Below, in pieces: positions 1 to 46,024 of a DNA stretch of 46,024 nt; position 1 is the first letter of the stretch, and every line of letters begins with the position of its first letter. Source of the DNA: Blastococcus sp. MG754426 (GTDB lineage Bacteria > Actinomycetota > Actinomycetes > Mycobacteriales > Geodermatophilaceae). The translations under genes and the position numbers were made by a program. The stretch spans positions 1 to 46,024 of the forward strand of contig NZ_SSXC01000027.1 in NCBI RefSeq assembly GCF_021699055.1. The letters are read 5' to 3'. The notes under the pieces are model-generated. The model saw only the letters and a program-made list of their open reading frames with translations, searched no databases and had not been told where the DNA came from.

Positions 1-1827
1 GGCCGTGGGGGCGGCGGTGGCGGGAACTCCGGCCGCCGGCCCGACCCCGCCGACCTCGCCCAGCTGGAGCGTTCCCCGGTGCGCTGGGGTCGCGTGGCCG
101 CCCTGTTCCGCCCCTACCGCGGGCAGCTCGCCGTCGTGGTGGGACTCATCGTGGCGTCCTCCGCGGTCGCGCTCGCCACCCCGTTCCTCATCCGCCTGGT
201 CATCGACGAGGCGATCCCCCGGCAGGACGTGCCGCTGCTGCTGTGGGCGGTCGGCGGGATGCTGGCCGTCACCGTCGTCACGGCCGTGTTCGGCGTCGTC
301 CAGACCTGGCTGTCCACCACCGTCGGGCAGCGGGTCATGCACGGCCTGCGGACGGCGGTATTCACCCACCTGCAGCGCCAGCCGCTGGGCTTCTTCACCC
401 GCACCAGGGGCGGCGAGGTGCAGTCGCGGCTGATGAACGACATCGGCGGCATGCAGTCGGTGGTCACCTCGACCGCCACGTCCTTCGCGGCCAACGCCAC
501 CACGGTCGTCGGCACGGTGGTCGCCATGGTGGTGCTCAGCTGGCGGCTGTCGCTGCTCTCGCTGGTCGTGCTGCCGCCGGCGGTCTGGCTGACCCGGCGG
601 GTCGCCCGCATGCGCCGCACGATCACCGCCCAGCGGCAGCGGCACCTCGCCGACCTGCACTCCCAGGTCGAGGAGGGGCTCAGCGTCAGCGGCGTACTGC
701 TGGGCAAGACCCTCGGCGCGGGGCCCGCGCAGTCGCAGCGCTTCGCCGGCACGTCGGAGTTCCTGGTGGACCTCGAGGTGCGCTCGCAGCTCGCCGGCCG
801 CTGGCGGATGGCCACGATGAGCGTCGTCTTCGCCGGTATCCCGGCGCTGATCTACCTCGCCGCAGGGCTGCCGGCGACGTCGGGCGGGATGACCATCGGC
901 ACGCTGGTCGCCTTCACCACCCTGCAGGGCGCGCTCTTCCGCCCGCTCATGCAGCTGCTGGACATCGGCGTCTCGCTCACCGCCTCCATGGCGCTGTTCA
1001 GCCGGGTGTTCGAGTACCTGGACCTGCCCGTCGACATCGACGACCCCGCCTCCCCCGTGCCGCTGGACCCGGCCGGGGTGCGTGGTGAGGTCCGCTTCGA
1101 GCACGTCGGCTTCCGGTACCCCGACGGCGTCCGCCCGGCGCTCGACGACGTCGACCTCACCGTGCCCGCCGGCTCCACCCTGGCGCTGGTGGGCGAGACG
1201 GGCTCGGGCAAGAGCACGCTCGCCTCGCTGGTCGCCCGCCTCGACGATCCCACGACCGGCCGGGTGGTGATCGACGGCGTCGACGTCCGCGACCTGCGGC
1301 TGGCCGACCTCGCCCAGGTCGTGGGCGTCGTCTCCCAGGAGACCTACCTGCTGCACGGGACGGTGCGGGAGAACCTGCTGCACGCCCGGCCCGGCGCCAC
1401 CGACGCCGAGCTGGTCGACGCCGCCCGCCGGGCCCAGGTGCACCACGTCATCGCGGCGCTGCCCGACGGCTACGACACGGTGGTGGGGGCACGCGGGCAC
1501 CGCTTCTCGGGCGGGGAGAAGCAGCGCCTGGCGATCGCCCGCACGCTGCTGCGCGACCCGCGGGTGCTGGTGCTCGACGAGGCGACCAGCGCCCTGGACA
1601 ACGAGACCGAGCGGGCGGTGCAGGCGGCGCTGGACGAGGCGGCCCGCGGCCGCACGACGATCACCATCGCGCACCGGCTCTCCACCGTCCGCGACGCGGA
1701 CCGCATCGTCGTCCTCGACGCCGGCCGGGTCGTCGAGCAGGGCACGCACGAGGAGCTCCTGGTGCTCGGCGGCCGGTACGCCCGGCTGGCCGGCCTCGCG
1801 CAGCGGGACGCCGCCCTCGCCGGCTGA
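1..1827 (+). CDS. ABC transporter, fused permease and ATPase (5' end outside window)
   Basis: This is a half-size ABC exporter with a transmembrane domain fused to a nucleotide-binding domain. The reading frame is open from base 1, with a Gly-rich stretch and then PDPADLAQLERSPVRWGRV. The true start is therefore probably upstream, and the in-frame GTG at 79 is unlikely to be the start. The membrane domain covers roughly codons 30-330. The ATPase has a Walker A motif (GETGSGKST), a signature variant FSGGEKQR in place of LSGGQ, Walker B (VLVLDEATSALD) and the H-loop (TIAHRLS). The family works as homo- or heterodimers exporting lipids, peptides or drugs. The substrate cannot be told from the sequence. 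The nearest downstream gene looks unrelated. Confidence 0.93.
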   Translation, partial: GRGGGGGGNSGRRPDPADLAQLERSPVRWGRVAALFRPYRGQLAVVVGLIVASSAVALATPFLIRLVIDEAIPRQDVPLLLWAVGGMLAVTVVTAVFGVVQTWLSTTVGQRVMHGLRTAVFTHLQRQPLGFFTRTRGGEVQSRLMNDIGGMQSVVTSTATSFAANATTVVGTVVAMVVLSWRLSLLSLVVLPPAVWLTRRVARMRRTITAQRQRHLADLHSQVEEGLSVSGVLLGKTLGAGPAQSQRFAGTSEFLVDLEVRSQLAGRWRMATMSVVFAGIPALIYLAAGLPATSGGMTIGTLVAFTTLQGALFRPLMQLLDIGVSLTASMALFSRVFEYLDLPVDIDDPASPVPLDPAGVRGEVRFEHVGFRYPDGVRPALDDVDLTVPAGSTLALVGETGSGKSTLASLVARLDDPTTGRVVIDGVDVRDLRLADLAQVVGVVSQETYLLHGTVRENLLHARPGATDAELVDAARRAQVHHVIAALPDGYDTVVGARGHRFSGGEKQRLAIARTLLRDPRVLVLDEATSALDNETERAVQAALDEAARGRTTITIAHRLSTVRDADRIVVLDAGRVVEQGTHEELLVLGGRYARLAGLAQRDAALAG

Positions 1828-1831
1828 CGCA

Positions 1832-1938
1832 GGACCCCGTCGCCCCCCAGCACTCGCTCCGCTCGCGCCGGTTCCCTGCGACGGGGCCGTTCCAGCACGT
1901 CACCTGCTCGCGGCGGGACCCTGCAGCGGGGCCTTTCC
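1832..1938. repeat. Intergenic inverted and direct repeats behind the ABC gene
   Basis: The spacer between the ABC gene and the OYE gene holds CCCCGTCGC (1835-1843) and its complement GCGACGGGG (1878-1886), a possible terminator stem with a long loop. It also holds two 20-bp direct copies that match at 17 of 20 positions, at 1874-1893 and 1919-1938, both of the form CCCTGC..CGGGGCC.TTCC. This looks like a small intergenic repeat, function unknown. Confidence 0.45.
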
Positions 1939-1997
1939 GGTCGTGACGCTCGCCGCACGTGGAATCCCCCGCGCGCGCCCGGCGGTTGCGCCCTGTC

Positions 1998-3080
1998 ATG
2001 GACCTGTTCTCCCCCGTGCGGCTCGGTGACCTCGAGCTTGCCAACCGCGTCGTCATGGCCCCGCTCACCCGCATGCGCTCCGGGCGGGCCGCCGTCCCCC
2101 GCGACGTCGTCGTCGAGCACTACGAGCAGCGCGCCGGCGTGGGCCTGATCATCACCGAGGGGACGTTCCCGAACGAGGAGTCGCGGGCCTTCGCCGGCCA
2201 GCCGGGCATCGTCACCGACGAGCAGGCCGCCGGCTGGCGGCGGGTCGCCGACGCCGTCCACGCCCGCGGCGGCCGCATCGTCCTGCAGGTCATGCACGGC
2301 GGGCGGGTCTCCCACCCCGAGCTGACCGGCACGCGCGTCGTCGGGCCGAGCGCGATCGCCATCGACGGCGAGGTGCACGTCGGCGGTGGGGTCAAGAAGC
2401 CCTTCCCGGTGCCGCACGCGCTGACCACCGAGGAGGTCCGCGCCACGGTCGCCGACTTCGTCGCCGCCTCGCGCCGCGCCGTCGACGCCGGCCTGGACGG
2501 CGTGGAGCTGCACGGCGCCAACGGCTACCTGCTGCACGAGTTCCTGTCGCCGGCGTCCAACCGGCGCGAGGACGCATACGGCGGCAGCCCGGAGAACCGG
2601 GCCCGGTTCGTGCTGGAGGTCGCCGGCGCCGTCGCCGCGGAGATCGGCGCCGGGCGGGTGGGCCTGCGCATCTCGCCGGAGCACAACATCCAGGGCGCCC
2701 TGGAGACCGACCGCGCCGACGTGCTGGCCACCTACGGCGCGCTGGTCGACGGGCTGCGCCCGCTGGGCCTGGCCTACCTCAGCGTGCTGCACGTCGAGCC
2801 CGCCGGTGACCTGGTGCAGGAGCTGCGCCGCCGCTTCGGCGGGCCGCTGATCGCCAACAGCGGCTTCGGGACGGTCACCACCCGCGCGGAGGCGGTGCAG
2901 CTGATCGAGGATGCGCACGCCGAGGCCGTCGCCGTCGGCCGGCCCGTGCTGGCCAACCCGGACCTGGTCGAGCGGTGGGCCGGCGAGCACCCGGAGAACG
3001 AGCCCGACCCGCGCACCTTCTACACCTCCGGCCCGGAGGGCTACACCGACTACCCGACGCTGGCCACCGCGGGGCGCTGA
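1998..3080 (+). CDS. NADH:flavin oxidoreductase / alkene reductase, Old Yellow Enzyme family
   Basis: This is a 360-residue FMN-dependent TIM-barrel enzyme that would reduce activated C=C bonds of enones or related electrophiles with NAD(P)H. I start it at ATG 1998 (MDLFSPVRLGDLELANR), which matches the usual N-terminus. An ATG at 1959 would add 13 atypical residues. Visible family marks are MAPLTRMRS near the FMN site, MHGGRVSHP, the His-x-x-Asn pair in ELHGANGYLLHEFLSP, NRREDAYGGS, and the phosphate-binding region around NSGF and AVGRPVLANPD. It is transcribed alone and converges on hmp with a strong hairpin between them. The physiological substrate is unknown; detoxification is the usual guess. 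Confidence 0.92.
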   Translation: MDLFSPVRLGDLELANRVVMAPLTRMRSGRAAVPRDVVVEHYEQRAGVGLIITEGTFPNEESRAFAGQPGIVTDEQAAGWRRVADAVHARGGRIVLQVMHGGRVSHPELTGTRVVGPSAIAIDGEVHVGGGVKKPFPVPHALTTEEVRATVADFVAASRRAVDAGLDGVELHGANGYLLHEFLSPASNRREDAYGGSPENRARFVLEVAGAVAAEIGAGRVGLRISPEHNIQGALETDRADVLATYGALVDGLRPLGLAYLSVLHVEPAGDLVQELRRRFGGPLIANSGFGTVTTRAEAVQLIEDAHAEAVAVGRPVLANPDLVERWAGEHPENEPDPRTFYTSGPEGYTDYPTLATAGR

Positions 3081-3087
3081 GCGGCAG

Positions 3088-3113
3088 GGGCCGGGCGGTC
3101 CGCCGCCCGGCCC
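3088..3113. terminator. Bidirectional hairpin between OYE gene and hmp
   Basis: GGGCCGGGCGG and CCGCCCGGCCC form an 11-bp perfect GC stem around a 4-nt loop (TCCG). It lies exactly between two convergent stop codons. There is no U-tract, which is common for actinobacterial terminators. Confidence 0.7.
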
Positions 3114-3119
3114 TCCTGC

Positions 3120-4328
3120 TCAGTCCAGGTCCGCCTGCCAGAGGTCGGGGCCGAACACCTCGTACTGGATGTCCTTCGGCGGGATGCCGCGGTCCATGAG
3201 CCGGCTGCGCAGCGCCTGCATGAACGGCAGCGGCCCGCAGAGGTAGTACAGCGCGCCCGCCGGCAGCTCCACCTCGTCGAGGTCCACCTGGCCCTCGTGC
3301 ACGCCGTCGACCGGCAGCGAGCACTCGCCACCGCGCTCGAACCAGACGTCGATCCGCCCGTTGGGCAGCGTGCGGATGTCGTCGAGCACCTGGCGGCGCA
3401 ACGCCCAGGAGGGCTCGTCCAGCGCCGCGTGCCACAGCCGGATGTCCAGGTGCGAGCCGGCGTTCACCAGGTGCGAGAGCATCCCGGCCATCGGGGTGAT
3501 GCCGATGCCGGCGCTGGCGAAGACCACCGGCCGGCCGGAGTCGTCGAGGACGACGTCGCCGAAGGGCAGGGACATCTCGATCCGGTCGCCCACCTGGACC
3601 CGGTCGTGCAGCAGGTTGGACACCTCGCCGTCGGGCTTGCCGCCGCCGTGCACCCGCTTGACCGCGAACTGGCGGTGCTCGCCGTCGTCGGCGGCGGTGA
3701 GGCTGTACTGCCGGGGTTGGCGGACGCCGTCGGGCATCACCGGGCGCACGGTCACGTACTGGCCGGGCAGCGACGTCTTCACCAGCCGGTCGTCGACCCG
3801 CTTGACCTTGACGGTGAGGACGTCCTCGGTCTCCCGGATCCTGTCGGTGACCTCCCACTCCCGCCAGACGGTCTCGGGCCGGACGCCGCGGGCGCTGTAG
3901 AGGCCGCGCTCCTGGTTGATCAGGGCGTTGGCCATCAGCCAGTACACCTCGTCCCAGGCGGCGGCCACCTCCGGCGTGACCGCGTCGCCCAGGACGTCGG
4001 CGATCGCCCAGAACAGGTTGTCGTGGACGACCTGGTACTGCGCCGGCGTGATGCCCAGCGAGGCGTGCTTGTGCGCGATCCGGCTCATCAGGTGCTCGGG
4101 CAGCTGGTCGGGGTGGTCGACCAGCGCGCTGGCGAAGACCGCCACGGAACCGGCGAGCGCCACCTGCTGGGTGCCCTCGGCCTGGTTGCCCCGGTTGAAC
4201 GTGCCGTCGAGCAGTTCGGGGTGCTCGCCGAACAGGTGCGCGTAGAACCGCCGCGCGATCTCCTGGATGTTCTCGGCGACGACCGGCAGCGTGGCCTGGA
4301 TGACGGGTGCGGACCTCTCGGAGAGCAT
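3120..4328 (-). CDS. hmp: Flavohemoglobin, nitric oxide dioxygenase
   Basis: This 402-residue protein has the three-domain Hmp layout: an N-terminal globin (about 1-140), an FAD-binding ferredoxin-reductase-like barrel, and a C-terminal NAD-binding domain. The globin shows the distal Tyr in RRFYAHLF (residue 29), the proximal His in the HKHASLGI segment, and the conserved Tyr and Glu of AQYQVV and LINQE. The FAD domain has RQYSLT, and the NAD domain has GIGITPM and YLCGPLPFM. The family oxidises NO to nitrate using O2 and NAD(P)H in the cytoplasm. It starts at ATG 4328, followed on the minus strand by a globin beginning MLSERSAPVI. No NsrR gene is adjacent. Confidence 0.96.
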   Translation of the reverse strand: MLSERSAPVIQATLPVVAENIQEIARRFYAHLFGEHPELLDGTFNRGNQAEGTQQVALAGSVAVFASALVDHPDQLPEHLMSRIAHKHASLGITPAQYQVVHDNLFWAIADVLGDAVTPEVAAAWDEVYWLMANALINQERGLYSARGVRPETVWREWEVTDRIRETEDVLTVKVKRVDDRLVKTSLPGQYVTVRPVMPDGVRQPRQYSLTAADDGEHRQFAVKRVHGGGKPDGEVSNLLHDRVQVGDRIEMSLPFGDVVLDDSGRPVVFASAGIGITPMAGMLSHLVNAGSHLDIRLWHAALDEPSWALRRQVLDDIRTLPNGRIDVWFERGGECSLPVDGVHEGQVDLDEVELPAGALYYLCGPLPFMQALRSRLMDRGIPPKDIQYEVFGPDLWQADLD

Positions 4329-4426
4329 GTCGCTTCCTTCCCCCTCGGTTCTCGGACCACCGCCACGTTAGGCAACCCGGGATGCCTGGGCAGTCCGGAG
4401 CGGTCGCCGCGGAGGGGCTCCCGCCG

Positions 4427-4432
4427 TAGGGT
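4427..4432 (+). promoter_or_regulatory. Candidate -10 for the diguanylate cyclase gene
   Basis: TAGGGT fits the TANNNT -10 pattern, 56 bp before the ATG at 4489. No convincing -35 is seen. The spacer 4329-4488 also carries the hmp promoter; ACGTTA at 4363-4368 reads TAACGT on the minus strand. Confidence 0.3.
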
Positions 4433-4488
4433 CACCGCCCCGGGCGCGGGAACAGGTCCGTCCGACGAGCAGCGGGGGTGGGAACGCG

Positions 4489-5397
4489 ATGCCTGCGCAG
4501 GAAGGCGCGGGGGCGTGCGGTGACGCAGCCGCGGGGCTCCCGGACGGCCACCTGGCGTGCGCCTTCGTGCAGGCGGTCGACGCACTGCTGTGCATCATCG
4601 ACGCCGAGGGCAGGATCGTGCTCGCCAACCCTGCGCTGCAGCGCTTCACCGGCCTCGACCGGGACGACCTGCTCGGCCGGCGGTTCGTCGACGTCTGGGT
4701 CATCCCGGGCGACGTCCCCTATGCCGAGGACGCCGTACGGCTGGCGATCGCCACCGGGACGGCCCACCCGCTGGAGGCCGACTGGATCGACGGGCGCGGC
4801 CAGCTGCGGCGGATCACGCTGCGCAACACCGTCCTGCGGGACGAGGCCGGCCGGCCGTACGCGATCGCCTGCGTCGGGCTCGACGTCACCGAGGAGCGGG
4901 CCCGGGAGGCGTGGCTGCACGAGCAGACCCGCACCGATCCGCTCACCCGGATCGCCAACCGGGGGGCGCTGTTCGACGTGCTCGGGCTCCGCCTGGAGAT
5001 GACCGGGTGCGGGCTGCTGTTCTGCGACCTCGACGAGTTCAAGCAGGTCAACGACCGGTACGGGCACGGGGTGGGTGACCGCCTGCTCGCCGAGGTGGCG
5101 ACCCGCCTCGTCGAGGTCGCCGGCGCGGAGAACCTGGTGACGCGCTTCGGCGGGGACGAGTTCGTGATCGTCTGCCCCGCCGGGAACGAAGCCGAGCTGG
5201 TCGACCTCTCGCGCCGCGTCGTCACCCGGATGAGCCTGCCCTTCCCCGGGCCCGACGGGCCGCTGTCGATCGGGGTGAGCGTCGGGGTGGCCGTCGGGCG
5301 CCCCGGGGAGCCGGCGGACGACGTCATCGCCCGCGCCGACCGCGCGATGTACGGCGCGAAGAGCAACCAGCGCCGGCGGGCGCGCCGCCTGCCCTGA
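4489..5397 (+). CDS. PAS-GGDEF diguanylate cyclase
   Basis: This 302-residue cytoplasmic protein has a PAS domain (about 25-140, IDAEGRIVLANPALQRFTG) followed by a GGDEF domain from TDPLTRIANR onward. The active-site loop RFGGDEF is intact (GGDEF at 221-225) and the metal-binding DLDEFKQVND is present, so it should make cyclic di-GMP. The product-inhibition I-site RxxD expected a few residues before GGDEF is absent (GAEN at that place), so feedback by that route is unlikely. There is no membrane segment or signal peptide. A PilZ-type receptor is encoded elsewhere in the window (26929-27657), but no direct link can be shown. Confidence 0.93.
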   Translation: MPAQEGAGACGDAAAGLPDGHLACAFVQAVDALLCIIDAEGRIVLANPALQRFTGLDRDDLLGRRFVDVWVIPGDVPYAEDAVRLAIATGTAHPLEADWIDGRGQLRRITLRNTVLRDEAGRPYAIACVGLDVTEERAREAWLHEQTRTDPLTRIANRGALFDVLGLRLEMTGCGLLFCDLDEFKQVNDRYGHGVGDRLLAEVATRLVEVAGAENLVTRFGGDEFVIVCPAGNEAELVDLSRRVVTRMSLPFPGPDGPLSIGVSVGVAVGRPGEPADDVIARADRAMYGAKSNQRRRARRLP

Positions 5398-5436
5398 TCC
5401 GCCGTGCCCGCCCGGGTTCGCGATGAGTTACGGCGC

Positions 5437-5456
5437 CGCCGGTCGTCTAACCGGCG
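5437..5456. promoter_or_regulatory. Short inverted repeat upstream of the RibD/DHFR-like gene
   Basis: CGCCGGT and ACCGGCG are separated by 6 nt. The element ends 28 bp before the start codon at 5485. It could be an operator or the hairpin end of the cyclase transcript. Confidence 0.35.
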
Positions 5457-5484
5457 ACCCACCCGTTCCAGCAAGGAGCACCCC

Positions 5485-6108
5485 ATGCGTCCGCTCGTCG
5501 TCACCACGTTCCTGACCCTCGACGGGGTCATGCAGGCACCCGGCGGCCCGAGGGAGGACACCACCGGCGGCTTCCGCTGGGGCGGCTGGCTCGTGCCACA
5601 CTTCGACGAGGCCATGGGGGCCCGGATGGAGCGGTGGTTCGCCCCCGCCGGGGACTTCCTCCTGGGCCGCGGCACCTACGAGATCTTCGCCGCCCACTGG
5701 CCGAAGGTGCCGACCGACGGCGACCCCGTCGGCACGGCGCTCAACACGCTGACCAAGCACGTGGCCTCGCGGACGCGCTCCGCACCGCTGGAGTGGGACA
5801 CCGCGCGGCTGCTCGAGGGCGACGTCCCCGCTGCGGTGCGGCGGCTCAAGGCCACGGACGGCGGCGAGCTGCAGGTGCACGGCTCGGCCGGGCTGGTGCA
5901 CACGCTGCTGCGCGAGGACCTCGTCGACGAGCTGCGGCTGATCACCTTCCCGGTCGTCGTGGGCGCGGGCAAGCGGCTGTTCCCCGACGACGCGGCGGCG
6001 CGGTCGTGGCGGCTGACCTCCTCGGAGGTGACCTCGACCGGGGCGGTCATGGCGGCCTACCAGCGGGTCGGTGAGCTGCAGACCGGGGACCTGACGCTGC
6101 CGGGGTGA
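5485..6108 (+). CDS. Dihydrofolate reductase family protein (RibD C-terminal-like)
   Basis: This 207-residue protein resembles the RibD reductase-domain/YyaP group: MRPLVVTTFLTLDGVMQAPGG at the N-terminus, FLLGRGTYEIFAAHWP in the middle, and LQVHGSAGLVHTLLREDLVDELRL leading into FPVVVGAGKRLF. ATG 5485 is preceded by AAGGAG at good spacing and is preferred over the in-frame GTG at 5404. Members bind NADPH, but most stand-alone copies have no assigned substrate. A classical DHFR role in folate metabolism is unlikely given the family. It is a single gene that converges on the next one. Confidence 0.88.
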   Translation: MRPLVVTTFLTLDGVMQAPGGPREDTTGGFRWGGWLVPHFDEAMGARMERWFAPAGDFLLGRGTYEIFAAHWPKVPTDGDPVGTALNTLTKHVASRTRSAPLEWDTARLLEGDVPAAVRRLKATDGGELQVHGSAGLVHTLLREDLVDELRLITFPVVVGAGKRLFPDDAAARSWRLTSSEVTSTGAVMAAYQRVGELQTGDLTLPG

Positions 6109-6113
6109 GCCGA

Positions 6114-6145
6114 GGGCGGCGGGTTCCACGTGGAACCCGCCGCCC
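6114..6145. terminator. Perfect 32-bp palindrome between convergent genes
   Basis: The palindrome is centred on CACGTG (6127-6132), with every base from 6114 to 6145 paired and no loop excess. It lies between two convergent stop codons, so a bidirectional terminator is the simplest reading. The core GGTTCCACGTGGAACC also resembles ParB parS sites (12 of 16 positions of TGTTTCACGTGAAACA). Confidence 0.6.
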
Positions 6146-6155
6146 GGGTCCGGGA

Positions 6156-6797
6156 TCAGTAGGCGACGGTGAAGTGGGCCCGCCGGTGCGCCGGCTGCTC
6201 GATCTCGTCGACCAGTGCGCGCGCGAAGTCGGCGCCGCTGATGTACGAGCCGGCCTCGTCGTCGGTCAGCAGCACCTCGCCGCCGACCCGGTAGGTGCCC
6301 CGGGGCTCGCCGGGGGCGTAGGCGCCGAAGCCGGCGGGCGGGCTGACGTAGAACCAGTCGAGGCTCTCCGTCCCCCGCAGCTCGGCCAGCGCGCCGGCCA
6401 TCTCGACGCTCTCCGGGCGGTACTCGGCCGGGAAGTCGGGGGTGTCGTACACCAGCGGGCCGTCCGCGCTGACGCGGAGCGACCCGGTGCCCCCGACCAC
6501 GCCCAGCCGGACGCCGGCCCGCTCGGCCTCGGCGGCCAGCGCGGCGATGCCCCCGCGCACCTCGCCGGCCATGTCGCCGCGCGGCGCCACGGCGACCACC
6601 ACGACGTCGGCCGCCTCGAGGGCCGCGGCGCGGGTGGCCGGGTCGAGCAGGGAGCCCTGCTCGTAGCGCACGCCGTCGGTCCGCTGCTCGGGGAGCGACC
6701 GGCTCCAGGACGTCACCTGGTGCCCCCGGCGGGCCGCCTCGGCGACCAGGTGGCCGCCCGCGTAGCCCGTGCCGCCGAACACGCCGATCCGTGCCAT
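6156..6797 (-). CDS. NAD(P)-binding oxidoreductase (atypical SDR, NmrA-like)
   Basis: This 213-residue single-domain Rossmann protein starts with ARIGVFGGTGYAGGHLV, the GxxGxxG pattern of atypical short-chain dehydrogenases. It continues through VVVAVAPRG and a C-terminal ISGADFARALVDEIE segment typical of the YwnB/BVR-B group. ATG 6797 has GGAGGAGA just upstream and is preferred over an in-frame ATG 60 nt earlier. The usual catalytic YxxxK is not obvious, as expected for this group. An imperfect palindrome related to one near 13788 sits 47 bp upstream. The substrate is unknown. Confidence 0.87.
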   Translation of the reverse strand: MARIGVFGGTGYAGGHLVAEAARRGHQVTSWSRSLPEQRTDGVRYEQGSLLDPATRAAALEAADVVVVAVAPRGDMAGEVRGGIAALAAEAERAGVRLGVVGGTGSLRVSADGPLVYDTPDFPAEYRPESVEMAGALAELRGTESLDWFYVSPPAGFGAYAPGEPRGTYRVGGEVLLTDDEAGSYISGADFARALVDEIEQPAHRRAHFTVAY

Positions 6798-6843
6798 GTC
6801 GTCTCCTCCGCTCGACCTTGCCGTCGCGCGGAGGAACCCGCTT

Positions 6844-6867
6844 CGGTGGTTGAGCATTCCACCACCG
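6844..6867. promoter_or_regulatory. Imperfect palindrome, probable operator (copy 1)
   Basis: CGGTGGT (6844-6850) and ACCACCG (6861-6867) flank TGAGCATTCC, with 9 of 12 half positions symmetric. It shares GGTTGARCATTCCAC with the element at 13788-13805. It lies between the divergent oxidoreductase (start 6797) and hydrolase (start 6971) genes. Confidence 0.5.
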
Positions 6868-6970
6868 CGCCACCGGCGGGCATCGGTGGCGCACCACGGC
6901 CGCGCCGGGGAGTGTGGTCATGATCGGTTGAGGGCGCGACGACGAGGTCGCGGGCGAGCGAGGAGGTCCC

Positions 6971-8104
6971 ATGGCGGAGGTCCACGGCAGGTGCGACGAG
7001 CGGTTCGCGGGGGTGCGCGAGGCGCTGGCGCAGCAGCTGGACGGCGAGGAGCTCGGCGCATCGGTCGCCGTGGACCTCGGCGGCGAGACCGTCGTCGACC
7101 TCTGGGGCGGCTACCGCGACGAGGCGCGCACCCTGCCGTGGTCGGAGCACACGATCGTCAACGTCTGGTCGACGACGAAGTGCGTGCTGGCGCTGGCCGC
7201 CCTCGTGCTGGCCGACCGCGGCGAGCTGGACCTCGACGCGCCGGTGGGCGACTACTGGCCGGAGTTCTGCGCCAAGGGCAAGAAGGACGTCCGGGTCCGC
7301 CAGCTGCTCTCGCACACCTCCGGTGTCTCGGGCTGGGAGCAGCCCTTCTCCATCCGCGACATGTACGACTGGCCGTCGGCCACCGAGCGGCTGGCCCGGC
7401 AGCGGCCCTGGTGGGAGCCGGGGACGGCGTCGGGCTACCACGCGAACAACCAGGGGCACCTGGTCGGCGAGGTGATCAGGCGGATCACCGGCACGACGTT
7501 CAAGAAGTTCGTCGCCGACCGGATCGCCGACCCGCTGGGCGCGGACTTCCAGATCGGGGCCCGCGAGTCGGAGGTGTCGCGCATCGCGCCGGTGGTGCCC
7601 CCGCCGCCCCCGGACGTCGACCCGCGCACGCTGGACCCCGAGTCGGTGTCGGTGAAGACCTTCACCGGCCCGCTGGCCTCGGCCAAGGCCGCCAACAGCC
7701 CCGAGTGGCGGGCCGCGGACCTCGGCGCCCTCAACGGGCACTCCAACGCCCGCGGCGTCATGCGGGTGCTGCGCACGCTCGCGCTGGGCGGTGAGGCCGG
7801 CGGGGTGCGGCTGCTCTCACCGGAGACCGTGGACGAGGTCTTCCAGGTGCAGGCCGACGGCGTGGACCTCGTGCTGGGCGCGCCGTTCCGGTGGGGGACG
7901 GGCTTCTGCCTCGGCTCGCCGACGGTGCCCTACGTGCCTGCGGGCCGGACCTTCTTCTGGGGCGGCTGGGGCGGCTCGCTGGCGGTGGTCGACCTCGACC
8001 GGCGGCTGACGATCACCTACATGATGAACAAGATGGGCGGCGGGTTGATCGGCTCGCCGCGCAGCGAGGCCTACGTGCGGGCCGTGTACGACGCGCTGGG
8101 CTGA
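6971..8104 (+). CDS. Serine hydrolase, class C beta-lactamase fold (EstB-like)
   Basis: This 377-residue protein has the SxxK nucleophile motif as STTK (Ser67/Lys70, WSTTKCVLAL). A tyrosine motif GYHANNQGHL lies near residue 156, and the HTSGVSGWEQP loop is typical of the family. The C-terminal WGGWGG may stand in for the third KTG-like box. There is no signal peptide, so it is probably a cytoplasmic esterase or peptidase-like enzyme rather than a resistance beta-lactamase. ATG 6971 follows a perfect AGGAGGT. The next gene starts on the last base of its stop codon (TGATG), so the two are translationally coupled. Confidence 0.9.
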   Translation: MAEVHGRCDERFAGVREALAQQLDGEELGASVAVDLGGETVVDLWGGYRDEARTLPWSEHTIVNVWSTTKCVLALAALVLADRGELDLDAPVGDYWPEFCAKGKKDVRVRQLLSHTSGVSGWEQPFSIRDMYDWPSATERLARQRPWWEPGTASGYHANNQGHLVGEVIRRITGTTFKKFVADRIADPLGADFQIGARESEVSRIAPVVPPPPPDVDPRTLDPESVSVKTFTGPLASAKAANSPEWRAADLGALNGHSNARGVMRVLRTLALGGEAGGVRLLSPETVDEVFQVQADGVDLVLGAPFRWGTGFCLGSPTVPYVPAGRTFFWGGWGGSLAVVDLDRRLTITYMMNKMGGGLIGSPRSEAYVRAVYDALG

Positions 8105-8658
8105 TGGACCTCGACGACGTCCTGCCCCGGCCGGAGCACGTCACCCGGCAGGCGCGCTGGATCCCGGCGGAGCCGGCCGCCGTCTGGGGCGCGCTGCACG
8201 AGGTGCGGCTCTCCCAGCTGCCGGTGACGCTGGTCCTGGGCGCCGCCCGGTTCCTGCCGGTGGTGCTCTCCGGCCGCGGGCTCGGGCAGCTGCACGACCG
8301 GCCGTTCCTCGACGCCCTGCCGGTGCCGCTGCTGGGCGCTGAGGCCCCGTCGGCGGTGGTCTTCGGTGGCCCGCTGCAGGCCTGGCGCCTGGACGGCGGC
8401 GAGGACGGGCCGGCTCTCGACGCGCAGGCGTTCCGCCGGTTCACCCAGCGCGGCTGGGTCAAGGCGGCGATCGACTTCCGGCTGACCCGCCGCGGCGCCG
8501 GGACCGAGCTGAGCTCGGAGACCCGCGTGGCCTCGACCGACGAGGTCACCCGGCGCCGGTTCGACCGCTACTGGCGGCTGATCCGGCCGGGCAGCTCGGC
8601 GGTCCGCTGGGAGGTGCTGACGGCGGTCGAGCTCAAGGCCACCGGCCGCCTGCCCTGA
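8104..8658 (+). CDS. Hypothetical protein, possible SRPBCC fold
   Basis: This 184-residue protein starts at ATG 8104, sharing one base with the upstream stop. It has no signal peptide or clear membrane segment. The opening TRQARWIPAEPAAVWGALHEVRL resembles the first strand and helix of START/SRPBCC-like proteins, and the end (DFRLTRRGAGTELSSETRV) fits antiparallel strands. That assignment is a guess from pattern. Coupling to the serine hydrolase suggests a shared role. A homology or structure search would decide. Confidence 0.75.
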   Translation: MDLDDVLPRPEHVTRQARWIPAEPAAVWGALHEVRLSQLPVTLVLGAARFLPVVLSGRGLGQLHDRPFLDALPVPLLGAEAPSAVVFGGPLQAWRLDGGEDGPALDAQAFRRFTQRGWVKAAIDFRLTRRGAGTELSSETRVASTDEVTRRRFDRYWRLIRPGSSAVRWEVLTAVELKATGRLP

Positions 8659-8758
8659 TCCTCGTGCGTGTGCGCAGGCACCGGGTCCTGACGCCGCTCA
8701 TCCGGCGCCGGCGCACACCGTCGGAGAGGGGGCCGGGCCGGTCGGGGAGGATCGGCCC

Positions 8759-9688
8759 GTGCCGTGGACCGAGGCCGACATCCCCGACCTGACCGGCCGC
8801 ACCGCGGTGGTGACCGGCGCCAACGGCGGGCTGGGCCTGCAGACGTCGCTGGCGCTGGCCGGCGCCGGTGCGCACGTGGTCCTCGCCGCGCGGGACCCGC
8901 GGAAGACCGACGCCGCGGTCGCGCGCATCGCCGAGCGGTACCCGGCGGCGTCGCTGGAGGTGGTGCCGCTGGACCTGGGAGACCTCTCCGTGGTGGCGAC
9001 GGCGGCGCGGCAGGTGCTCGCGGCCCACCCGCACCTCGACCTGCTCGTGAACAACGCCGGGATCATGGCGATGCCGCAGCGCAGCACCGCCGACGGGTTC
9101 GAGCTGCAGCTCGGGGTGAACCACCTCGGGCACTGGGCGCTCACCGCGCACCTGCTGCCGGCCCTGCTGGCGGCGCCGGCGGGACGGGTCGTGACGGTGA
9201 CCAGCACGGCGCGCCACCGTGCCCGGCGACTGGACCCGGCCGACCCGCACCTGCGGAGCGGCTACGGGGCCTGGGCCTCCTACGCCCGGGCCAAGATGGC
9301 CAACCTCCACTTCGGGCTGGGGCTCCAGCAGCGGTTCGAGCGGGCGGGGGTCCCCACCGCCTCGCTGCTCGCGCACCCCGGGCTGACCGGCACCGACCTG
9401 CAGGCCCGGGCGGTGCGGGAGGGTGGCGCCGGGTGGGTGGGCGCGTTCTTCGAGGCGCTGACGGCGCGGTCGGGGATGACCCCGCTCGAGGGCGCCCGGC
9501 CGCAGCTGCGGGCGGCGACCGATCCCCGGGCCCGGGGCGGTGAGCTGTACGCGCCCCGGTTCGGCTCGACCGGCGCGGCGGTGCGGCGCCCGGTGCTGCG
9601 CCGGTGGGGCCTGCAGGAGCAGATCGACGTCCTGTGGGAGGTGTCGGCGCGGGAGACCGGCATCCCCGTCGAGGTGCCGCCCGCCTGA
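8759..9688 (+). CDS. Short-chain dehydrogenase/reductase (retinol-dehydrogenase-like)
   Basis: This 309-residue classical SDR has the cofactor motif TGANGGLG, then LVNNAGIMAMP, the catalytic YARAK (Tyr/Lys) and a preceding TSTAR serine region. The AARDPRK segment after strand 2 suggests NADP preference. The length and GELYAPRFG tail match the WWOX/retinol dehydrogenase-like bacterial group. It starts at GTG 8759 with GGGGAGG about 8 nt upstream. The substrate is unknown. It converges on the HxlR gene and may belong functionally with that redox or drug-response locus. Confidence 0.9.
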   Translation: MPWTEADIPDLTGRTAVVTGANGGLGLQTSLALAGAGAHVVLAARDPRKTDAAVARIAERYPAASLEVVPLDLGDLSVVATAARQVLAAHPHLDLLVNNAGIMAMPQRSTADGFELQLGVNHLGHWALTAHLLPALLAAPAGRVVTVTSTARHRARRLDPADPHLRSGYGAWASYARAKMANLHFGLGLQQRFERAGVPTASLLAHPGLTGTDLQARAVREGGAGWVGAFFEALTARSGMTPLEGARPQLRAATDPRARGGELYAPRFGSTGAAVRRPVLRRWGLQEQIDVLWEVSARETGIPVEVPPA

Positions 9689-9819
9689 CTGCTGCCCGGG
9701 CGCCGGAGTGGCGCGCTCGGCCACGACATGCGGGAAGCCGGGCTCCCGGGAGGCCGGTGAGGCCCCGTTTCCCGTAGGTCGGCCCACCCCGGTCCGGTCC
9801 GGGACGCCGACCGTGCGGG

Positions 9820-10287
9820 TCAGCGGGGGAGCGGGCCGTGCCCGGGTTCGCTGCCGTCGGGCACGTGCCGCTCGGTGCCCCGCCCGACCCGTTCCCCGCA
9901 GACGTCGCACACCCAGGAGGCGCTGATCCGGTGCCCGTGGTGGTGCAGCTCGACCGGGGGCGTGTCCGCGACGTGGCGGTCGCCCCACTGCATGAGCGCC
10001 TGCAGCACCGGCAGCAGGTCGCGGCCGGACCGCGTGAGGTGGTAGTCGGCGCGCGGCGGCGTGCGGCTGTACTCGCGCCGCTCGAGCACGCCGGCGTCGA
10101 CGAGGGCGGCCAGCCGCGCGGCCAGCCGTTCCCGGGGGGCGCCGGTGCCGCGCAGGATCTCGCTGAACCGGTGGGCCCCCAGCGACACCTCGCGGACGAT
10201 CAGCAGCGCCCACCGGTCGCCGACGACGTCGAGCGCGCCCGCGATGGAGCAGCGCCGGCCCGGGAGCTCGTCCAGTCGCGTCGTCAC
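9820..10287 (-). CDS. HxlR-family winged-helix regulator
   Basis: This 155-residue DNA-binding protein has the HxlR signature CSIAGALDVVGDRWALLIVREVSLGAHRFSEI, with a sensor-type Cys near the N-terminus and the wing ERREYSRTPPRADYHLT. A C-terminal extension holds WVCDVCGE, a CxxC pair that could bind metal. GTG 10287 puts the helix-turn-helix at the normal distance from the N-terminus; longer in-frame starts would run into the divergent MFS gene. Divergence from the exporter and two matching palindromes between them argue that it represses that transporter, and probably itself. Confidence 0.92.
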   Translation of the reverse strand: MTTRLDELPGRRCSIAGALDVVGDRWALLIVREVSLGAHRFSEILRGTGAPRERLAARLAALVDAGVLERREYSRTPPRADYHLTRSGRDLLPVLQALMQWGDRHVADTPPVELHHHGHRISASWVCDVCGERVGRGTERHVPDGSEPGHGPLPR

Positions 10288-10294
10288 CCCTACA

Positions 10295-10311
10295 GGTTCG
10301 CATGTCGAACC
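10295..10311. promoter_or_regulatory. Operator 1, probable HxlR site
   Basis: GGTTCG-N5-CGAACC is a perfect 6-bp inverted repeat with a 5-bp spacer. It starts 8 bp from the HxlR start codon and overlaps the region where the MFS promoter -35 would lie. Confidence 0.7.
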
Positions 10312-10319
10312 GAGTCGTG

Positions 10320-10325
10320 TAGCGT
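10320..10325 (+). promoter_or_regulatory. Candidate -10 of the MFS transporter promoter
   Basis: TAGCGT fits TANNNT and lies between the two operators, 50 bp before the ATG. The -35 at 17-bp spacing would be TTCGCA (10297-10302), inside operator 1. Confidence 0.4.
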
Positions 10326-10337
10326 CCCGGCCCATCC

Positions 10338-10354
10338 GGTTCGGAAACCGAACC
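10338..10354. promoter_or_regulatory. Operator 2, probable HxlR site
   Basis: GGTTCGGAAACCGAACC is an inverted repeat with the same half-sites and the same 5-bp spacing as operator 1. The centres are 43 bp apart, about four helical turns, placing both on one face of the DNA. Confidence 0.7.
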
Positions 10355-10375
10355 ATCGACGACGCAGGGGTGCCC

Positions 10376-11800
10376 ATGAGCACGACGGCGGAGCGGCAGG
10401 GGGCGAGGGCGACCCGGCCGGGGCTGGTGCTCCTCGTGGTGTCGGCGGCGGTGTTCCTCGCCGCCCTCGACCTGTTCATCGTCAACGTGGCGTTCCCCGC
10501 GCTGAGCCGGTCGCTCGACGCCTCCACCACGGCGCTGTCCTGGGTGCTCAACGGCTACACGATCGGCTTCGCCGCGCTGCTCGCCCCGGCGGGCCGGGTC
10601 GCCGACCGCGTCGGCCGGCGGCGGGTCTTCCTCACCGGGCTGGCGACCTTCGGCGCCGGCTCGCTGGGCTGCGCGCTGGCCTGGGACGTGGGCAGCCTGG
10701 TCGCCTTCCGCGTCGTCCAGTCCACCGGTGCGGCCCTGGTGACGGCGACGTCGCTGGCGCTGCTGCTGCACACCTTCCCCCCGGCCCGGCGGGCGCAGGC
10801 GATCGCGGTCTGGTCGGCCGTCGGCGGGGTCGCCGCCGCGCTGGGGCCGCCGATCGGCGGGCTGCTGGTCGAGGCGTCGTGGCGGTGGGTGTTCCTGGTC
10901 AACCTGCCGGTCGTCGTCGCCGCGCTGGTGGTGGGCCTCCGGGTGCTGCCCGAGTCGCGGGACGAGGCCGAGACCCGCCGCCCCGACGTCGTCGGCACCG
11001 CCCTGCTCGTGCTGGCCGTCGGTGCGCTGGCGTACGCGCTGGTCGACGCCCCCGAGCGGGGCTGGGGCGACGCCGTCGTCCTCGGGGCCTTCGCCGTCGC
11101 CGTCGTCGCGGGCGTCCTGGTCGTGGCCCGGGCGGCGCGGGCGCCGCGGGGCACGGTGCCCGTGCTGCCGCTGCCGCTGTTCCGCGCCCGGGCGTTCGCG
11201 CTGGCCTGCCTGTCGATCGCGGCGTTCATGGCCGCCTTCGCCGCGATGCTGCTGGGCAACGTGCTGTGGCTGACCGGCGGCTGGGGCTACACCGCCGTCG
11301 AGGCCGGCTTCGCCCTCGTGCCCGGGCCGCTGCTGGCCGCGCTCGCCGCGGTGCCGGCCGGGAGGCTGGGCGCGCGGGTGGGGTGCGGTGCGGTGGCCGC
11401 GGCCGGGACGGCGCTGTTCGCGCTCGGTGCCCTGTGGTGGCTCACCCGGGTGGGGGCGGAGCCGGGCTACCTGACCGCCTTCCTGCCCGGGCAGCTGCTC
11501 ACCGGCCTGGGCGTGGGGCTCACCCTCACCAACCTGTCGGCCGCGGCCTCCTCCGCGCTGCCCCCGGGTGCCCTGGCCACCGGCACCGCCACGTTCGGGG
11601 CGTCCCGGCAGCTCGGCGCGACGCTCGGCGTGGCGCTGCTGCTGGCCGCCGTCGCCCGCAGCGGCGGGGAGCTGCCCGGCGCCGACCGGGGCTGGCTGCT
11701 CGTCGTCGTCCTCGCCGCCGTGGCCAGCGCGCTGTCGCTGGCGATCGGCCGCGCCCGGCACCCCGAGCTCACCCCCGTCACCCGAGAGGAAGTGCCGTGA
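10376..11800 (+). CDS. MFS drug exporter, DHA2 (14-helix) family
   Basis: This 474-residue membrane protein has the DHA2 marks DLFIVNVAFPALSRSL in helix 1 and GRVADRVGRRRVFLTG in the first cytoplasmic loop, followed by regular hydrophobic helices to the C-terminus. It would export toxic compounds in exchange for protons. It starts at ATG 10376 (STTAERQGAR). Its stop overlaps the GTG of the thioesterase gene by 4 bp (GTGA). The divergent HxlR regulator and operator pair suggest it is induced by its substrate or by electrophile stress. Confidence 0.92.
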   Translation: MSTTAERQGARATRPGLVLLVVSAAVFLAALDLFIVNVAFPALSRSLDASTTALSWVLNGYTIGFAALLAPAGRVADRVGRRRVFLTGLATFGAGSLGCALAWDVGSLVAFRVVQSTGAALVTATSLALLLHTFPPARRAQAIAVWSAVGGVAAALGPPIGGLLVEASWRWVFLVNLPVVVAALVVGLRVLPESRDEAETRRPDVVGTALLVLAVGALAYALVDAPERGWGDAVVLGAFAVAVVAGVLVVARAARAPRGTVPVLPLPLFRARAFALACLSIAAFMAAFAAMLLGNVLWLTGGWGYTAVEAGFALVPGPLLAALAAVPAGRLGARVGCGAVAAAGTALFALGALWWLTRVGAEPGYLTAFLPGQLLTGLGVGLTLTNLSAAASSALPPGALATGTATFGASRQLGATLGVALLLAAVARSGGELPGADRGWLLVVVLAAVASALSLAIGRARHPELTPVTREEVP

Positions 11801-12549
11801 CCACCACGACCACCAGCGGACGCCGGCTCGCCTTCGACCCGACCTGGCGCTCGTTCACCGCGACGCAGGGTGGGCTGGTCGTCGGCCACCTGCTCGACGC
11901 CGCCGCCGCGCTGGCGGGTGCGCCCCCGCGTGCGGGCACCGCCCACCTGCTCGGCGGGGTGGCCGCCGGTGTCGAGGCGGAGGTGACCGCCGTGGCGGAC
12001 CGGGCCGGCCGCACCGGCAGCGTGCGCAGCGAGCTGCGGCAGGACGGCGAGCTCCGAGCGGTGGCCCAGGTGCTCACGCTGGCCCGCCCGGTGTCCGCCG
12101 GCATGGAGCACGGGGCGCCGGACGAGCAGCCGCGGGTGGCCGACGGCGTCCCCTTCGAGCTGCCGCGCGAGTACGTGCCGGTCGCCGAGCACACCGAGAT
12201 CCGGGCGCTGGGGGCATCCCGGCCGCTGGCCGGGGGGAGCGAGCCGCGGTTGCACGCCTGGGTCCGCATCCGCGGCGCGCAGCTCCCGCCGCTGGTGCAG
12301 CTCGGCGTGCTGCTGGACGCGCTGCCGCCGTCGCTGTTCGCCGTCCGCACCACCCCGGCCGCGATGCCGACCGTGGAGCTGACCGCCCACCTGGCCGGGC
12401 CGGTGCCGGCGACGGGAGCGTGGGTGCGGGTCGACCAGCGGACCGTCTGGTGCGACGACGACGTCGCCGTCGACGACGTCGAGCTGCGGGCGGAGGACGG
12501 CGCGCTGGTCGCCCGCGGCCGGCAGACCCGGCGGCTCCCCGCCGGCTGA
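11797..12549 (+). CDS. Acyl-CoA thioesterase-like protein (double hotdog)
   Basis: This 250-residue protein resembles the TesB-like thioesterase superfamily. There is a first hotdog half with TQGGLVVGHLLDAAAALAG, and a second with LHAWVRIRGAQLPPLVQLGVLLDALPPSLFAV. The later stretch GAWVRVDQRTVW is the usual strand before the C-terminal helix. Start GTG 11797 overlaps the exporter stop, so it shares that transcript and the HxlR control. It may remove an acyl group from the exported compound or from CoA thioesters. That role is inferred from position only. Confidence 0.82.
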   Translation: MTTTTTSGRRLAFDPTWRSFTATQGGLVVGHLLDAAAALAGAPPRAGTAHLLGGVAAGVEAEVTAVADRAGRTGSVRSELRQDGELRAVAQVLTLARPVSAGMEHGAPDEQPRVADGVPFELPREYVPVAEHTEIRALGASRPLAGGSEPRLHAWVRIRGAQLPPLVQLGVLLDALPPSLFAVRTTPAAMPTVELTAHLAGPVPATGAWVRVDQRTVWCDDDVAVDDVELRAEDGALVARGRQTRRLPAG

Positions 12550-12559
12550 CCGGTGGTGC

Positions 12560-13225
12560 TCAGCGGGCGGGCGCCTGCACGTCGGCCGACGGCGGCTGGG
12601 TGAACTGGCGGACCGCCGCCAGGAACGCCGCCGGGTCGTCGGCGAACAGCCCGACCCGGCGCACCGTCGCCTCGCCCTCGGGGAGGCGGACGGCGACGGG
12701 CCGGTCCAGCTCGACCTCCACGTTGGTCCGGTCCTGCATCCACAGGTCGAGGGACCCGGCGTCCCGGTCCAGTCTGGGGGCCTTCTCCTCCCGCGTGCGC
12801 AGCCGGCGGGAGACGGCGTCGACCGCGTCCCAGGGCAGGTCGACGTCGACGTCGGCCGTGAACCGGGCGCGGATGCCGTCCGGGCCGACGGCGTGCGGCC
12901 GCGTGACGTGGGCGGCGAGGAACCCGATCATCCAGGTGAGCCCCCAGATGCCGAGGACGAGCAGCGGGATGCGCACGAGCGGCCACCGGTGGACCAGCAC
13001 GTCGACGACGACCAGTTCGATGGCCGACACGACGATGAAGGTGATGATCACCGGCAGCACCGACCGGTGGTAGGTGAACGCCGCTGCGCCGGCCGGGACC
13101 CGGGGGCGGCGGAAGGCCCACCGGTAGAGGCTCTGCCAGATGCCGATCTCCATCTGCACCGCGCGGGCGGCCAGGTGGCGGACGAGCTGCCCGGTGGTGC
13201 GGCGGCCGGGGTCGGGGGTGGTCAC
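12560..13225 (-). CDS. Hypothetical two-helix membrane protein coupled to marR
   Basis: This 221-residue protein has two hydrophobic segments around residues 55-100 (VLPVIITFIVVSAIELVVV and IPLLVLGIWGLTWMIGFLA). A soluble C-terminal part follows that looks beta-rich, ending FLAAVRQFTQPPSADVQ. I do not recognise the family; a PH-like or photosynthetic-reaction-centre-like small domain is possible. GTG 13225 overlaps the marR stop by 4 bp, so it is the second gene of that operon and is probably under MarR control. Confidence 0.75.
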   Translation of the reverse strand: MTTPDPGRRTTGQLVRHLAARAVQMEIGIWQSLYRWAFRRPRVPAGAAAFTYHRSVLPVIITFIVVSAIELVVVDVLVHRWPLVRIPLLVLGIWGLTWMIGFLAAHVTRPHAVGPDGIRARFTADVDVDLPWDAVDAVSRRLRTREEKAPRLDRDAGSLDLWMQDRTNVEVELDRPVAVRLPEGEATVRRVGLFADDPAAFLAAVRQFTQPPSADVQAPAR

Positions 13226-13668
13226 GGTCGGGCCTCCGGGTCCATCAGCTCGTGCAGGCGGGCGGCGACGGCGTCCAGGTCGGCGCGGAACCGCTCCAGC
13301 CGGGCCGGGTCGAAGCCGTCGACCAGGTGGGCGGCGATCCGGCGGTGGTCGGCGTCCATCTGCGCCGTCGTCCGGACGCCGAGGTCGGTGAGGGTGACGA
13401 GGGTGATCCGCCGGTCGGTCGGGTGCGGCTCCCGGCGGACGTAGCCGCGCTCCTCCAGGGCGTCCACGAGGCCGGTGACGTTCCGCGGGGTGACGTCGAG
13501 GGCGGTGGCGAGCGCGCGCTGGCTGGACGGGCCGCGCCGGTGGACCTCCCACAGCAGGTGGGTGCGGGCCGGGGTCAGACCGGCGGGCTCGAGCTCCCGG
13601 GCCATGTCGGCCTGGACGAGCAGCGCGATCTCGAGCAGGCGGTCGAAGACGGCGACGTCGGCGGACAC
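13222..13668 (-). CDS. MarR-family transcriptional regulator
   Basis: This 148-residue winged-helix dimer protein has LTPARTHLLWEVHRRGPSSQRALATALDVTPRNVTGLVDALEERGYV as recognition helices and the wing RREPHPTDRRITLVTLTDLG. GTG 13668 is preceded, 7 nt upstream, by TACCTT on the minus strand, so the transcript is probably leaderless. It is divergent from the flavin monooxygenase gene, whose promoter carries a palindrome. Control of that enzyme is therefore likely, with a phenolic ligand as a reasonable guess. Confidence 0.9.
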   Translation of the reverse strand: MSADVAVFDRLLEIALLVQADMARELEPAGLTPARTHLLWEVHRRGPSSQRALATALDVTPRNVTGLVDALEERGYVRREPHPTDRRITLVTLTDLGVRTTAQMDADHRRIAAHLVDGFDPARLERFRADLDAVAARLHELMDPEARP

Positions 13669-13675
13669 GACTGTG

Positions 13676-13681
13676 AAGGTA
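13676..13681 (-). promoter_or_regulatory. Leaderless -10 for marR
   Basis: AAGGTA reads TACCTT on the minus strand, with exactly 7 nt to the GTG start. No good -35 is visible. Confidence 0.45.
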
Positions 13682-13782
13682 CTACACGATTACCGTCATT
13701 CCGGGGTCTGCCGACCTGTCGAGCAGGCACGGGCATCTGGCACCGCCTCGCCCATCCCTGGTGACGTGGACCACAGTCCGGG

Positions 13783-13805
13783 TAGCCTGGTTGAACATTC
13801 CACTA
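13783..13805 (+). promoter_or_regulatory. Promoter -10 and overlapping operator (copy 2) of the monooxygenase gene
   Basis: TAGCCT (13783-13788) is a TANNNT -10, with GTGACG (13761-13766) as a -35 at 16 bp. TGGTTGAACATTCCACTA (13788-13805) covers the expected transcription start and is symmetric at 12 of 18 positions. It matches the core of the element at 6844-6867. Confidence 0.5.
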
Positions 13806-13856
13806 TCTCGGCCGGTCCCGTGCCAGGGCCTCGGCCGCTCCGTCGAAGGGATCCCG

Positions 13857-15650
13857 ATGACCGCTCTCCCCACGGACGCCGCCGAGCCGGGAGTCTCCGT
13901 CACCACCGACGTCCTGGTCGTGGGATCCGGCCCGGCGGGGGCGTCGGCCGCGCTGTTCCTCGCCTCGTACGGCACGTCGACCCTGCTGATCACCAAGTAC
14001 GGCCGGCTGTCGGACACCCCCAGGGCGCACATCACCAACCAGCGGACCATGGAGGCGATGCGCGACATGGGGCTCGAGGAGCGCCTCGTGCGCGAGGCGA
14101 CGCCCTGGGCGTCCATGGGCAACACGACCTTCTGCACCAGCCTGGCGGGCGAGGAGCTGGGCCGGATCCCGTCCTGGGGCACCGACACCGTCCGGCACGC
14201 GGACTACGAGCTGCAGAGCCCGTGCACGATGCTGGACGCGCCGCAGACGATCACCGAGCCGATCCTGGTGCAGGCCGCCCAGGAGCGCGGTGCGCGGGTG
14301 CGGTTCGACACGGAGTACCTCGGCCACGTCCAGGACGCCGACGGCGTCACCACGACCGTGCGCGACCGGCTCACCGGCGCGGAGTTCACGGTCCGGTCGA
14401 AGTACCTCGTCGGGGCAGACGGCGCGCGCAGCAAGGTCGCCGCCGACCTCGGCCTGCCCTTCGAGGGGCCCGGCGCGGTCGCCGGGGCGCTGAGCATCGT
14501 CTTCGAGGCCGACCTGTCCCGCTTCGTCGCCCACCGCCCGTCGGTCCTCTACTGGATGCTGCAGCCCGGCGCGGAGAAGGAGGGTGTCGGGCTCGGGGTG
14601 CTCCGCATGATCAAGCCCTGGGACGAGTGGATGCTGATGTGGGGCTACGAGGTGGCGGCCGGGCCCCCGGAGCTCACCGACGACGTCGTCCGGGAGCTGG
14701 CGGTGAAGCTCGTCGGCACCGACGACTTCGAGATGCGGGTCAAGTCGCGTTCGCCGTGGACGGTCAACCACCACTTCGCGACGACGCTCGCCCGCGGGCG
14801 GGTCTTCTGCGCCGGCGACGCCGTCCACCGGCACCCGCCGACGAACGGGCTGGGCTCCAACACCTCCATCCAGGACTCCTACAACCTGGCCTGGAAGCTC
14901 GCCCACGTCGTCGCCGGTACCGCGGACCCCTCGCTGCTGGCGAGCTACGACGCCGAACGGGCGCCCGTCGCCCGGCAGATCGTCGAGCGGGCCAACCAGA
15001 GCATCGCGGACACCGGGAAGATCCTCACCGCCCTCGACCTGGAGCACACCGAGGCCGACGCGCTCGAGCGCCAGCTCGCGCTGTGGAAGTCGCCCGGGCC
15101 GGAGGGGGAGAAGATCCGGACGGCGCTGCGCGAGGCGATCGCCTACAAGGCCTACGAGTTCGACGCGCACGGCGTCGAGCACAACCAGCGGTACGCCTCC
15201 TCGGCCGTCGTCCCCGACGGGACGCCGATGCCGGAGTACCGCCGGGACCCCGAGCTCTACGCGCAGCCCACGACCTGGCCGGGCGCGAAGCTCCCGCACA
15301 CCTGGGTGACCCGCGACGGCCACCGGGTCTCCACGCTCGACCTCGTCGGGCACGGGCGGTTCAGCGTCGTCACCGGCATCGGCGGCGAGGCGTGGGTGGA
15401 CGCGGCGCGGTCGCTCGGCGAGGAGTGGGGCCTGGCGATCACGCCGGTGTCGATCGGTCCGGGTCAGGCGTTCGAGGACCCCTACGGGACCTGGGCCGAA
15501 CTCAGGGAGATCGAGGACGGCGGCGTGCTGCTGCTGCGGCCGGACGCGTACGTCGCGGCGCGGCACGCCTCCGCGCCGTCCTCGCCGGAGCAGGCCGCCG
15601 GCTGGCTCCGGGACGCCGTCGGCGCCGTGCTCGGCCGGGCTGCGGGCTGA
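13857..15650 (+). CDS. FAD-dependent aromatic monooxygenase (TfdB/PheA group)
   Basis: This 597-residue class A flavoprotein monooxygenase has the N-terminal FAD motif VVGSGPAGASAALFL. The VGADGARSKV motif binds FAD and NAD(P)H, and the second FAD motif is RVFCAGDAVHRHPPTNGLGSNTSIQDSYNLAWKL. The tail from about residue 440 is the thioredoxin-like domain of phenol hydroxylases. The sequence most resembles 2,4-dichlorophenol 6-monooxygenase-type enzymes, which ortho-hydroxylate phenols. The substrate is not determined. I start at ATG 13857 (MTALPTDAAEPG) with GAAGGG upstream. It is divergent from marR, with an operator at the promoter. Confidence 0.9.
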   Translation: MTALPTDAAEPGVSVTTDVLVVGSGPAGASAALFLASYGTSTLLITKYGRLSDTPRAHITNQRTMEAMRDMGLEERLVREATPWASMGNTTFCTSLAGEELGRIPSWGTDTVRHADYELQSPCTMLDAPQTITEPILVQAAQERGARVRFDTEYLGHVQDADGVTTTVRDRLTGAEFTVRSKYLVGADGARSKVAADLGLPFEGPGAVAGALSIVFEADLSRFVAHRPSVLYWMLQPGAEKEGVGLGVLRMIKPWDEWMLMWGYEVAAGPPELTDDVVRELAVKLVGTDDFEMRVKSRSPWTVNHHFATTLARGRVFCAGDAVHRHPPTNGLGSNTSIQDSYNLAWKLAHVVAGTADPSLLASYDAERAPVARQIVERANQSIADTGKILTALDLEHTEADALERQLALWKSPGPEGEKIRTALREAIAYKAYEFDAHGVEHNQRYASSAVVPDGTPMPEYRRDPELYAQPTTWPGAKLPHTWVTRDGHRVSTLDLVGHGRFSVVTGIGGEAWVDAARSLGEEWGLAITPVSIGPGQAFEDPYGTWAELREIEDGGVLLLRPDAYVAARHASAPSSPEQAAGWLRDAVGAVLGRAAG

Positions 15651-15674
15651 CCTCCCCGGGCGCGCGACCCCGGC

Positions 15675-16121
15675 TCAGGTCTCCGGTTCACGCGGGGCCC
15701 GGGTGAGGGCGAGCACGCTGCCGGCGACGCCGATGAGCAGGAGGGCGAGCCCCACGCTGACCCAGCCGAAGGTGTCCCAGTAGACGTCCTCGAGCTGGAT
15801 GAGCAGCGCCGCCTCGTCGACGACCAGCGCCAGCCCGATGCCGTAGCCCAGGCCCATCGCCGTGCGCACCCGCGGGCTCCGGTCACCCAGGCCCAGGAAA
15901 CCGATGACCGCGAGCAGCAGGATGCCCCACACGTAGTGGTGGATGTGCACGCCGCCGGCCGAGACGTCGCCCAGGCCGGCGATGTCGACGTCGATGCGGA
16001 TGAGCCAGGTCAGCAGGCGTAGCAGCGCGAAGGTGGCGGTGAACCCCCACCAGGCGAGGACGTAGCCGCGCCGGGTCGCGGCCACCTCGCGCAGGCGGTG
16101 GGGCCGGCGCTGCTCGGGCAC
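15675..16121 (-). CDS. Four-helix membrane protein with HIHHYVWG motif
   Basis: This 148-residue integral membrane protein has about four hydrophobic helices. A His-rich HIHHYVWG motif lies between helices 1 and 2, and DEAALLIQLEDVYW lies after helix 3. Conserved His and acidic residues at the membrane face suggest metal binding, but I know of no assigned function. It starts at GTG 16121 with GAGAGGGG upstream. The gene stands alone and converges on the monooxygenase gene with only 24 bp between stops. Confidence 0.78.
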   Translation of the reverse strand: MPEQRRPHRLREVAATRRGYVLAWWGFTATFALLRLLTWLIRIDVDIAGLGDVSAGGVHIHHYVWGILLLAVIGFLGLGDRSPRVRTAMGLGYGIGLALVVDEAALLIQLEDVYWDTFGWVSVGLALLLIGVAGSVLALTRAPREPET

Positions 16122-16300
16122 ACGTGCCCCTCTCGGCTCGGTCGGGATTCGGTGGCCATCCTGCCCGGATCAGCGGCGGGCGGCCGGATCGGCCGTGCGG
16201 CGCTCGCCCCGCCGAAGCCGGTCCTGCGGCCCCGGCCTCCCAGGCGCTCGGCGAGGTCCCCTGCGGACTTGCCGGCGCGGCTCGTGGGCGCCCTGTCCCG

Positions 16301-17131
16301 TCAGCGCTTCGTGCCGTGCGCGGCGACGGAGAGCGGCTCCCAGGCGCGCCACTCGGCCAGCCGGGACTCGTAGTCGCGGGTGGCGATCCCGAGCGGCCCG
16401 TCGCCGAAGAAGACGCGGAGCGGCGGGTGCTTCGCGTCGACCAGCTGCAGCACCGCTTCCCGGGTGGCCAGCGGGTCGCCCGGGTTGCCGGCGCGGGCCT
16501 TGCGCTGCTCGGCCGCCTTCTGCCGGAACTCGTCGTAGGCCGGGTTCGCCGTGGCGTGCCTCGCCGAGGAGCCGCCCCAGTCGGTGGAGTAGGCGCCGGG
16601 CTCGATGATGGTCACCTTGATGCCGAAGTCGGCGACCTCCGCGGCCAGCGACTGGCTGAACCCCTCCAGGGCCCACTTGGAGGCGTTGTAGATGCCGATG
16701 TTGGGGAAGGCGCTGATCCCGCCGATGCTGCTCACCTGCAGGATGTGGCCGGAGCTCTGGGCGCGCAGGTGGGGCAGCGCGGCCTGGGTGACGAACAGGG
16801 CGCCGAGGACGTTGGTGTCGAACTGGGCGCGGGCCTCGGCCTCGCTGATCTCCTCGACCATGCCGAACTGGCCGTAGCCCGCGTTGTTCACGACGACGTC
16901 GAGGCCGCCGAACCGCTCGTGGGCCCGGTCCACCGCGGCGACGACGGCGGCGCGGTCGGTCACGTCCAGCCGGATCGGCAGCACCCGGTCGCCGAACCGC
17001 TGCACCAGGTCGTCCAGGCTCGCGGTGTCCCGGGCGGTGGCGGCGACGCGGTCACCGCGCTCGAGGGCGGCGATCGACCACTCGCGGCCGAAGCCGCGGG
17101 ATGCGCCGGTGATGAACCAGGTCCTGGGCAT
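16301..17131 (-). CDS. Short-chain dehydrogenase/reductase
   Basis: This 276-residue classical SDR has TGASRGFGRE as cofactor loop, VVNNAGYGQFG, a serine in VSSIGGISAFP, and the catalytic YNASK. The order and length fit the oxidoreductase group often annotated as SDR family with FGREW. ATG 17131 has AAGGAG 7 nt upstream. It lies just past the terminator of the molybdenum hydroxylase operon and is probably independent. The spacer 16122-16300 holds no gene; I see only short GC palindromes there. Confidence 0.9.
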   Translation of the reverse strand: MPRTWFITGASRGFGREWSIAALERGDRVAATARDTASLDDLVQRFGDRVLPIRLDVTDRAAVVAAVDRAHERFGGLDVVVNNAGYGQFGMVEEISEAEARAQFDTNVLGALFVTQAALPHLRAQSSGHILQVSSIGGISAFPNIGIYNASKWALEGFSQSLAAEVADFGIKVTIIEPGAYSTDWGGSSARHATANPAYDEFRQKAAEQRKARAGNPGDPLATREAVLQLVDAKHPPLRVFFGDGPLGIATRDYESRLAEWRAWEPLSVAAHGTKR

Positions 17132-17339
17132 GCGGGGTCTCCTTCGTCGGGCGTCCGCGCCCGTCAGCGTGCGTCCCCCCGTCCTGTTCCACGGCGGGCG
17201 TGCCGAAACCGGTGCGCGGAAACACGCGGAGATGCGTCCCGCGGGCACTCTCCGGCGTTCCCGCGGGAACGGCCGGGGAGTGCTCGGCGCGTCCCGCCCT
17301 GCCCGTGTGCTCCGTCGGCCGGCCGGGGCTGGACGAGCA

Positions 17340-17376
17340 GTCGGTCCCTGCCCACCCACGCGGGGCAGGGACCGAC
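17340..17376. terminator. Terminator of the molybdenum hydroxylase operon
   Basis: Two perfect 14-nt arms (GTCGGTCCCTGCCC and its complement) surround a 9-nt loop, 11 bp beyond the coxG-like stop codon. Confidence 0.75.
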
Positions 17377-17386
17377 GGCCGCGGAC

Positions 17387-18061
17387 TCAGCGACGGCGGC
17401 CGAGGCGGTAGCCGACCAGGATGCCGATGAGCGTCAGCGCGGCCCCGCCCAGAGCGCCCAGCGCGAGCGTCTGCACGTCGCCGGACGGCCCGGCGGGAGC
17501 GCCCGCGCGGCCGGCGAACACCTGCGGCGCGGCCTCGGCAGCCGGGGCGGCGTGCTTGCCGGCCGGCTCCGCCTCCGTCGAGCTCACGGCGGCGGCGGAC
17601 GGGACCGCCACCGGCACCGCGGCCCCGGTCAGCTCGGCGTCGATCGCCTTGAAGAACTGGCCGGCCATCCGCTTGGCGACCCCGGTGATCATCCGCTGGC
17701 CCACGCCCGCCACCGGCCCGCCGATCACGGCGTCCGCGGAGTAGGTGAGGTCCGTGGCGCCGTCCTCGGCCGGCGCCAGGGTGATCGTCACCGTCGCCCG
17801 CGCGTTCCCCGGCGCACCCGCGCCCGACGCGTGCATGACGTAGGACTTCGGGTGCTCCTTGTCCGACAGGCGCACCTCGCCGGCGTACGTCCCCTTGATC
17901 GCGCCGACGCCGACGGAGACGTTCATCTTGTACTCGTCGTCGCCGACCTGCTGCAGCGACTCGCAGCCGGGGATCGTCCGCGCGAGCACCGCCGGGTCGG
18001 TGATCACGGCCCAGACCTTCTCGGGGTCGCCGTGCAGCACCGCAGAGCCGTCGAGCTTCAC
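17387..18061 (-). CDS. coxG: CoxG-like SRPBCC protein with C-terminal membrane anchor
   Basis: This 224-residue protein is an N-terminal CoxG/SRPBCC domain (about 1-150; MKLDGSAVLHGDPEKVWAV, IPGCESLQQVGDDEYKM). An Ala/Pro-rich linker follows, then one C-terminal hydrophobic helix (LALGALGGAALTLIGILVG) ending in RRR. In carboxydotrophs CoxG recruits the CO dehydrogenase to the membrane. Here it likely anchors the hydroxylase encoded upstream. Its GTG start overlaps the large-subunit stop by 4 bp, so it is the last gene of that operon. Confidence 0.9.
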   Translation of the reverse strand: MKLDGSAVLHGDPEKVWAVITDPAVLARTIPGCESLQQVGDDEYKMNVSVGVGAIKGTYAGEVRLSDKEHPKSYVMHASGAGAPGNARATVTITLAPAEDGATDLTYSADAVIGGPVAGVGQRMITGVAKRMAGQFFKAIDAELTGAAVPVAVPSAAAVSSTEAEPAGKHAAPAAEAAPQVFAGRAGAPAGPSGDVQTLALGALGGAALTLIGILVGYRLGRRR

Positions 18062-20481
18062 GCCATCACTCCAGTCCCCGCCCGGCGCCCGGCCGTCGCG
18101 GTCATCTCCGAATCAGGGGAACGCACCAGGTCGTACAGCTCGGTGGGCGAGATCGGCATGGCGGCGATCCGCCGCCCCACCGCGTCCTCGATCGCCGAGG
18201 CCAGCGCCGCCGTCCCCGGGATGACGCCGGCCTCGCCGGCGCCCTTGATGCCCAATGGGTTCAGCGGCGAGGGCGTCTGCTGGTGGTCGATGTCGATGTC
18301 GGGCACCTCGGAGGCGTACGGCATCAGGAAGTCCATGAACGAGGCGTTCTGCAGCTGCCCGTCGGCGTCGTAGGCCATCCGCTCGTACAGCGCCCCGCCC
18401 ACGCCCTGGGCGACCCCGCCGTGCACCTGGCCCTCGACGATCATCGGGTTCACGACGTTGCCGCAGTCGTGCACCACCGCGTACTTCACGACGTCGATCT
18501 CCCACGTCGCCGGGTCGATCTCCACGATCGCCGCGTGCGCGCCCGAGGCGAACGTCGAGCGGATCGGTGAGTAGTAGTCGCGGTGCTCGAGCCCGGGGGC
18601 GTCGCCCTCGGCCACCGGCGGCTTGTCGTCGTCGCCGGCCTTCGCGAACTGCGTCGCCTGCTTGGCGGCCTCGTCGAACGCGTACCGCAGCGGGTTGGAC
18701 AGCACGGCGACGGTGCGCAGCGGGATCGACGTCCCCGGCACGCCCTTGACCTGCACCAGGCCCGCGTCGATCTCCAGGTCCTCCGGGGAGGCCTCCAGCA
18801 CGTCCGCGGCGATCCGCAGCGCCTTCTCCCGCACACCCCGGGCGGCCAGCGCGATCGCGTTGCCGCTCATCACCGCGGCCCTCGAGGCGAACGTGCCGAC
18901 GGCGTAGCCGAAGCGGCGGGTGTCGCCGGTGGTCACCTCGACGTCCTCGATCGGCACCCCGAGCTCCGAGGCGACGATCTGGGCGAACGCCGTCTCGTGG
19001 CCCTGCCCCTGCGAGGTCAGGCCGGTCGACACGAGCACCTTGCCGCTGCCGAGCACCTGCACGTGCCCGCCCTCGTAGGGCCCGGGCCCGGTGCCCTCCA
19101 CGTACATCGCCATGCCGACGCCGAGCAGCCTGCCGCGCGCCTCGGCCTCCTCGCGGAGCCGCTCGGCCTCGGACCAGCCGACCAGGTCCTTGAGCTTGTC
19201 CAGGAGGCCCGGGTAGTCCCCCGAGTCGTAGATGACCGGCCGGCCGTCCTGGAACGTCAGGTGGTGGTCGTAGGGGAACTGGTCGGGCTGGATCAGGTTC
19301 CGCTCGCGGACCACGGAGCGGTCCAGGCCCAGCTCGTCGGCGATGCGGTCCATCGTCCGCTCCATCGCGTAGCAGCCCTGCGGCCGCCCGGCGCCGCGGT
19401 ACGGCGTCACGATCACGGTGTTGGTGAACACCGACTCGACGACCACCCGGTACACCGGGATCGCGTACGGCCCGACCAGCTGGGTCGCCGTCACGATCGG
19501 CACGATGATCCCGTAGGGGGTGTAGGCGCCGTTGTCGTGCCAGATGTGCACGTCCAGGGCGGTGATCCGGCCGTCGTCGTCGTACCCGACGGTGATCTCC
19601 TGCCGCTGCTGGCGCTCGTGCGCCGAGCCGATGAAGTGCTCGCGCCGGTCCTCGGTCCACTTGACCTCGTGCCGGAGGTTGATCGCGGCCATCGGCACCA
19701 GCAGCTCCTCGGGCCACGGGTGCACGATCTTCACGCCGAAGCCGCCGCCGACGTCCGGCGCGATGACCTCGACCGCGTCCAGGCTCAGCTCCAGCTTCGC
19801 CGCGATCGCCGCGCGCACCGACGTCGACGCCTGGGTGCTCGTGTAGACCCGCAGCGAGCTGTCGTCGGGGTCCCACTTGGCGTGCACGCCCTTGCCCTCC
19901 ATCGGCATGCAGGCGCTGCGCTCGATGTACTGGGTGAAGCTCAGGGTCCGCGGGGAGCTCGCCAGCACGGGCTCGACGTCGCCGGTCTCCTGGTGGTGCC
20001 GGGCCGCGACGTTGTCGGGGATCTCCTCGTGCACGGCGTGCGCGGCCTCGCGGGCGGCGTCCACGCCGACGACGACGGGGAGCTCCTCGTAGGTGACCAC
20101 GATGCGGTCGCAGGCGTCCTCGGCGACGTACCGGTCGGTGGCGACCACCATGACCACCGGCTCGCCGACGTGGTTGACCTCGCCGTTGGCCAGCGGGAAC
20201 CCGGTGCGCGGCGCGTGCAGCTGCGGGTGCGGGATGAGCACCGGCAGCGGCTCGGCCATGGGGCCGGTGAGGTCCTCGTAGGTGTAGATCGCCACCAGGC
20301 CCTCGACGTCGAGCGCCTCGTCCACGTCGATCGAGACGATCCGCGCGTGGGCGTGCGGCGAGCGGACGAACGCCGCGGCCAGCGCCTTCGACCCGATGTC
20401 GTCCAGGTAGCGGCCCCGGCCGGTGATCAGCCGCTGGTCCTCCCGCCGGCGGACCGGCTCACCGAACAGCTTCGTCGTCAC
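18058..20481 (-). CDS. Molybdenum hydroxylase large subunit (CoxL/XdhA family)
   Basis: This 807-residue molybdopterin-binding subunit of the xanthine dehydrogenase/CO dehydrogenase family has an N-terminal FGEPVRRREDQRLITGRGRYLDD, GGGFGVK in the cofactor region, and GQGHETAFAQIVASELG. The catalytic glutamate region is KGAGEAGVIPG. The active-site loop reads PYRGAGR, like form II CoxL and unlike the AYRCSFR loop of true CO dehydrogenase, so the substrate is probably an N-heterocycle or aldehyde, not CO. I start at GTG 20481 after a GGAGG-rich stretch. A long inverted repeat separates it from the small-subunit gene. Confidence 0.92.
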   Translation of the reverse strand: MTTKLFGEPVRRREDQRLITGRGRYLDDIGSKALAAAFVRSPHAHARIVSIDVDEALDVEGLVAIYTYEDLTGPMAEPLPVLIPHPQLHAPRTGFPLANGEVNHVGEPVVMVVATDRYVAEDACDRIVVTYEELPVVVGVDAAREAAHAVHEEIPDNVAARHHQETGDVEPVLASSPRTLSFTQYIERSACMPMEGKGVHAKWDPDDSSLRVYTSTQASTSVRAAIAAKLELSLDAVEVIAPDVGGGFGVKIVHPWPEELLVPMAAINLRHEVKWTEDRREHFIGSAHERQQRQEITVGYDDDGRITALDVHIWHDNGAYTPYGIIVPIVTATQLVGPYAIPVYRVVVESVFTNTVIVTPYRGAGRPQGCYAMERTMDRIADELGLDRSVVRERNLIQPDQFPYDHHLTFQDGRPVIYDSGDYPGLLDKLKDLVGWSEAERLREEAEARGRLLGVGMAMYVEGTGPGPYEGGHVQVLGSGKVLVSTGLTSQGQGHETAFAQIVASELGVPIEDVEVTTGDTRRFGYAVGTFASRAAVMSGNAIALAARGVREKALRIAADVLEASPEDLEIDAGLVQVKGVPGTSIPLRTVAVLSNPLRYAFDEAAKQATQFAKAGDDDKPPVAEGDAPGLEHRDYYSPIRSTFASGAHAAIVEIDPATWEIDVVKYAVVHDCGNVVNPMIVEGQVHGGVAQGVGGALYERMAYDADGQLQNASFMDFLMPYASEVPDIDIDHQQTPSPLNPLGIKGAGEAGVIPGTAALASAIEDAVGRRIAAMPISPTELYDLVRSPDSEMTATAGRRAGTGVMA

Positions 20482-20499
20482 CGCAGACCCCCCTCCCGT

Positions 20500-20573
20500 G
20501 CGTTTTGTGCACATAACGCCGCTCGCGCGACGCGCGGCGGGCGGCAGAACGCGGCGTTATGTGCACAAAACGC
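20500..20573. repeat. Large inverted repeat inside the hydroxylase operon
   Basis: Two perfect 23-nt arms (20500-20522 and 20551-20573) flank a 28-nt loop. Each arm contains the palindrome TGTGCACA. It lies between the small- and large-subunit genes and would form a strong RNA hairpin. It could tune subunit ratio by mRNA processing or stability, or be a dispersed genomic repeat. Confidence 0.75.
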
Positions 20574-20584
20574 CGTCGGACCCA

Positions 20585-21100
20585 TCAGGCGCCGTCCTTC
20601 ATCGCGGCCGCCGCGTGGTGCACGGCCTTCTTGATGTTGGCGTAGCCGGTGCACCGGCAGAGGTTGCCGCCGACCATGTCGTCGACCTCCTCCTCGGTGA
20701 GCTCGGCCGAGTTGTCGCGGCCCTCGAGCCCGGCCGCGATCGTCATGAGGAAGCCCGGCGTGCAGAACCCGCACTGCAGGGCGTGGCACTCGCGGAACGC
20801 CTCCTGCACCGGGTGCAGCACCTGCCCGCCCTGGTGGTCCTCGCGCGCCAGGCCCTCCACGGTGCGCACCTCGGCGCCGTCCACCTGCACGGCCAGCATC
20901 AGGCACGAGCGCACCGCGGCGCCGTCCACGACCACCGTGCAGGCGCCGCAGACGCCGTGCTCGCAGCCGACGTGGGTGCCGGTGAGCCCCAGGTCGTGGC
21001 GCAGCGCGTCGGAGAGCAGCCGGCGCACCGGCACCGTGGCTTCACGTGGAACACCGTTCACGGTGACCGTGATGGTGCGCTCGCTGTCGATGCTCGTCAT
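20585..21100 (-). CDS. Molybdenum hydroxylase [2Fe-2S] subunit (CoxS family)
   Basis: This 171-residue electron-transfer subunit carries two iron-sulfur clusters. The plant-type cluster ligands are in CEHGVCGACTVVVDG and a later Cys in RSCLML. The second cluster has CGFCTPG and CRCTGY. It passes electrons from the Mo cofactor to the FAD subunit. It starts at ATG 21100. It is the second gene of the operon, 91 bp after the FAD-subunit stop. The coding sequence includes TTCACGTGGAA (21041-21051), a weak parS-like match. Confidence 0.94.
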   Translation of the reverse strand: MTSIDSERTITVTVNGVPREATVPVRRLLSDALRHDLGLTGTHVGCEHGVCGACTVVVDGAAVRSCLMLAVQVDGAEVRTVEGLAREDHQGGQVLHPVQEAFRECHALQCGFCTPGFLMTIAAGLEGRDNSAELTEEEVDDMVGGNLCRCTGYANIKKAVHHAAAAMKDGA

Positions 21101-21191
21101 GCGGCCCTCCCCATGTCGTCGGCTCGGATTCGCTCCGCTCCTCGCTCGCTGTCCCCCGCAAGCGGGAGGTGCCCCCAGCTCGCTGCGATGC

Positions 21192-22067
21192 TCACTCGCG
21201 CGCCGCTCTCGCGCCGGCCTCGGCGGCGGCGTCCGCCAGCGTCCGCTCGGTCAGCACCCCCACCAGCAGCCGCCGGTAGTCGGCGCTGGCGTGGATGTCG
21301 GTGTCCGGGTCGACCAGGGTGCGCGCGAGCGCCCCGGCGGCGGCCCAGTCGGCCTTCTCCGCCGGCGAGCCGGCGACGGCCTCGGTCAGGTCGTGCACCT
21401 CGGGGGTCAGCCCCACCGAGACGTAGGAGGCCAGCACCCGCTCGACCCGGCGGTCCTCGGACAGGGTGACGACGACGCCGGCGCCGCAGACCGCGTAGTC
21501 GCCCTTGCGCCGGGCGACCTCGGCGAACGCGGTGCCCGACCGCGGCGGCAGGGCCGGGAACGTGGCGGCGGTGACGACGGCGCCCGCGGGGATCGAGGTC
21601 TCCAGGGGGCCGACGAAGAAGTCCCGCCAGCCGACGACCTCGCTGCCGGCCGTCGTCGCCACGGTGACCGATCCGTCGGTGAGCGCGAGCACCGAGGTCA
21701 TCTCGCCCGAGGGGTCGGCGTGCGCGATCGAACCGACGGTGGTGCCGCGGTTGCGGATCGCCGGGTGGGCGACGTTCGCCGTCGCCCGGCCCAGCAGCGG
21801 CTGCACCGCGGCCGCGCCCCCGTGCCGGAGCAGCGCGTCGTGCCGGACCAGCGCGCCCACCGTCACGGCGTCGTCGGTCACCTCGACGGCGTCCAGGTCG
21901 GGGATGCGGTTGATGTCGACCAGCGTGGCGGGTGCGGCCAGGCGCATGGACAGCAGGGGCAGCAGCGACTGGCCGCCTGCGAGCACCTTGGCGCCCTCGT
22001 CGGACAGGACCGCCAGCGCTTCTCCCAGGGTGCTGGGATCGGCGTAGCGGAAGGGGGCGGGCTTCAC
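21192..22067 (-). CDS. Molybdenum hydroxylase FAD subunit (CoxM/XdhB family)
   Basis: This 291-residue FAD-binding subunit has AGGQSLLPLLSMRLA at the first FAD loop and the TVGS-type second loop in RNRGTTVGSIAHADPSGE. The C-terminal half is the CoxM C-domain (RRKGDYAVCGAGVVV). It takes electrons from the [2Fe-2S] subunit and passes them to an acceptor. Start GTG 22067 is the first codon of the operon FAD-FeS-Mo-CoxG. The promoter lies about 60-90 bp upstream and is nearly identical to that of the permease gene. Confidence 0.93.
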   Translation of the reverse strand: MKPAPFRYADPSTLGEALAVLSDEGAKVLAGGQSLLPLLSMRLAAPATLVDINRIPDLDAVEVTDDAVTVGALVRHDALLRHGGAAAVQPLLGRATANVAHPAIRNRGTTVGSIAHADPSGEMTSVLALTDGSVTVATTAGSEVVGWRDFFVGPLETSIPAGAVVTAATFPALPPRSGTAFAEVARRKGDYAVCGAGVVVTLSEDRRVERVLASYVSVGLTPEVHDLTEAVAGSPAEKADWAAAGALARTLVDPDTDIHASADYRRLLVGVLTERTLADAAAEAGARAARE

Positions 22068-22126
22068 CGGCTCCGGTCACCTCCGTGCTCGCTGCGAGAG
22101 GTCACTCTGTCACCGGCGGGAGGGTC

Positions 22127-22159
22127 GGCGAAAGTACCTCAGCGCTAAAACTTCGTTGC
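22127..22159 (-). promoter_or_regulatory. Promoter and shared motif S1 of the hydroxylase operon
   Basis: On the minus strand this reads GCAACG, 17 bp, TACTTT, with the core TTAGCGCTGA in the spacer. It matches 28 of 33 positions of the permease promoter (23857-23889). The palindromic core between -35 and -10 suggests a repressor site. The expected leader before the GTG at 22067 is near 57 nt. Confidence 0.7.
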
Positions 22160-22227
22160 GGGCTTGCGGACCTCATCGGTTCCGCCGGACGGCGGCCCCG
22201 AGCGCGGGCCACCCCGGGACGCACGCC

Positions 22228-22267
22228 GCCCCCGGTGCCCGGACGCTTGGGTCCGGGTGCCGGGGGC
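22228..22267. terminator. Terminator of the permease gene
   Basis: A 17-bp stem with one two-base mismatch and a 6-nt loop (GCCCCCGG.. to ..CCGGGGGC), 16 bp beyond the permease stop codon. Confidence 0.7.
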
Positions 22268-22282
22268 GGCGGGGGGAGCGGG

Positions 22283-23758
22283 TCAGCGGTTGCGGGTGTC
22301 CGTCCCGGGGGTGTTGCCACCCAGCACGCCCGGTCGGCCCACCTCGTCGACCGACGACGGGTCGGAGCTGACCTGGTCGCCGGCGTCGTGCCCGAAGGTG
22401 CTGCCGGCGGCCGGGTGCGCGCCCTCGCGGAGCAGCGCCGCCTTCATGTCCGCCGGGGCCAGCGCCCGCGCCACGTGCCAGGCGACGACCGCGACGATCG
22501 AGCCGAGCGCGATGCCGGTGAGGGAGAAGTCCTCGGAGAAGTTGAGGGTCACGTTGCCGATGCCGATGATGATCCCGGCGGCCAGCGGCACCAGGTTGAT
22601 CGGGTTGGCGAAGTCGACCCGGTTCTCCTTCCAGATCTTCGCGCCCAGCAGGCCGATCATGCCGTAGAGGACGACCGTGATCCCGCCGAGGACGCCACCC
22701 GGGACGATGTTGATGAGCGCGCCGAACTTGGGGATCAGGCCGAGCAGGATCGCCACGAGCGCGGCCACGTAGTACGCCGCCGTCGAGTAGACCCGCGTGG
22801 CGGCCATGACGCCGATGTTCTCGGCGTAGGTGGTGGTGGGGGAGCCGCCGACCGACGTGGCGACCATGGTGGCGAAGCCGTCGGCCCCGACCGCCCGGCC
22901 CATGTACGGGTCGAGGTCGCGCTTGGTCATCTCCGCGACCGCCTTCACGTGGCCGGCGTTCTCCGCCACCAGGGCGATCACCGCGGGGATCACCAGCAGG
23001 CTGAAGTTCAGCGAGAAGGACGGGGCGGTGAAGTCGGGCAGGCCGAACCAGTCGGCGTCGGCGACCGAGTCGAAGTTGATCCGGTCGCGGGTGCTCTCCA
23101 CGCCCGTGCCGTCCGGCGAGGTGATCGGGCCGGCCGTGACGTCCAGCAGCACCGACAGCAGGTACCCGAAGACGAGGCCGAGCAGGATCGAGATGCGGGC
23201 GAGGAAGCCGCGCAGCGCCAGCGAGGCGATGATCACGAAGGCCATCGTGGCCAGGGCGACCCACTGGTCCTGCGGCCAGTACACGCCGGCGGCGACCGGG
23301 GCCAGGTTGAAGCCGATCAGCATGACCACCGCGCCGGTCACGGCGGGCGGCAGCACCTTGTTGATCAGGCCGAGCCCGGCGAAGTGGATGAGCACACCGA
23401 CGAGCGCCAGGACGGCACCGGCGACGAACAGCGCGCCGACGACGTCGCTCGAGTCGCCGCCGTTCGCCCGGATCGCGGCGACGCCGCCGACGAAGGCGGC
23501 GCTGGTGCCCAGGTAGCTCGGTACCCGGTTCTTCACGATCAGCAGGAAGATGATCGTGGCGACGCCGCTCATCATGATGGCGAGGTTGGGGTCCAGGCCC
23601 ATGATGATCGGGAAGACGAAGGTCGCCCCGAACATCGCGACGACGTGCTGCGCGCCGATCCCGACGGTGCGCGGCCAGGAGAGGCGTTCGTCAGGGGCGA
23701 CGGCCTCTCCCAGTGGGGGCGTCTTACCGTCCCCGTAGAGCTTCCAGCCGAACGACAT
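22283..23758 (-). CDS. NCS2 nucleobase:cation symporter (uracil/xanthine permease)
   Basis: This 491-residue inner-membrane transporter has about 14 hydrophobic segments. Family marks are QHVVAMFGATFVFPIIMGL, VALVAENAGHVKAV (conserved Glu), SPTTTYAENIGVMAATRVYS (second substrate-binding Glu) and NPINLVPLAAGIIIGIGN. It is closer to the UraA/RutG side than to the PurP group. The hydrophilic tail of about 60 residues is Gly/Pro/Asp-rich. It starts at ATG 23758 with GGAGG at 7-nt spacing. The shared promoter sequence with the hydroxylase operon argues that it imports the substrate of that enzyme. Confidence 0.92.
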   Translation of the reverse strand: MSFGWKLYGDGKTPPLGEAVAPDERLSWPRTVGIGAQHVVAMFGATFVFPIIMGLDPNLAIMMSGVATIIFLLIVKNRVPSYLGTSAAFVGGVAAIRANGGDSSDVVGALFVAGAVLALVGVLIHFAGLGLINKVLPPAVTGAVVMLIGFNLAPVAAGVYWPQDQWVALATMAFVIIASLALRGFLARISILLGLVFGYLLSVLLDVTAGPITSPDGTGVESTRDRINFDSVADADWFGLPDFTAPSFSLNFSLLVIPAVIALVAENAGHVKAVAEMTKRDLDPYMGRAVGADGFATMVATSVGGSPTTTYAENIGVMAATRVYSTAAYYVAALVAILLGLIPKFGALINIVPGGVLGGITVVLYGMIGLLGAKIWKENRVDFANPINLVPLAAGIIIGIGNVTLNFSEDFSLTGIALGSIVAVVAWHVARALAPADMKAALLREGAHPAAGSTFGHDAGDQVSSDPSSVDEVGRPGVLGGNTPGTDTRNR

Positions 23759-23856
23759 TGAGTGCCTCCTCGACGTGCACTTCCGATGCGGTCCGGTGCT
23801 GGTCGACAGGGGTGTGCCCGCACCGGAGGGCGCCAATGTGGCACGGCTCGCACCCT

Positions 23857-23889
23857 GGCGGAAGTACCTCAGTGCTAAATCGTTGTTGC
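23857..23889 (-). promoter_or_regulatory. Promoter and shared motif S2 of the permease gene
   Basis: On the minus strand: GCAACA, 17 bp, TACTTC, core TTAGCACTGA. It is 28/33 identical to S1. An additional inverted repeat, CGTTG/CAACG (23881-23893), touches the -35. Confidence 0.7.
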
Positions 23890-23903
23890 AACGAGATGCC
23901 GAT

Positions 23904-23934
23904 ACTTCACCGCTGAGAGATCTGTGGGTACGGT
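23904..23934 (+). promoter_or_regulatory. Leaderless promoter and shared motif S3 of fdrA
   Basis: TTCACC (23906-23911), 17 bp, TACGGT (23929-23934), then 7 nt to ATG 23942. The core TCACCGCTGA (23907-23916) overlaps the -35 and matches motif S4 before carbamate kinase. Confidence 0.7.
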
Positions 23935-23941
23935 GCCGAGG

Positions 23942-25447
23942 ATGAGCCCCTCAGCCCCCTCCGGTGGAGACGCCGCGGTCTCGGTGCAGCTGCGATCCGG
24001 CGTCTACGCCGACTCGGTCAAGCTGATGCAGGTGAGCCGCCGGATCGGTGCCCGGGAGGGCGTCTCCGCCGTCCTCGTCGCCATGGCCACCCCGCTGAAC
24101 CTCGAGCTCGCGGCGAACATGGGCCTCGCGCCCGAGGAGCCGACGAGCCCCGAGCAGCTGCTGATCGCCGTCCGCGCGGCCGACGAGGGGGCGCTCGCCG
24201 AGGCGCTCGCCGACGTCGACGCCGCCCTGGCCGAGCGGGAGCGCTCGACCGGCACCGCCGCCGCGATCCCGCACCGCACCACCGGCGCCGGGCTCGACGA
24301 GCTCTCCCCCGAGTCGCCGGCCCTGGCGATCGTCAGCGTGCCCGGCCAGTACGCCGCCGCCGAGGCCGCCGACGCGATCGCCGCCGGGCGCAGCGTCCTG
24401 GTCTTCTCCGACGGCGTCCCGGTCGAGCAGGAGGTCGCCCTCAAGCGCGCCGCCCACGACGCCGGGGTGCTCGTCATGGGGCCCGACTGCGGGACGGCGA
24501 TCGTCTCCGGCGTCGCCCTCGGCTTCGCCAACGTCGTCCGCCCCGGGCCGGTGGGCCTCGTGGCGGCGAGCGGCACCGGCGCCCAGCAGGTCTCCTGCCT
24601 GCTCGACATGGCCGGCGTCGGCGTCTCGCACGTGCTCGGCGTCGGCGGGCGCGACCTCAAGGAGGAGGTCGGGGGGCTTGCCACGCTCGACGCGCTCGCC
24701 GCCCTGGACGCCGACCCCGCCACCGAGCGCGTGCTGCTGGTGTCCAAGCCACCCGCGCCCTCGGTGGCCGCCGCGGTCACCGAGGCCGCCGGCAAGCTGT
24801 CGGTGCCGGTGCGATCCGCCGTCCTCTCGCCCGAGAGCCCCGACCTGACCGCCGCCGTCGAGGCGCTGCTCGCCGACATGGGGCTCGACGTCCCGGTGTG
24901 GCCGTCGCGTCCGGGCCCCGCCGAGGCCGCCGTCCCCGGCGCAGCGCTCAAGGGGCTCTACTCCGGGGGCACGCTGGCCGACGAGGCGATGCTGCTGGCC
25001 TCCCCGGCGCTCGGCGGCATCCGCTCGAACATCCCGCTGCAGCCGGACCTCGACCTCGGTACGGACCTGTCCGCCCCCGGCCACCTGGTCGTCGACTTCG
25101 GCGACGACGCCCTCACCGTGGGCCGCGCGCACCCGATGATCGACCCCACGCTGCGGCTGGAGGCGATCGAGGCGCTCGCCGCCTCCGACGAGCCCGCCGT
25201 CCTGCTGCTCGACGTCGTCCTCGGGTACGGCGCGGACCCCGATCCCGCCGGCGCGCTCGTGCCGGCGCTGACCGCCGCCCGCGAGCGGCGCGCGCTGCCG
25301 GTCGTCGTCGCGCTGATCGGCACCGAGGGCGACCCGCAGGGCTGGTCGCGGCAGGCCGACGCGCTCGCCGCCGCGGGCTGCGCGGTCTTCTCCTCCAACG
25401 CCGCGGCCACGCGGTACGCCCTCGACCTGCTGGGAGCCTCCGCATGA
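23942..25447 (+). CDS. fdrA: FdrA/AllF-like subunit of an oxamate carbamoyltransferase-type enzyme
   Basis: This 501-residue protein has the FdrA layout of succinyl-CoA-synthetase-like domains: VQLRSGVYADSVKLMQVS at the N-terminus, MGPDCGTAI and FANVVRPGPVGLVAASGTGAQQV in the CoA-ligase-like domain, then VGGRDLKEEVGG and VSKPP. In E. coli, FdrA, YlbE and YlbF (AllFGH) have been linked to oxamate carbamoyltransferase of allantoin fermentation. I use ATG 23942 because a -10 lies exactly 7 nt upstream, while GTG 23924 would fall inside the promoter. Its stop overlaps the DUF1116 gene by 4 bp (ATGA). Confidence 0.9.
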   Translation: MSPSAPSGGDAAVSVQLRSGVYADSVKLMQVSRRIGAREGVSAVLVAMATPLNLELAANMGLAPEEPTSPEQLLIAVRAADEGALAEALADVDAALAERERSTGTAAAIPHRTTGAGLDELSPESPALAIVSVPGQYAAAEAADAIAAGRSVLVFSDGVPVEQEVALKRAAHDAGVLVMGPDCGTAIVSGVALGFANVVRPGPVGLVAASGTGAQQVSCLLDMAGVGVSHVLGVGGRDLKEEVGGLATLDALAALDADPATERVLLVSKPPAPSVAAAVTEAAGKLSVPVRSAVLSPESPDLTAAVEALLADMGLDVPVWPSRPGPAEAAVPGAALKGLYSGGTLADEAMLLASPALGGIRSNIPLQPDLDLGTDLSAPGHLVVDFGDDALTVGRAHPMIDPTLRLEAIEALAASDEPAVLLLDVVLGYGADPDPAGALVPALTAARERRALPVVVALIGTEGDPQGWSRQADALAAAGCAVFSSNAAATRYALDLLGASA

Positions 25448-26862
25448 GCCTGCAGAACCTGCTCTCCGGCCCGCCGGCGATCGTCGCCGCCGGCGTCGAC
25501 GTCTTCTCCGAGGCGCTGCGCGCCCAGGGCGCCGACGTGCACGACGTCGACTGGCGCCCGCCGGGCTTCGGCGACCCGGCCGACCTCGCCGCGCTGGCGC
25601 TGGACCCCCGCCGGGCCGCGGCCAACCGCACCGCGGTCGAGCGGCTCATGGCGGCCGGCTCCGTGCTCGTCGACGTGCGGCCCGCCCGCGAGGTGATCGG
25701 CCTCACCGACCGCACGCTGCTGCACTCCGGCCCGCCGCTGGAGTGGGAGAACGCCTCCGGGCCGATGCGTGGCGCCCTGGTGGGCGCCTGCCTGTTCGAG
25801 GGGTGGGCCGCCGACGTCGAGGAGGCCGAGATCCTCCTCGCCACCGGCGCGGTCACCCTCGACCCCTGCCACCACCACCGCACCGTGGGCCCGATGGCGG
25901 GCGTCACCAGCCCGTCGATGTGGATGTGGTGCCTGGAGGACCCGGTCACCGGCGGGCAGGCGTTCTGCAACCTCAACGAGGGCCTCGGCAAGGTGCTGCG
26001 CATGGGCGCCTTCAACGAGGAGGTGCAGGCCCGGCTGCGGTGGATGCGCGACGTCCTCGGTCCGGTGCTGTCCAAGGCGGTGCGCGGCTCGATCGACGCC
26101 GGCAACGACCCGCTCGACGTCAAGGCCGTGCTGGCCCAGATGCTGCAGATGGGCGACGAGGCGCACAACCGCAACCGCGCCGGCTCCCTCATGGCGCTGC
26201 GCGAGCTGTCGCCGGCCATCGTGGCCAGCGGCGCGCCGTCGTCCGACATCGCCGACGTGCTGCGCTTCATCGGCGGCAACGAGCACTTCTTCCTCAACCT
26301 CGGCATGCCGACGGCGAAGCTCGCGCTCGACGCCGCCCGCGGCATCCCCGGTTCGACGATGCTCACGGTGATGTCGCGCAACGGCACGGAGTTCGGCATC
26401 CAGACCTCCGGCACCGGCGACCGCTGGTTCACCGGCCCGGCCAACACCCCGGTCGGCCTGTTCCTCGGCGACTACGGGCCGGACGACGCCAACCCCGACA
26501 TCGGCGACTCCGCGATCATGGAGACCTACGGCATCGGCGGGTTCGCGATGGCGGCGGCGCCGGCGATCGTCCGGTTCGTCGGTGGCACCGTGCCCGACGC
26601 CCTGGCGACGACGGAGCGCATGTACCAGCTGACGCTGGCGGAGAACCCGGCGATGCAGATCCCGATCATGGGCTTCCGCGGCTCGCCCACGGGGATCGAC
26701 GTGCTCAAGGTGGCGCGCACCGGGTGGCTGCCGCAGATCAACACCGGCATGGCCGGCCGGGTCGCCGGCACCGGCCAGGTCGGCGCCGGGCTGGTGCAGC
26801 CGCCGCAGCAGTGCTTCGAGCAGGCCCTGGCCGCGCTGGCCGAGGAGGCCCGCACCGCCTGA
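25444..26862 (+). CDS. DUF1116 protein, YlbE/AllG-like
   Basis: This 472-residue protein matches the YlbE/DUF1116 family: an N-terminal Rossmann-like part (GVDVFSEALRAQGADVHDVDWRPP), DPCHHHRTVGPMAGVTSPSMW with a His cluster, NEGLGKVLRMGA, GDEAHNRNRAGS, and LTVMSRNGTEFGIQTSG. It is translationally coupled to fdrA and is presumably its partner subunit. A DUF2877 (AllH/YlbF) third subunit, usual in enterobacterial clusters, is not found in this window. The reaction is probably carbamoyl transfer between an oxalurate-like ureide and phosphate. That is family-based inference. Confidence 0.9.
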   Translation: MSLQNLLSGPPAIVAAGVDVFSEALRAQGADVHDVDWRPPGFGDPADLAALALDPRRAAANRTAVERLMAAGSVLVDVRPAREVIGLTDRTLLHSGPPLEWENASGPMRGALVGACLFEGWAADVEEAEILLATGAVTLDPCHHHRTVGPMAGVTSPSMWMWCLEDPVTGGQAFCNLNEGLGKVLRMGAFNEEVQARLRWMRDVLGPVLSKAVRGSIDAGNDPLDVKAVLAQMLQMGDEAHNRNRAGSLMALRELSPAIVASGAPSSDIADVLRFIGGNEHFFLNLGMPTAKLALDAARGIPGSTMLTVMSRNGTEFGIQTSGTGDRWFTGPANTPVGLFLGDYGPDDANPDIGDSAIMETYGIGGFAMAAAPAIVRFVGGTVPDALATTERMYQLTLAENPAMQIPIMGFRGSPTGIDVLKVARTGWLPQINTGMAGRVAGTGQVGAGLVQPPQQCFEQALAALAEEARTA

Positions 26863-26880
26863 TCCCGCGGCGGACGCGAG

Positions 26881-26917
26881 GAACTCGTGGCCATCAGCGG
26901 CTGGTGACCACGAGTTC
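26881..26917. terminator. Convergent terminator between DUF1116 and PilZ genes
   Basis: GAACTCGTGG and CCACGAGTTC form a 10-bp stem with a 17-nt loop that can itself pair partly (GCC..GGC). It lies between two convergent stops. Confidence 0.6.
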
Positions 26918-26928
26918 GTCGCATCCGG

Positions 26929-27657
26929 TCAGAGCATGCCGCGGGAGCGCAGCTGGCGGAGCCCGGCGAAGACGTGCCGGCGGATCAGGTCCTGGGTCTT
27001 CTCCGGCATGTCGAGGAACCGCAGGCTCAGCTCGATGCCGCCGTCCTGGCGCGGGATCCGCCGGATGACCTCGCCGCGGCAGGCGACTTCCTCCCGGTCA
27101 TCCAGGCGCACGACCAGCGGGAGGACCGCGCCGACGCGCAGCGGGTTGCCGGCGTCGGGGCCGCCGTCCGCCACCGGCTGCTCCGGCGCGACGCCCGCCG
27201 TGGGCTGCCCGGCCGGCGCGGGGGCTCGCGCGGGCTCGCGCGGGGCGAACAGCGCCCGGATCCCGCCCTCGCTGATGTCCACGGTCAGGCCGTGCAGCAC
27301 GTCCGGCCCGACGGTCATCTGCACCTGCAGGCTGAGCGGCGCGCGCACCGCGGACCGCCGCTGCCCCCGGGTCGACGGGCCGACGGGGCGCAGCCGCCAC
27401 TGCGGCGGGTGCAGCTCCGCGGCGATGAGCTCGGTGGGGAGGGAGCGCAGCTCCTCCGGCCCGCGCCAGATCACCTCGACGTGCTCGCCTGCCTCCAGGC
27501 GGACCCGCCGCCGCGAGCGGTCCTCGCCGATCGACACCACGATCTCGGTGGGGTCCGAGGACTCGACCAGGCTGATCAGCACGTCCCCCCGGCTCGTGGC
27601 CAGCAGGTCCACCACCGTGCGCGCTTCCGGGTAGTCCACCCCTGCGTCCACCAGCAT
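26929..27657 (-). CDS. PilZ-domain cyclic di-GMP receptor (YcgR-like)
   Basis: This 242-residue protein has an N-terminal YcgR-like barrel (about 1-95) and a C-terminal PilZ domain. The cyclic di-GMP motif is seen as RSAVR (RxxxR) after a basic RGQRR stretch, with DISEGG (DxSxxG) some 30 residues later. A Pro/Ala-rich insert of about 35 residues separates strands of the PilZ barrel. It probably reports c-di-GMP level to motility or surface functions. ATG 27657 or the adjacent GTG 27660 both fit an AAGGAGG ribosome site; I use the ATG. No flagellar genes are nearby. Confidence 0.9.
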   Translation of the reverse strand: MLVDAGVDYPEARTVVDLLATSRGDVLISLVESSDPTEIVVSIGEDRSRRRVRLEAGEHVEVIWRGPEELRSLPTELIAAELHPPQWRLRPVGPSTRGQRRSAVRAPLSLQVQMTVGPDVLHGLTVDISEGGIRALFAPREPARAPAPAGQPTAGVAPEQPVADGGPDAGNPLRVGAVLPLVVRLDDREEVACRGEVIRRIPRQDGGIELSLRFLDMPEKTQDLIRRHVFAGLRQLRSRGML

Positions 27658-27785
27658 CACGGCCCCTCCTCCTTCTAGAACGGACGCGTCTTGGATCGCG
27701 CGCAGGCTAGTGGGCGGAGAGGGGCGCTGCCCCGCATTCCCGGCGGAACGGCGGCCGGCGTGTCGTCGTACCGGGAGGCGGCGGC

Positions 27786-28541
27786 TCAGGCGGGGCCGCA
27801 GGTGAGCAGGTGGTCGACGGCGGCGGCGAACCCGTCCACGTCGTCCAGCGCCTCCGCGAACGGCACCCGCAGGTCGTAGCAGCCGCTGCGGCCCTGCACC
27901 CGGAACCGGACGCCGAAGCGGTCCAGCCCCAGCAGTCGGACGTCGTCGTGCCGCCCGGCCCAGCGCTGGACCCGCCCGCGGAGCCGCCCCAGTGGCGCCC
28001 GGTGGCGGGCCACCAGCTCCGACTCCGCCCCGCTGACGGGATCGGGCCGGGCGGCCCGGAAGTCGTCGGGGTCGACGTCGGCGCGGGTGCCGGACTCCTC
28101 CAGCTCCACCTCGGCGAGGTCCAGGCGCACCAGCGACGCGCCGAGGCCGACCTCGAACAGGACGTCGGCCGGCGAGCTGCCGGCGAAGTCGAGCACCAGC
28201 CGCGGCACGTCCCGCTCCTGAACCGGCGCGAGCCACCCGCCGAGCTGCACCAGGCCGCGGACGGGGTGGCGCAGCGGGAAGGGCGCCCGGTCGGCGACGG
28301 TCAGCCGCGCGGGGACGTCGCCCAGCGGGGAGCTCCGCAGCGCCGCCACGACCCCGCCGTCGGTCGGGACGACGAGCAGCACGTCGCCGTCGGCCGTCGT
28401 CGTCGCGGCCAGCACCGCGCAGGACCCGGTCCCGGCCACGTGGAGGGCGGCGGAGGAGCGCACCGCGACCGTGCGGGCGCGCTCGGCCGCCGGCGGCTGC
28501 CGGTCGACGGCCGCGGAGGAGGGGGTGGGGCCGGCCGTCAT
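27786..28541 (-). CDS. DUF2470 protein, HugZ-like haem utilisation
   Basis: This 251-residue protein pairs an FMN-binding split-barrel-like N-terminal part (SSAALHVAGTGSCAVLAATTTADGDVLLVVP) with a C-terminal DUF2470 domain (LVARHRAPLGRL through DVDGFAAAVDHLLTC). This combination is found in HugZ-type haem oxygenases and related pyridoxamine-oxidase-like proteins. It starts at ATG 28541 with GAGG at good spacing. The iron box upstream (28573-28591) agrees with iron-repressed expression. Whether it cleaves haem is inferred, since haem-ligand residues vary in this family. Confidence 0.83.
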   Translation of the reverse strand: MTAGPTPSSAAVDRQPPAAERARTVAVRSSAALHVAGTGSCAVLAATTTADGDVLLVVPTDGGVVAALRSSPLGDVPARLTVADRAPFPLRHPVRGLVQLGGWLAPVQERDVPRLVLDFAGSSPADVLFEVGLGASLVRLDLAEVELEESGTRADVDPDDFRAARPDPVSGAESELVARHRAPLGRLRGRVQRWAGRHDDVRLLGLDRFGVRFRVQGRSGCYDLRVPFAEALDDVDGFAAAVDHLLTCGPA

Positions 28542-28572
28542 GGACCACCTCGGGGTGCTCGCGGATGAGTAG

Positions 28573-28591
28573 TAAGGTGAGCCTAACCAAA
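28573..28591. promoter_or_regulatory. DtxR/IdeR iron box between divergent DUF2470 gene and rpsD
   Basis: TAAGGTGAGCCTAACCAAA matches 17 of 19 positions of the DtxR/IdeR consensus TWAGGTTAGSCTAACCTWA. It starts 32 bp from the DUF2470 start codon. It also covers TAAGGT (28573-28578), the best -10 candidate for rpsD. Confidence 0.8.
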
Positions 28592-28604
28592 CCGGAGGTC
28601 CCGA

Positions 28605-29207
28605 GTGAACACGCCCCGTCCCAAGGTCCGGCTCAGCCGCGCGCTGGGCATCCCGCTCACCCCGAAGTGCGTGCAGTACTTCGAGCGCCGCCCCTACCCG
28701 CCGGGCGAGCACGGGCGGAAGCGTCGCAAGGACAGCGACTACTCCACCCGCCTCAAGGAGAAGCAGCGGCTGCGCGCCCAGTACGACATCAGCGAGACGC
28801 AGCTGCGCGCCGCCTTCGACCGCGCGAAGCGCTCCGGCGGCAAGACCGGCGAGGCGCTGATCCAGGACCTCGAGTCGCGGCTGGACGCCACGGTGCTGAG
28901 GGCCGGCTTCGCCCGCACGATCTACCAGGCCCGCCAGTTCGTCACCCACCAGCACGTGCTGGTCAACGGCAAGCGGGTCGACCGGCCGTCCTACCGGCTC
29001 GCGCCCGGGGACTTCGTGCAGATCGCGGAGAGGTCGCGGACGAAGGAGCCGTTCGTCGTCGCCGCATCCGGCGCGCACGCCGAGGCGCCGACGTACCTCG
29101 AGGTGCGGCTGGCCGACCTGACCGCCCGCTACGAGCGGACGCCGTCGCGCGAGGAGGTGCCGGTCGTCTGCGAGGAGCAGCTGGTCGTCGAGTACTACTC
29201 CCGCTGA
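28605..29207 (+). CDS. rpsD: 30S ribosomal protein S4, stand-alone copy
   Basis: This 200-residue S4 has the N-terminal domain RPKVRLSRALGIPLTPK and ERRPYPPGEHG, then the S4 RNA-binding domain LESRLDATVLRAGFARTIYQARQFVTH. It ends LVVEYYSR. It lacks the four-Cys zinc site of C+ type S4 proteins, with a single Cys at about residue 22. It resembles the Streptomyces S4, which is also encoded away from the alpha operon. GTG 28605 has GGAGG 6 nt upstream. S4 starts 30S assembly and can repress its own mRNA. No other ribosomal gene is near. Confidence 0.95.
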   Translation: MNTPRPKVRLSRALGIPLTPKCVQYFERRPYPPGEHGRKRRKDSDYSTRLKEKQRLRAQYDISETQLRAAFDRAKRSGGKTGEALIQDLESRLDATVLRAGFARTIYQARQFVTHQHVLVNGKRVDRPSYRLAPGDFVQIAERSRTKEPFVVAASGAHAEAPTYLEVRLADLTARYERTPSREEVPVVCEEQLVVEYYSR

Positions 29208-29403
29208 CCGGTGCGCCCGGGCCCGTGCCCGCCGTGCGCCGGTCGCCGCGGGCCCGCGTCGGGCCGGAGATCCGGCGACCGCGCGTGCATCCGGTGGGGT
29301 GGCGCCCGGTCGTGCCCGATTCACCTGCGGTCGGTCCAGGTGCGAGGATGCGAGCGGCGCGCGCGGACAGCCACCGGTTCGGTGGTGCGGGCGTGCCCGG
29401 CGG

Positions 29404-31158
29404 GTGGGGAGCGGTGCGCTGAACAGCCAACTGGCGGAGCTGATCCCCGGTCACCCCCGGTCGGAGCTCCAGCGGATGGTCCTCGAGCACGACTGGGCGC
29501 GCACCCCGCTGGGCCCGCAGCAGGACTGGTCGCCGACGCTGCGCACCGCCGTCGGCCTCTGCCTGAACTCCCGGTTCCCCATGCTGCTCGTGTGGGGGCC
29601 CGAGCTCGTCATGATCTACAACGACGGCTACGCCGCGATCCTCGCCGGCCGGCACCCCGCGGCCCTCGGCGGGCGGGTGGCCGACGTCTGGCCCGAGGTC
29701 TGGGCCGACATCGAGCCCATGATCACCGAGGTCCTCGCCGGGGGCGCCACGTACGACGAGGACCTCCCGCTGACCATGACGCGGCACGGGTACGACGAGG
29801 AGACCTACTTCACCTTCGCCTACAGCCCGGTCGTCGAGCCGGGCGGCGGCGTGGTCGGCTTCCTCGACACCGTCGTCGAGACGACGTCCCGCGTCCTCAC
29901 CGCCCGGCGGCTCGGCGTCCTGCAGCGGCTGGGCAGCCTGCCGCGCGCCGCGCACGGGGACACCACCGAGGCGGTCGTCACCGCGCTCGGGCTGCTCGCC
30001 GATGCCCGGTCCGACTGCCCGTTCGCCCTGGTCTACCTCGCCGACGACGAGGGCGTGCCGCGCTTCGTGGCCGGGCAGGGACTCGCCGGGCACGAGGGGC
30101 CGGCGCCGGTGGAGGTCCCGGAGCAGGTGTTCCGGGCGATGGCCACGGGGGAGGCGCAGGCGGTCACCGGCCTGGCCGCCCTCCTCCCGGGCGGACAGGC
30201 CTCCGGTGCGAGCCCCGCCGGGCGGGACGCCGTCCACACCGCCGTCGTCCTGCCGCTCACCGCCGCCGGCGCGGAACGGCCGATCGGGGCCGTGGTCCTC
30301 GGCGCCAGCCCCCACCTCCCGCTCGACCACGACTACCGCGTCTTCATGGCGCTGGTCGCGGGGCAGGTCGCCGCGACCGTCGCCGACGCGCAGGCGGTCG
30401 CGGCCGAGCGGCGCCGGGCCGAGGAGCGGGCGCGGTCGGACCAGGCTCGCGCCCAGTTCTACACCGACGTCGCCGTCACCCTGCAGCGCGCGGTCCTCGG
30501 CCCCACCGTGCTGCCTCCGGGCTTCGCCGTCCACTACCAGCCGGCGACCGGGACCCTCGAGGTGGGCGGCGACTGGTACGACGTGGTCGACCTGCCCGGC
30601 GACGGCTACGGGGTCGTGGTGGGCGACGTGGTCGGGCGCGGGCTCTCCGCCGCCGCGGTGATGGGTCAGCTGCGCAGCGCCGGGCGCGCCCTGCTGCTGG
30701 AGAGCAGGTCCCCCTCGCAGGTGCTCGCGGCGCTCGACCGGTTCGCCGACATGGTCCCCGGTGCCGCCGTCAGCACGGTGTTCTGCGCGGTCGTCGATCC
30801 CGCCACGGGTGCGCTGCGCTACAGCAGCGCGGGTCACCCGCCGGCGGTCCTCGTCGACGCCGACGGCCGTACGAGCCTGCTGCGGGACGCGGACTCCCTG
30901 CCCCTCGCGGTCGTCGACGAGCTGCACCGGCCCGAGGCCGAGGCGGTGCTCCCGGCCGGCTCCACGCTGCTGCTCTACACCGACGGCCTGGTCGAACGCC
31001 GGGACGAGGCGATGGACGAGGGGATCGAGCGGGCCGCGGCGGCCCTGGTCGAGGGGCGGCACCTGGCCCCGGCCGAGCTCACGGCGCTGCTCACCGAGCG
31101 CCTGCTGGGTGACGCCCCGGACGACGACGTCGCGTTCGTGGTCGTCCGGCGCAGCTGA
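29404..31158 (+). CDS. PAS-GAF-SpoIIE phosphatase (RsbU-like)
   Basis: This protein of about 584 residues has a PAS-like domain (NSRFPMLLVWGPELVMIYND), a GAF-like domain (about 190-340) with a short coiled coil after it (AERRRAEERARSDQARAQ), and a PP2C/SpoIIE phosphatase domain. The phosphatase motifs GGDWYDVVDLPG, VVGDVVGRG, SAGHPP and LYTDGLVERR supply the metal-binding aspartates. Such proteins dephosphorylate anti-sigma-factor antagonists in response to light, redox or energy signals. The start is uncertain: GTG 29404 lacks a good ribosome site, and a CTG at 29419 has GGGGAG upstream. The frame is open further 5' without homology. Confidence 0.88.
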   Translation: MGSGALNSQLAELIPGHPRSELQRMVLEHDWARTPLGPQQDWSPTLRTAVGLCLNSRFPMLLVWGPELVMIYNDGYAAILAGRHPAALGGRVADVWPEVWADIEPMITEVLAGGATYDEDLPLTMTRHGYDEETYFTFAYSPVVEPGGGVVGFLDTVVETTSRVLTARRLGVLQRLGSLPRAAHGDTTEAVVTALGLLADARSDCPFALVYLADDEGVPRFVAGQGLAGHEGPAPVEVPEQVFRAMATGEAQAVTGLAALLPGGQASGASPAGRDAVHTAVVLPLTAAGAERPIGAVVLGASPHLPLDHDYRVFMALVAGQVAATVADAQAVAAERRRAEERARSDQARAQFYTDVAVTLQRAVLGPTVLPPGFAVHYQPATGTLEVGGDWYDVVDLPGDGYGVVVGDVVGRGLSAAAVMGQLRSAGRALLLESRSPSQVLAALDRFADMVPGAAVSTVFCAVVDPATGALRYSSAGHPPAVLVDADGRTSLLRDADSLPLAVVDELHRPEAEAVLPAGSTLLLYTDGLVERRDEAMDEGIERAAAALVEGRHLAPAELTALLTERLLGDAPDDDVAFVVVRRS

Positions 31159-31175
31159 GGCGGGCGGAGCGGGCC

Positions 31176-31772
31176 GTGGACGTCGTCCGGACGAGCAAGC
31201 GGCTGTCGTTCGTACTGCGCCACCGCCCCGACTCGGTCGGCCTCACCCTCGACGAGGCGGGCTGGGCCGACGTCGGCCGGCTGCTCGCCGCGCTCGGGAT
31301 CACCCGGGAGGAGCTCGAGCACGTGGTGGCCGCGAACGACAGGCGCCGGTTCGCCTTCGACGGCACCGGCACGCGGATCAGGGCCAGCCAGGGTCACAGC
31401 GTCCCGGTCGACCTCGGCTACCTCCCCGAGCCGCCGCCGCAGGAGCTGTTCCACGGCACCGTCGAGCGGTTCCTCCCGGCCATCCTGCTCGAGGGGCTGC
31501 GGCCGGGCCGCCGGCACGCGGTCCACCTGTCCGCCGACGTCGTCACCGCGCGGGCGGTCGGCGGGCGACGCGGCCGCCCGGTCGTGCTCCGGGTGGACGC
31601 GGCCGGCATGACCGCGGACGGCGCCGCCTTCCGCCGGTCGGCCAACGGCGTGTGGCTGGTGGACGCCGTTGCCCCGCGCTACCTCACCGTGGTGGGCGCC
31701 GCCACCGACCCGGGAGGGGAGCCGCCGCTCACCCGTCCAGGACGCCGCGGAAGGTCTCCTCGGTCTCGGTGA
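31176..31772 (+). CDS. kptA: RNA 2'-phosphotransferase KptA/Tpt1
   Basis: This 198-residue protein has the full Tpt1 pattern: RLSFVLRHRPDSVGLTLDEAGW, RIRASQGHS, LFHGTVERFLPAI, HAVHLSADV and SANGVWLVDAV. It transfers an internal RNA 2'-phosphate to NAD+. In fungi this completes tRNA splicing. In bacteria the substrate is unknown, and RNA or ADP-ribose capping has been proposed. It starts at GTG 31176 with a GGCGGAG site, 17 bp after the phosphatase gene, so probably one operon. Its last 44 bp overlap the convergent TctC gene, in a basic tail (RPGRRGRSPRSR) beyond the conserved domain. Confidence 0.92.
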   Translation: MDVVRTSKRLSFVLRHRPDSVGLTLDEAGWADVGRLLAALGITREELEHVVAANDRRRFAFDGTGTRIRASQGHSVPVDLGYLPEPPPQELFHGTVERFLPAILLEGLRPGRRHAVHLSADVVTARAVGGRRGRPVVLRVDAAGMTADGAAFRRSANGVWLVDAVAPRYLTVVGAATDPGGEPPLTRPGRRGRSPRSR

Positions 31773-32694
31773 ACAGCTCCGCCAGGCCCTCGCCGTCGAT
31801 GAACTCCTCCGGTACGTAGCGCTCGTCCAGCGCCTCGACCACGCTCGCCTCCTCAGCGGCGCTGCGGAGCGTCTCCTCGAGCGTCTGCTGCACGTCGTCG
31901 GGCAGCCCGGCGGGCGCGATGACCCCGAAGGTGGTCGTGCTCTGGACGAGCTCCGGGTACCCCTCCTCGACGAAGGTGGGGGCGTCGACGTAGGGCAACG
32001 GCTCCTCGCTGCCGACGGCCAGCACCCGCAGGTCGCCCGCCTCGATGGCCGGCAGCACGTCCTGCGAGAGGTTGAGGAAGCCGGCGGTCACGTTGCCGCC
32101 GAGCAGCGCCGTCTGCACCTCGGAGTTGCCGTCGAACGGGACGACGGTCAGCGGCACGTCGTAGAGCTGGGTGATCCGCCGCGTCTCGGCGGCGTGCGTG
32201 TTGGTGGCGCCGGGCGTGCCGACGGTGACCGCACCGGGCTCCTCCTGGGCGGCGCCGAACAGCGACGCCAGGTCCTGGTGGGGTGAGTCGGCGGGCACCA
32301 CGATGCCCGACGGGACCCGGGTGACGACGCCGATCGGGGTGAAGTCCTCGCGGGTGTAGCCGACGTCGTTGGTCAGGTAGTTGAGCACCGCCGTCGGCAG
32401 CGCGGTCATGGAGAGGGTGTGCCCGTCGGCGTCCTGCTGGATCAGCTCCTGGTACGCGGTCGCCCCCGAGGCGCCCGGGAGGTTCTCGACGACGACGGTC
32501 TCGCCCAGCTCCTCCTGCATGTGCGAGGCCAGGGCGCGCGCCGCGATGTCGGTCGGCCCGCCCGCGGTGTACGGGACCAGCAGCCGGACGTTCTGGGACG
32601 GGAAGCCGCCCTCGCCCGGCCCGGGGTCGTCGGAACCGCACGCGGTCAGGGCGGTGGCGGTGAGCAGGGCGGCGAGCACGCGGGAAGTTCGCAT
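31729..32694 (-). CDS. Tripartite tricarboxylate transporter substrate-binding lipoprotein (TctC)
   Basis: This 321-residue exported lipoprotein has a signal peptide MRTSRVLAALLTATALTAC ending in the lipobox LTAC. A TctC/Bug fold follows: VRLLVPYTAGGPTDIAAR, VVVENLPGASGATAYQEL, VGTPGATNTHAAETRRITQ and FGVIAPAGLPDDV. It would bind a carboxylate outside the membrane. The partner membrane proteins TctA and TctB are not encoded in this window, so it is an orphan here. ATG 32694 is chosen for the signal peptide. Its 3' end overlaps kptA tail to tail. Confidence 0.93.
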   Translation of the reverse strand: MRTSRVLAALLTATALTACGSDDPGPGEGGFPSQNVRLLVPYTAGGPTDIAARALASHMQEELGETVVVENLPGASGATAYQELIQQDADGHTLSMTALPTAVLNYLTNDVGYTREDFTPIGVVTRVPSGIVVPADSPHQDLASLFGAAQEEPGAVTVGTPGATNTHAAETRRITQLYDVPLTVVPFDGNSEVQTALLGGNVTAGFLNLSQDVLPAIEAGDLRVLAVGSEEPLPYVDAPTFVEEGYPELVQSTTTFGVIAPAGLPDDVQQTLEETLRSAAEEASVVEALDERYVPEEFIDGEGLAELFTETEETFRGVLDG

Positions 32695-32803
32695 GGGGGC
32701 TCCTGATGTGGGGACGGCGTCGCCGTCGCACCGGGTCACCGCCCGTGTCCGGCGGTGCGCCCATCGTGCGGCATCCCGGCCGGCCCGGCATCTGCGCCGC
32801 CCG

Positions 32804-33895
32804 TCAGGCGGGGAGCCGCACCGCCAGCAGGGCGATGTCGTCGTCGCCCCGGCTCCCCAGGGCGCTGAGCAACCCGTCGCACATGCGGCCCAGCGGTTCG
32901 CGGCCGATGTCCCGCAGCGTCCGCACCAGCCAGGTGGTGCCGTCGTCGAGGGTCATGCCGCGGCGCTCGACCAGCCCGTCGGTGTACAGCAGCAGCGTGT
33001 CCCCCCGGCGCAGCAGCACGTCGTGGTCGGTGCGGGCCGGCCCGTCGCCGGGGCCGGCTCCCAGCAGCCGGTCGGGCATCCGCTCCAGCACCTCGACCCG
33101 CCCGTCGGCCCGCACGACCACCGGCGGCGGGTGCCCCGCGTTGGACCACTGCAGCGGCACCGCGTCGGCGCCCCCGTCCCGCGGGTCGACGGTGGCCACG
33201 GCGACCGTCACCAGCGTGTCCAGGCCCAGGCCCGCGAGGACGTCGTCCAGCGCGGTGAGCGCGGCCGCGGGGGAGCCGTGCCCGACCCGGGCCAGGGCAC
33301 GCAGCATGCCGCGGGTCTGCGCCATGGTCGCCGCCGCCGGGGCGTCGTGCCCGGCGACGTCGCCGATGACCAGCATCGTCCGTCCGTCGGTGAGCGGGAA
33401 GGCGTCGTACCAGTCCCCGCCGACCTGGGCGTCCCGCGCGCCGGGCAGGTAGCGGGCGGTGGTCTCCAGCCCCGGGACGGTCGGGACCTCGCCCAGCAGG
33501 GCCCGCTGCAGCGTCTCCCCCGTACGGACGGCGGCCCGCGTCGCCGCGGCCTCCGCGCTGAGCCGGGCGACGTGGGCCTCCCGGCGCAGCCGCAGCTGGC
33601 AGGTGAGCACGGCGAGGGCGCCACCGAGGGCGACGGCGACCAGGCGGATCGTCTGCGCCACCGCCGTCTCGGCGGTGTACTGCTGGCTGTAGAGGCCCAG
33701 CAGGGTGGCGACGACGAAGGCGGCCGCGGCATAGGCGACCGTGGCCCGCCGTCCCAGGAAGGTGGCCGACGCGAGCGGGGCGATGACGCTGAGGCCGAGC
33801 ACCACCTGGCCGCGGCCGCTGACGATCTCGGCGGCGACGACGAGCAGCAGCACGAGGGCCGGGAGGGCAGCGTTGACGCGCCGTGACCGCTTCAC
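32804..33895 (-). CDS. Membrane-anchored SpoIIE/PP2C phosphatase
   Basis: This 363-residue protein has three or four N-terminal membrane helices (about 10-100: ALPALVLLLVVAAEIV, VVLGLSVIAPLASATFLG, VAYAAAAFVVATLLGLY, IRLVAVALGGALAVLTC). A linker helix and a cytoplasmic PP2C-type domain follow. Motifs are GGDWYDAFPL, LVIGDVAGHDAPAAATMAQ, SNAGHPPPVVV, LLYTDGLVERRG and a final GDDDIALLAVR. It likely acts in a general stress partner-switching pathway as a membrane sensor. It starts at GTG 33895 with GAGGGGG upstream. No anti-sigma or antagonist gene is nearby. Confidence 0.9.
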   Translation of the reverse strand: MKRSRRVNAALPALVLLLVVAAEIVSGRGQVVLGLSVIAPLASATFLGRRATVAYAAAAFVVATLLGLYSQQYTAETAVAQTIRLVAVALGGALAVLTCQLRLRREAHVARLSAEAAATRAAVRTGETLQRALLGEVPTVPGLETTARYLPGARDAQVGGDWYDAFPLTDGRTMLVIGDVAGHDAPAAATMAQTRGMLRALARVGHGSPAAALTALDDVLAGLGLDTLVTVAVATVDPRDGGADAVPLQWSNAGHPPPVVVRADGRVEVLERMPDRLLGAGPGDGPARTDHDVLLRRGDTLLLYTDGLVERRGMTLDDGTTWLVRTLRDIGREPLGRMCDGLLSALGSRGDDDIALLAVRLPA

Positions 33896-33984
33896 CGCAT
33901 CCCCCTCGAGCCGCCCGGCGACGGGGCGCGTACGGCGCTCAACCTAGAGGACGGGCACCGGTGGACAGGTCGTGGCGGACGCGG

Positions 33985-35229
33985 TCACGCCCCCGTGCCG
34001 GGCAGCGCGTCCAGCGGCAGCCCGACGTAGAGCATGCCGATCAGGGCGCCTCCGTCGTCGTGCAGCCCGGTGTAGGCGGTGAAGTACGGCCGCTCGGCCA
34101 CCGTGGCCGCGCCGGTGTAGGTCTGGCCGGCGAGGACGGCCGCGAGCACGGGGTTGGGGCGGCCGTCGGGGTCGGTCCGGGAGATGGCGGTGCCGATGTT
34201 GCGCCGGCCGGCCGGGTCCAGCACCGTCGTCGCCACCCGCACCATGCCGGCGTCGCCGTCCAGGCGCTGGAACAGCGTGCAGCTGCCCCCGACCTCGCGG
34301 ACCACGTCGTCCACGAGCACCGCCGGGCGCCGGGGGTCGTCGGTGCGCTCCAGCGGCCGGTCGCCGAGGAGCAGGTCGGGGAGCTCCGCGGTGCGGGTGG
34401 CCCCGGTGGCCTGGTCGCGCACGGTCAGCCGGGTGCGGCCCTCGCCGAGCCGCGCGCCGCCGAGGCCGGCCAGCCGCTGCTCGGCCACCGCCAGCGCCCG
34501 GCGGACGTAGACCACCCGCTGGCTCTCGGCCAGCTGCCCGACGGCCTCGCTGATCCGGGCGGAGCCGCCGGCGGCCCGCTCGACGTTCTGCACGACGCGG
34601 TCGGTGGCCGCCCGCTGCTGCTCGACGGCGGCGGCGATGGTGTCCTGCGCCTCGGCGATGGAGCCCAGCGTGCCGGTGATCCGGCGGACCGCCTCGACGG
34701 CCTGCTGGGTCTCCCGCCGCACCGCGGTGATCTGCGCGTCGATGTCGCGGGCGGCCTGCGCCGTCCGGTCGGCGAGCTCCTTGACCTCGTCGGCGACGAC
34801 GGCGAACCCGCGGCCGAGCTCGCCGGCGCGGGCGGCCTCGACGGAGGCGTTGAGCGCGAGGAAGCGGCTCTGCTGGCTGATCGCCCCGACCAGCCGGACG
34901 AACCGGGTGATCGACTCGCTGGCGGCCTGCAGCGCGGCGATCCGCTCGTCGACGGCGCGCGCGTCGTGCACGGCCTCCTCGGCGACGACCGAGGCGCGGC
35001 CGGTGCTGGCGGAGATGTCGCCGATGGCGGCGCGCAGCTCGGCGAGCGAGGCGGCGGCCTCCGCCGAGGTGTCGGAGACCTCGCGGGAGGCCCGCGCGAG
35101 GACGCCGGCCTGCTGGGCGGCGTCCTCCATGCTGGTGTCCCGCTCGGCGGCGCGCCGGGGTGCCCGCGGTGCCGGGACGGCCGCCGCCGGGGCGAGCGGA
35201 GCGGGGCCTGACGACGCGGACGGACGCAC
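33985..35229 (-). CDS. Soluble chemoreceptor-like protein: MCP domain then Cache-like domain
   Basis: This 414-residue protein has no membrane segment. The N-terminal half is a methyl-accepting chemotaxis signalling coiled coil with the hallmark hairpin [36 protein letters not shown] near residues 115-150. The C-terminal part (about 280-410) looks like a Cache-type sensor: [20 protein letters not shown], then [25 protein letters not shown] and IGMLYVGLP. This is the reverse of the usual receptor order and leaves both domains cytoplasmic. It starts at GTG 35229 after AGGAGG. No che genes are in the window, so the output is unknown. Confidence 0.87.
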
Positions 35230-35348
35230 GACCCGTTCCCTCCTGCAGTTGCACCTGCCCGCGGGCCGGGGAGGTTCCGGGACACGCTAGGCCGTACCCC
35301 CGCCGCCCCTGGAAGGCGCGCCGGGAGGTGGCCGAGACGACTCGGCCG

Positions 35349-35381
35349 AGCCATTCCGGAGCCATTCCGGAGCCATTCCGG
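35349..35381. repeat. Three tandem 11-bp repeats
   Basis: AGCCATTCCGG is repeated three times without change (35349, 35360, 35371). The spacing is one helical turn, in the 325-bp spacer between the divergent chemoreceptor-like and secreted-protein genes. Binding of a multimeric regulator is possible. The rest of this spacer (35230-35554) shows no gene. Confidence 0.7.
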
Positions 35382-35554
35382 TCACCGTCCCGGAACTGTC
35401 GACTCGGCGACTCCGGCTTCTTCTGGGACAGGAGTTGAGAAGGCGCGGGGCCCTGCCGAGAACTGGGGCGTCAACGAATCGGCGCAGCCAGCACGTGGAC
35501 CGGGTGACCAGCATCCCGGCGGGTCTGGGCCACTGAGAGAACAGGACCACTGCC

Positions 35555-35956
35555 ATGCGCCTGTCGCGCGTTCTGCTCGCCGGTGTCGCGGTCGCCGGCG
35601 TCGCCGCCACCTCCTCCGCCTTCACCGCGGGCAACACCAACAACGCGACGAGCGATGACGTCGTCGGCTACATGGACTACACGGCGACGGGTGTCACCGT
35701 CAGCAACATCGCCTACACCCCCCTCGGCACGGACGCCTCGAAGCTCGACATGATCGTCTTCACGATCACCGAGGACGCCACCGACATGAACGCCCTCCTG
35801 ACTCTCCGTGCGGGAGCCACCCAGATCACCGGTAGCCCCTTCACCTGTGGCTACGAAGCGGTCGCCACGACCACCCACACCATCAAGTGCGACGTCTCCA
35901 ACACGATCGACATCGAGACGATCACGGAGGTCGGCCTGACGGTCACGTCCAAGTAG
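35555..35956 (+). CDS. Small secreted protein, probable SipW-dependent substrate
   Basis: This 133-residue protein has an N-terminal signal (MRLSRVLLAGVAVAGVAATS followed by SAFTAGN) with a likely cut near residue 22. This resembles the alternate signal class processed by SipW-type peptidases. The mature part is Thr-rich and acidic with predicted beta strands (YMDYTATGVTVSNIAYTPL, KLDMIVFTITEDA). Two Cys (FTCGYE, IKCDVS) could form a disulfide. I know no named family. ATG 35555 follows a weak ribosome site (GAGAACAGGACC). The adjacent signal peptidase suggests it is exported and perhaps assembled as a surface polymer, by analogy with TasA; that is speculative. Confidence 0.8.
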   Translation: MRLSRVLLAGVAVAGVAATSSAFTAGNTNNATSDDVVGYMDYTATGVTVSNIAYTPLGTDASKLDMIVFTITEDATDMNALLTLRAGATQITGSPFTCGYEAVATTTHTIKCDVSNTIDIETITEVGLTVTSK

Positions 35957-35970
35957 TCGATCCCTCTTCG

Positions 35971-35997
35971 GCGGAGCGGCTCGCAGAGCCACTCCGC
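35971..35997 (+). terminator. Intercistronic hairpin (attenuator) between secreted protein and peptidase
   Basis: A 12-bp stem with one mismatch and a 3-nt loop (GCA), centred at 35984. It starts 15 bp after the stop codon. It may lower peptidase expression relative to the substrate. Confidence 0.6.
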
Positions 35998-36016
35998 TCC
36001 CCGTGGACAGGGCCCC

Positions 36017-37723
36017 ATGACCGCCGCATCACGAGTCGCCAGCACCAGCGCCGTCATCGCGCTGGTGCTGGCGACCGTGTGGTTGTTCTGGCCCGCCGGC
36101 CTCGGCGGTGGCACGACGTACGTCTCCACCTTCGGGGACAGCATGGAGCCAGGGTTCTCCGCCGGTGACCTCGCCATCCTCAGCAGGGCCGGTTCCTACT
36201 CGGTGGGCGATGTGGTCGCCTACCAGAGCGAGTCGCTGAACACGATCGTCATGCACCGCATCGTCGCCGCGGACGCCGAGGGGTTCGTGACCCAGGGCGA
36301 CAACAACGACTGGCTCGACGAGGACCGCCCCGCCCAGGAGGAGATCCTGGGCCGGCTGTTCGTCCGCATCCCCCAGGGCGGCACGGCGCTCGAGGCGATC
36401 GCCTCCCCGTGGGTGCTCGGCGCCGTCGGTCTCGCGGCCTCCCTCGTCCTCTCCGCGGCACGCCGGAAGCGCGGCGGCTCCCGCGCCCGGGTGCTCCGCC
36501 GCCGGCTGCCCGCCCTGCGCCGGCCGTCCCTCGCCGTCCCGTCCTTCCCCGTGCCGTCGATCTCCGTGCCCGCGGTGCGGCTGCCCCAGGTCCGCCGCGG
36601 CACGCCGACGGCGCTGGTGCGGGCCCGCGCCCGGCAGGCCGCGCTGGCCGCCGGGGCCGTCGCGCTCGTCGCCGCGCTCGGCGCCGGCGCCCTCTTCGCC
36701 GTCCCCGGCACCGAGACCGTCGAGGAGCCGGCCACGGTCACCCAGCAGGGGCGCTTCTCCTACACCGGGACCGCCGAGCGCGGCACCACCTACCCCGACG
36801 GGACGGTGGCGACCGGCGACACCGTCTGGACCAGGCTCTCGACCGGGCTGACCGTCTCCTACGAGGACACCGTCACCGGCCCCGACCTCACCGGCCTCCA
36901 GGGCGCGCTGCGCCTCGACGTCACCGTGCAGGCCGCCGACGGCTGGACCACCTACCTGACCAGCGGCCCCGTCGTCGGCTACGCGGGCGGGGTGGCGACG
37001 GCGTCGGTCGACGTCGACGCCGCCCGCGCCGCCGAGGTGCTGGCGCAGCACTACGCCGAGGTCGGGGCCTCGGGCAGCACCGCGACGCTGACCGTCACCC
37101 CCACCGTGGCGCTGTCCGGCAGCGTGCGCGGCACCGCCTTCGAGGCGGGTTCCCCGGCCGGGCTGGACTTCGCGCTGGACCCGACGGCGCTGCGCCTGGC
37201 CGGCGACCCCGGGACCGTCCTGACCACGCTGACCCCGACCTCCGTGCCGGTGACGACGGTCGGCCCCCGCTCGTTCGACGTCCTGGCGCTGTCGGTGCCG
37301 ATCGGCGTCGCACGGGGCGTCGCGCTCGCCGTGCTGGTGCTCGCGCTGGCCGTCGCCGGCGTCGGGGCTCTGCTCGGCCGGGCGGGCCGCGGTGACGCCG
37401 CCGACGAGTTCGTCGTGCGGCACGCCGACCGGATCGTCCCCGTGGCGGGGCTCGCCGCGGGCGGCACCGTCATCGACGTCTCGGACGCGGACTCCCTCCG
37501 CCGTGTGGCGGAGCGCTTCGACACCGTCGTCCTGCACCACGCCGGCCCGGACGCGGACGTCTTCGCCGTCCGCGACGTGGACGCCACCTACCGGTTCGTG
37601 ATCCCCGGGGGAGCCGAGCGCCGCGGGCGGCCGCCCGTCCCCGCGCCGTCCCGGCCGGTCGCGGACCAGGAGCTCACCTCACCGCTCCCGCCGGTGGCGG
37701 GCCTGCACGGCCTCGTGGCCTGA
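36017..37723 (+). CDS. SipW-type signal peptidase I fused to a DUF5305-like region
   Basis: This 568-residue membrane protein has two parts. Residues 1-150 are an S26B (archaeal/ER-type) signal peptidase: a first helix, GDSMEPGF with nucleophile Ser42, VMHRIV with His80 in place of the bacterial Lys, QGDNND with Asp95, and a second helix. After an Arg/Pro-rich linker comes another helix and an extracellular beta-rich domain (GRFSYTGTAERGTTYPDG...). A further helix and a cytoplasmic tail (VIDVSDADSLRRVAERFDTVVLHH, TYRFVIPGG) follow. This second part resembles DUF5305 proteins. The fusion next to a small exported protein suggests a dedicated secretion and assembly unit. Confidence 0.88.
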   Translation: MTAASRVASTSAVIALVLATVWLFWPAGLGGGTTYVSTFGDSMEPGFSAGDLAILSRAGSYSVGDVVAYQSESLNTIVMHRIVAADAEGFVTQGDNNDWLDEDRPAQEEILGRLFVRIPQGGTALEAIASPWVLGAVGLAASLVLSAARRKRGGSRARVLRRRLPALRRPSLAVPSFPVPSISVPAVRLPQVRRGTPTALVRARARQAALAAGAVALVAALGAGALFAVPGTETVEEPATVTQQGRFSYTGTAERGTTYPDGTVATGDTVWTRLSTGLTVSYEDTVTGPDLTGLQGALRLDVTVQAADGWTTYLTSGPVVGYAGGVATASVDVDAARAAEVLAQHYAEVGASGSTATLTVTPTVALSGSVRGTAFEAGSPAGLDFALDPTALRLAGDPGTVLTTLTPTSVPVTTVGPRSFDVLALSVPIGVARGVALAVLVLALAVAGVGALLGRAGRGDAADEFVVRHADRIVPVAGLAAGGTVIDVSDADSLRRVAERFDTVVLHHAGPDADVFAVRDVDATYRFVIPGGAERRGRPPVPAPSRPVADQELTSPLPPVAGLHGLVA

Positions 37724-37738
37724 TCCTCGCGAGGAACG

Positions 37739-37792
37739 ACTTCGGGGAAGCAGGGCCCCGGACGACCGTCCGGAGCCCCACCTCCCCGAAGT
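37739..37792. terminator. Large convergent terminator
   Basis: The outer stem ACTTCGGGGA/TCCCCGAAGT (10 bp) encloses an inner stem of 11 pairs with one mismatch (GGGCCCCGGAC/GTCCGGAGCCC) and a 4-nt loop. It lies between two convergent stops. Confidence 0.75.
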
Positions 37793-37813
37793 AGGCGTGC
37801 CGCTGAGAGCTGA

Positions 37814-38917
37814 TCAGGCCTTGACGATCGCGGCCACCGGGCCACCGCCGGACGGGCCCTGGTGCACCGCGGCCACCGAGACGAACACCGCCGGGTCGCC
37901 GGTCACCGACGCGGTCACGCCGCCGACGCACGCCTTGATCTGGCGGTGCCACGAGACGTCGGAGTCGTCCAGCATCGCGTTGCGGCGCCCGCGCACCTTG
38001 CCGTCCGGCGAGGCCTCGCACTTGAGGAACACGTTGACCAGCCGGTCGCCGAGGTCGGTGTGGTGCGGGCGCTCGGGCAGCTCCAGGCCGGCGTCGCGGA
38101 TCGCGGCCCAGATGCCGTCCTGGTCCAGCGCGTCCTTCATGACCGAGTGGCCGACGCGGTAGCTGCCGCCGTGGCCGCGGGCGTTGCCGACGACGACGAT
38201 CTGCGCCCGGTCCAGCTCCACGCCCGACGAGCACGACGCGACCGACGAGTACAGCGACAGGTCGCGCATGATCTGCTCCTGCGTCGGCAGCTCGATCTCG
38301 CCGAGCGCCACCGCGATCCCCAGCGCCGTCGTGCCGTTGGAGATGTCCATCGAGCCGTGCGGCTCCTCGAGGATCGTCGTCTCCCCGCGCTGGTGGGCGT
38401 CGCGGATCGTGTCGATCGTCAGCAGCGGCGTCTTGGTCTGCACGTAGTGCACGTCGGCCGGGTCGGTGATGCCCGCGGCCGCCATCGCCTTCTTCACGCC
38501 CTCGGCGACCTTCTCGACCATCGCGACGCGGCCGATGTCCTCGGGCAGCAGGACGTCGCTCATGGCGTAGCCCACGGTCAGCCGCGGCTCGTCGGTCTTC
38601 TCGACGGCGTCCTCGGGCAGCGTGGCGAAGATCGTGGCGTGCGGGCTGATGACGCCGTCGGTGCCGCCGGACCACACGATCGGGATGTCGCCGACCTCCT
38701 CCTTGCTCCGCGAGCCCTTCTCGAGCAGGACCTCGCGGAAGGCGCGGTCGGCGATGATCCGCGTGTAGTCGTTGATCCCGCCGTTGCCCTCGGTCTTGCC
38801 GATGACGGCGACGACGCGGTCGGCCTCCATCACGCCGTCGTCGATGAGCTTGGCGAGCTCGGAGGCGTCGCTGACGTTGTGCAGCGGGACCTTGCGGACC
38901 TCGATCGGTGCGGGCAT
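37814..38917 (-). CDS. Ring-opening amidohydrolase (barbiturase / cyanuric acid amidohydrolase family)
   Basis: This 367-residue enzyme of the AtzD/TrzD/barbiturase family has three repeated modules, each giving a Lys and a Ser to the active site. They read as GKTEGNGG (Lys41) with WSGGTDGV (Ser83), QTKTPLL (Lys162) with ASCSSGVEL (Ser230), and [11 protein letters not shown] (Lys299) with QGPSGGGP (Ser356). All three pairs are present, so it should be active. The family opens cyanuric acid to carboxybiuret or barbituric acid to ureidomalonate; sequence alone does not decide which. It starts at ATG 38917, 11 nt after carbamate kinase, so the two are one operon. Confidence 0.93.
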
Positions 38918-38928
38918 GCGGGTTCCCT

Positions 38929-39882
38929 TCAGGTGGTGGTGACGACGGTGCCGGCGTCGTCGCCGCGGACGGCGTCGGCGATGTGGTCGAGCGAGGTGAT
39001 GACGGAACGGGCACCGCCCGCCTCGACGAAACGTAGGGCGGCCTCGACCTTGGGGCCCATCGAGCCGCGGGCGAACTCGCCGGCGGCGGCGAGCTCGCGC
39101 AGCTCCGCGACGGTGACCCGGCCCAGCGGGCGCTGCGCGGGGGTCCCGAAGCCGACCATCACGTTCGGGACGTCGGTGGCGATGACCAGGGTGCCGGCGT
39201 CCACGTCGCGGGCGAGGATCGCGGCGGTCAGGTCCTTGTCGATGACCGCCTCGACGCCGCGCAGGGCGTGGCCGTCCACGCGGTCGTCGACGACCGGGAT
39301 GCCGCCACCGCCGGCGCAGACGACGACGAACCCGGCCGCGGCCAGGGCGTGGATGGCGGCGGAGTCGACGACGGACAGCGGCTCCGGCGAGGCGACGACG
39401 CGGCGCCAGCCCTTCTCGCCGCGGTCCTCCCACGTCTGCCCGAGCGAGATGAACCGTTCCGCCCGCTCGCGGGGGAGGAAGCGGCCGACCGGCTTCGAGG
39501 GCTCGGCGAAGTGCGGGTCGTCGCCGTCGACCAGCGTGCGGGTCACCAGCGCGGCGGTGCGCTGGGGCAGGCGGCGCGCGGCGAGGGCGGCGTCGAGCTC
39601 GTCGGCGACGGTGAAGCCGATGGTGGCCTGGGTCTGGGCGACGTTCCAGTCCAGCGGCACCGGCGGCACCTCGTGCGCGGCGAGCTCGTTCTTCACCAGG
39701 AGGTTGCCCACCTGCGGGCCGTTGCCGTGGGTGAGCACCACCTGCACGCCGGCGGCCACCACCTCGGCGACGTGCCCGGCGGCCTGCCGGATCGCGTCGC
39801 GCTGCGCCTCCGGGGTCGCGGAGCCGTCGGGGCCGGTCATGGCGTTGCCGCCGAGGGCGATCACCACGCGGGTCGACGTCAC
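38929..39882 (-). CDS. arcC: Carbamate kinase
   Basis: This 317-residue amino-acid-kinase-fold enzyme has [53 protein letters not shown] and [13 protein letters not shown], all family landmarks. It converts carbamoyl phosphate and ADP to ATP, CO2 and ammonia. No arginine deiminase or ornithine carbamoyltransferase is present. It shares a promoter type with fdrA-DUF1116 and an operon with the ring-opening amidohydrolase. Together these argue that carbamoyl phosphate comes from a ureide. GTG 39882 is leaderless by position: the -10 ends 7 nt upstream. An allK-type role fits. Confidence 0.95.
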
Positions 39883-39889
39883 CCCGCCG

Positions 39890-39920
39890 ACCCTAGCGGC
39901 ATTTTCCTTAGCGGTGAAGT
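39890..39920 (-). promoter_or_regulatory. Leaderless promoter and shared motif S4 of the carbamate kinase operon
   Basis: On the minus strand: TTCACC (39918-39913), 17 bp, TAGGGT (39895-39890), 7 nt, GTG. The core TCACCGCTAA overlaps the -35 exactly as TCACCGCTGA does before fdrA. Confidence 0.7.
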
Positions 39921-39936
39921 AGTTGGCCGGAGGAGG

Positions 39937-40467
39937 TCAGCTCGGATCGACCGGTTCGTCGTCGTACGGACCCAGCGGCCGCTGCGCCCACAGCACGTCG
40001 CGCCACCGGCCGTGCTTCCAGCCGATCCGCCGGTAGGTGCCGATCGGCTCGAAGCCCATCGCCGCGTGCAGGGCCTCGCTCGGGTCGTTGGGCAGCGTCA
40101 TGCCGGCGACCGCGGTCCGGTAGCCGCGCGCGGCCAACCGCTCGAACAGCGCGGTGTAGAGCGCCCGCCCGCCGCCGCGCCGCCCGCGGCCCGGCGCCAG
40201 GTAGACGCTCACCTCGCAGGACCACCGGTACGCCGCGCGTTCCTTGTAGGGCCCCGCGTAGGCGTACCCGACGACGGCGCCGTCGTCCTCCAGCACCAGC
40301 CAGGCGTGCGTGCGCAGCGCCGCGGCGATCCGGCCGGCCATCTGCTCCGGCGTCGGCGGCTCGGCCTCGAAGGTGATCGCGGTGCCGGTGACGTAGGGCC
40401 CGTAGATGGCCGCGCAGGCGGCGGCGTCGGCCACCGTGGCGTCCCGGATGGTCGGAGGAGCACCCAT
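39937..40467 (-). CDS. GNAT N-acetyltransferase, phosphinothricin acetyltransferase-like
   Basis: This 176-residue GNAT protein has TIRDATVADAAACAAIYGPYV at the N-terminus and CEVSVYLAPGRGRRGGGRALYTAL, the acetyl-CoA loop (RGRRGGG), then AGMTLPNDPSEALHAAMGFEPIGTYRRIGWKHGRW. This pattern is that of Pat/Bar-like and MddA amino-acid-derivative acetyltransferases. Natural substrates may be methionine sulfone or similar. ATG 40467 is preceded by TACGTT exactly 7 nt upstream on the minus strand, so the mRNA is probably leaderless. It is a single gene, divergent from benE. Confidence 0.92.
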   Translation of the reverse strand: MGAPPTIRDATVADAAACAAIYGPYVTGTAITFEAEPPTPEQMAGRIAAALRTHAWLVLEDDGAVVGYAYAGPYKERAAYRWSCEVSVYLAPGRGRRGGGRALYTALFERLAARGYRTAVAGMTLPNDPSEALHAAMGFEPIGTYRRIGWKHGRWRDVLWAQRPLGPYDDEPVDPS

Positions 40468-40474
40468 GGGCAGC

Positions 40475-40480
40475 AACGTA
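40475..40480 (-). promoter_or_regulatory. Leaderless -10 of the GNAT gene
   Basis: TACGTT on the minus strand, with 7 nt to ATG 40467. No recognisable -35. Confidence 0.4.
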
Positions 40481-40557
40481 GGGCGGGGACGCCGCCGCGC
40501 GGGCGTGAGGTCGCCCACCCCGGCCGGCCGCGGTCCGTGCGCCCCGCCGGGCTGGGC

Positions 40558-40563
40558 TAGCGT
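40558..40563 (+). promoter_or_regulatory. Leaderless -10 of benE
   Basis: TAGCGT with 8 nt to GTG 40572. No recognisable -35. Confidence 0.4.
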
Positions 40564-40571
40564 CCCGCGCC

Positions 40572-41741
40572 GTGCCCGCCGCCCCGTCGTCGACGACCGT
40601 CGCCGGGCTGGTGACCGCGCTCGTCGGCTTCCTGAGCTCGTTCGCCGTCGTGCTCACCGGGCTGCGCGCGGTCGGCGCCACGCCGGGGCAGGCGGCCTCG
40701 GGCCTGGTCGTCCTCTCGCTGGCGATGGGGCTGGCCACCGTGCTGCTGGCCCAGCGGACGCGGATGCCGATCACCGTCGCGTGGTCCACGCCGGGTGCCG
40801 CCCTCCTGGCGACCGCCGCCGCGCCGTCCTGGGAGGTGGCCGTCGGCGCCTTCGTCGTGGTCGGCGCGCTGGTGCTCCTCACCGCGGCGTGGCCCCGGCT
40901 GGGTGCCGCGATCGGGGCGATTCCCCCCGTGCTGGCCCAGGCGATGCTGGCCGGCGTCCTCGTCCCGCTGTGCCTGCAGCCGGTCCGGTCCGCGCTGGAG
41001 ATGCCCTGGCTGGTGGTCCCGGTCGTGCTGGTCTGGGCGCTGCTGCTGCGGTTCTCCGCGCGCTGGGCCGTGCCGGCCGCCTTCGCCGTCACCCTCGGCA
41101 TCACCGGGTGGCTGGCCTGGCGCGACGGAGGCGTCGACGCCGCGGCGCTGGTCCCGGTCCTCGAGTGGACGACGCCGGACCTCACCTCCACCGCCGCCGT
41201 CGGGCTGGCGCTGCCGCTCTTCCTGGTCACCATGGCCTCGCAGAACGTGCCGGGGATGGCGGTGCTGGCGGCCTACGGTTACCGGGCGCCCTGGCGGTCG
41301 GCGATGGCCGTCACCGGGGCCGGCACGCTGCTCGGCGCCCCGTTCGGCGGGCACGCGATCAACCTCGCCGCCATCAGCGCGGCGCTGGCCGCCGGGCCCG
41401 AGGCCGACCCCGACCCGTCCCGGCGCTGGCTGGCCGCCCGCACCGCCGGCCTCGCGTACGTGGGGTTCGCGCTGGTGTCGGCCGCCGTCGCCGCGCTGGT
41501 GGTCACCGCCCCGGCCGGCTTCGTCGCCGCGGCCGCGGGCCTGGCGCTGTGGCCGGTGCTGGCGGCGTCCCTGAGCGGTGCGCTGGCGCGGGCCGAGGAC
41601 CGCATCCCCGTCGTCGCCACGTTCCTCGTGGCGATCAGCGGCGTCACCGTGGGCGGCATCGGGTCGGCGTTCTGGTCGCTCGTCGTCGGCCTGGCGTTCT
41701 GGGCCTGGTACCGGCCGCAGCCCGCCGCCGCCCCGGCCTGA
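40572..41741 (+). CDS. benE: BenE-family benzoate/H+ symporter
   Basis: This 389-residue inner-membrane protein has about 12 helices. Landmarks are PITVAWSTPGAALLAT, VLAQAMLAGVLVPLCLQPV, LFLVTMASQNVPGMAVLAAYGY and APFGGHAINLAAISAAL. BenE members move benzoate or other carboxylates with protons; related sequences fall near the NCS2/sulfate permease fold. No benzoate catabolic genes are in the window. GTG 40572 has a -10 eight nt upstream. It converges on the PHP gene with 3 bp between stops. Confidence 0.9.
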   Translation: MPAAPSSTTVAGLVTALVGFLSSFAVVLTGLRAVGATPGQAASGLVVLSLAMGLATVLLAQRTRMPITVAWSTPGAALLATAAAPSWEVAVGAFVVVGALVLLTAAWPRLGAAIGAIPPVLAQAMLAGVLVPLCLQPVRSALEMPWLVVPVVLVWALLLRFSARWAVPAAFAVTLGITGWLAWRDGGVDAAALVPVLEWTTPDLTSTAAVGLALPLFLVTMASQNVPGMAVLAAYGYRAPWRSAMAVTGAGTLLGAPFGGHAINLAAISAALAAGPEADPDPSRRWLAARTAGLAYVGFALVSAAVAALVVTAPAGFVAAAAGLALWPVLAASLSGALARAEDRIPVVATFLVAISGVTVGGIGSAFWSLVVGLAFWAWYRPQPAAAPA

Positions 41742-41744
41742 TGG

Positions 41745-42590
41745 TCAGCGGCGCCAGAAGTCGAAGCGGTCGCGCCCCGGCCGGAAGCCGGCGGCCTCGG
41801 CGACGGCGACGGCGAGGTCGAACTTCTGCCCGACCGCCGTGGGGGCGTGGGCGTCGCTGCCGAAGCTGACCGCCTCGCCGCCCTCCTCGCGGAACCAGCG
41901 GACCTGGTCGGCCGAGGCGAGCGGGCTGCTGGTGTTGATCTCCAGGGCCCGGCCGCTGCCGGCGAGCGCCCGGAACACCGCCCGGTACTCCTCCTCGTAG
42001 TCCTTCTCCACGTACCGGTGCGAGCCACCCGGCCAGTACCGGCGCGGGAAGTCCACGTGCGCCAGCACCTGGAAGACGTCGCTGCTCTCGATCATCCCGA
42101 CCATCTCGCCGAGGTAGCGGCGCATCGTCGCGTCGGCGTCCACGTGCAGCAGCCGTCCCACCCCGACCAGCCGGCCCTCGTCGGAGAGCGAGTGCAGCGA
42201 GCCGAGGATCCGGTCGACGGGGGAGTCCTCGAGGTGCTGGGCGATGCTGGCGGCGAACAGGTGCGGCTCGCCGGTCTCGATGCCCGACCAGATGCGCAGC
42301 TCGGGGAACCGGTCGCGCACCTCGGCCAGCTCGGCGAAGTACCCCTCGACGTCGATGGGCAGCTGGTGGGCCGGGTAGCGGTCGACCAGCCCCTCCGCGG
42401 TGGCCCGGTCCTCGTCGTGCCACACGGTGAAGTCCAGGTGCTCGGTGAACGCGATCGCCGGCAGCCCCTGCGCGATCGCCCGCTCGCAGGCCTTCCGCAT
42501 GGTCGAGGAGTCGGGCGTGTCCCACGACCAGTGGGTGTGCACGTGGTTGTCGGCCGGCAGCTGCCCCTGGTGTGCCCTCTCGAGTGCCAT
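41745..42590 (-). CDS. PHP-domain phosphoesterase (histidinol-phosphatase-like)
   Basis: This 281-residue PHP protein has the metal-binding NHVHTHWSWD (HxH), TEHLDF, the glutamate of SGIETGEPH, HSLSDEG, VLAHVDFPRRYWP, and FGSDAHAPTAVG near the C-terminus. These are the standard trinuclear metal ligands. It may be a histidinol phosphatase or another phosphomonoesterase. It is not in a his operon, so the substrate is open. I use ATG 42590 (MALERAHQGQLPADNHVHTH), which puts the HxH motif at the usual distance from the start. Confidence 0.88.
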   Translation of the reverse strand: MALERAHQGQLPADNHVHTHWSWDTPDSSTMRKACERAIAQGLPAIAFTEHLDFTVWHDEDRATAEGLVDRYPAHQLPIDVEGYFAELAEVRDRFPELRIWSGIETGEPHLFAASIAQHLEDSPVDRILGSLHSLSDEGRLVGVGRLLHVDADATMRRYLGEMVGMIESSDVFQVLAHVDFPRRYWPGGSHRYVEKDYEEEYRAVFRALAGSGRALEINTSSPLASADQVRWFREEGGEAVSFGSDAHAPTAVGQKFDLAVAVAEAAGFRPGRDRFDFWRR

Positions 42591-42657
42591 CGCCTGTGGA
42601 TTCTCCCCCGCCGTCCCCAGGTCCCGCGCGGCCACCCGTTCCGTCCCTGCCCGTGCC

Positions 42658-42663
42658 TACTGT
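42658..42663 (+). promoter_or_regulatory. Leaderless -10 of the RecQ-like gene
   Basis: TACTGT followed by 7 nt and ATG 42671. No recognisable -35. Confidence 0.4.
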
Positions 42664-42670
42664 CGTCGCC

Positions 42671-44899
42671 ATGAGCACCGCCGCACCGCCGTCCTCGATC
42701 GCCGGCTCGGTCCAGGAGGAAGCCCTTGCGATCCTCCGCGAGCTCACCGGCCGCCCCGACGCCGTCTTCCGCGAGGGGCAGGACGCCGCCGTCGCGGCGC
42801 TCGTCGAGCGCTCCCAGCGCGCGCTGGTCGTCCAGCGCACCGGCTGGGGCAAGTCCGCCGTGTACTTCGTCTCGACGGCGCTGCTCCGCCGCCGCGGTGC
42901 GGGCCCGACGCTGCTGGTGTCGCCGCTGCTGGCGCTGATGCGCGACCAGGTGGCCGCCGCGGCCCGCGCCGGCATCCGCGCGGTGGAGATCTCCAGCGCC
43001 AACATGACCGAGTGGGACGACATCGCCGCCCGCCTGGCCGCCGACGACGTCGACGTCCTGCTCGTCTCCCCCGAGCGGCTGACCAACCCGCGCTTCCGCG
43101 AGGAGCAGCTGCCCGGCCTCGTCGCCCGCTGCGGGCTGGTCGTCGTCGACGAGGCGCACTGCGTCTCCGACTGGGGGCACGACTTCCGCCCCGACTACCG
43201 CCGCATCCGCGACCTGCTGGGCACGCTGCCCACCGGCACACCCGTGCTCGCGACCACCGCCACCGCCAACGAGCGCGTGGTGGAGGACGTCGCCGAGCAG
43301 CTGGGCGCCGGCGGCGTCGAGGTGACGACGGTCCGCGGCCCGCTCTCCCGCGACTCGCTGCGGCTGGGCGTGCTGCGGCTGCCGTCGGACCGGGCGCGGC
43401 TGGCCTGGCTGGCCGCCCACCTCGGCGACCTGCCGGGCAGCGGCATCGTCTACACGCTCACGGTCGCGGCGGCGGAGGAGACGGCGAACCTGCTCCGCGA
43501 CGCCGGCCACGAGGTCCGCGCCTACACCGGGCGGCTCGACGACGCCGACCGCAAGGACGCCGAGGAGGCGCTGCGCGAGAACCGGGTCAAGGCGCTGGTC
43601 GCCACCTCGGCCCTCGGCATGGGCTTCGACAAGCCCGACCTCGGGTTCGTCGTCCACCTCGGGGCGCCGTCGTCGCCCGTCAGCTACTACCAGCAGGTCG
43701 GCCGTGCCGGGCGCGCCGTCGAGCACGCCGACGTCCTGCTGCTCCCCGGCCCCGAGGACATCGCCATATGGCAGTGGTTCGCCACCTCCTCCATGCCGCG
43801 GGAGGACCACGCGGCCGCCGTGCTGACCGCGATGGCCGACGGCAAGGCCTGGTCGGTGGCCCGCCTGGAGACGGTCGCCGACGTGCGCCGCTCCCGCCTG
43901 GAGCTGCTGCTCAAGGTCCTCGCCGTCGACGGCGCGGTGGAGCGGGTGCAGGGTGGCTGGCGCTCCACCGGGCAGCCGTGGGTCTACGACGCCGACCGCT
44001 ACGCCCGGGTCACCCGCACCCGGGAGGCCGAGCAGCGCGCGATGCTCGGCTACGCGAAGCCGGTCGACGAGGCCGAGTGCCGCATGGCGTTCCTCCAGTC
44101 CGCGCTCGACGACCCGACGGCGGCCCCGTGCGGCCGGTGCGACGTCTGCGCCGGCCCCTGGTACGCGACCGACGTGCCCGAGGGCGCGGCCGAGCAGGCA
44201 TCGGCGGCCCTGGACCGGCCCGGGGTGGAGCTCGCGCCCCGCGCCATGTGGCCCACCGGCGCCGACCGGCTCGGGGTGGGCGTGAAGGGCAAGATCGCGC
44301 CGGGCGAGCAGCTGCACACCGGCCGGGCGGTCGCCCGGCTGACCGACCTCGGCTGGGGTCAGCGGTTGCGCACCCTGCTCGGCGACGACGGCCTGGGCGG
44401 CGTGGTCGAGCTCGAGGCGCCGGGCATCGAGGAGGACCCGGACGCCGCCTTCGACGTGCCGGTGCGGCGCTCGGTCTCCGACGTGCCGCCCGACGACGAG
44501 CTGCTGCGGGCCTGCGGACGGGTGCTCGCCGCCTGGGACTGGGCTGAGCGCCCGGCAGCGGTGGTGGGGATGCCGTCGCGACGTCGCCCGCAGCTGGTCA
44601 GCGGGGTCGCGCAGGGCCTGGCCCGCATGGGGCGGCTGCCCTACCTCGGGGAGCTGTCGCTCGCCCACGGCGGGCCGACCGGTCAGCCGGGGGGCAACAG
44701 CGCCTTCCGGCTCGCCGCCGTGTGGGACCGGGTCGTCGTGGGGCCGGAGCTGCGGGAGCAGCTGGCCGCGCTGTCGGGGCCGGTCCTGCTGGTGGACGAC
44801 CTGGCGGACTCCCGCTGGACCATGACCGTGGCCGGCCGGGAGCTGCGGCGGGCCGGTGCCTCGGCGGTCCTCCCGTTCGTGCTGGCGCTCACCGCCTGA
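42671..44899 (+). CDS. RecQ-family helicase with C-terminal phosphoribosyltransferase-like motif
   Basis: This 742-residue SF2 helicase has FREGQDAAV (Q-motif region), RTGWGKSAVY (Walker A), DEAHCVSDWGHDFRPDY (DEAH box), TTATAN, YQQVGRAGRA (motif VI), and the four-Cys zinc site ending CGRCDVCAGPW. The RQC and HRDC domains of E. coli RecQ are not recognisable. The last 200 residues end with VLLVDDLADSRWTMTVAG, the PRPP-binding signature of phosphoribosyltransferases. It unwinds DNA 3' to 5' by family. It starts at ATG 42671 with a -10 seven nt upstream. The alkB gene follows. Confidence 0.92.
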   Translation: MSTAAPPSSIAGSVQEEALAILRELTGRPDAVFREGQDAAVAALVERSQRALVVQRTGWGKSAVYFVSTALLRRRGAGPTLLVSPLLALMRDQVAAAARAGIRAVEISSANMTEWDDIAARLAADDVDVLLVSPERLTNPRFREEQLPGLVARCGLVVVDEAHCVSDWGHDFRPDYRRIRDLLGTLPTGTPVLATTATANERVVEDVAEQLGAGGVEVTTVRGPLSRDSLRLGVLRLPSDRARLAWLAAHLGDLPGSGIVYTLTVAAAEETANLLRDAGHEVRAYTGRLDDADRKDAEEALRENRVKALVATSALGMGFDKPDLGFVVHLGAPSSPVSYYQQVGRAGRAVEHADVLLLPGPEDIAIWQWFATSSMPREDHAAAVLTAMADGKAWSVARLETVADVRRSRLELLLKVLAVDGAVERVQGGWRSTGQPWVYDADRYARVTRTREAEQRAMLGYAKPVDEAECRMAFLQSALDDPTAAPCGRCDVCAGPWYATDVPEGAAEQASAALDRPGVELAPRAMWPTGADRLGVGVKGKIAPGEQLHTGRAVARLTDLGWGQRLRTLLGDDGLGGVVELEAPGIEEDPDAAFDVPVRRSVSDVPPDDELLRACGRVLAAWDWAERPAAVVGMPSRRRPQLVSGVAQGLARMGRLPYLGELSLAHGGPTGQPGGNSAFRLAAVWDRVVVGPELREQLAALSGPVLLVDDLADSRWTMTVAGRELRRAGASAVLPFVLALTA

Positions 44900-44909
44900 G
44901 TTCTCCACA

Positions 44910-44935
44910 GCTTTTCGCACACATGTGCGAAAAGC
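44910..44935. promoter_or_regulatory. Palindrome over the alkB promoter, SOS-box-like
   Basis: An 11-bp inverted repeat around ACAT. Its centre TCGCAC-N4-GTGCGA (44915-44930) matches 10 of 12 positions of the actinobacterial LexA box TCGAAC-N4-GTTCGA. It lies 5 bp from the -10. It could also be the terminator of the helicase gene. Confidence 0.5.
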
Positions 44936-44940
44936 CCGGG

Positions 44941-44946
44941 TAGCGT
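44941..44946 (+). promoter_or_regulatory. Leaderless -10 of alkB
   Basis: TAGCGT followed by exactly 7 nt and ATG 44954. Confidence 0.55.
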
Positions 44947-44953
44947 CTGTCCC

Positions 44954-45580
44954 ATGACGCTGGCGCACCAGCCCTCCATGTGGGACCTCGCCGAGGAGGC
45001 CACGCTCGGCCCGCTCGATGCCGTCGTGCGACACCGGCTGGACCGCGGGGCGTGGGTCGACCACCTGCCCGGTTGGGTGTCCGGCTCGGACGAGGTCCTC
45101 GAGGTGCTGCTGGGCGACATCGGCTGGCGGGAGGACCGTCGCCGGATGTACGAGCGCGAGGTCGCCGTCCCACGGCTGCTCCGGTGGTACGGCGGGGACG
45201 AGCAGCTTCCGCACGCGCTGCTCACCGAGGCTCGCGAGCAGCTCAACCGGCACTACGGGCCCGAGCTGGGCGAGCCGTTCGTCTCCGCCGGCATGTGCCT
45301 GTACCGGGACGGGCGCGACAGCGTGGCCTGGCACGGCGACCGCATCGGGCGTGGGCGCTCCACCGACACGATGGTCGCCATCGTCTCGTTCGGCTCACCG
45401 CGGCCGCTGCTGCTCCGGCCGGTCGGCGGGGGCGAGTCCCTGCGGTTCCCCCTGGGGCACGGCGACCTGGTCGTGATGGGCGGTTCCTGCCAGCGCACGT
45501 GGGAGCACTGCATCCCGAAGACGACGCGGCCGGTGGGCCCGCGGGTCAGCGTCCAGTTCCGCCCCCGCGGCGTCGCCTGA
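44954..45580 (+). CDS. alkB: AlkB-family Fe(II)/2-oxoglutarate dioxygenase
   Basis: This 208-residue AlkB has the iron ligands in SVAWHGDRIG (HxD) and TWEHCIPKT (distal His), and the 2-oxoglutarate-binding Arg in GPRVSVQFRPR. RMYEREVAVPRLLRWYG resembles the nucleotide-recognition lid. It reverses 1-methyladenine and 3-methylcytosine damage by oxidative demethylation. It is placed directly after a RecQ-like helicase but has its own leaderless promoter and a palindrome that may be a damage-response operator. Confidence 0.95.
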   Translation: MTLAHQPSMWDLAEEATLGPLDAVVRHRLDRGAWVDHLPGWVSGSDEVLEVLLGDIGWREDRRRMYEREVAVPRLLRWYGGDEQLPHALLTEAREQLNRHYGPELGEPFVSAGMCLYRDGRDSVAWHGDRIGRGRSTDTMVAIVSFGSPRPLLLRPVGGGESLRFPLGHGDLVVMGGSCQRTWEHCIPKTTRPVGPRVSVQFRPRGVA

Positions 45581-45703
45581 ACCGCCGGCCCCGCCCCGGC
45601 TCGGCGAGGGGGCCCGGCGCCGGCGTCGGCCGGGCCGGCCAGGCGCCGGCGGGCGTGCGGGGGGCCACACCGGACCCCCCTGCACGACCCCTCCGAGGCC
45701 GTG

Positions 45704-45709
45704 TATGGT
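45704..45709 (+). promoter_or_regulatory. rRNA operon promoter P1 -10 (candidate)
   Basis: TATGGT in a GTG-TATGGT context, about 290 bp before 16S rRNA. The -35 is unclear. The spacer 45581-45700 holds GC-rich palindromes that may end the alkB transcript. Confidence 0.45.
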
Positions 45710-45800
45710 TCCTCCTGCACCGAGCGAGAACGGACCGGGCCGCGAGGCCCGGGAAACCGCCGGCAGAGCCCCTGAGGCCGAGCTGCTGCGGAGCCCGGTG

Positions 45801-45806
45801 TACAGT
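45801..45806 (+). promoter_or_regulatory. rRNA operon promoter P2 -10 (candidate)
   Basis: An extended -10, TGTACAGT, with TACAGT at 45801-45806. It is followed by an AT-rich start region (GGAAAAAC). Confidence 0.5.
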
Positions 45807-45865
45807 GGAAAAACCGCCGCGAACGAAGGCCGAGAAATCGGCCGGAAGTCGTGCGCGTCCGCTCC

Positions 45866-45880
45866 TTGAGAACTCAACAG
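45866..45880 (+). promoter_or_regulatory. rRNA leader element with boxA-like antitermination sequence
   Basis: TTGAGAACTCAACAG is the conserved actinobacterial pre-16S leader sequence associated with boxA antitermination. It contains the palindrome TTGAGAACTCAA. Confidence 0.65.
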
Positions 45881-45951
45881 CGTGCCGAAAGTCAGTGCCA
45901 AGTAATACCCCGTGCCGGCCCCGTCGTGGGTTGGCTGGGATTCCTTTGGTT

Positions 45952-45999
45952 GATTGATATCGAGAGTGTCAGCTCTCGGTTCTCAGCCGGTATCAAATC
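45952..45999 (+). ncRNA. Pre-16S leader processing stem
   Basis: The hairpin CGAGAG/CTCTCG (45961-45978) is enclosed by GATTGATA and TATCAAATC, the latter just before mature 16S. This fits the leader region that pairs for RNase III processing. Confidence 0.5.
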
Positions 46000-46001
46000 A
46001 T

Positions 46002-46024
46002 CTACGGAGAGTTTGATCCTGGCT
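46002..46024 (+). rRNA. rrs: 16S ribosomal RNA, first bases (continues beyond window)
   Basis: The sequence AGAGTTTGATCCTGGCT (46008-46024) is the universal 16S 5' region (primer 8F/27F site). The mature end should be within a few bases of 46002. Only about 23 nt are in the window. Confidence 0.95.

Follow-up and report, generated by a model that had tools for sequence, protein, structure and literature searches.

A candidate oxidative pyrimidine route ending in carbamoyl phosphate in Blastococcus and related actinobacteria

Rhodococcus erythropolis degrades pyrimidines by an oxidative pathway (Soong et al., 2001, 2002) that ends in urea and malonate, as recounted in the cited parts of two later papers (PMC3758960; PMC4051656). 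The first of these puts the share of 6423 genomes with AtzD/Bar homologues at 3% and calls the barbiturate route rare; the cited part of PMC5366886 gives about 0.3% for such homologues. The carbamoyltransferase AllFGH is known from Escherichia coli, where its activity is demonstrated, in the cited account, on oxalurate only (PMC11326118). Kim and Kim, in the section drawn on here, describe AllFGH as having no similarity to the aspartate transcarbamylase family. Our search of the literature found no description of a barbiturate route ending in carbamoyl phosphate, which the genes considered below would provide.

The window analyzed here is the whole contig NZ_SSXC01000027.1 of Blastococcus sp. 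MG754426 (46,024 bases). Its first block of pathway genes begins on the reverse strand with the molybdenum (Mo) hydroxylase operon, comprising a CoxG-like protein (17387..18061; Pfam COXG, 102.5 bits; the CoxG cluster occurs in 13 of 20 compared genomes), the large subunit (18058..20514; NF040766, 1472.5 bits, cut-off 950), the 2Fe-2S subunit (20585..21100; Pfam Fer2_2 and Fer2) and the FAD subunit (21192..22067; Pfam FAD_binding_5 and CO_deh_flav_C). An NCS2 nucleobase permease lies on the same strand (22283..23836, with a possible start at 23758); it matches Pfam Xan_ur_permease, exceeds the cut-off of the NCBIfam ncs2 model and scores 382 bits with the RutG model, below the cut-off of 759. 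The forward strand carries two carbamoyltransferase subunits with reading frames overlapping by 4 bases, AllF (FdrA; 23984..25447; 401 bits with NF004760, slightly below its cut-off of 433; PDB 3dmy) and AllG (DUF1116; 25444..26862; PF06545, 308 bits; PDB 3clq). The second block, again on the reverse strand, holds a ring-opening amidohydrolase of the AtzD/TrzD family, the putative barbiturase (37814..38917), and 11 bases upstream of it the gene for carbamate kinase (38929..39882), which scores 302.5 bits with NF009007 (above the cut-off of 266) and 341 bits with TIGR00746 (below the cut-off of 358). About 11 kb of other genes (26929..37723) separate AllG from the amidohydrolase. These belong to other Pfam families or to none, with PilZ, S4, two SpoIIE, KptA, a chemotaxis receptor and a signal peptidase among them; none is of a family common to the compared clusters, and we take them to lie outside the pathway.

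All the pathway genes named in the original prediction are thus present, but as two blocks rather than a single run. AllH, HyuA and an amidase were missing from the predicted set because they lie outside the window, on other contigs. AllH was found at G000:C151:9313-9624 (93.8 bits, cut-off 25), adjoined by a gene for a PucR-type regulator, so that the host genome holds all three subunits of AllFGH. An amidase of the type found in related clusters is at C181:62506-63918 and is 84% identical to that of Geodermatophilus obscurus. The location of AllH and HyuA on other host contigs was counted against the best reading.

The ring opener scores 650 bits to 5hwe Barbiturase and at most 341 to six other sequences, making barbiturase its nearest solved relative by 309 bits. 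It is 82% identical to the R. erythropolis barbiturase, which itself scores 805.7 bits to 5hwe. At the position of Arg188 of the cyanuric acid hydrolases, assigned via their SRG motif, Asn is found in 16/16 clade members and Arg in the outlier G031. The cited part of PMC4051656 gives glutamine at this position of barbiturase, whereas the sequences compared here, 5hwe included, have Asn. The window ring opener is grouped by these sequence comparisons with barbiturase and not with the cyanuric acid hydrolases, and the assignment of the amidohydrolase as a barbiturase in the original prediction is upheld to that extent.

NCBIfam labels the Mo hydroxylase large subunit as CO dehydrogenase group 5 (NF040766). 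Form I CO dehydrogenase has the loop AYxCSFR in CoxL. No match to this loop was found in 20/20 large subunits, all of which carry a YRGAGR loop instead. We infer that the Mo hydroxylase is a candidate uracil/thymine dehydrogenase. Since an AtzD-family gene was also present in 61 of the 62 genomes with this subunit above cut-off (among 296), our reading, if true, suggests that the group 5 label misnames most of the proteins to which it applies in the class.

Despite the rarity ascribed to the barbiturate route, an AtzD-family gene was present in 67 of 296 whole genomes of the host's class; AllG was present in 72, and 61 have the two together (odds ratio 201 and p=1.6e-44 in a Fisher test that ignores relatedness). 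Counted by genus (115 in all), the AtzD family occurs in 36, AllG in 38 and both in 30, and 59 of the 296 genomes combine the AtzD family, AllG, AllH and the Mo hydroxylase. In 73 of 80 loci the gene immediately upstream of barbiturase encodes carbamate kinase. One Modestobacter stretch (L224) was excluded, its length showing it to be a different contig from the one intended. Two observations were counted against the best reading: AllG occurs without any AtzD-family gene in 11 of its 72 genomes, and in the complete genome G206 barbiturase is present but AllG is not. In a tree of 62 AllG sequences, rooted on E. coli and read without branch support values, the barbiturase-linked AllG group together and those of barbiturase-less G003, G288 and G116 fall outside, although one AllG of a barbiturase-less genome (G108, 80% complete) falls inside. 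We regard this tree as supportive, not decisive, for the link to barbiturase.

Identities to the E. coli proteins are 39% for window AllF, 49% for window AllG, 34% for host AllH (over 130 residues) and, for the window carbamate kinase with AllK, 42%. A shifted gene boundary, with the end of E. coli AllF corresponding to the start of window AllG, was considered and rejected: the local score of 34 is within the range of shuffled sequences (mean 25, maximum 44) and gives it no support. Ureidomalonate, like oxalurate, is an N-acylurea, and is longer by one CH2. Because AllF and AllG occur here with barbiturase, and AllD (ureidoglycolate dehydrogenase, the source of oxalurate in E. coli) is not found above cut-off, ureidomalonate is proposed as the substrate of AllFGH.

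How well this proposal stands depends on several alternatives. Association by chance, with no common function, could be read from the window, where the blocks are 11 kb apart with other genes between; it is contradicted by gene order and co-inheritance in many genera, including compact clusters in Geodermatophilus obscurus, Goekera and Klenkia marina (L154, L158 and L160) that hold kinase, barbiturase, AllG, AllF, permease and Mo subunits within 16.7 kb, and its probability is negligible. A cyanuric acid hydrolase as ring opener, with AllFGH cleaving carboxybiuret or biuret, is also highly improbable. The NCBI model named for that enzyme does accept the protein (473 bits, cut-off 360), and in nitrifiers allFGHK adjoins genes for biuret and triuret hydrolases, according to the cited part of PMC12625717. 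Nevertheless, this identity was rejected on the 5hwe scores and the Asn in place of the hydrolase Arg, and cyanuric acid is not a substrate of barbiturase in the cited part of PMC4051656. A less remote idea, though still an improbable one, is that AllFGH serves oxalurate in purine breakdown as in E. coli, with a separate pyrimidine operon nearby under a shared PucR regulator. Oxalurate is after all the sole demonstrated substrate, a PucR-family regulator occurs in 11 of the 20 compared genomes, and one adjoins AllH in the host. A weak AllD relative, which was counted against the best reading, is found in 17 of 61 genomes with AllG and barbiturase, host included (199.5 bits there, cut-off 496). 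Against the oxalurate alternative, AllD above cut-off was found in 0 of the 296 class genomes, no allantoin gene was recognized among 11 annotated conserved or frequent neighbor families, and as many as 30 genera have both AllG and barbiturase.

The alternative to which we give most weight, while still considering it unlikely, is that the cluster amidase is the ureidomalonase throughout, AllFGH and the kinase acting on another ureide or in parallel and their linkage being only a nitrogen-scavenging grouping. AllG is missing from 4 of 27 whole-searched barbiturase genomes (three Rhodococcus and Modestobacter muralis), and all four have no adjacent kinase in a search of their loci. In R. erythropolis and R. 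fascians the remaining cluster genes are retained, and an amidase gene lies 3' of barbiturase; this amidase is probably a ureidomalonase releasing urea for urease. It is of the same superfamily as the cluster amidases, and those of the host's relatives are 41-42% identical to this Rhodococcus candidate. Cluster-type amidases occur with AllG (e.g., G045, G237 and L181), in the host itself and, on the barbiturase contig of M. muralis, without AllG. The M. muralis case was counted against the best reading, and the cluster amidase could be either a malonamidase or a ureidomalonase. However, this alternative leaves unexplained why AllG is almost always inherited together with barbiturase and why the kinase and barbiturase genes are paired. 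In addition, the position that separates CoxG from HyuA is taken by an amidase in 11 of 24 loci and by a nitrilase-family hydrolase in 7, and it is empty in the three loci of genomes lacking AllG, as seen in Rhodococcus. HyuAB is conserved in the variants with and without AllG, which was counted against the best reading, and may serve a thymine (5-methylbarbiturate) branch.

No urease alpha subunit was found in the host genome, and among the 27 whole-searched genomes urease is present in 4/4 barbiturase genomes without AllG and in 8/23 with it. In a wider comparison the figures are 5/5 and 27/84 (p=0.005, relatedness ignored), leaving out G014, which is 72% complete and in which no urease was seen, and G154, which has a weak urease match; three of the five AllG-less genomes are Rhodococcus and so not independent. 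Urease is present in 19 of the 61 class genomes with AllG and barbiturase, which was counted against the best reading, and avoidance of urease as a class-wide rule was rejected, there being only a trend between these genomes and the rest (p=0.11, relatedness again ignored).

In the pathway we propose, uracil would be imported by the NCS2 permease and oxidized to barbiturate by the Mo hydroxylase, and the putative barbiturase would open the ring to ureidomalonate. AllF-AllG-AllH would then convert ureidomalonate and phosphate to malonamate and carbamoyl phosphate, from which carbamate kinase, with ADP, would yield ATP, ammonia and CO2. Malonamate could be converted to malonate by the amidase or nitrilase-family enzyme, and malonate to acetyl-CoA via a class III CoA transferase and a carboxyltransferase-like protein, both present in related clusters. 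We consider it probable that the genes encode such an oxidative route for pyrimidines, which conserves energy in its last steps and in which AllFGH acts on ureidomalonate. The broader reading, of a widespread undescribed actinobacterial route in which the group 5 "CO dehydrogenase" is the uracil/thymine dehydrogenase, AllFGH a malonamate carbamoyltransferase and urease dispensable, with ATP gained per ring, is held with somewhat less assurance, though still on the likely side. The original idea that this carbamoyl transfer replaces the ureidomalonase step is favored by barbiturase as nearest relative, co-inheritance, kinase adjacency, the absence of both AllG and an adjacent kinase in Rhodococcus, the lack of AllD above cut-off and a host without urease. 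It is sustained only in part, because the activities are putative, the role of the Mo hydroxylase is deduced and the cluster amidase may be either of two enzymes.

If this route is real, ureidomalonate would be a second substrate of AllFGH, the genes would include candidates for uracil dehydrogenase, and those of Rhodococcus a candidate for ureidomalonase, and one ATP would be recovered per ring with no need for urease. Carbamoyl phosphate would then replace urea in a second setting, after the enterobacteria (PMC11326118, in the part cited). The R. erythropolis locus shares its permease, Mo hydroxylase, HyuAB, CoA transferase and carboxyltransferase genes with the compared clusters; it differs in that no carbamate kinase was found in it and in the amidase gene after barbiturase, and the genome lacks AllG. 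In comammox bacteria and ammonia-oxidizing archaea allFGHK likewise lies outside an allantoin cluster, next to biuret hydrolase, but those genomes have no atzD gene and the set is proposed there to act on oxalurate, according to the cited part of PMC12625717. The ureidoglycine carbamoyltransferase of Rubrobacter xylanophilus is likewise a catabolic enzyme that phosphorolyzes a ureide to carbamoyl phosphate, with an adjacent kinase gene, although it is related to aspartate transcarbamylase, acts on allantoate and belongs to a purine cluster (PMC4016543, in the part cited). In E. coli, finally, a carbamate kinase belongs to the AllFGH set as it does in the window (PMC11326118, same part), but the E. 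coli genes adjoin allC, allD and allE, whereas those of the window stand with barbiturase.

Family profile searches of the window, which spans all of contig C144 (46,024 bases, 74.7% G+C) in a host genome of 4.7 Mb on 224 contigs, recovered the full set of genes named in the original prediction. A molybdenum (Mo) hydroxylase operon (CoxG, large subunit, 2Fe-2S and FAD) is accompanied by an NCS2 permease, with allF-allG divergent from these; barbiturase and carbamate kinase lie 11 kb beyond this first block, the intervening genes being assigned to other families or to none. Elsewhere in the window, an RNA 2'-phosphotransferase gene of the KptA family (31176-31772, + strand) adjoins a SpoIIE phosphatase gene. 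A chemotaxis receptor (33985-35229, - strand) carries its signalling domain (residues 83-235) before its Cache domain (241-406), opposite to the arrangement normally seen. In the segment 35555-37723 (+ strand), a gene for a small protein that begins like a signal sequence precedes one for a signal peptidase I protein, the C-terminal portion of which is a weak DUF5305 match.

The ring opener belongs to the AtzD family and is accepted by the NCBI cyanuric acid hydrolase model (473 bits, cut-off 360). Its best solved relative is 5hwe, 'Barbiturase' (650 bits), the six other sequences found reaching at most 341 bits. The protein of Rhodococcus erythropolis NBRC 15567, to which the window enzyme is 82% identical, matches 5hwe at 805.7 bits with a single difference in the printed alignment; among the best 80 of at least 552 relatives, the nearest from a named genome comes from Blastococcus sp. 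KM273128 (99% identity), so that the host probably belongs to Blastococcus or is closely related to it. At the conserved Arg position of cyanuric acid hydrolases, located via its motif in an alignment of structure relatives, all 16 aligned barbiturase-clade members carry Asn, and the outlier G031 keeps Arg. The available part of one study likewise describes a barbiturase subgroup that deviates from this Arg and states that cyanuric acid is not a substrate of barbiturase, although it gives the replacement as glutamine rather than the Asn aligned here (PMC4051656). In G209 the barbiturase is split in two pieces (C1:430503-431631), either because the gene is disrupted or through an error in the sequence.

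All families were searched in a single set of 296 class genomes, evenly drawn and including the host. The AtzD family was found in 67, AllG in 72, AllH in 64 and the Mo large subunit NF040766 above its cut-off in 62 (some weaker relative in 206). AtzD family and AllG occurred together in 61 genomes, or 61 of 63 once G031, G093, G100 and G122, the four lowest-scoring complete AtzD-family genomes and all without AllG, were dropped; all 64 AllH genomes had AllG, and 59 of the 296 held all four families. At genus level, 30 of 115 had both AtzD family and AllG (36 and 38 having each). The overlap p-values (1e-44 or lower) take no account of relatedness and are indicative only. Exceptions were two barbiturase-clade genomes without AllG (G206, 100% complete; G014, 72% complete), 11 AllG genomes without an AtzD-family gene, and G119 and G020, in which AllH was not found.

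Because NF040766 tracks the AtzD family in 61 of its 62 class genomes (the sole exception above cut-off being G266), its label, 'CO dehydrogenase group 5', is probably wrong for the barbiturase-bearing holders in the class (window 18058-20514). The loop YRGAGR was present in all 20 Mo large subunits compared, and the CSFR form characteristic of CO dehydrogenase was found in none of them. The occurrence of this hydroxylase with barbiturase suggests that it is a uracil/thymine dehydrogenase. A cytosine permease gene downstream of the R. fascians cluster (379.7 bits, cut-off 326) fits pyrimidine use.

Gene clustering covered 23 stretches from 20 genomes, including the window and five contrast genomes missing one marker, with genes called by a script that missed some (AllH was called in 5, and Pfam finds more). 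AllG, the AtzD family and carbamate kinase were each clustered in 17 of the 20 genomes, 2Fe-2S in 15, permease and FAD in 14, Mo large subunit, CoxG and AllF in 13, HyuA and HyuB in 12 and a PucR regulator in 11. Pfam names among the neighbour clusters comprised HyuA, HyuB, PucR, MobA-like, class III CoA transferase, AllH, carbon-nitrogen hydrolase, amidase and carboxyltransferase. When a species genome collection was scanned with a 15-sequence barbiturase alignment and the best 80 of at least 552 relatives were kept, carbamate kinase lay immediately upstream of barbiturase on the same strand in 73 (71 by gene calling; L168 and L193 by tblastn), the gap in the 71 gene-called loci having a median of 13 bases (range -8 to 116). 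In the seven remaining loci (L166, L174, L177, L180, L199, L203 and L208), tblastn with the window kinase found no kinase.

Of these 80 genomes, 27 were searched whole for AllG, which was present in 23 and not found in Modestobacter muralis (L166), Rhodococcus sp. IEGM 1409 (L174), R. erythropolis NBRC 15567 (L177) and R. fascians (L180). The adjacent kinase occurred in 20/23 genomes with AllG versus 0/4 without (p=0.002). The R. erythropolis and R. fascians clusters retain permease, FAD, 2Fe-2S, Mo subunit, CoxG, HyuA, HyuB, CoA transferase and carboxyltransferase genes, and barbiturase is followed by an amidase gene in each of the three loci from Rhodococcus (mutual identity of the amidases 77-79%). 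Between the amidase and a second permease, the R. erythropolis cluster has a class III aminotransferase gene (L177:12768-13991). Barbiturase and ureidomalonase are reported to have been studied in R. erythropolis JCM3132. This is the same strain as CCM2595, described as a pyrimidine user in the accessible text of PMC3961730, and the pathway, as outlined in the available part of PMC3758960, converts pyrimidine to barbiturate, from which barbiturase and ureidomalonase give malonic acid and urea. The urea-releasing genus is thus the one lacking AllG and the linked kinase.

Action of AllFGH would instead yield malonamate, which would then need an amidase. Across 24 loci, the interval between CoxG and HyuA held an amidase in 11, a nitrilase-family hydrolase in 7 and other genes in G016 and G030; it was empty in L166, L177 and L226 (R. 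fascians), all from genomes without AllG, and in the metagenome-assembled L187. Two unrelated amide hydrolases at one place, both absent where urea is released, fit a role on malonamate. The solved relatives of the cluster amidase include malonamidase E2, which is by no means the closest of them. However, the cluster amidase could also be a ureidomalonase, since the amidase of M. muralis, encoded near HyuB on a contig equal in length to the barbiturase contig, is 52-63% identical to the cluster amidases, and the Rhodococcus amidases are about 40% identical to these. The G019 amidase is divergent (35%), and the host has an amidase of the cluster type at C181:62506-63918.

For the CoA transferase, the closest models are those for succinate-glutarate and oxalate CoA-transferases, with scores below their cut-offs. 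HyuAB, whose nearest solved relatives by sequence are an N-methylhydantoinase and a 5-oxoprolinase entry, has no obvious role and is kept with the AllFGH and Rhodococcus variants alike; should it consume ATP, less energy would be gained overall. The host HyuA (C24:1645-3705) is 72% identical to one cluster HyuA and is followed by a HyuB-like reading frame (together L138:1645-5615).

In E. coli, allD adjoins fdrA-ylbE-ylbF-ybcF. The AllD model scored above its cut-off in none of the 296 class genomes and in one of 14 control genomes, presumably E. coli, at the top of the list; a weak relative occurred in 51 of the 296. Of these 51, 17 belong to the 61 genomes that carry both the AtzD family and AllG, including the host, whose relative scores 199.5 bits against a cut-off of 496. 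Judged by the AllD search, the AllFGH substrate here is probably not oxalurate.

Among the matches listed from open-licence literature, none described this pathway; subscription papers could contain such a description. Everything beyond gene presence and relationship is what we infer from sequence. Urease alpha was not found in the host genome; among the 27 barbiturase genomes it was present in 4/4 without AllG and 8/23 with it. Pooled with the class sample (G014 omitted), 27/84 genomes with AllG and barbiturase had urease versus 5/5 without AllG, so AllG is not limited to urease-negative genomes. Kim and Kim (PMC11326118) describe the same pattern in the enterobacteria, where the enzyme occurs in urease-negative species and is absent from Klebsiella, E. 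coli O157:H7 being an exception. A relative of an isochorismatase-like hydrolase, so named from its sequence, lies near a cyanuric-acid-hydrolase-like gene in G031 (L081:7944-11010), and in two genomes without barbiturase, G003 (L078:9023-13595) and G288 (L079:7152-11723), AllF-AllG-carbamate kinase adjoin such a hydrolase gene, an arrangement that recalls the biuret hydrolase beside allFGHK in nitrifiers.
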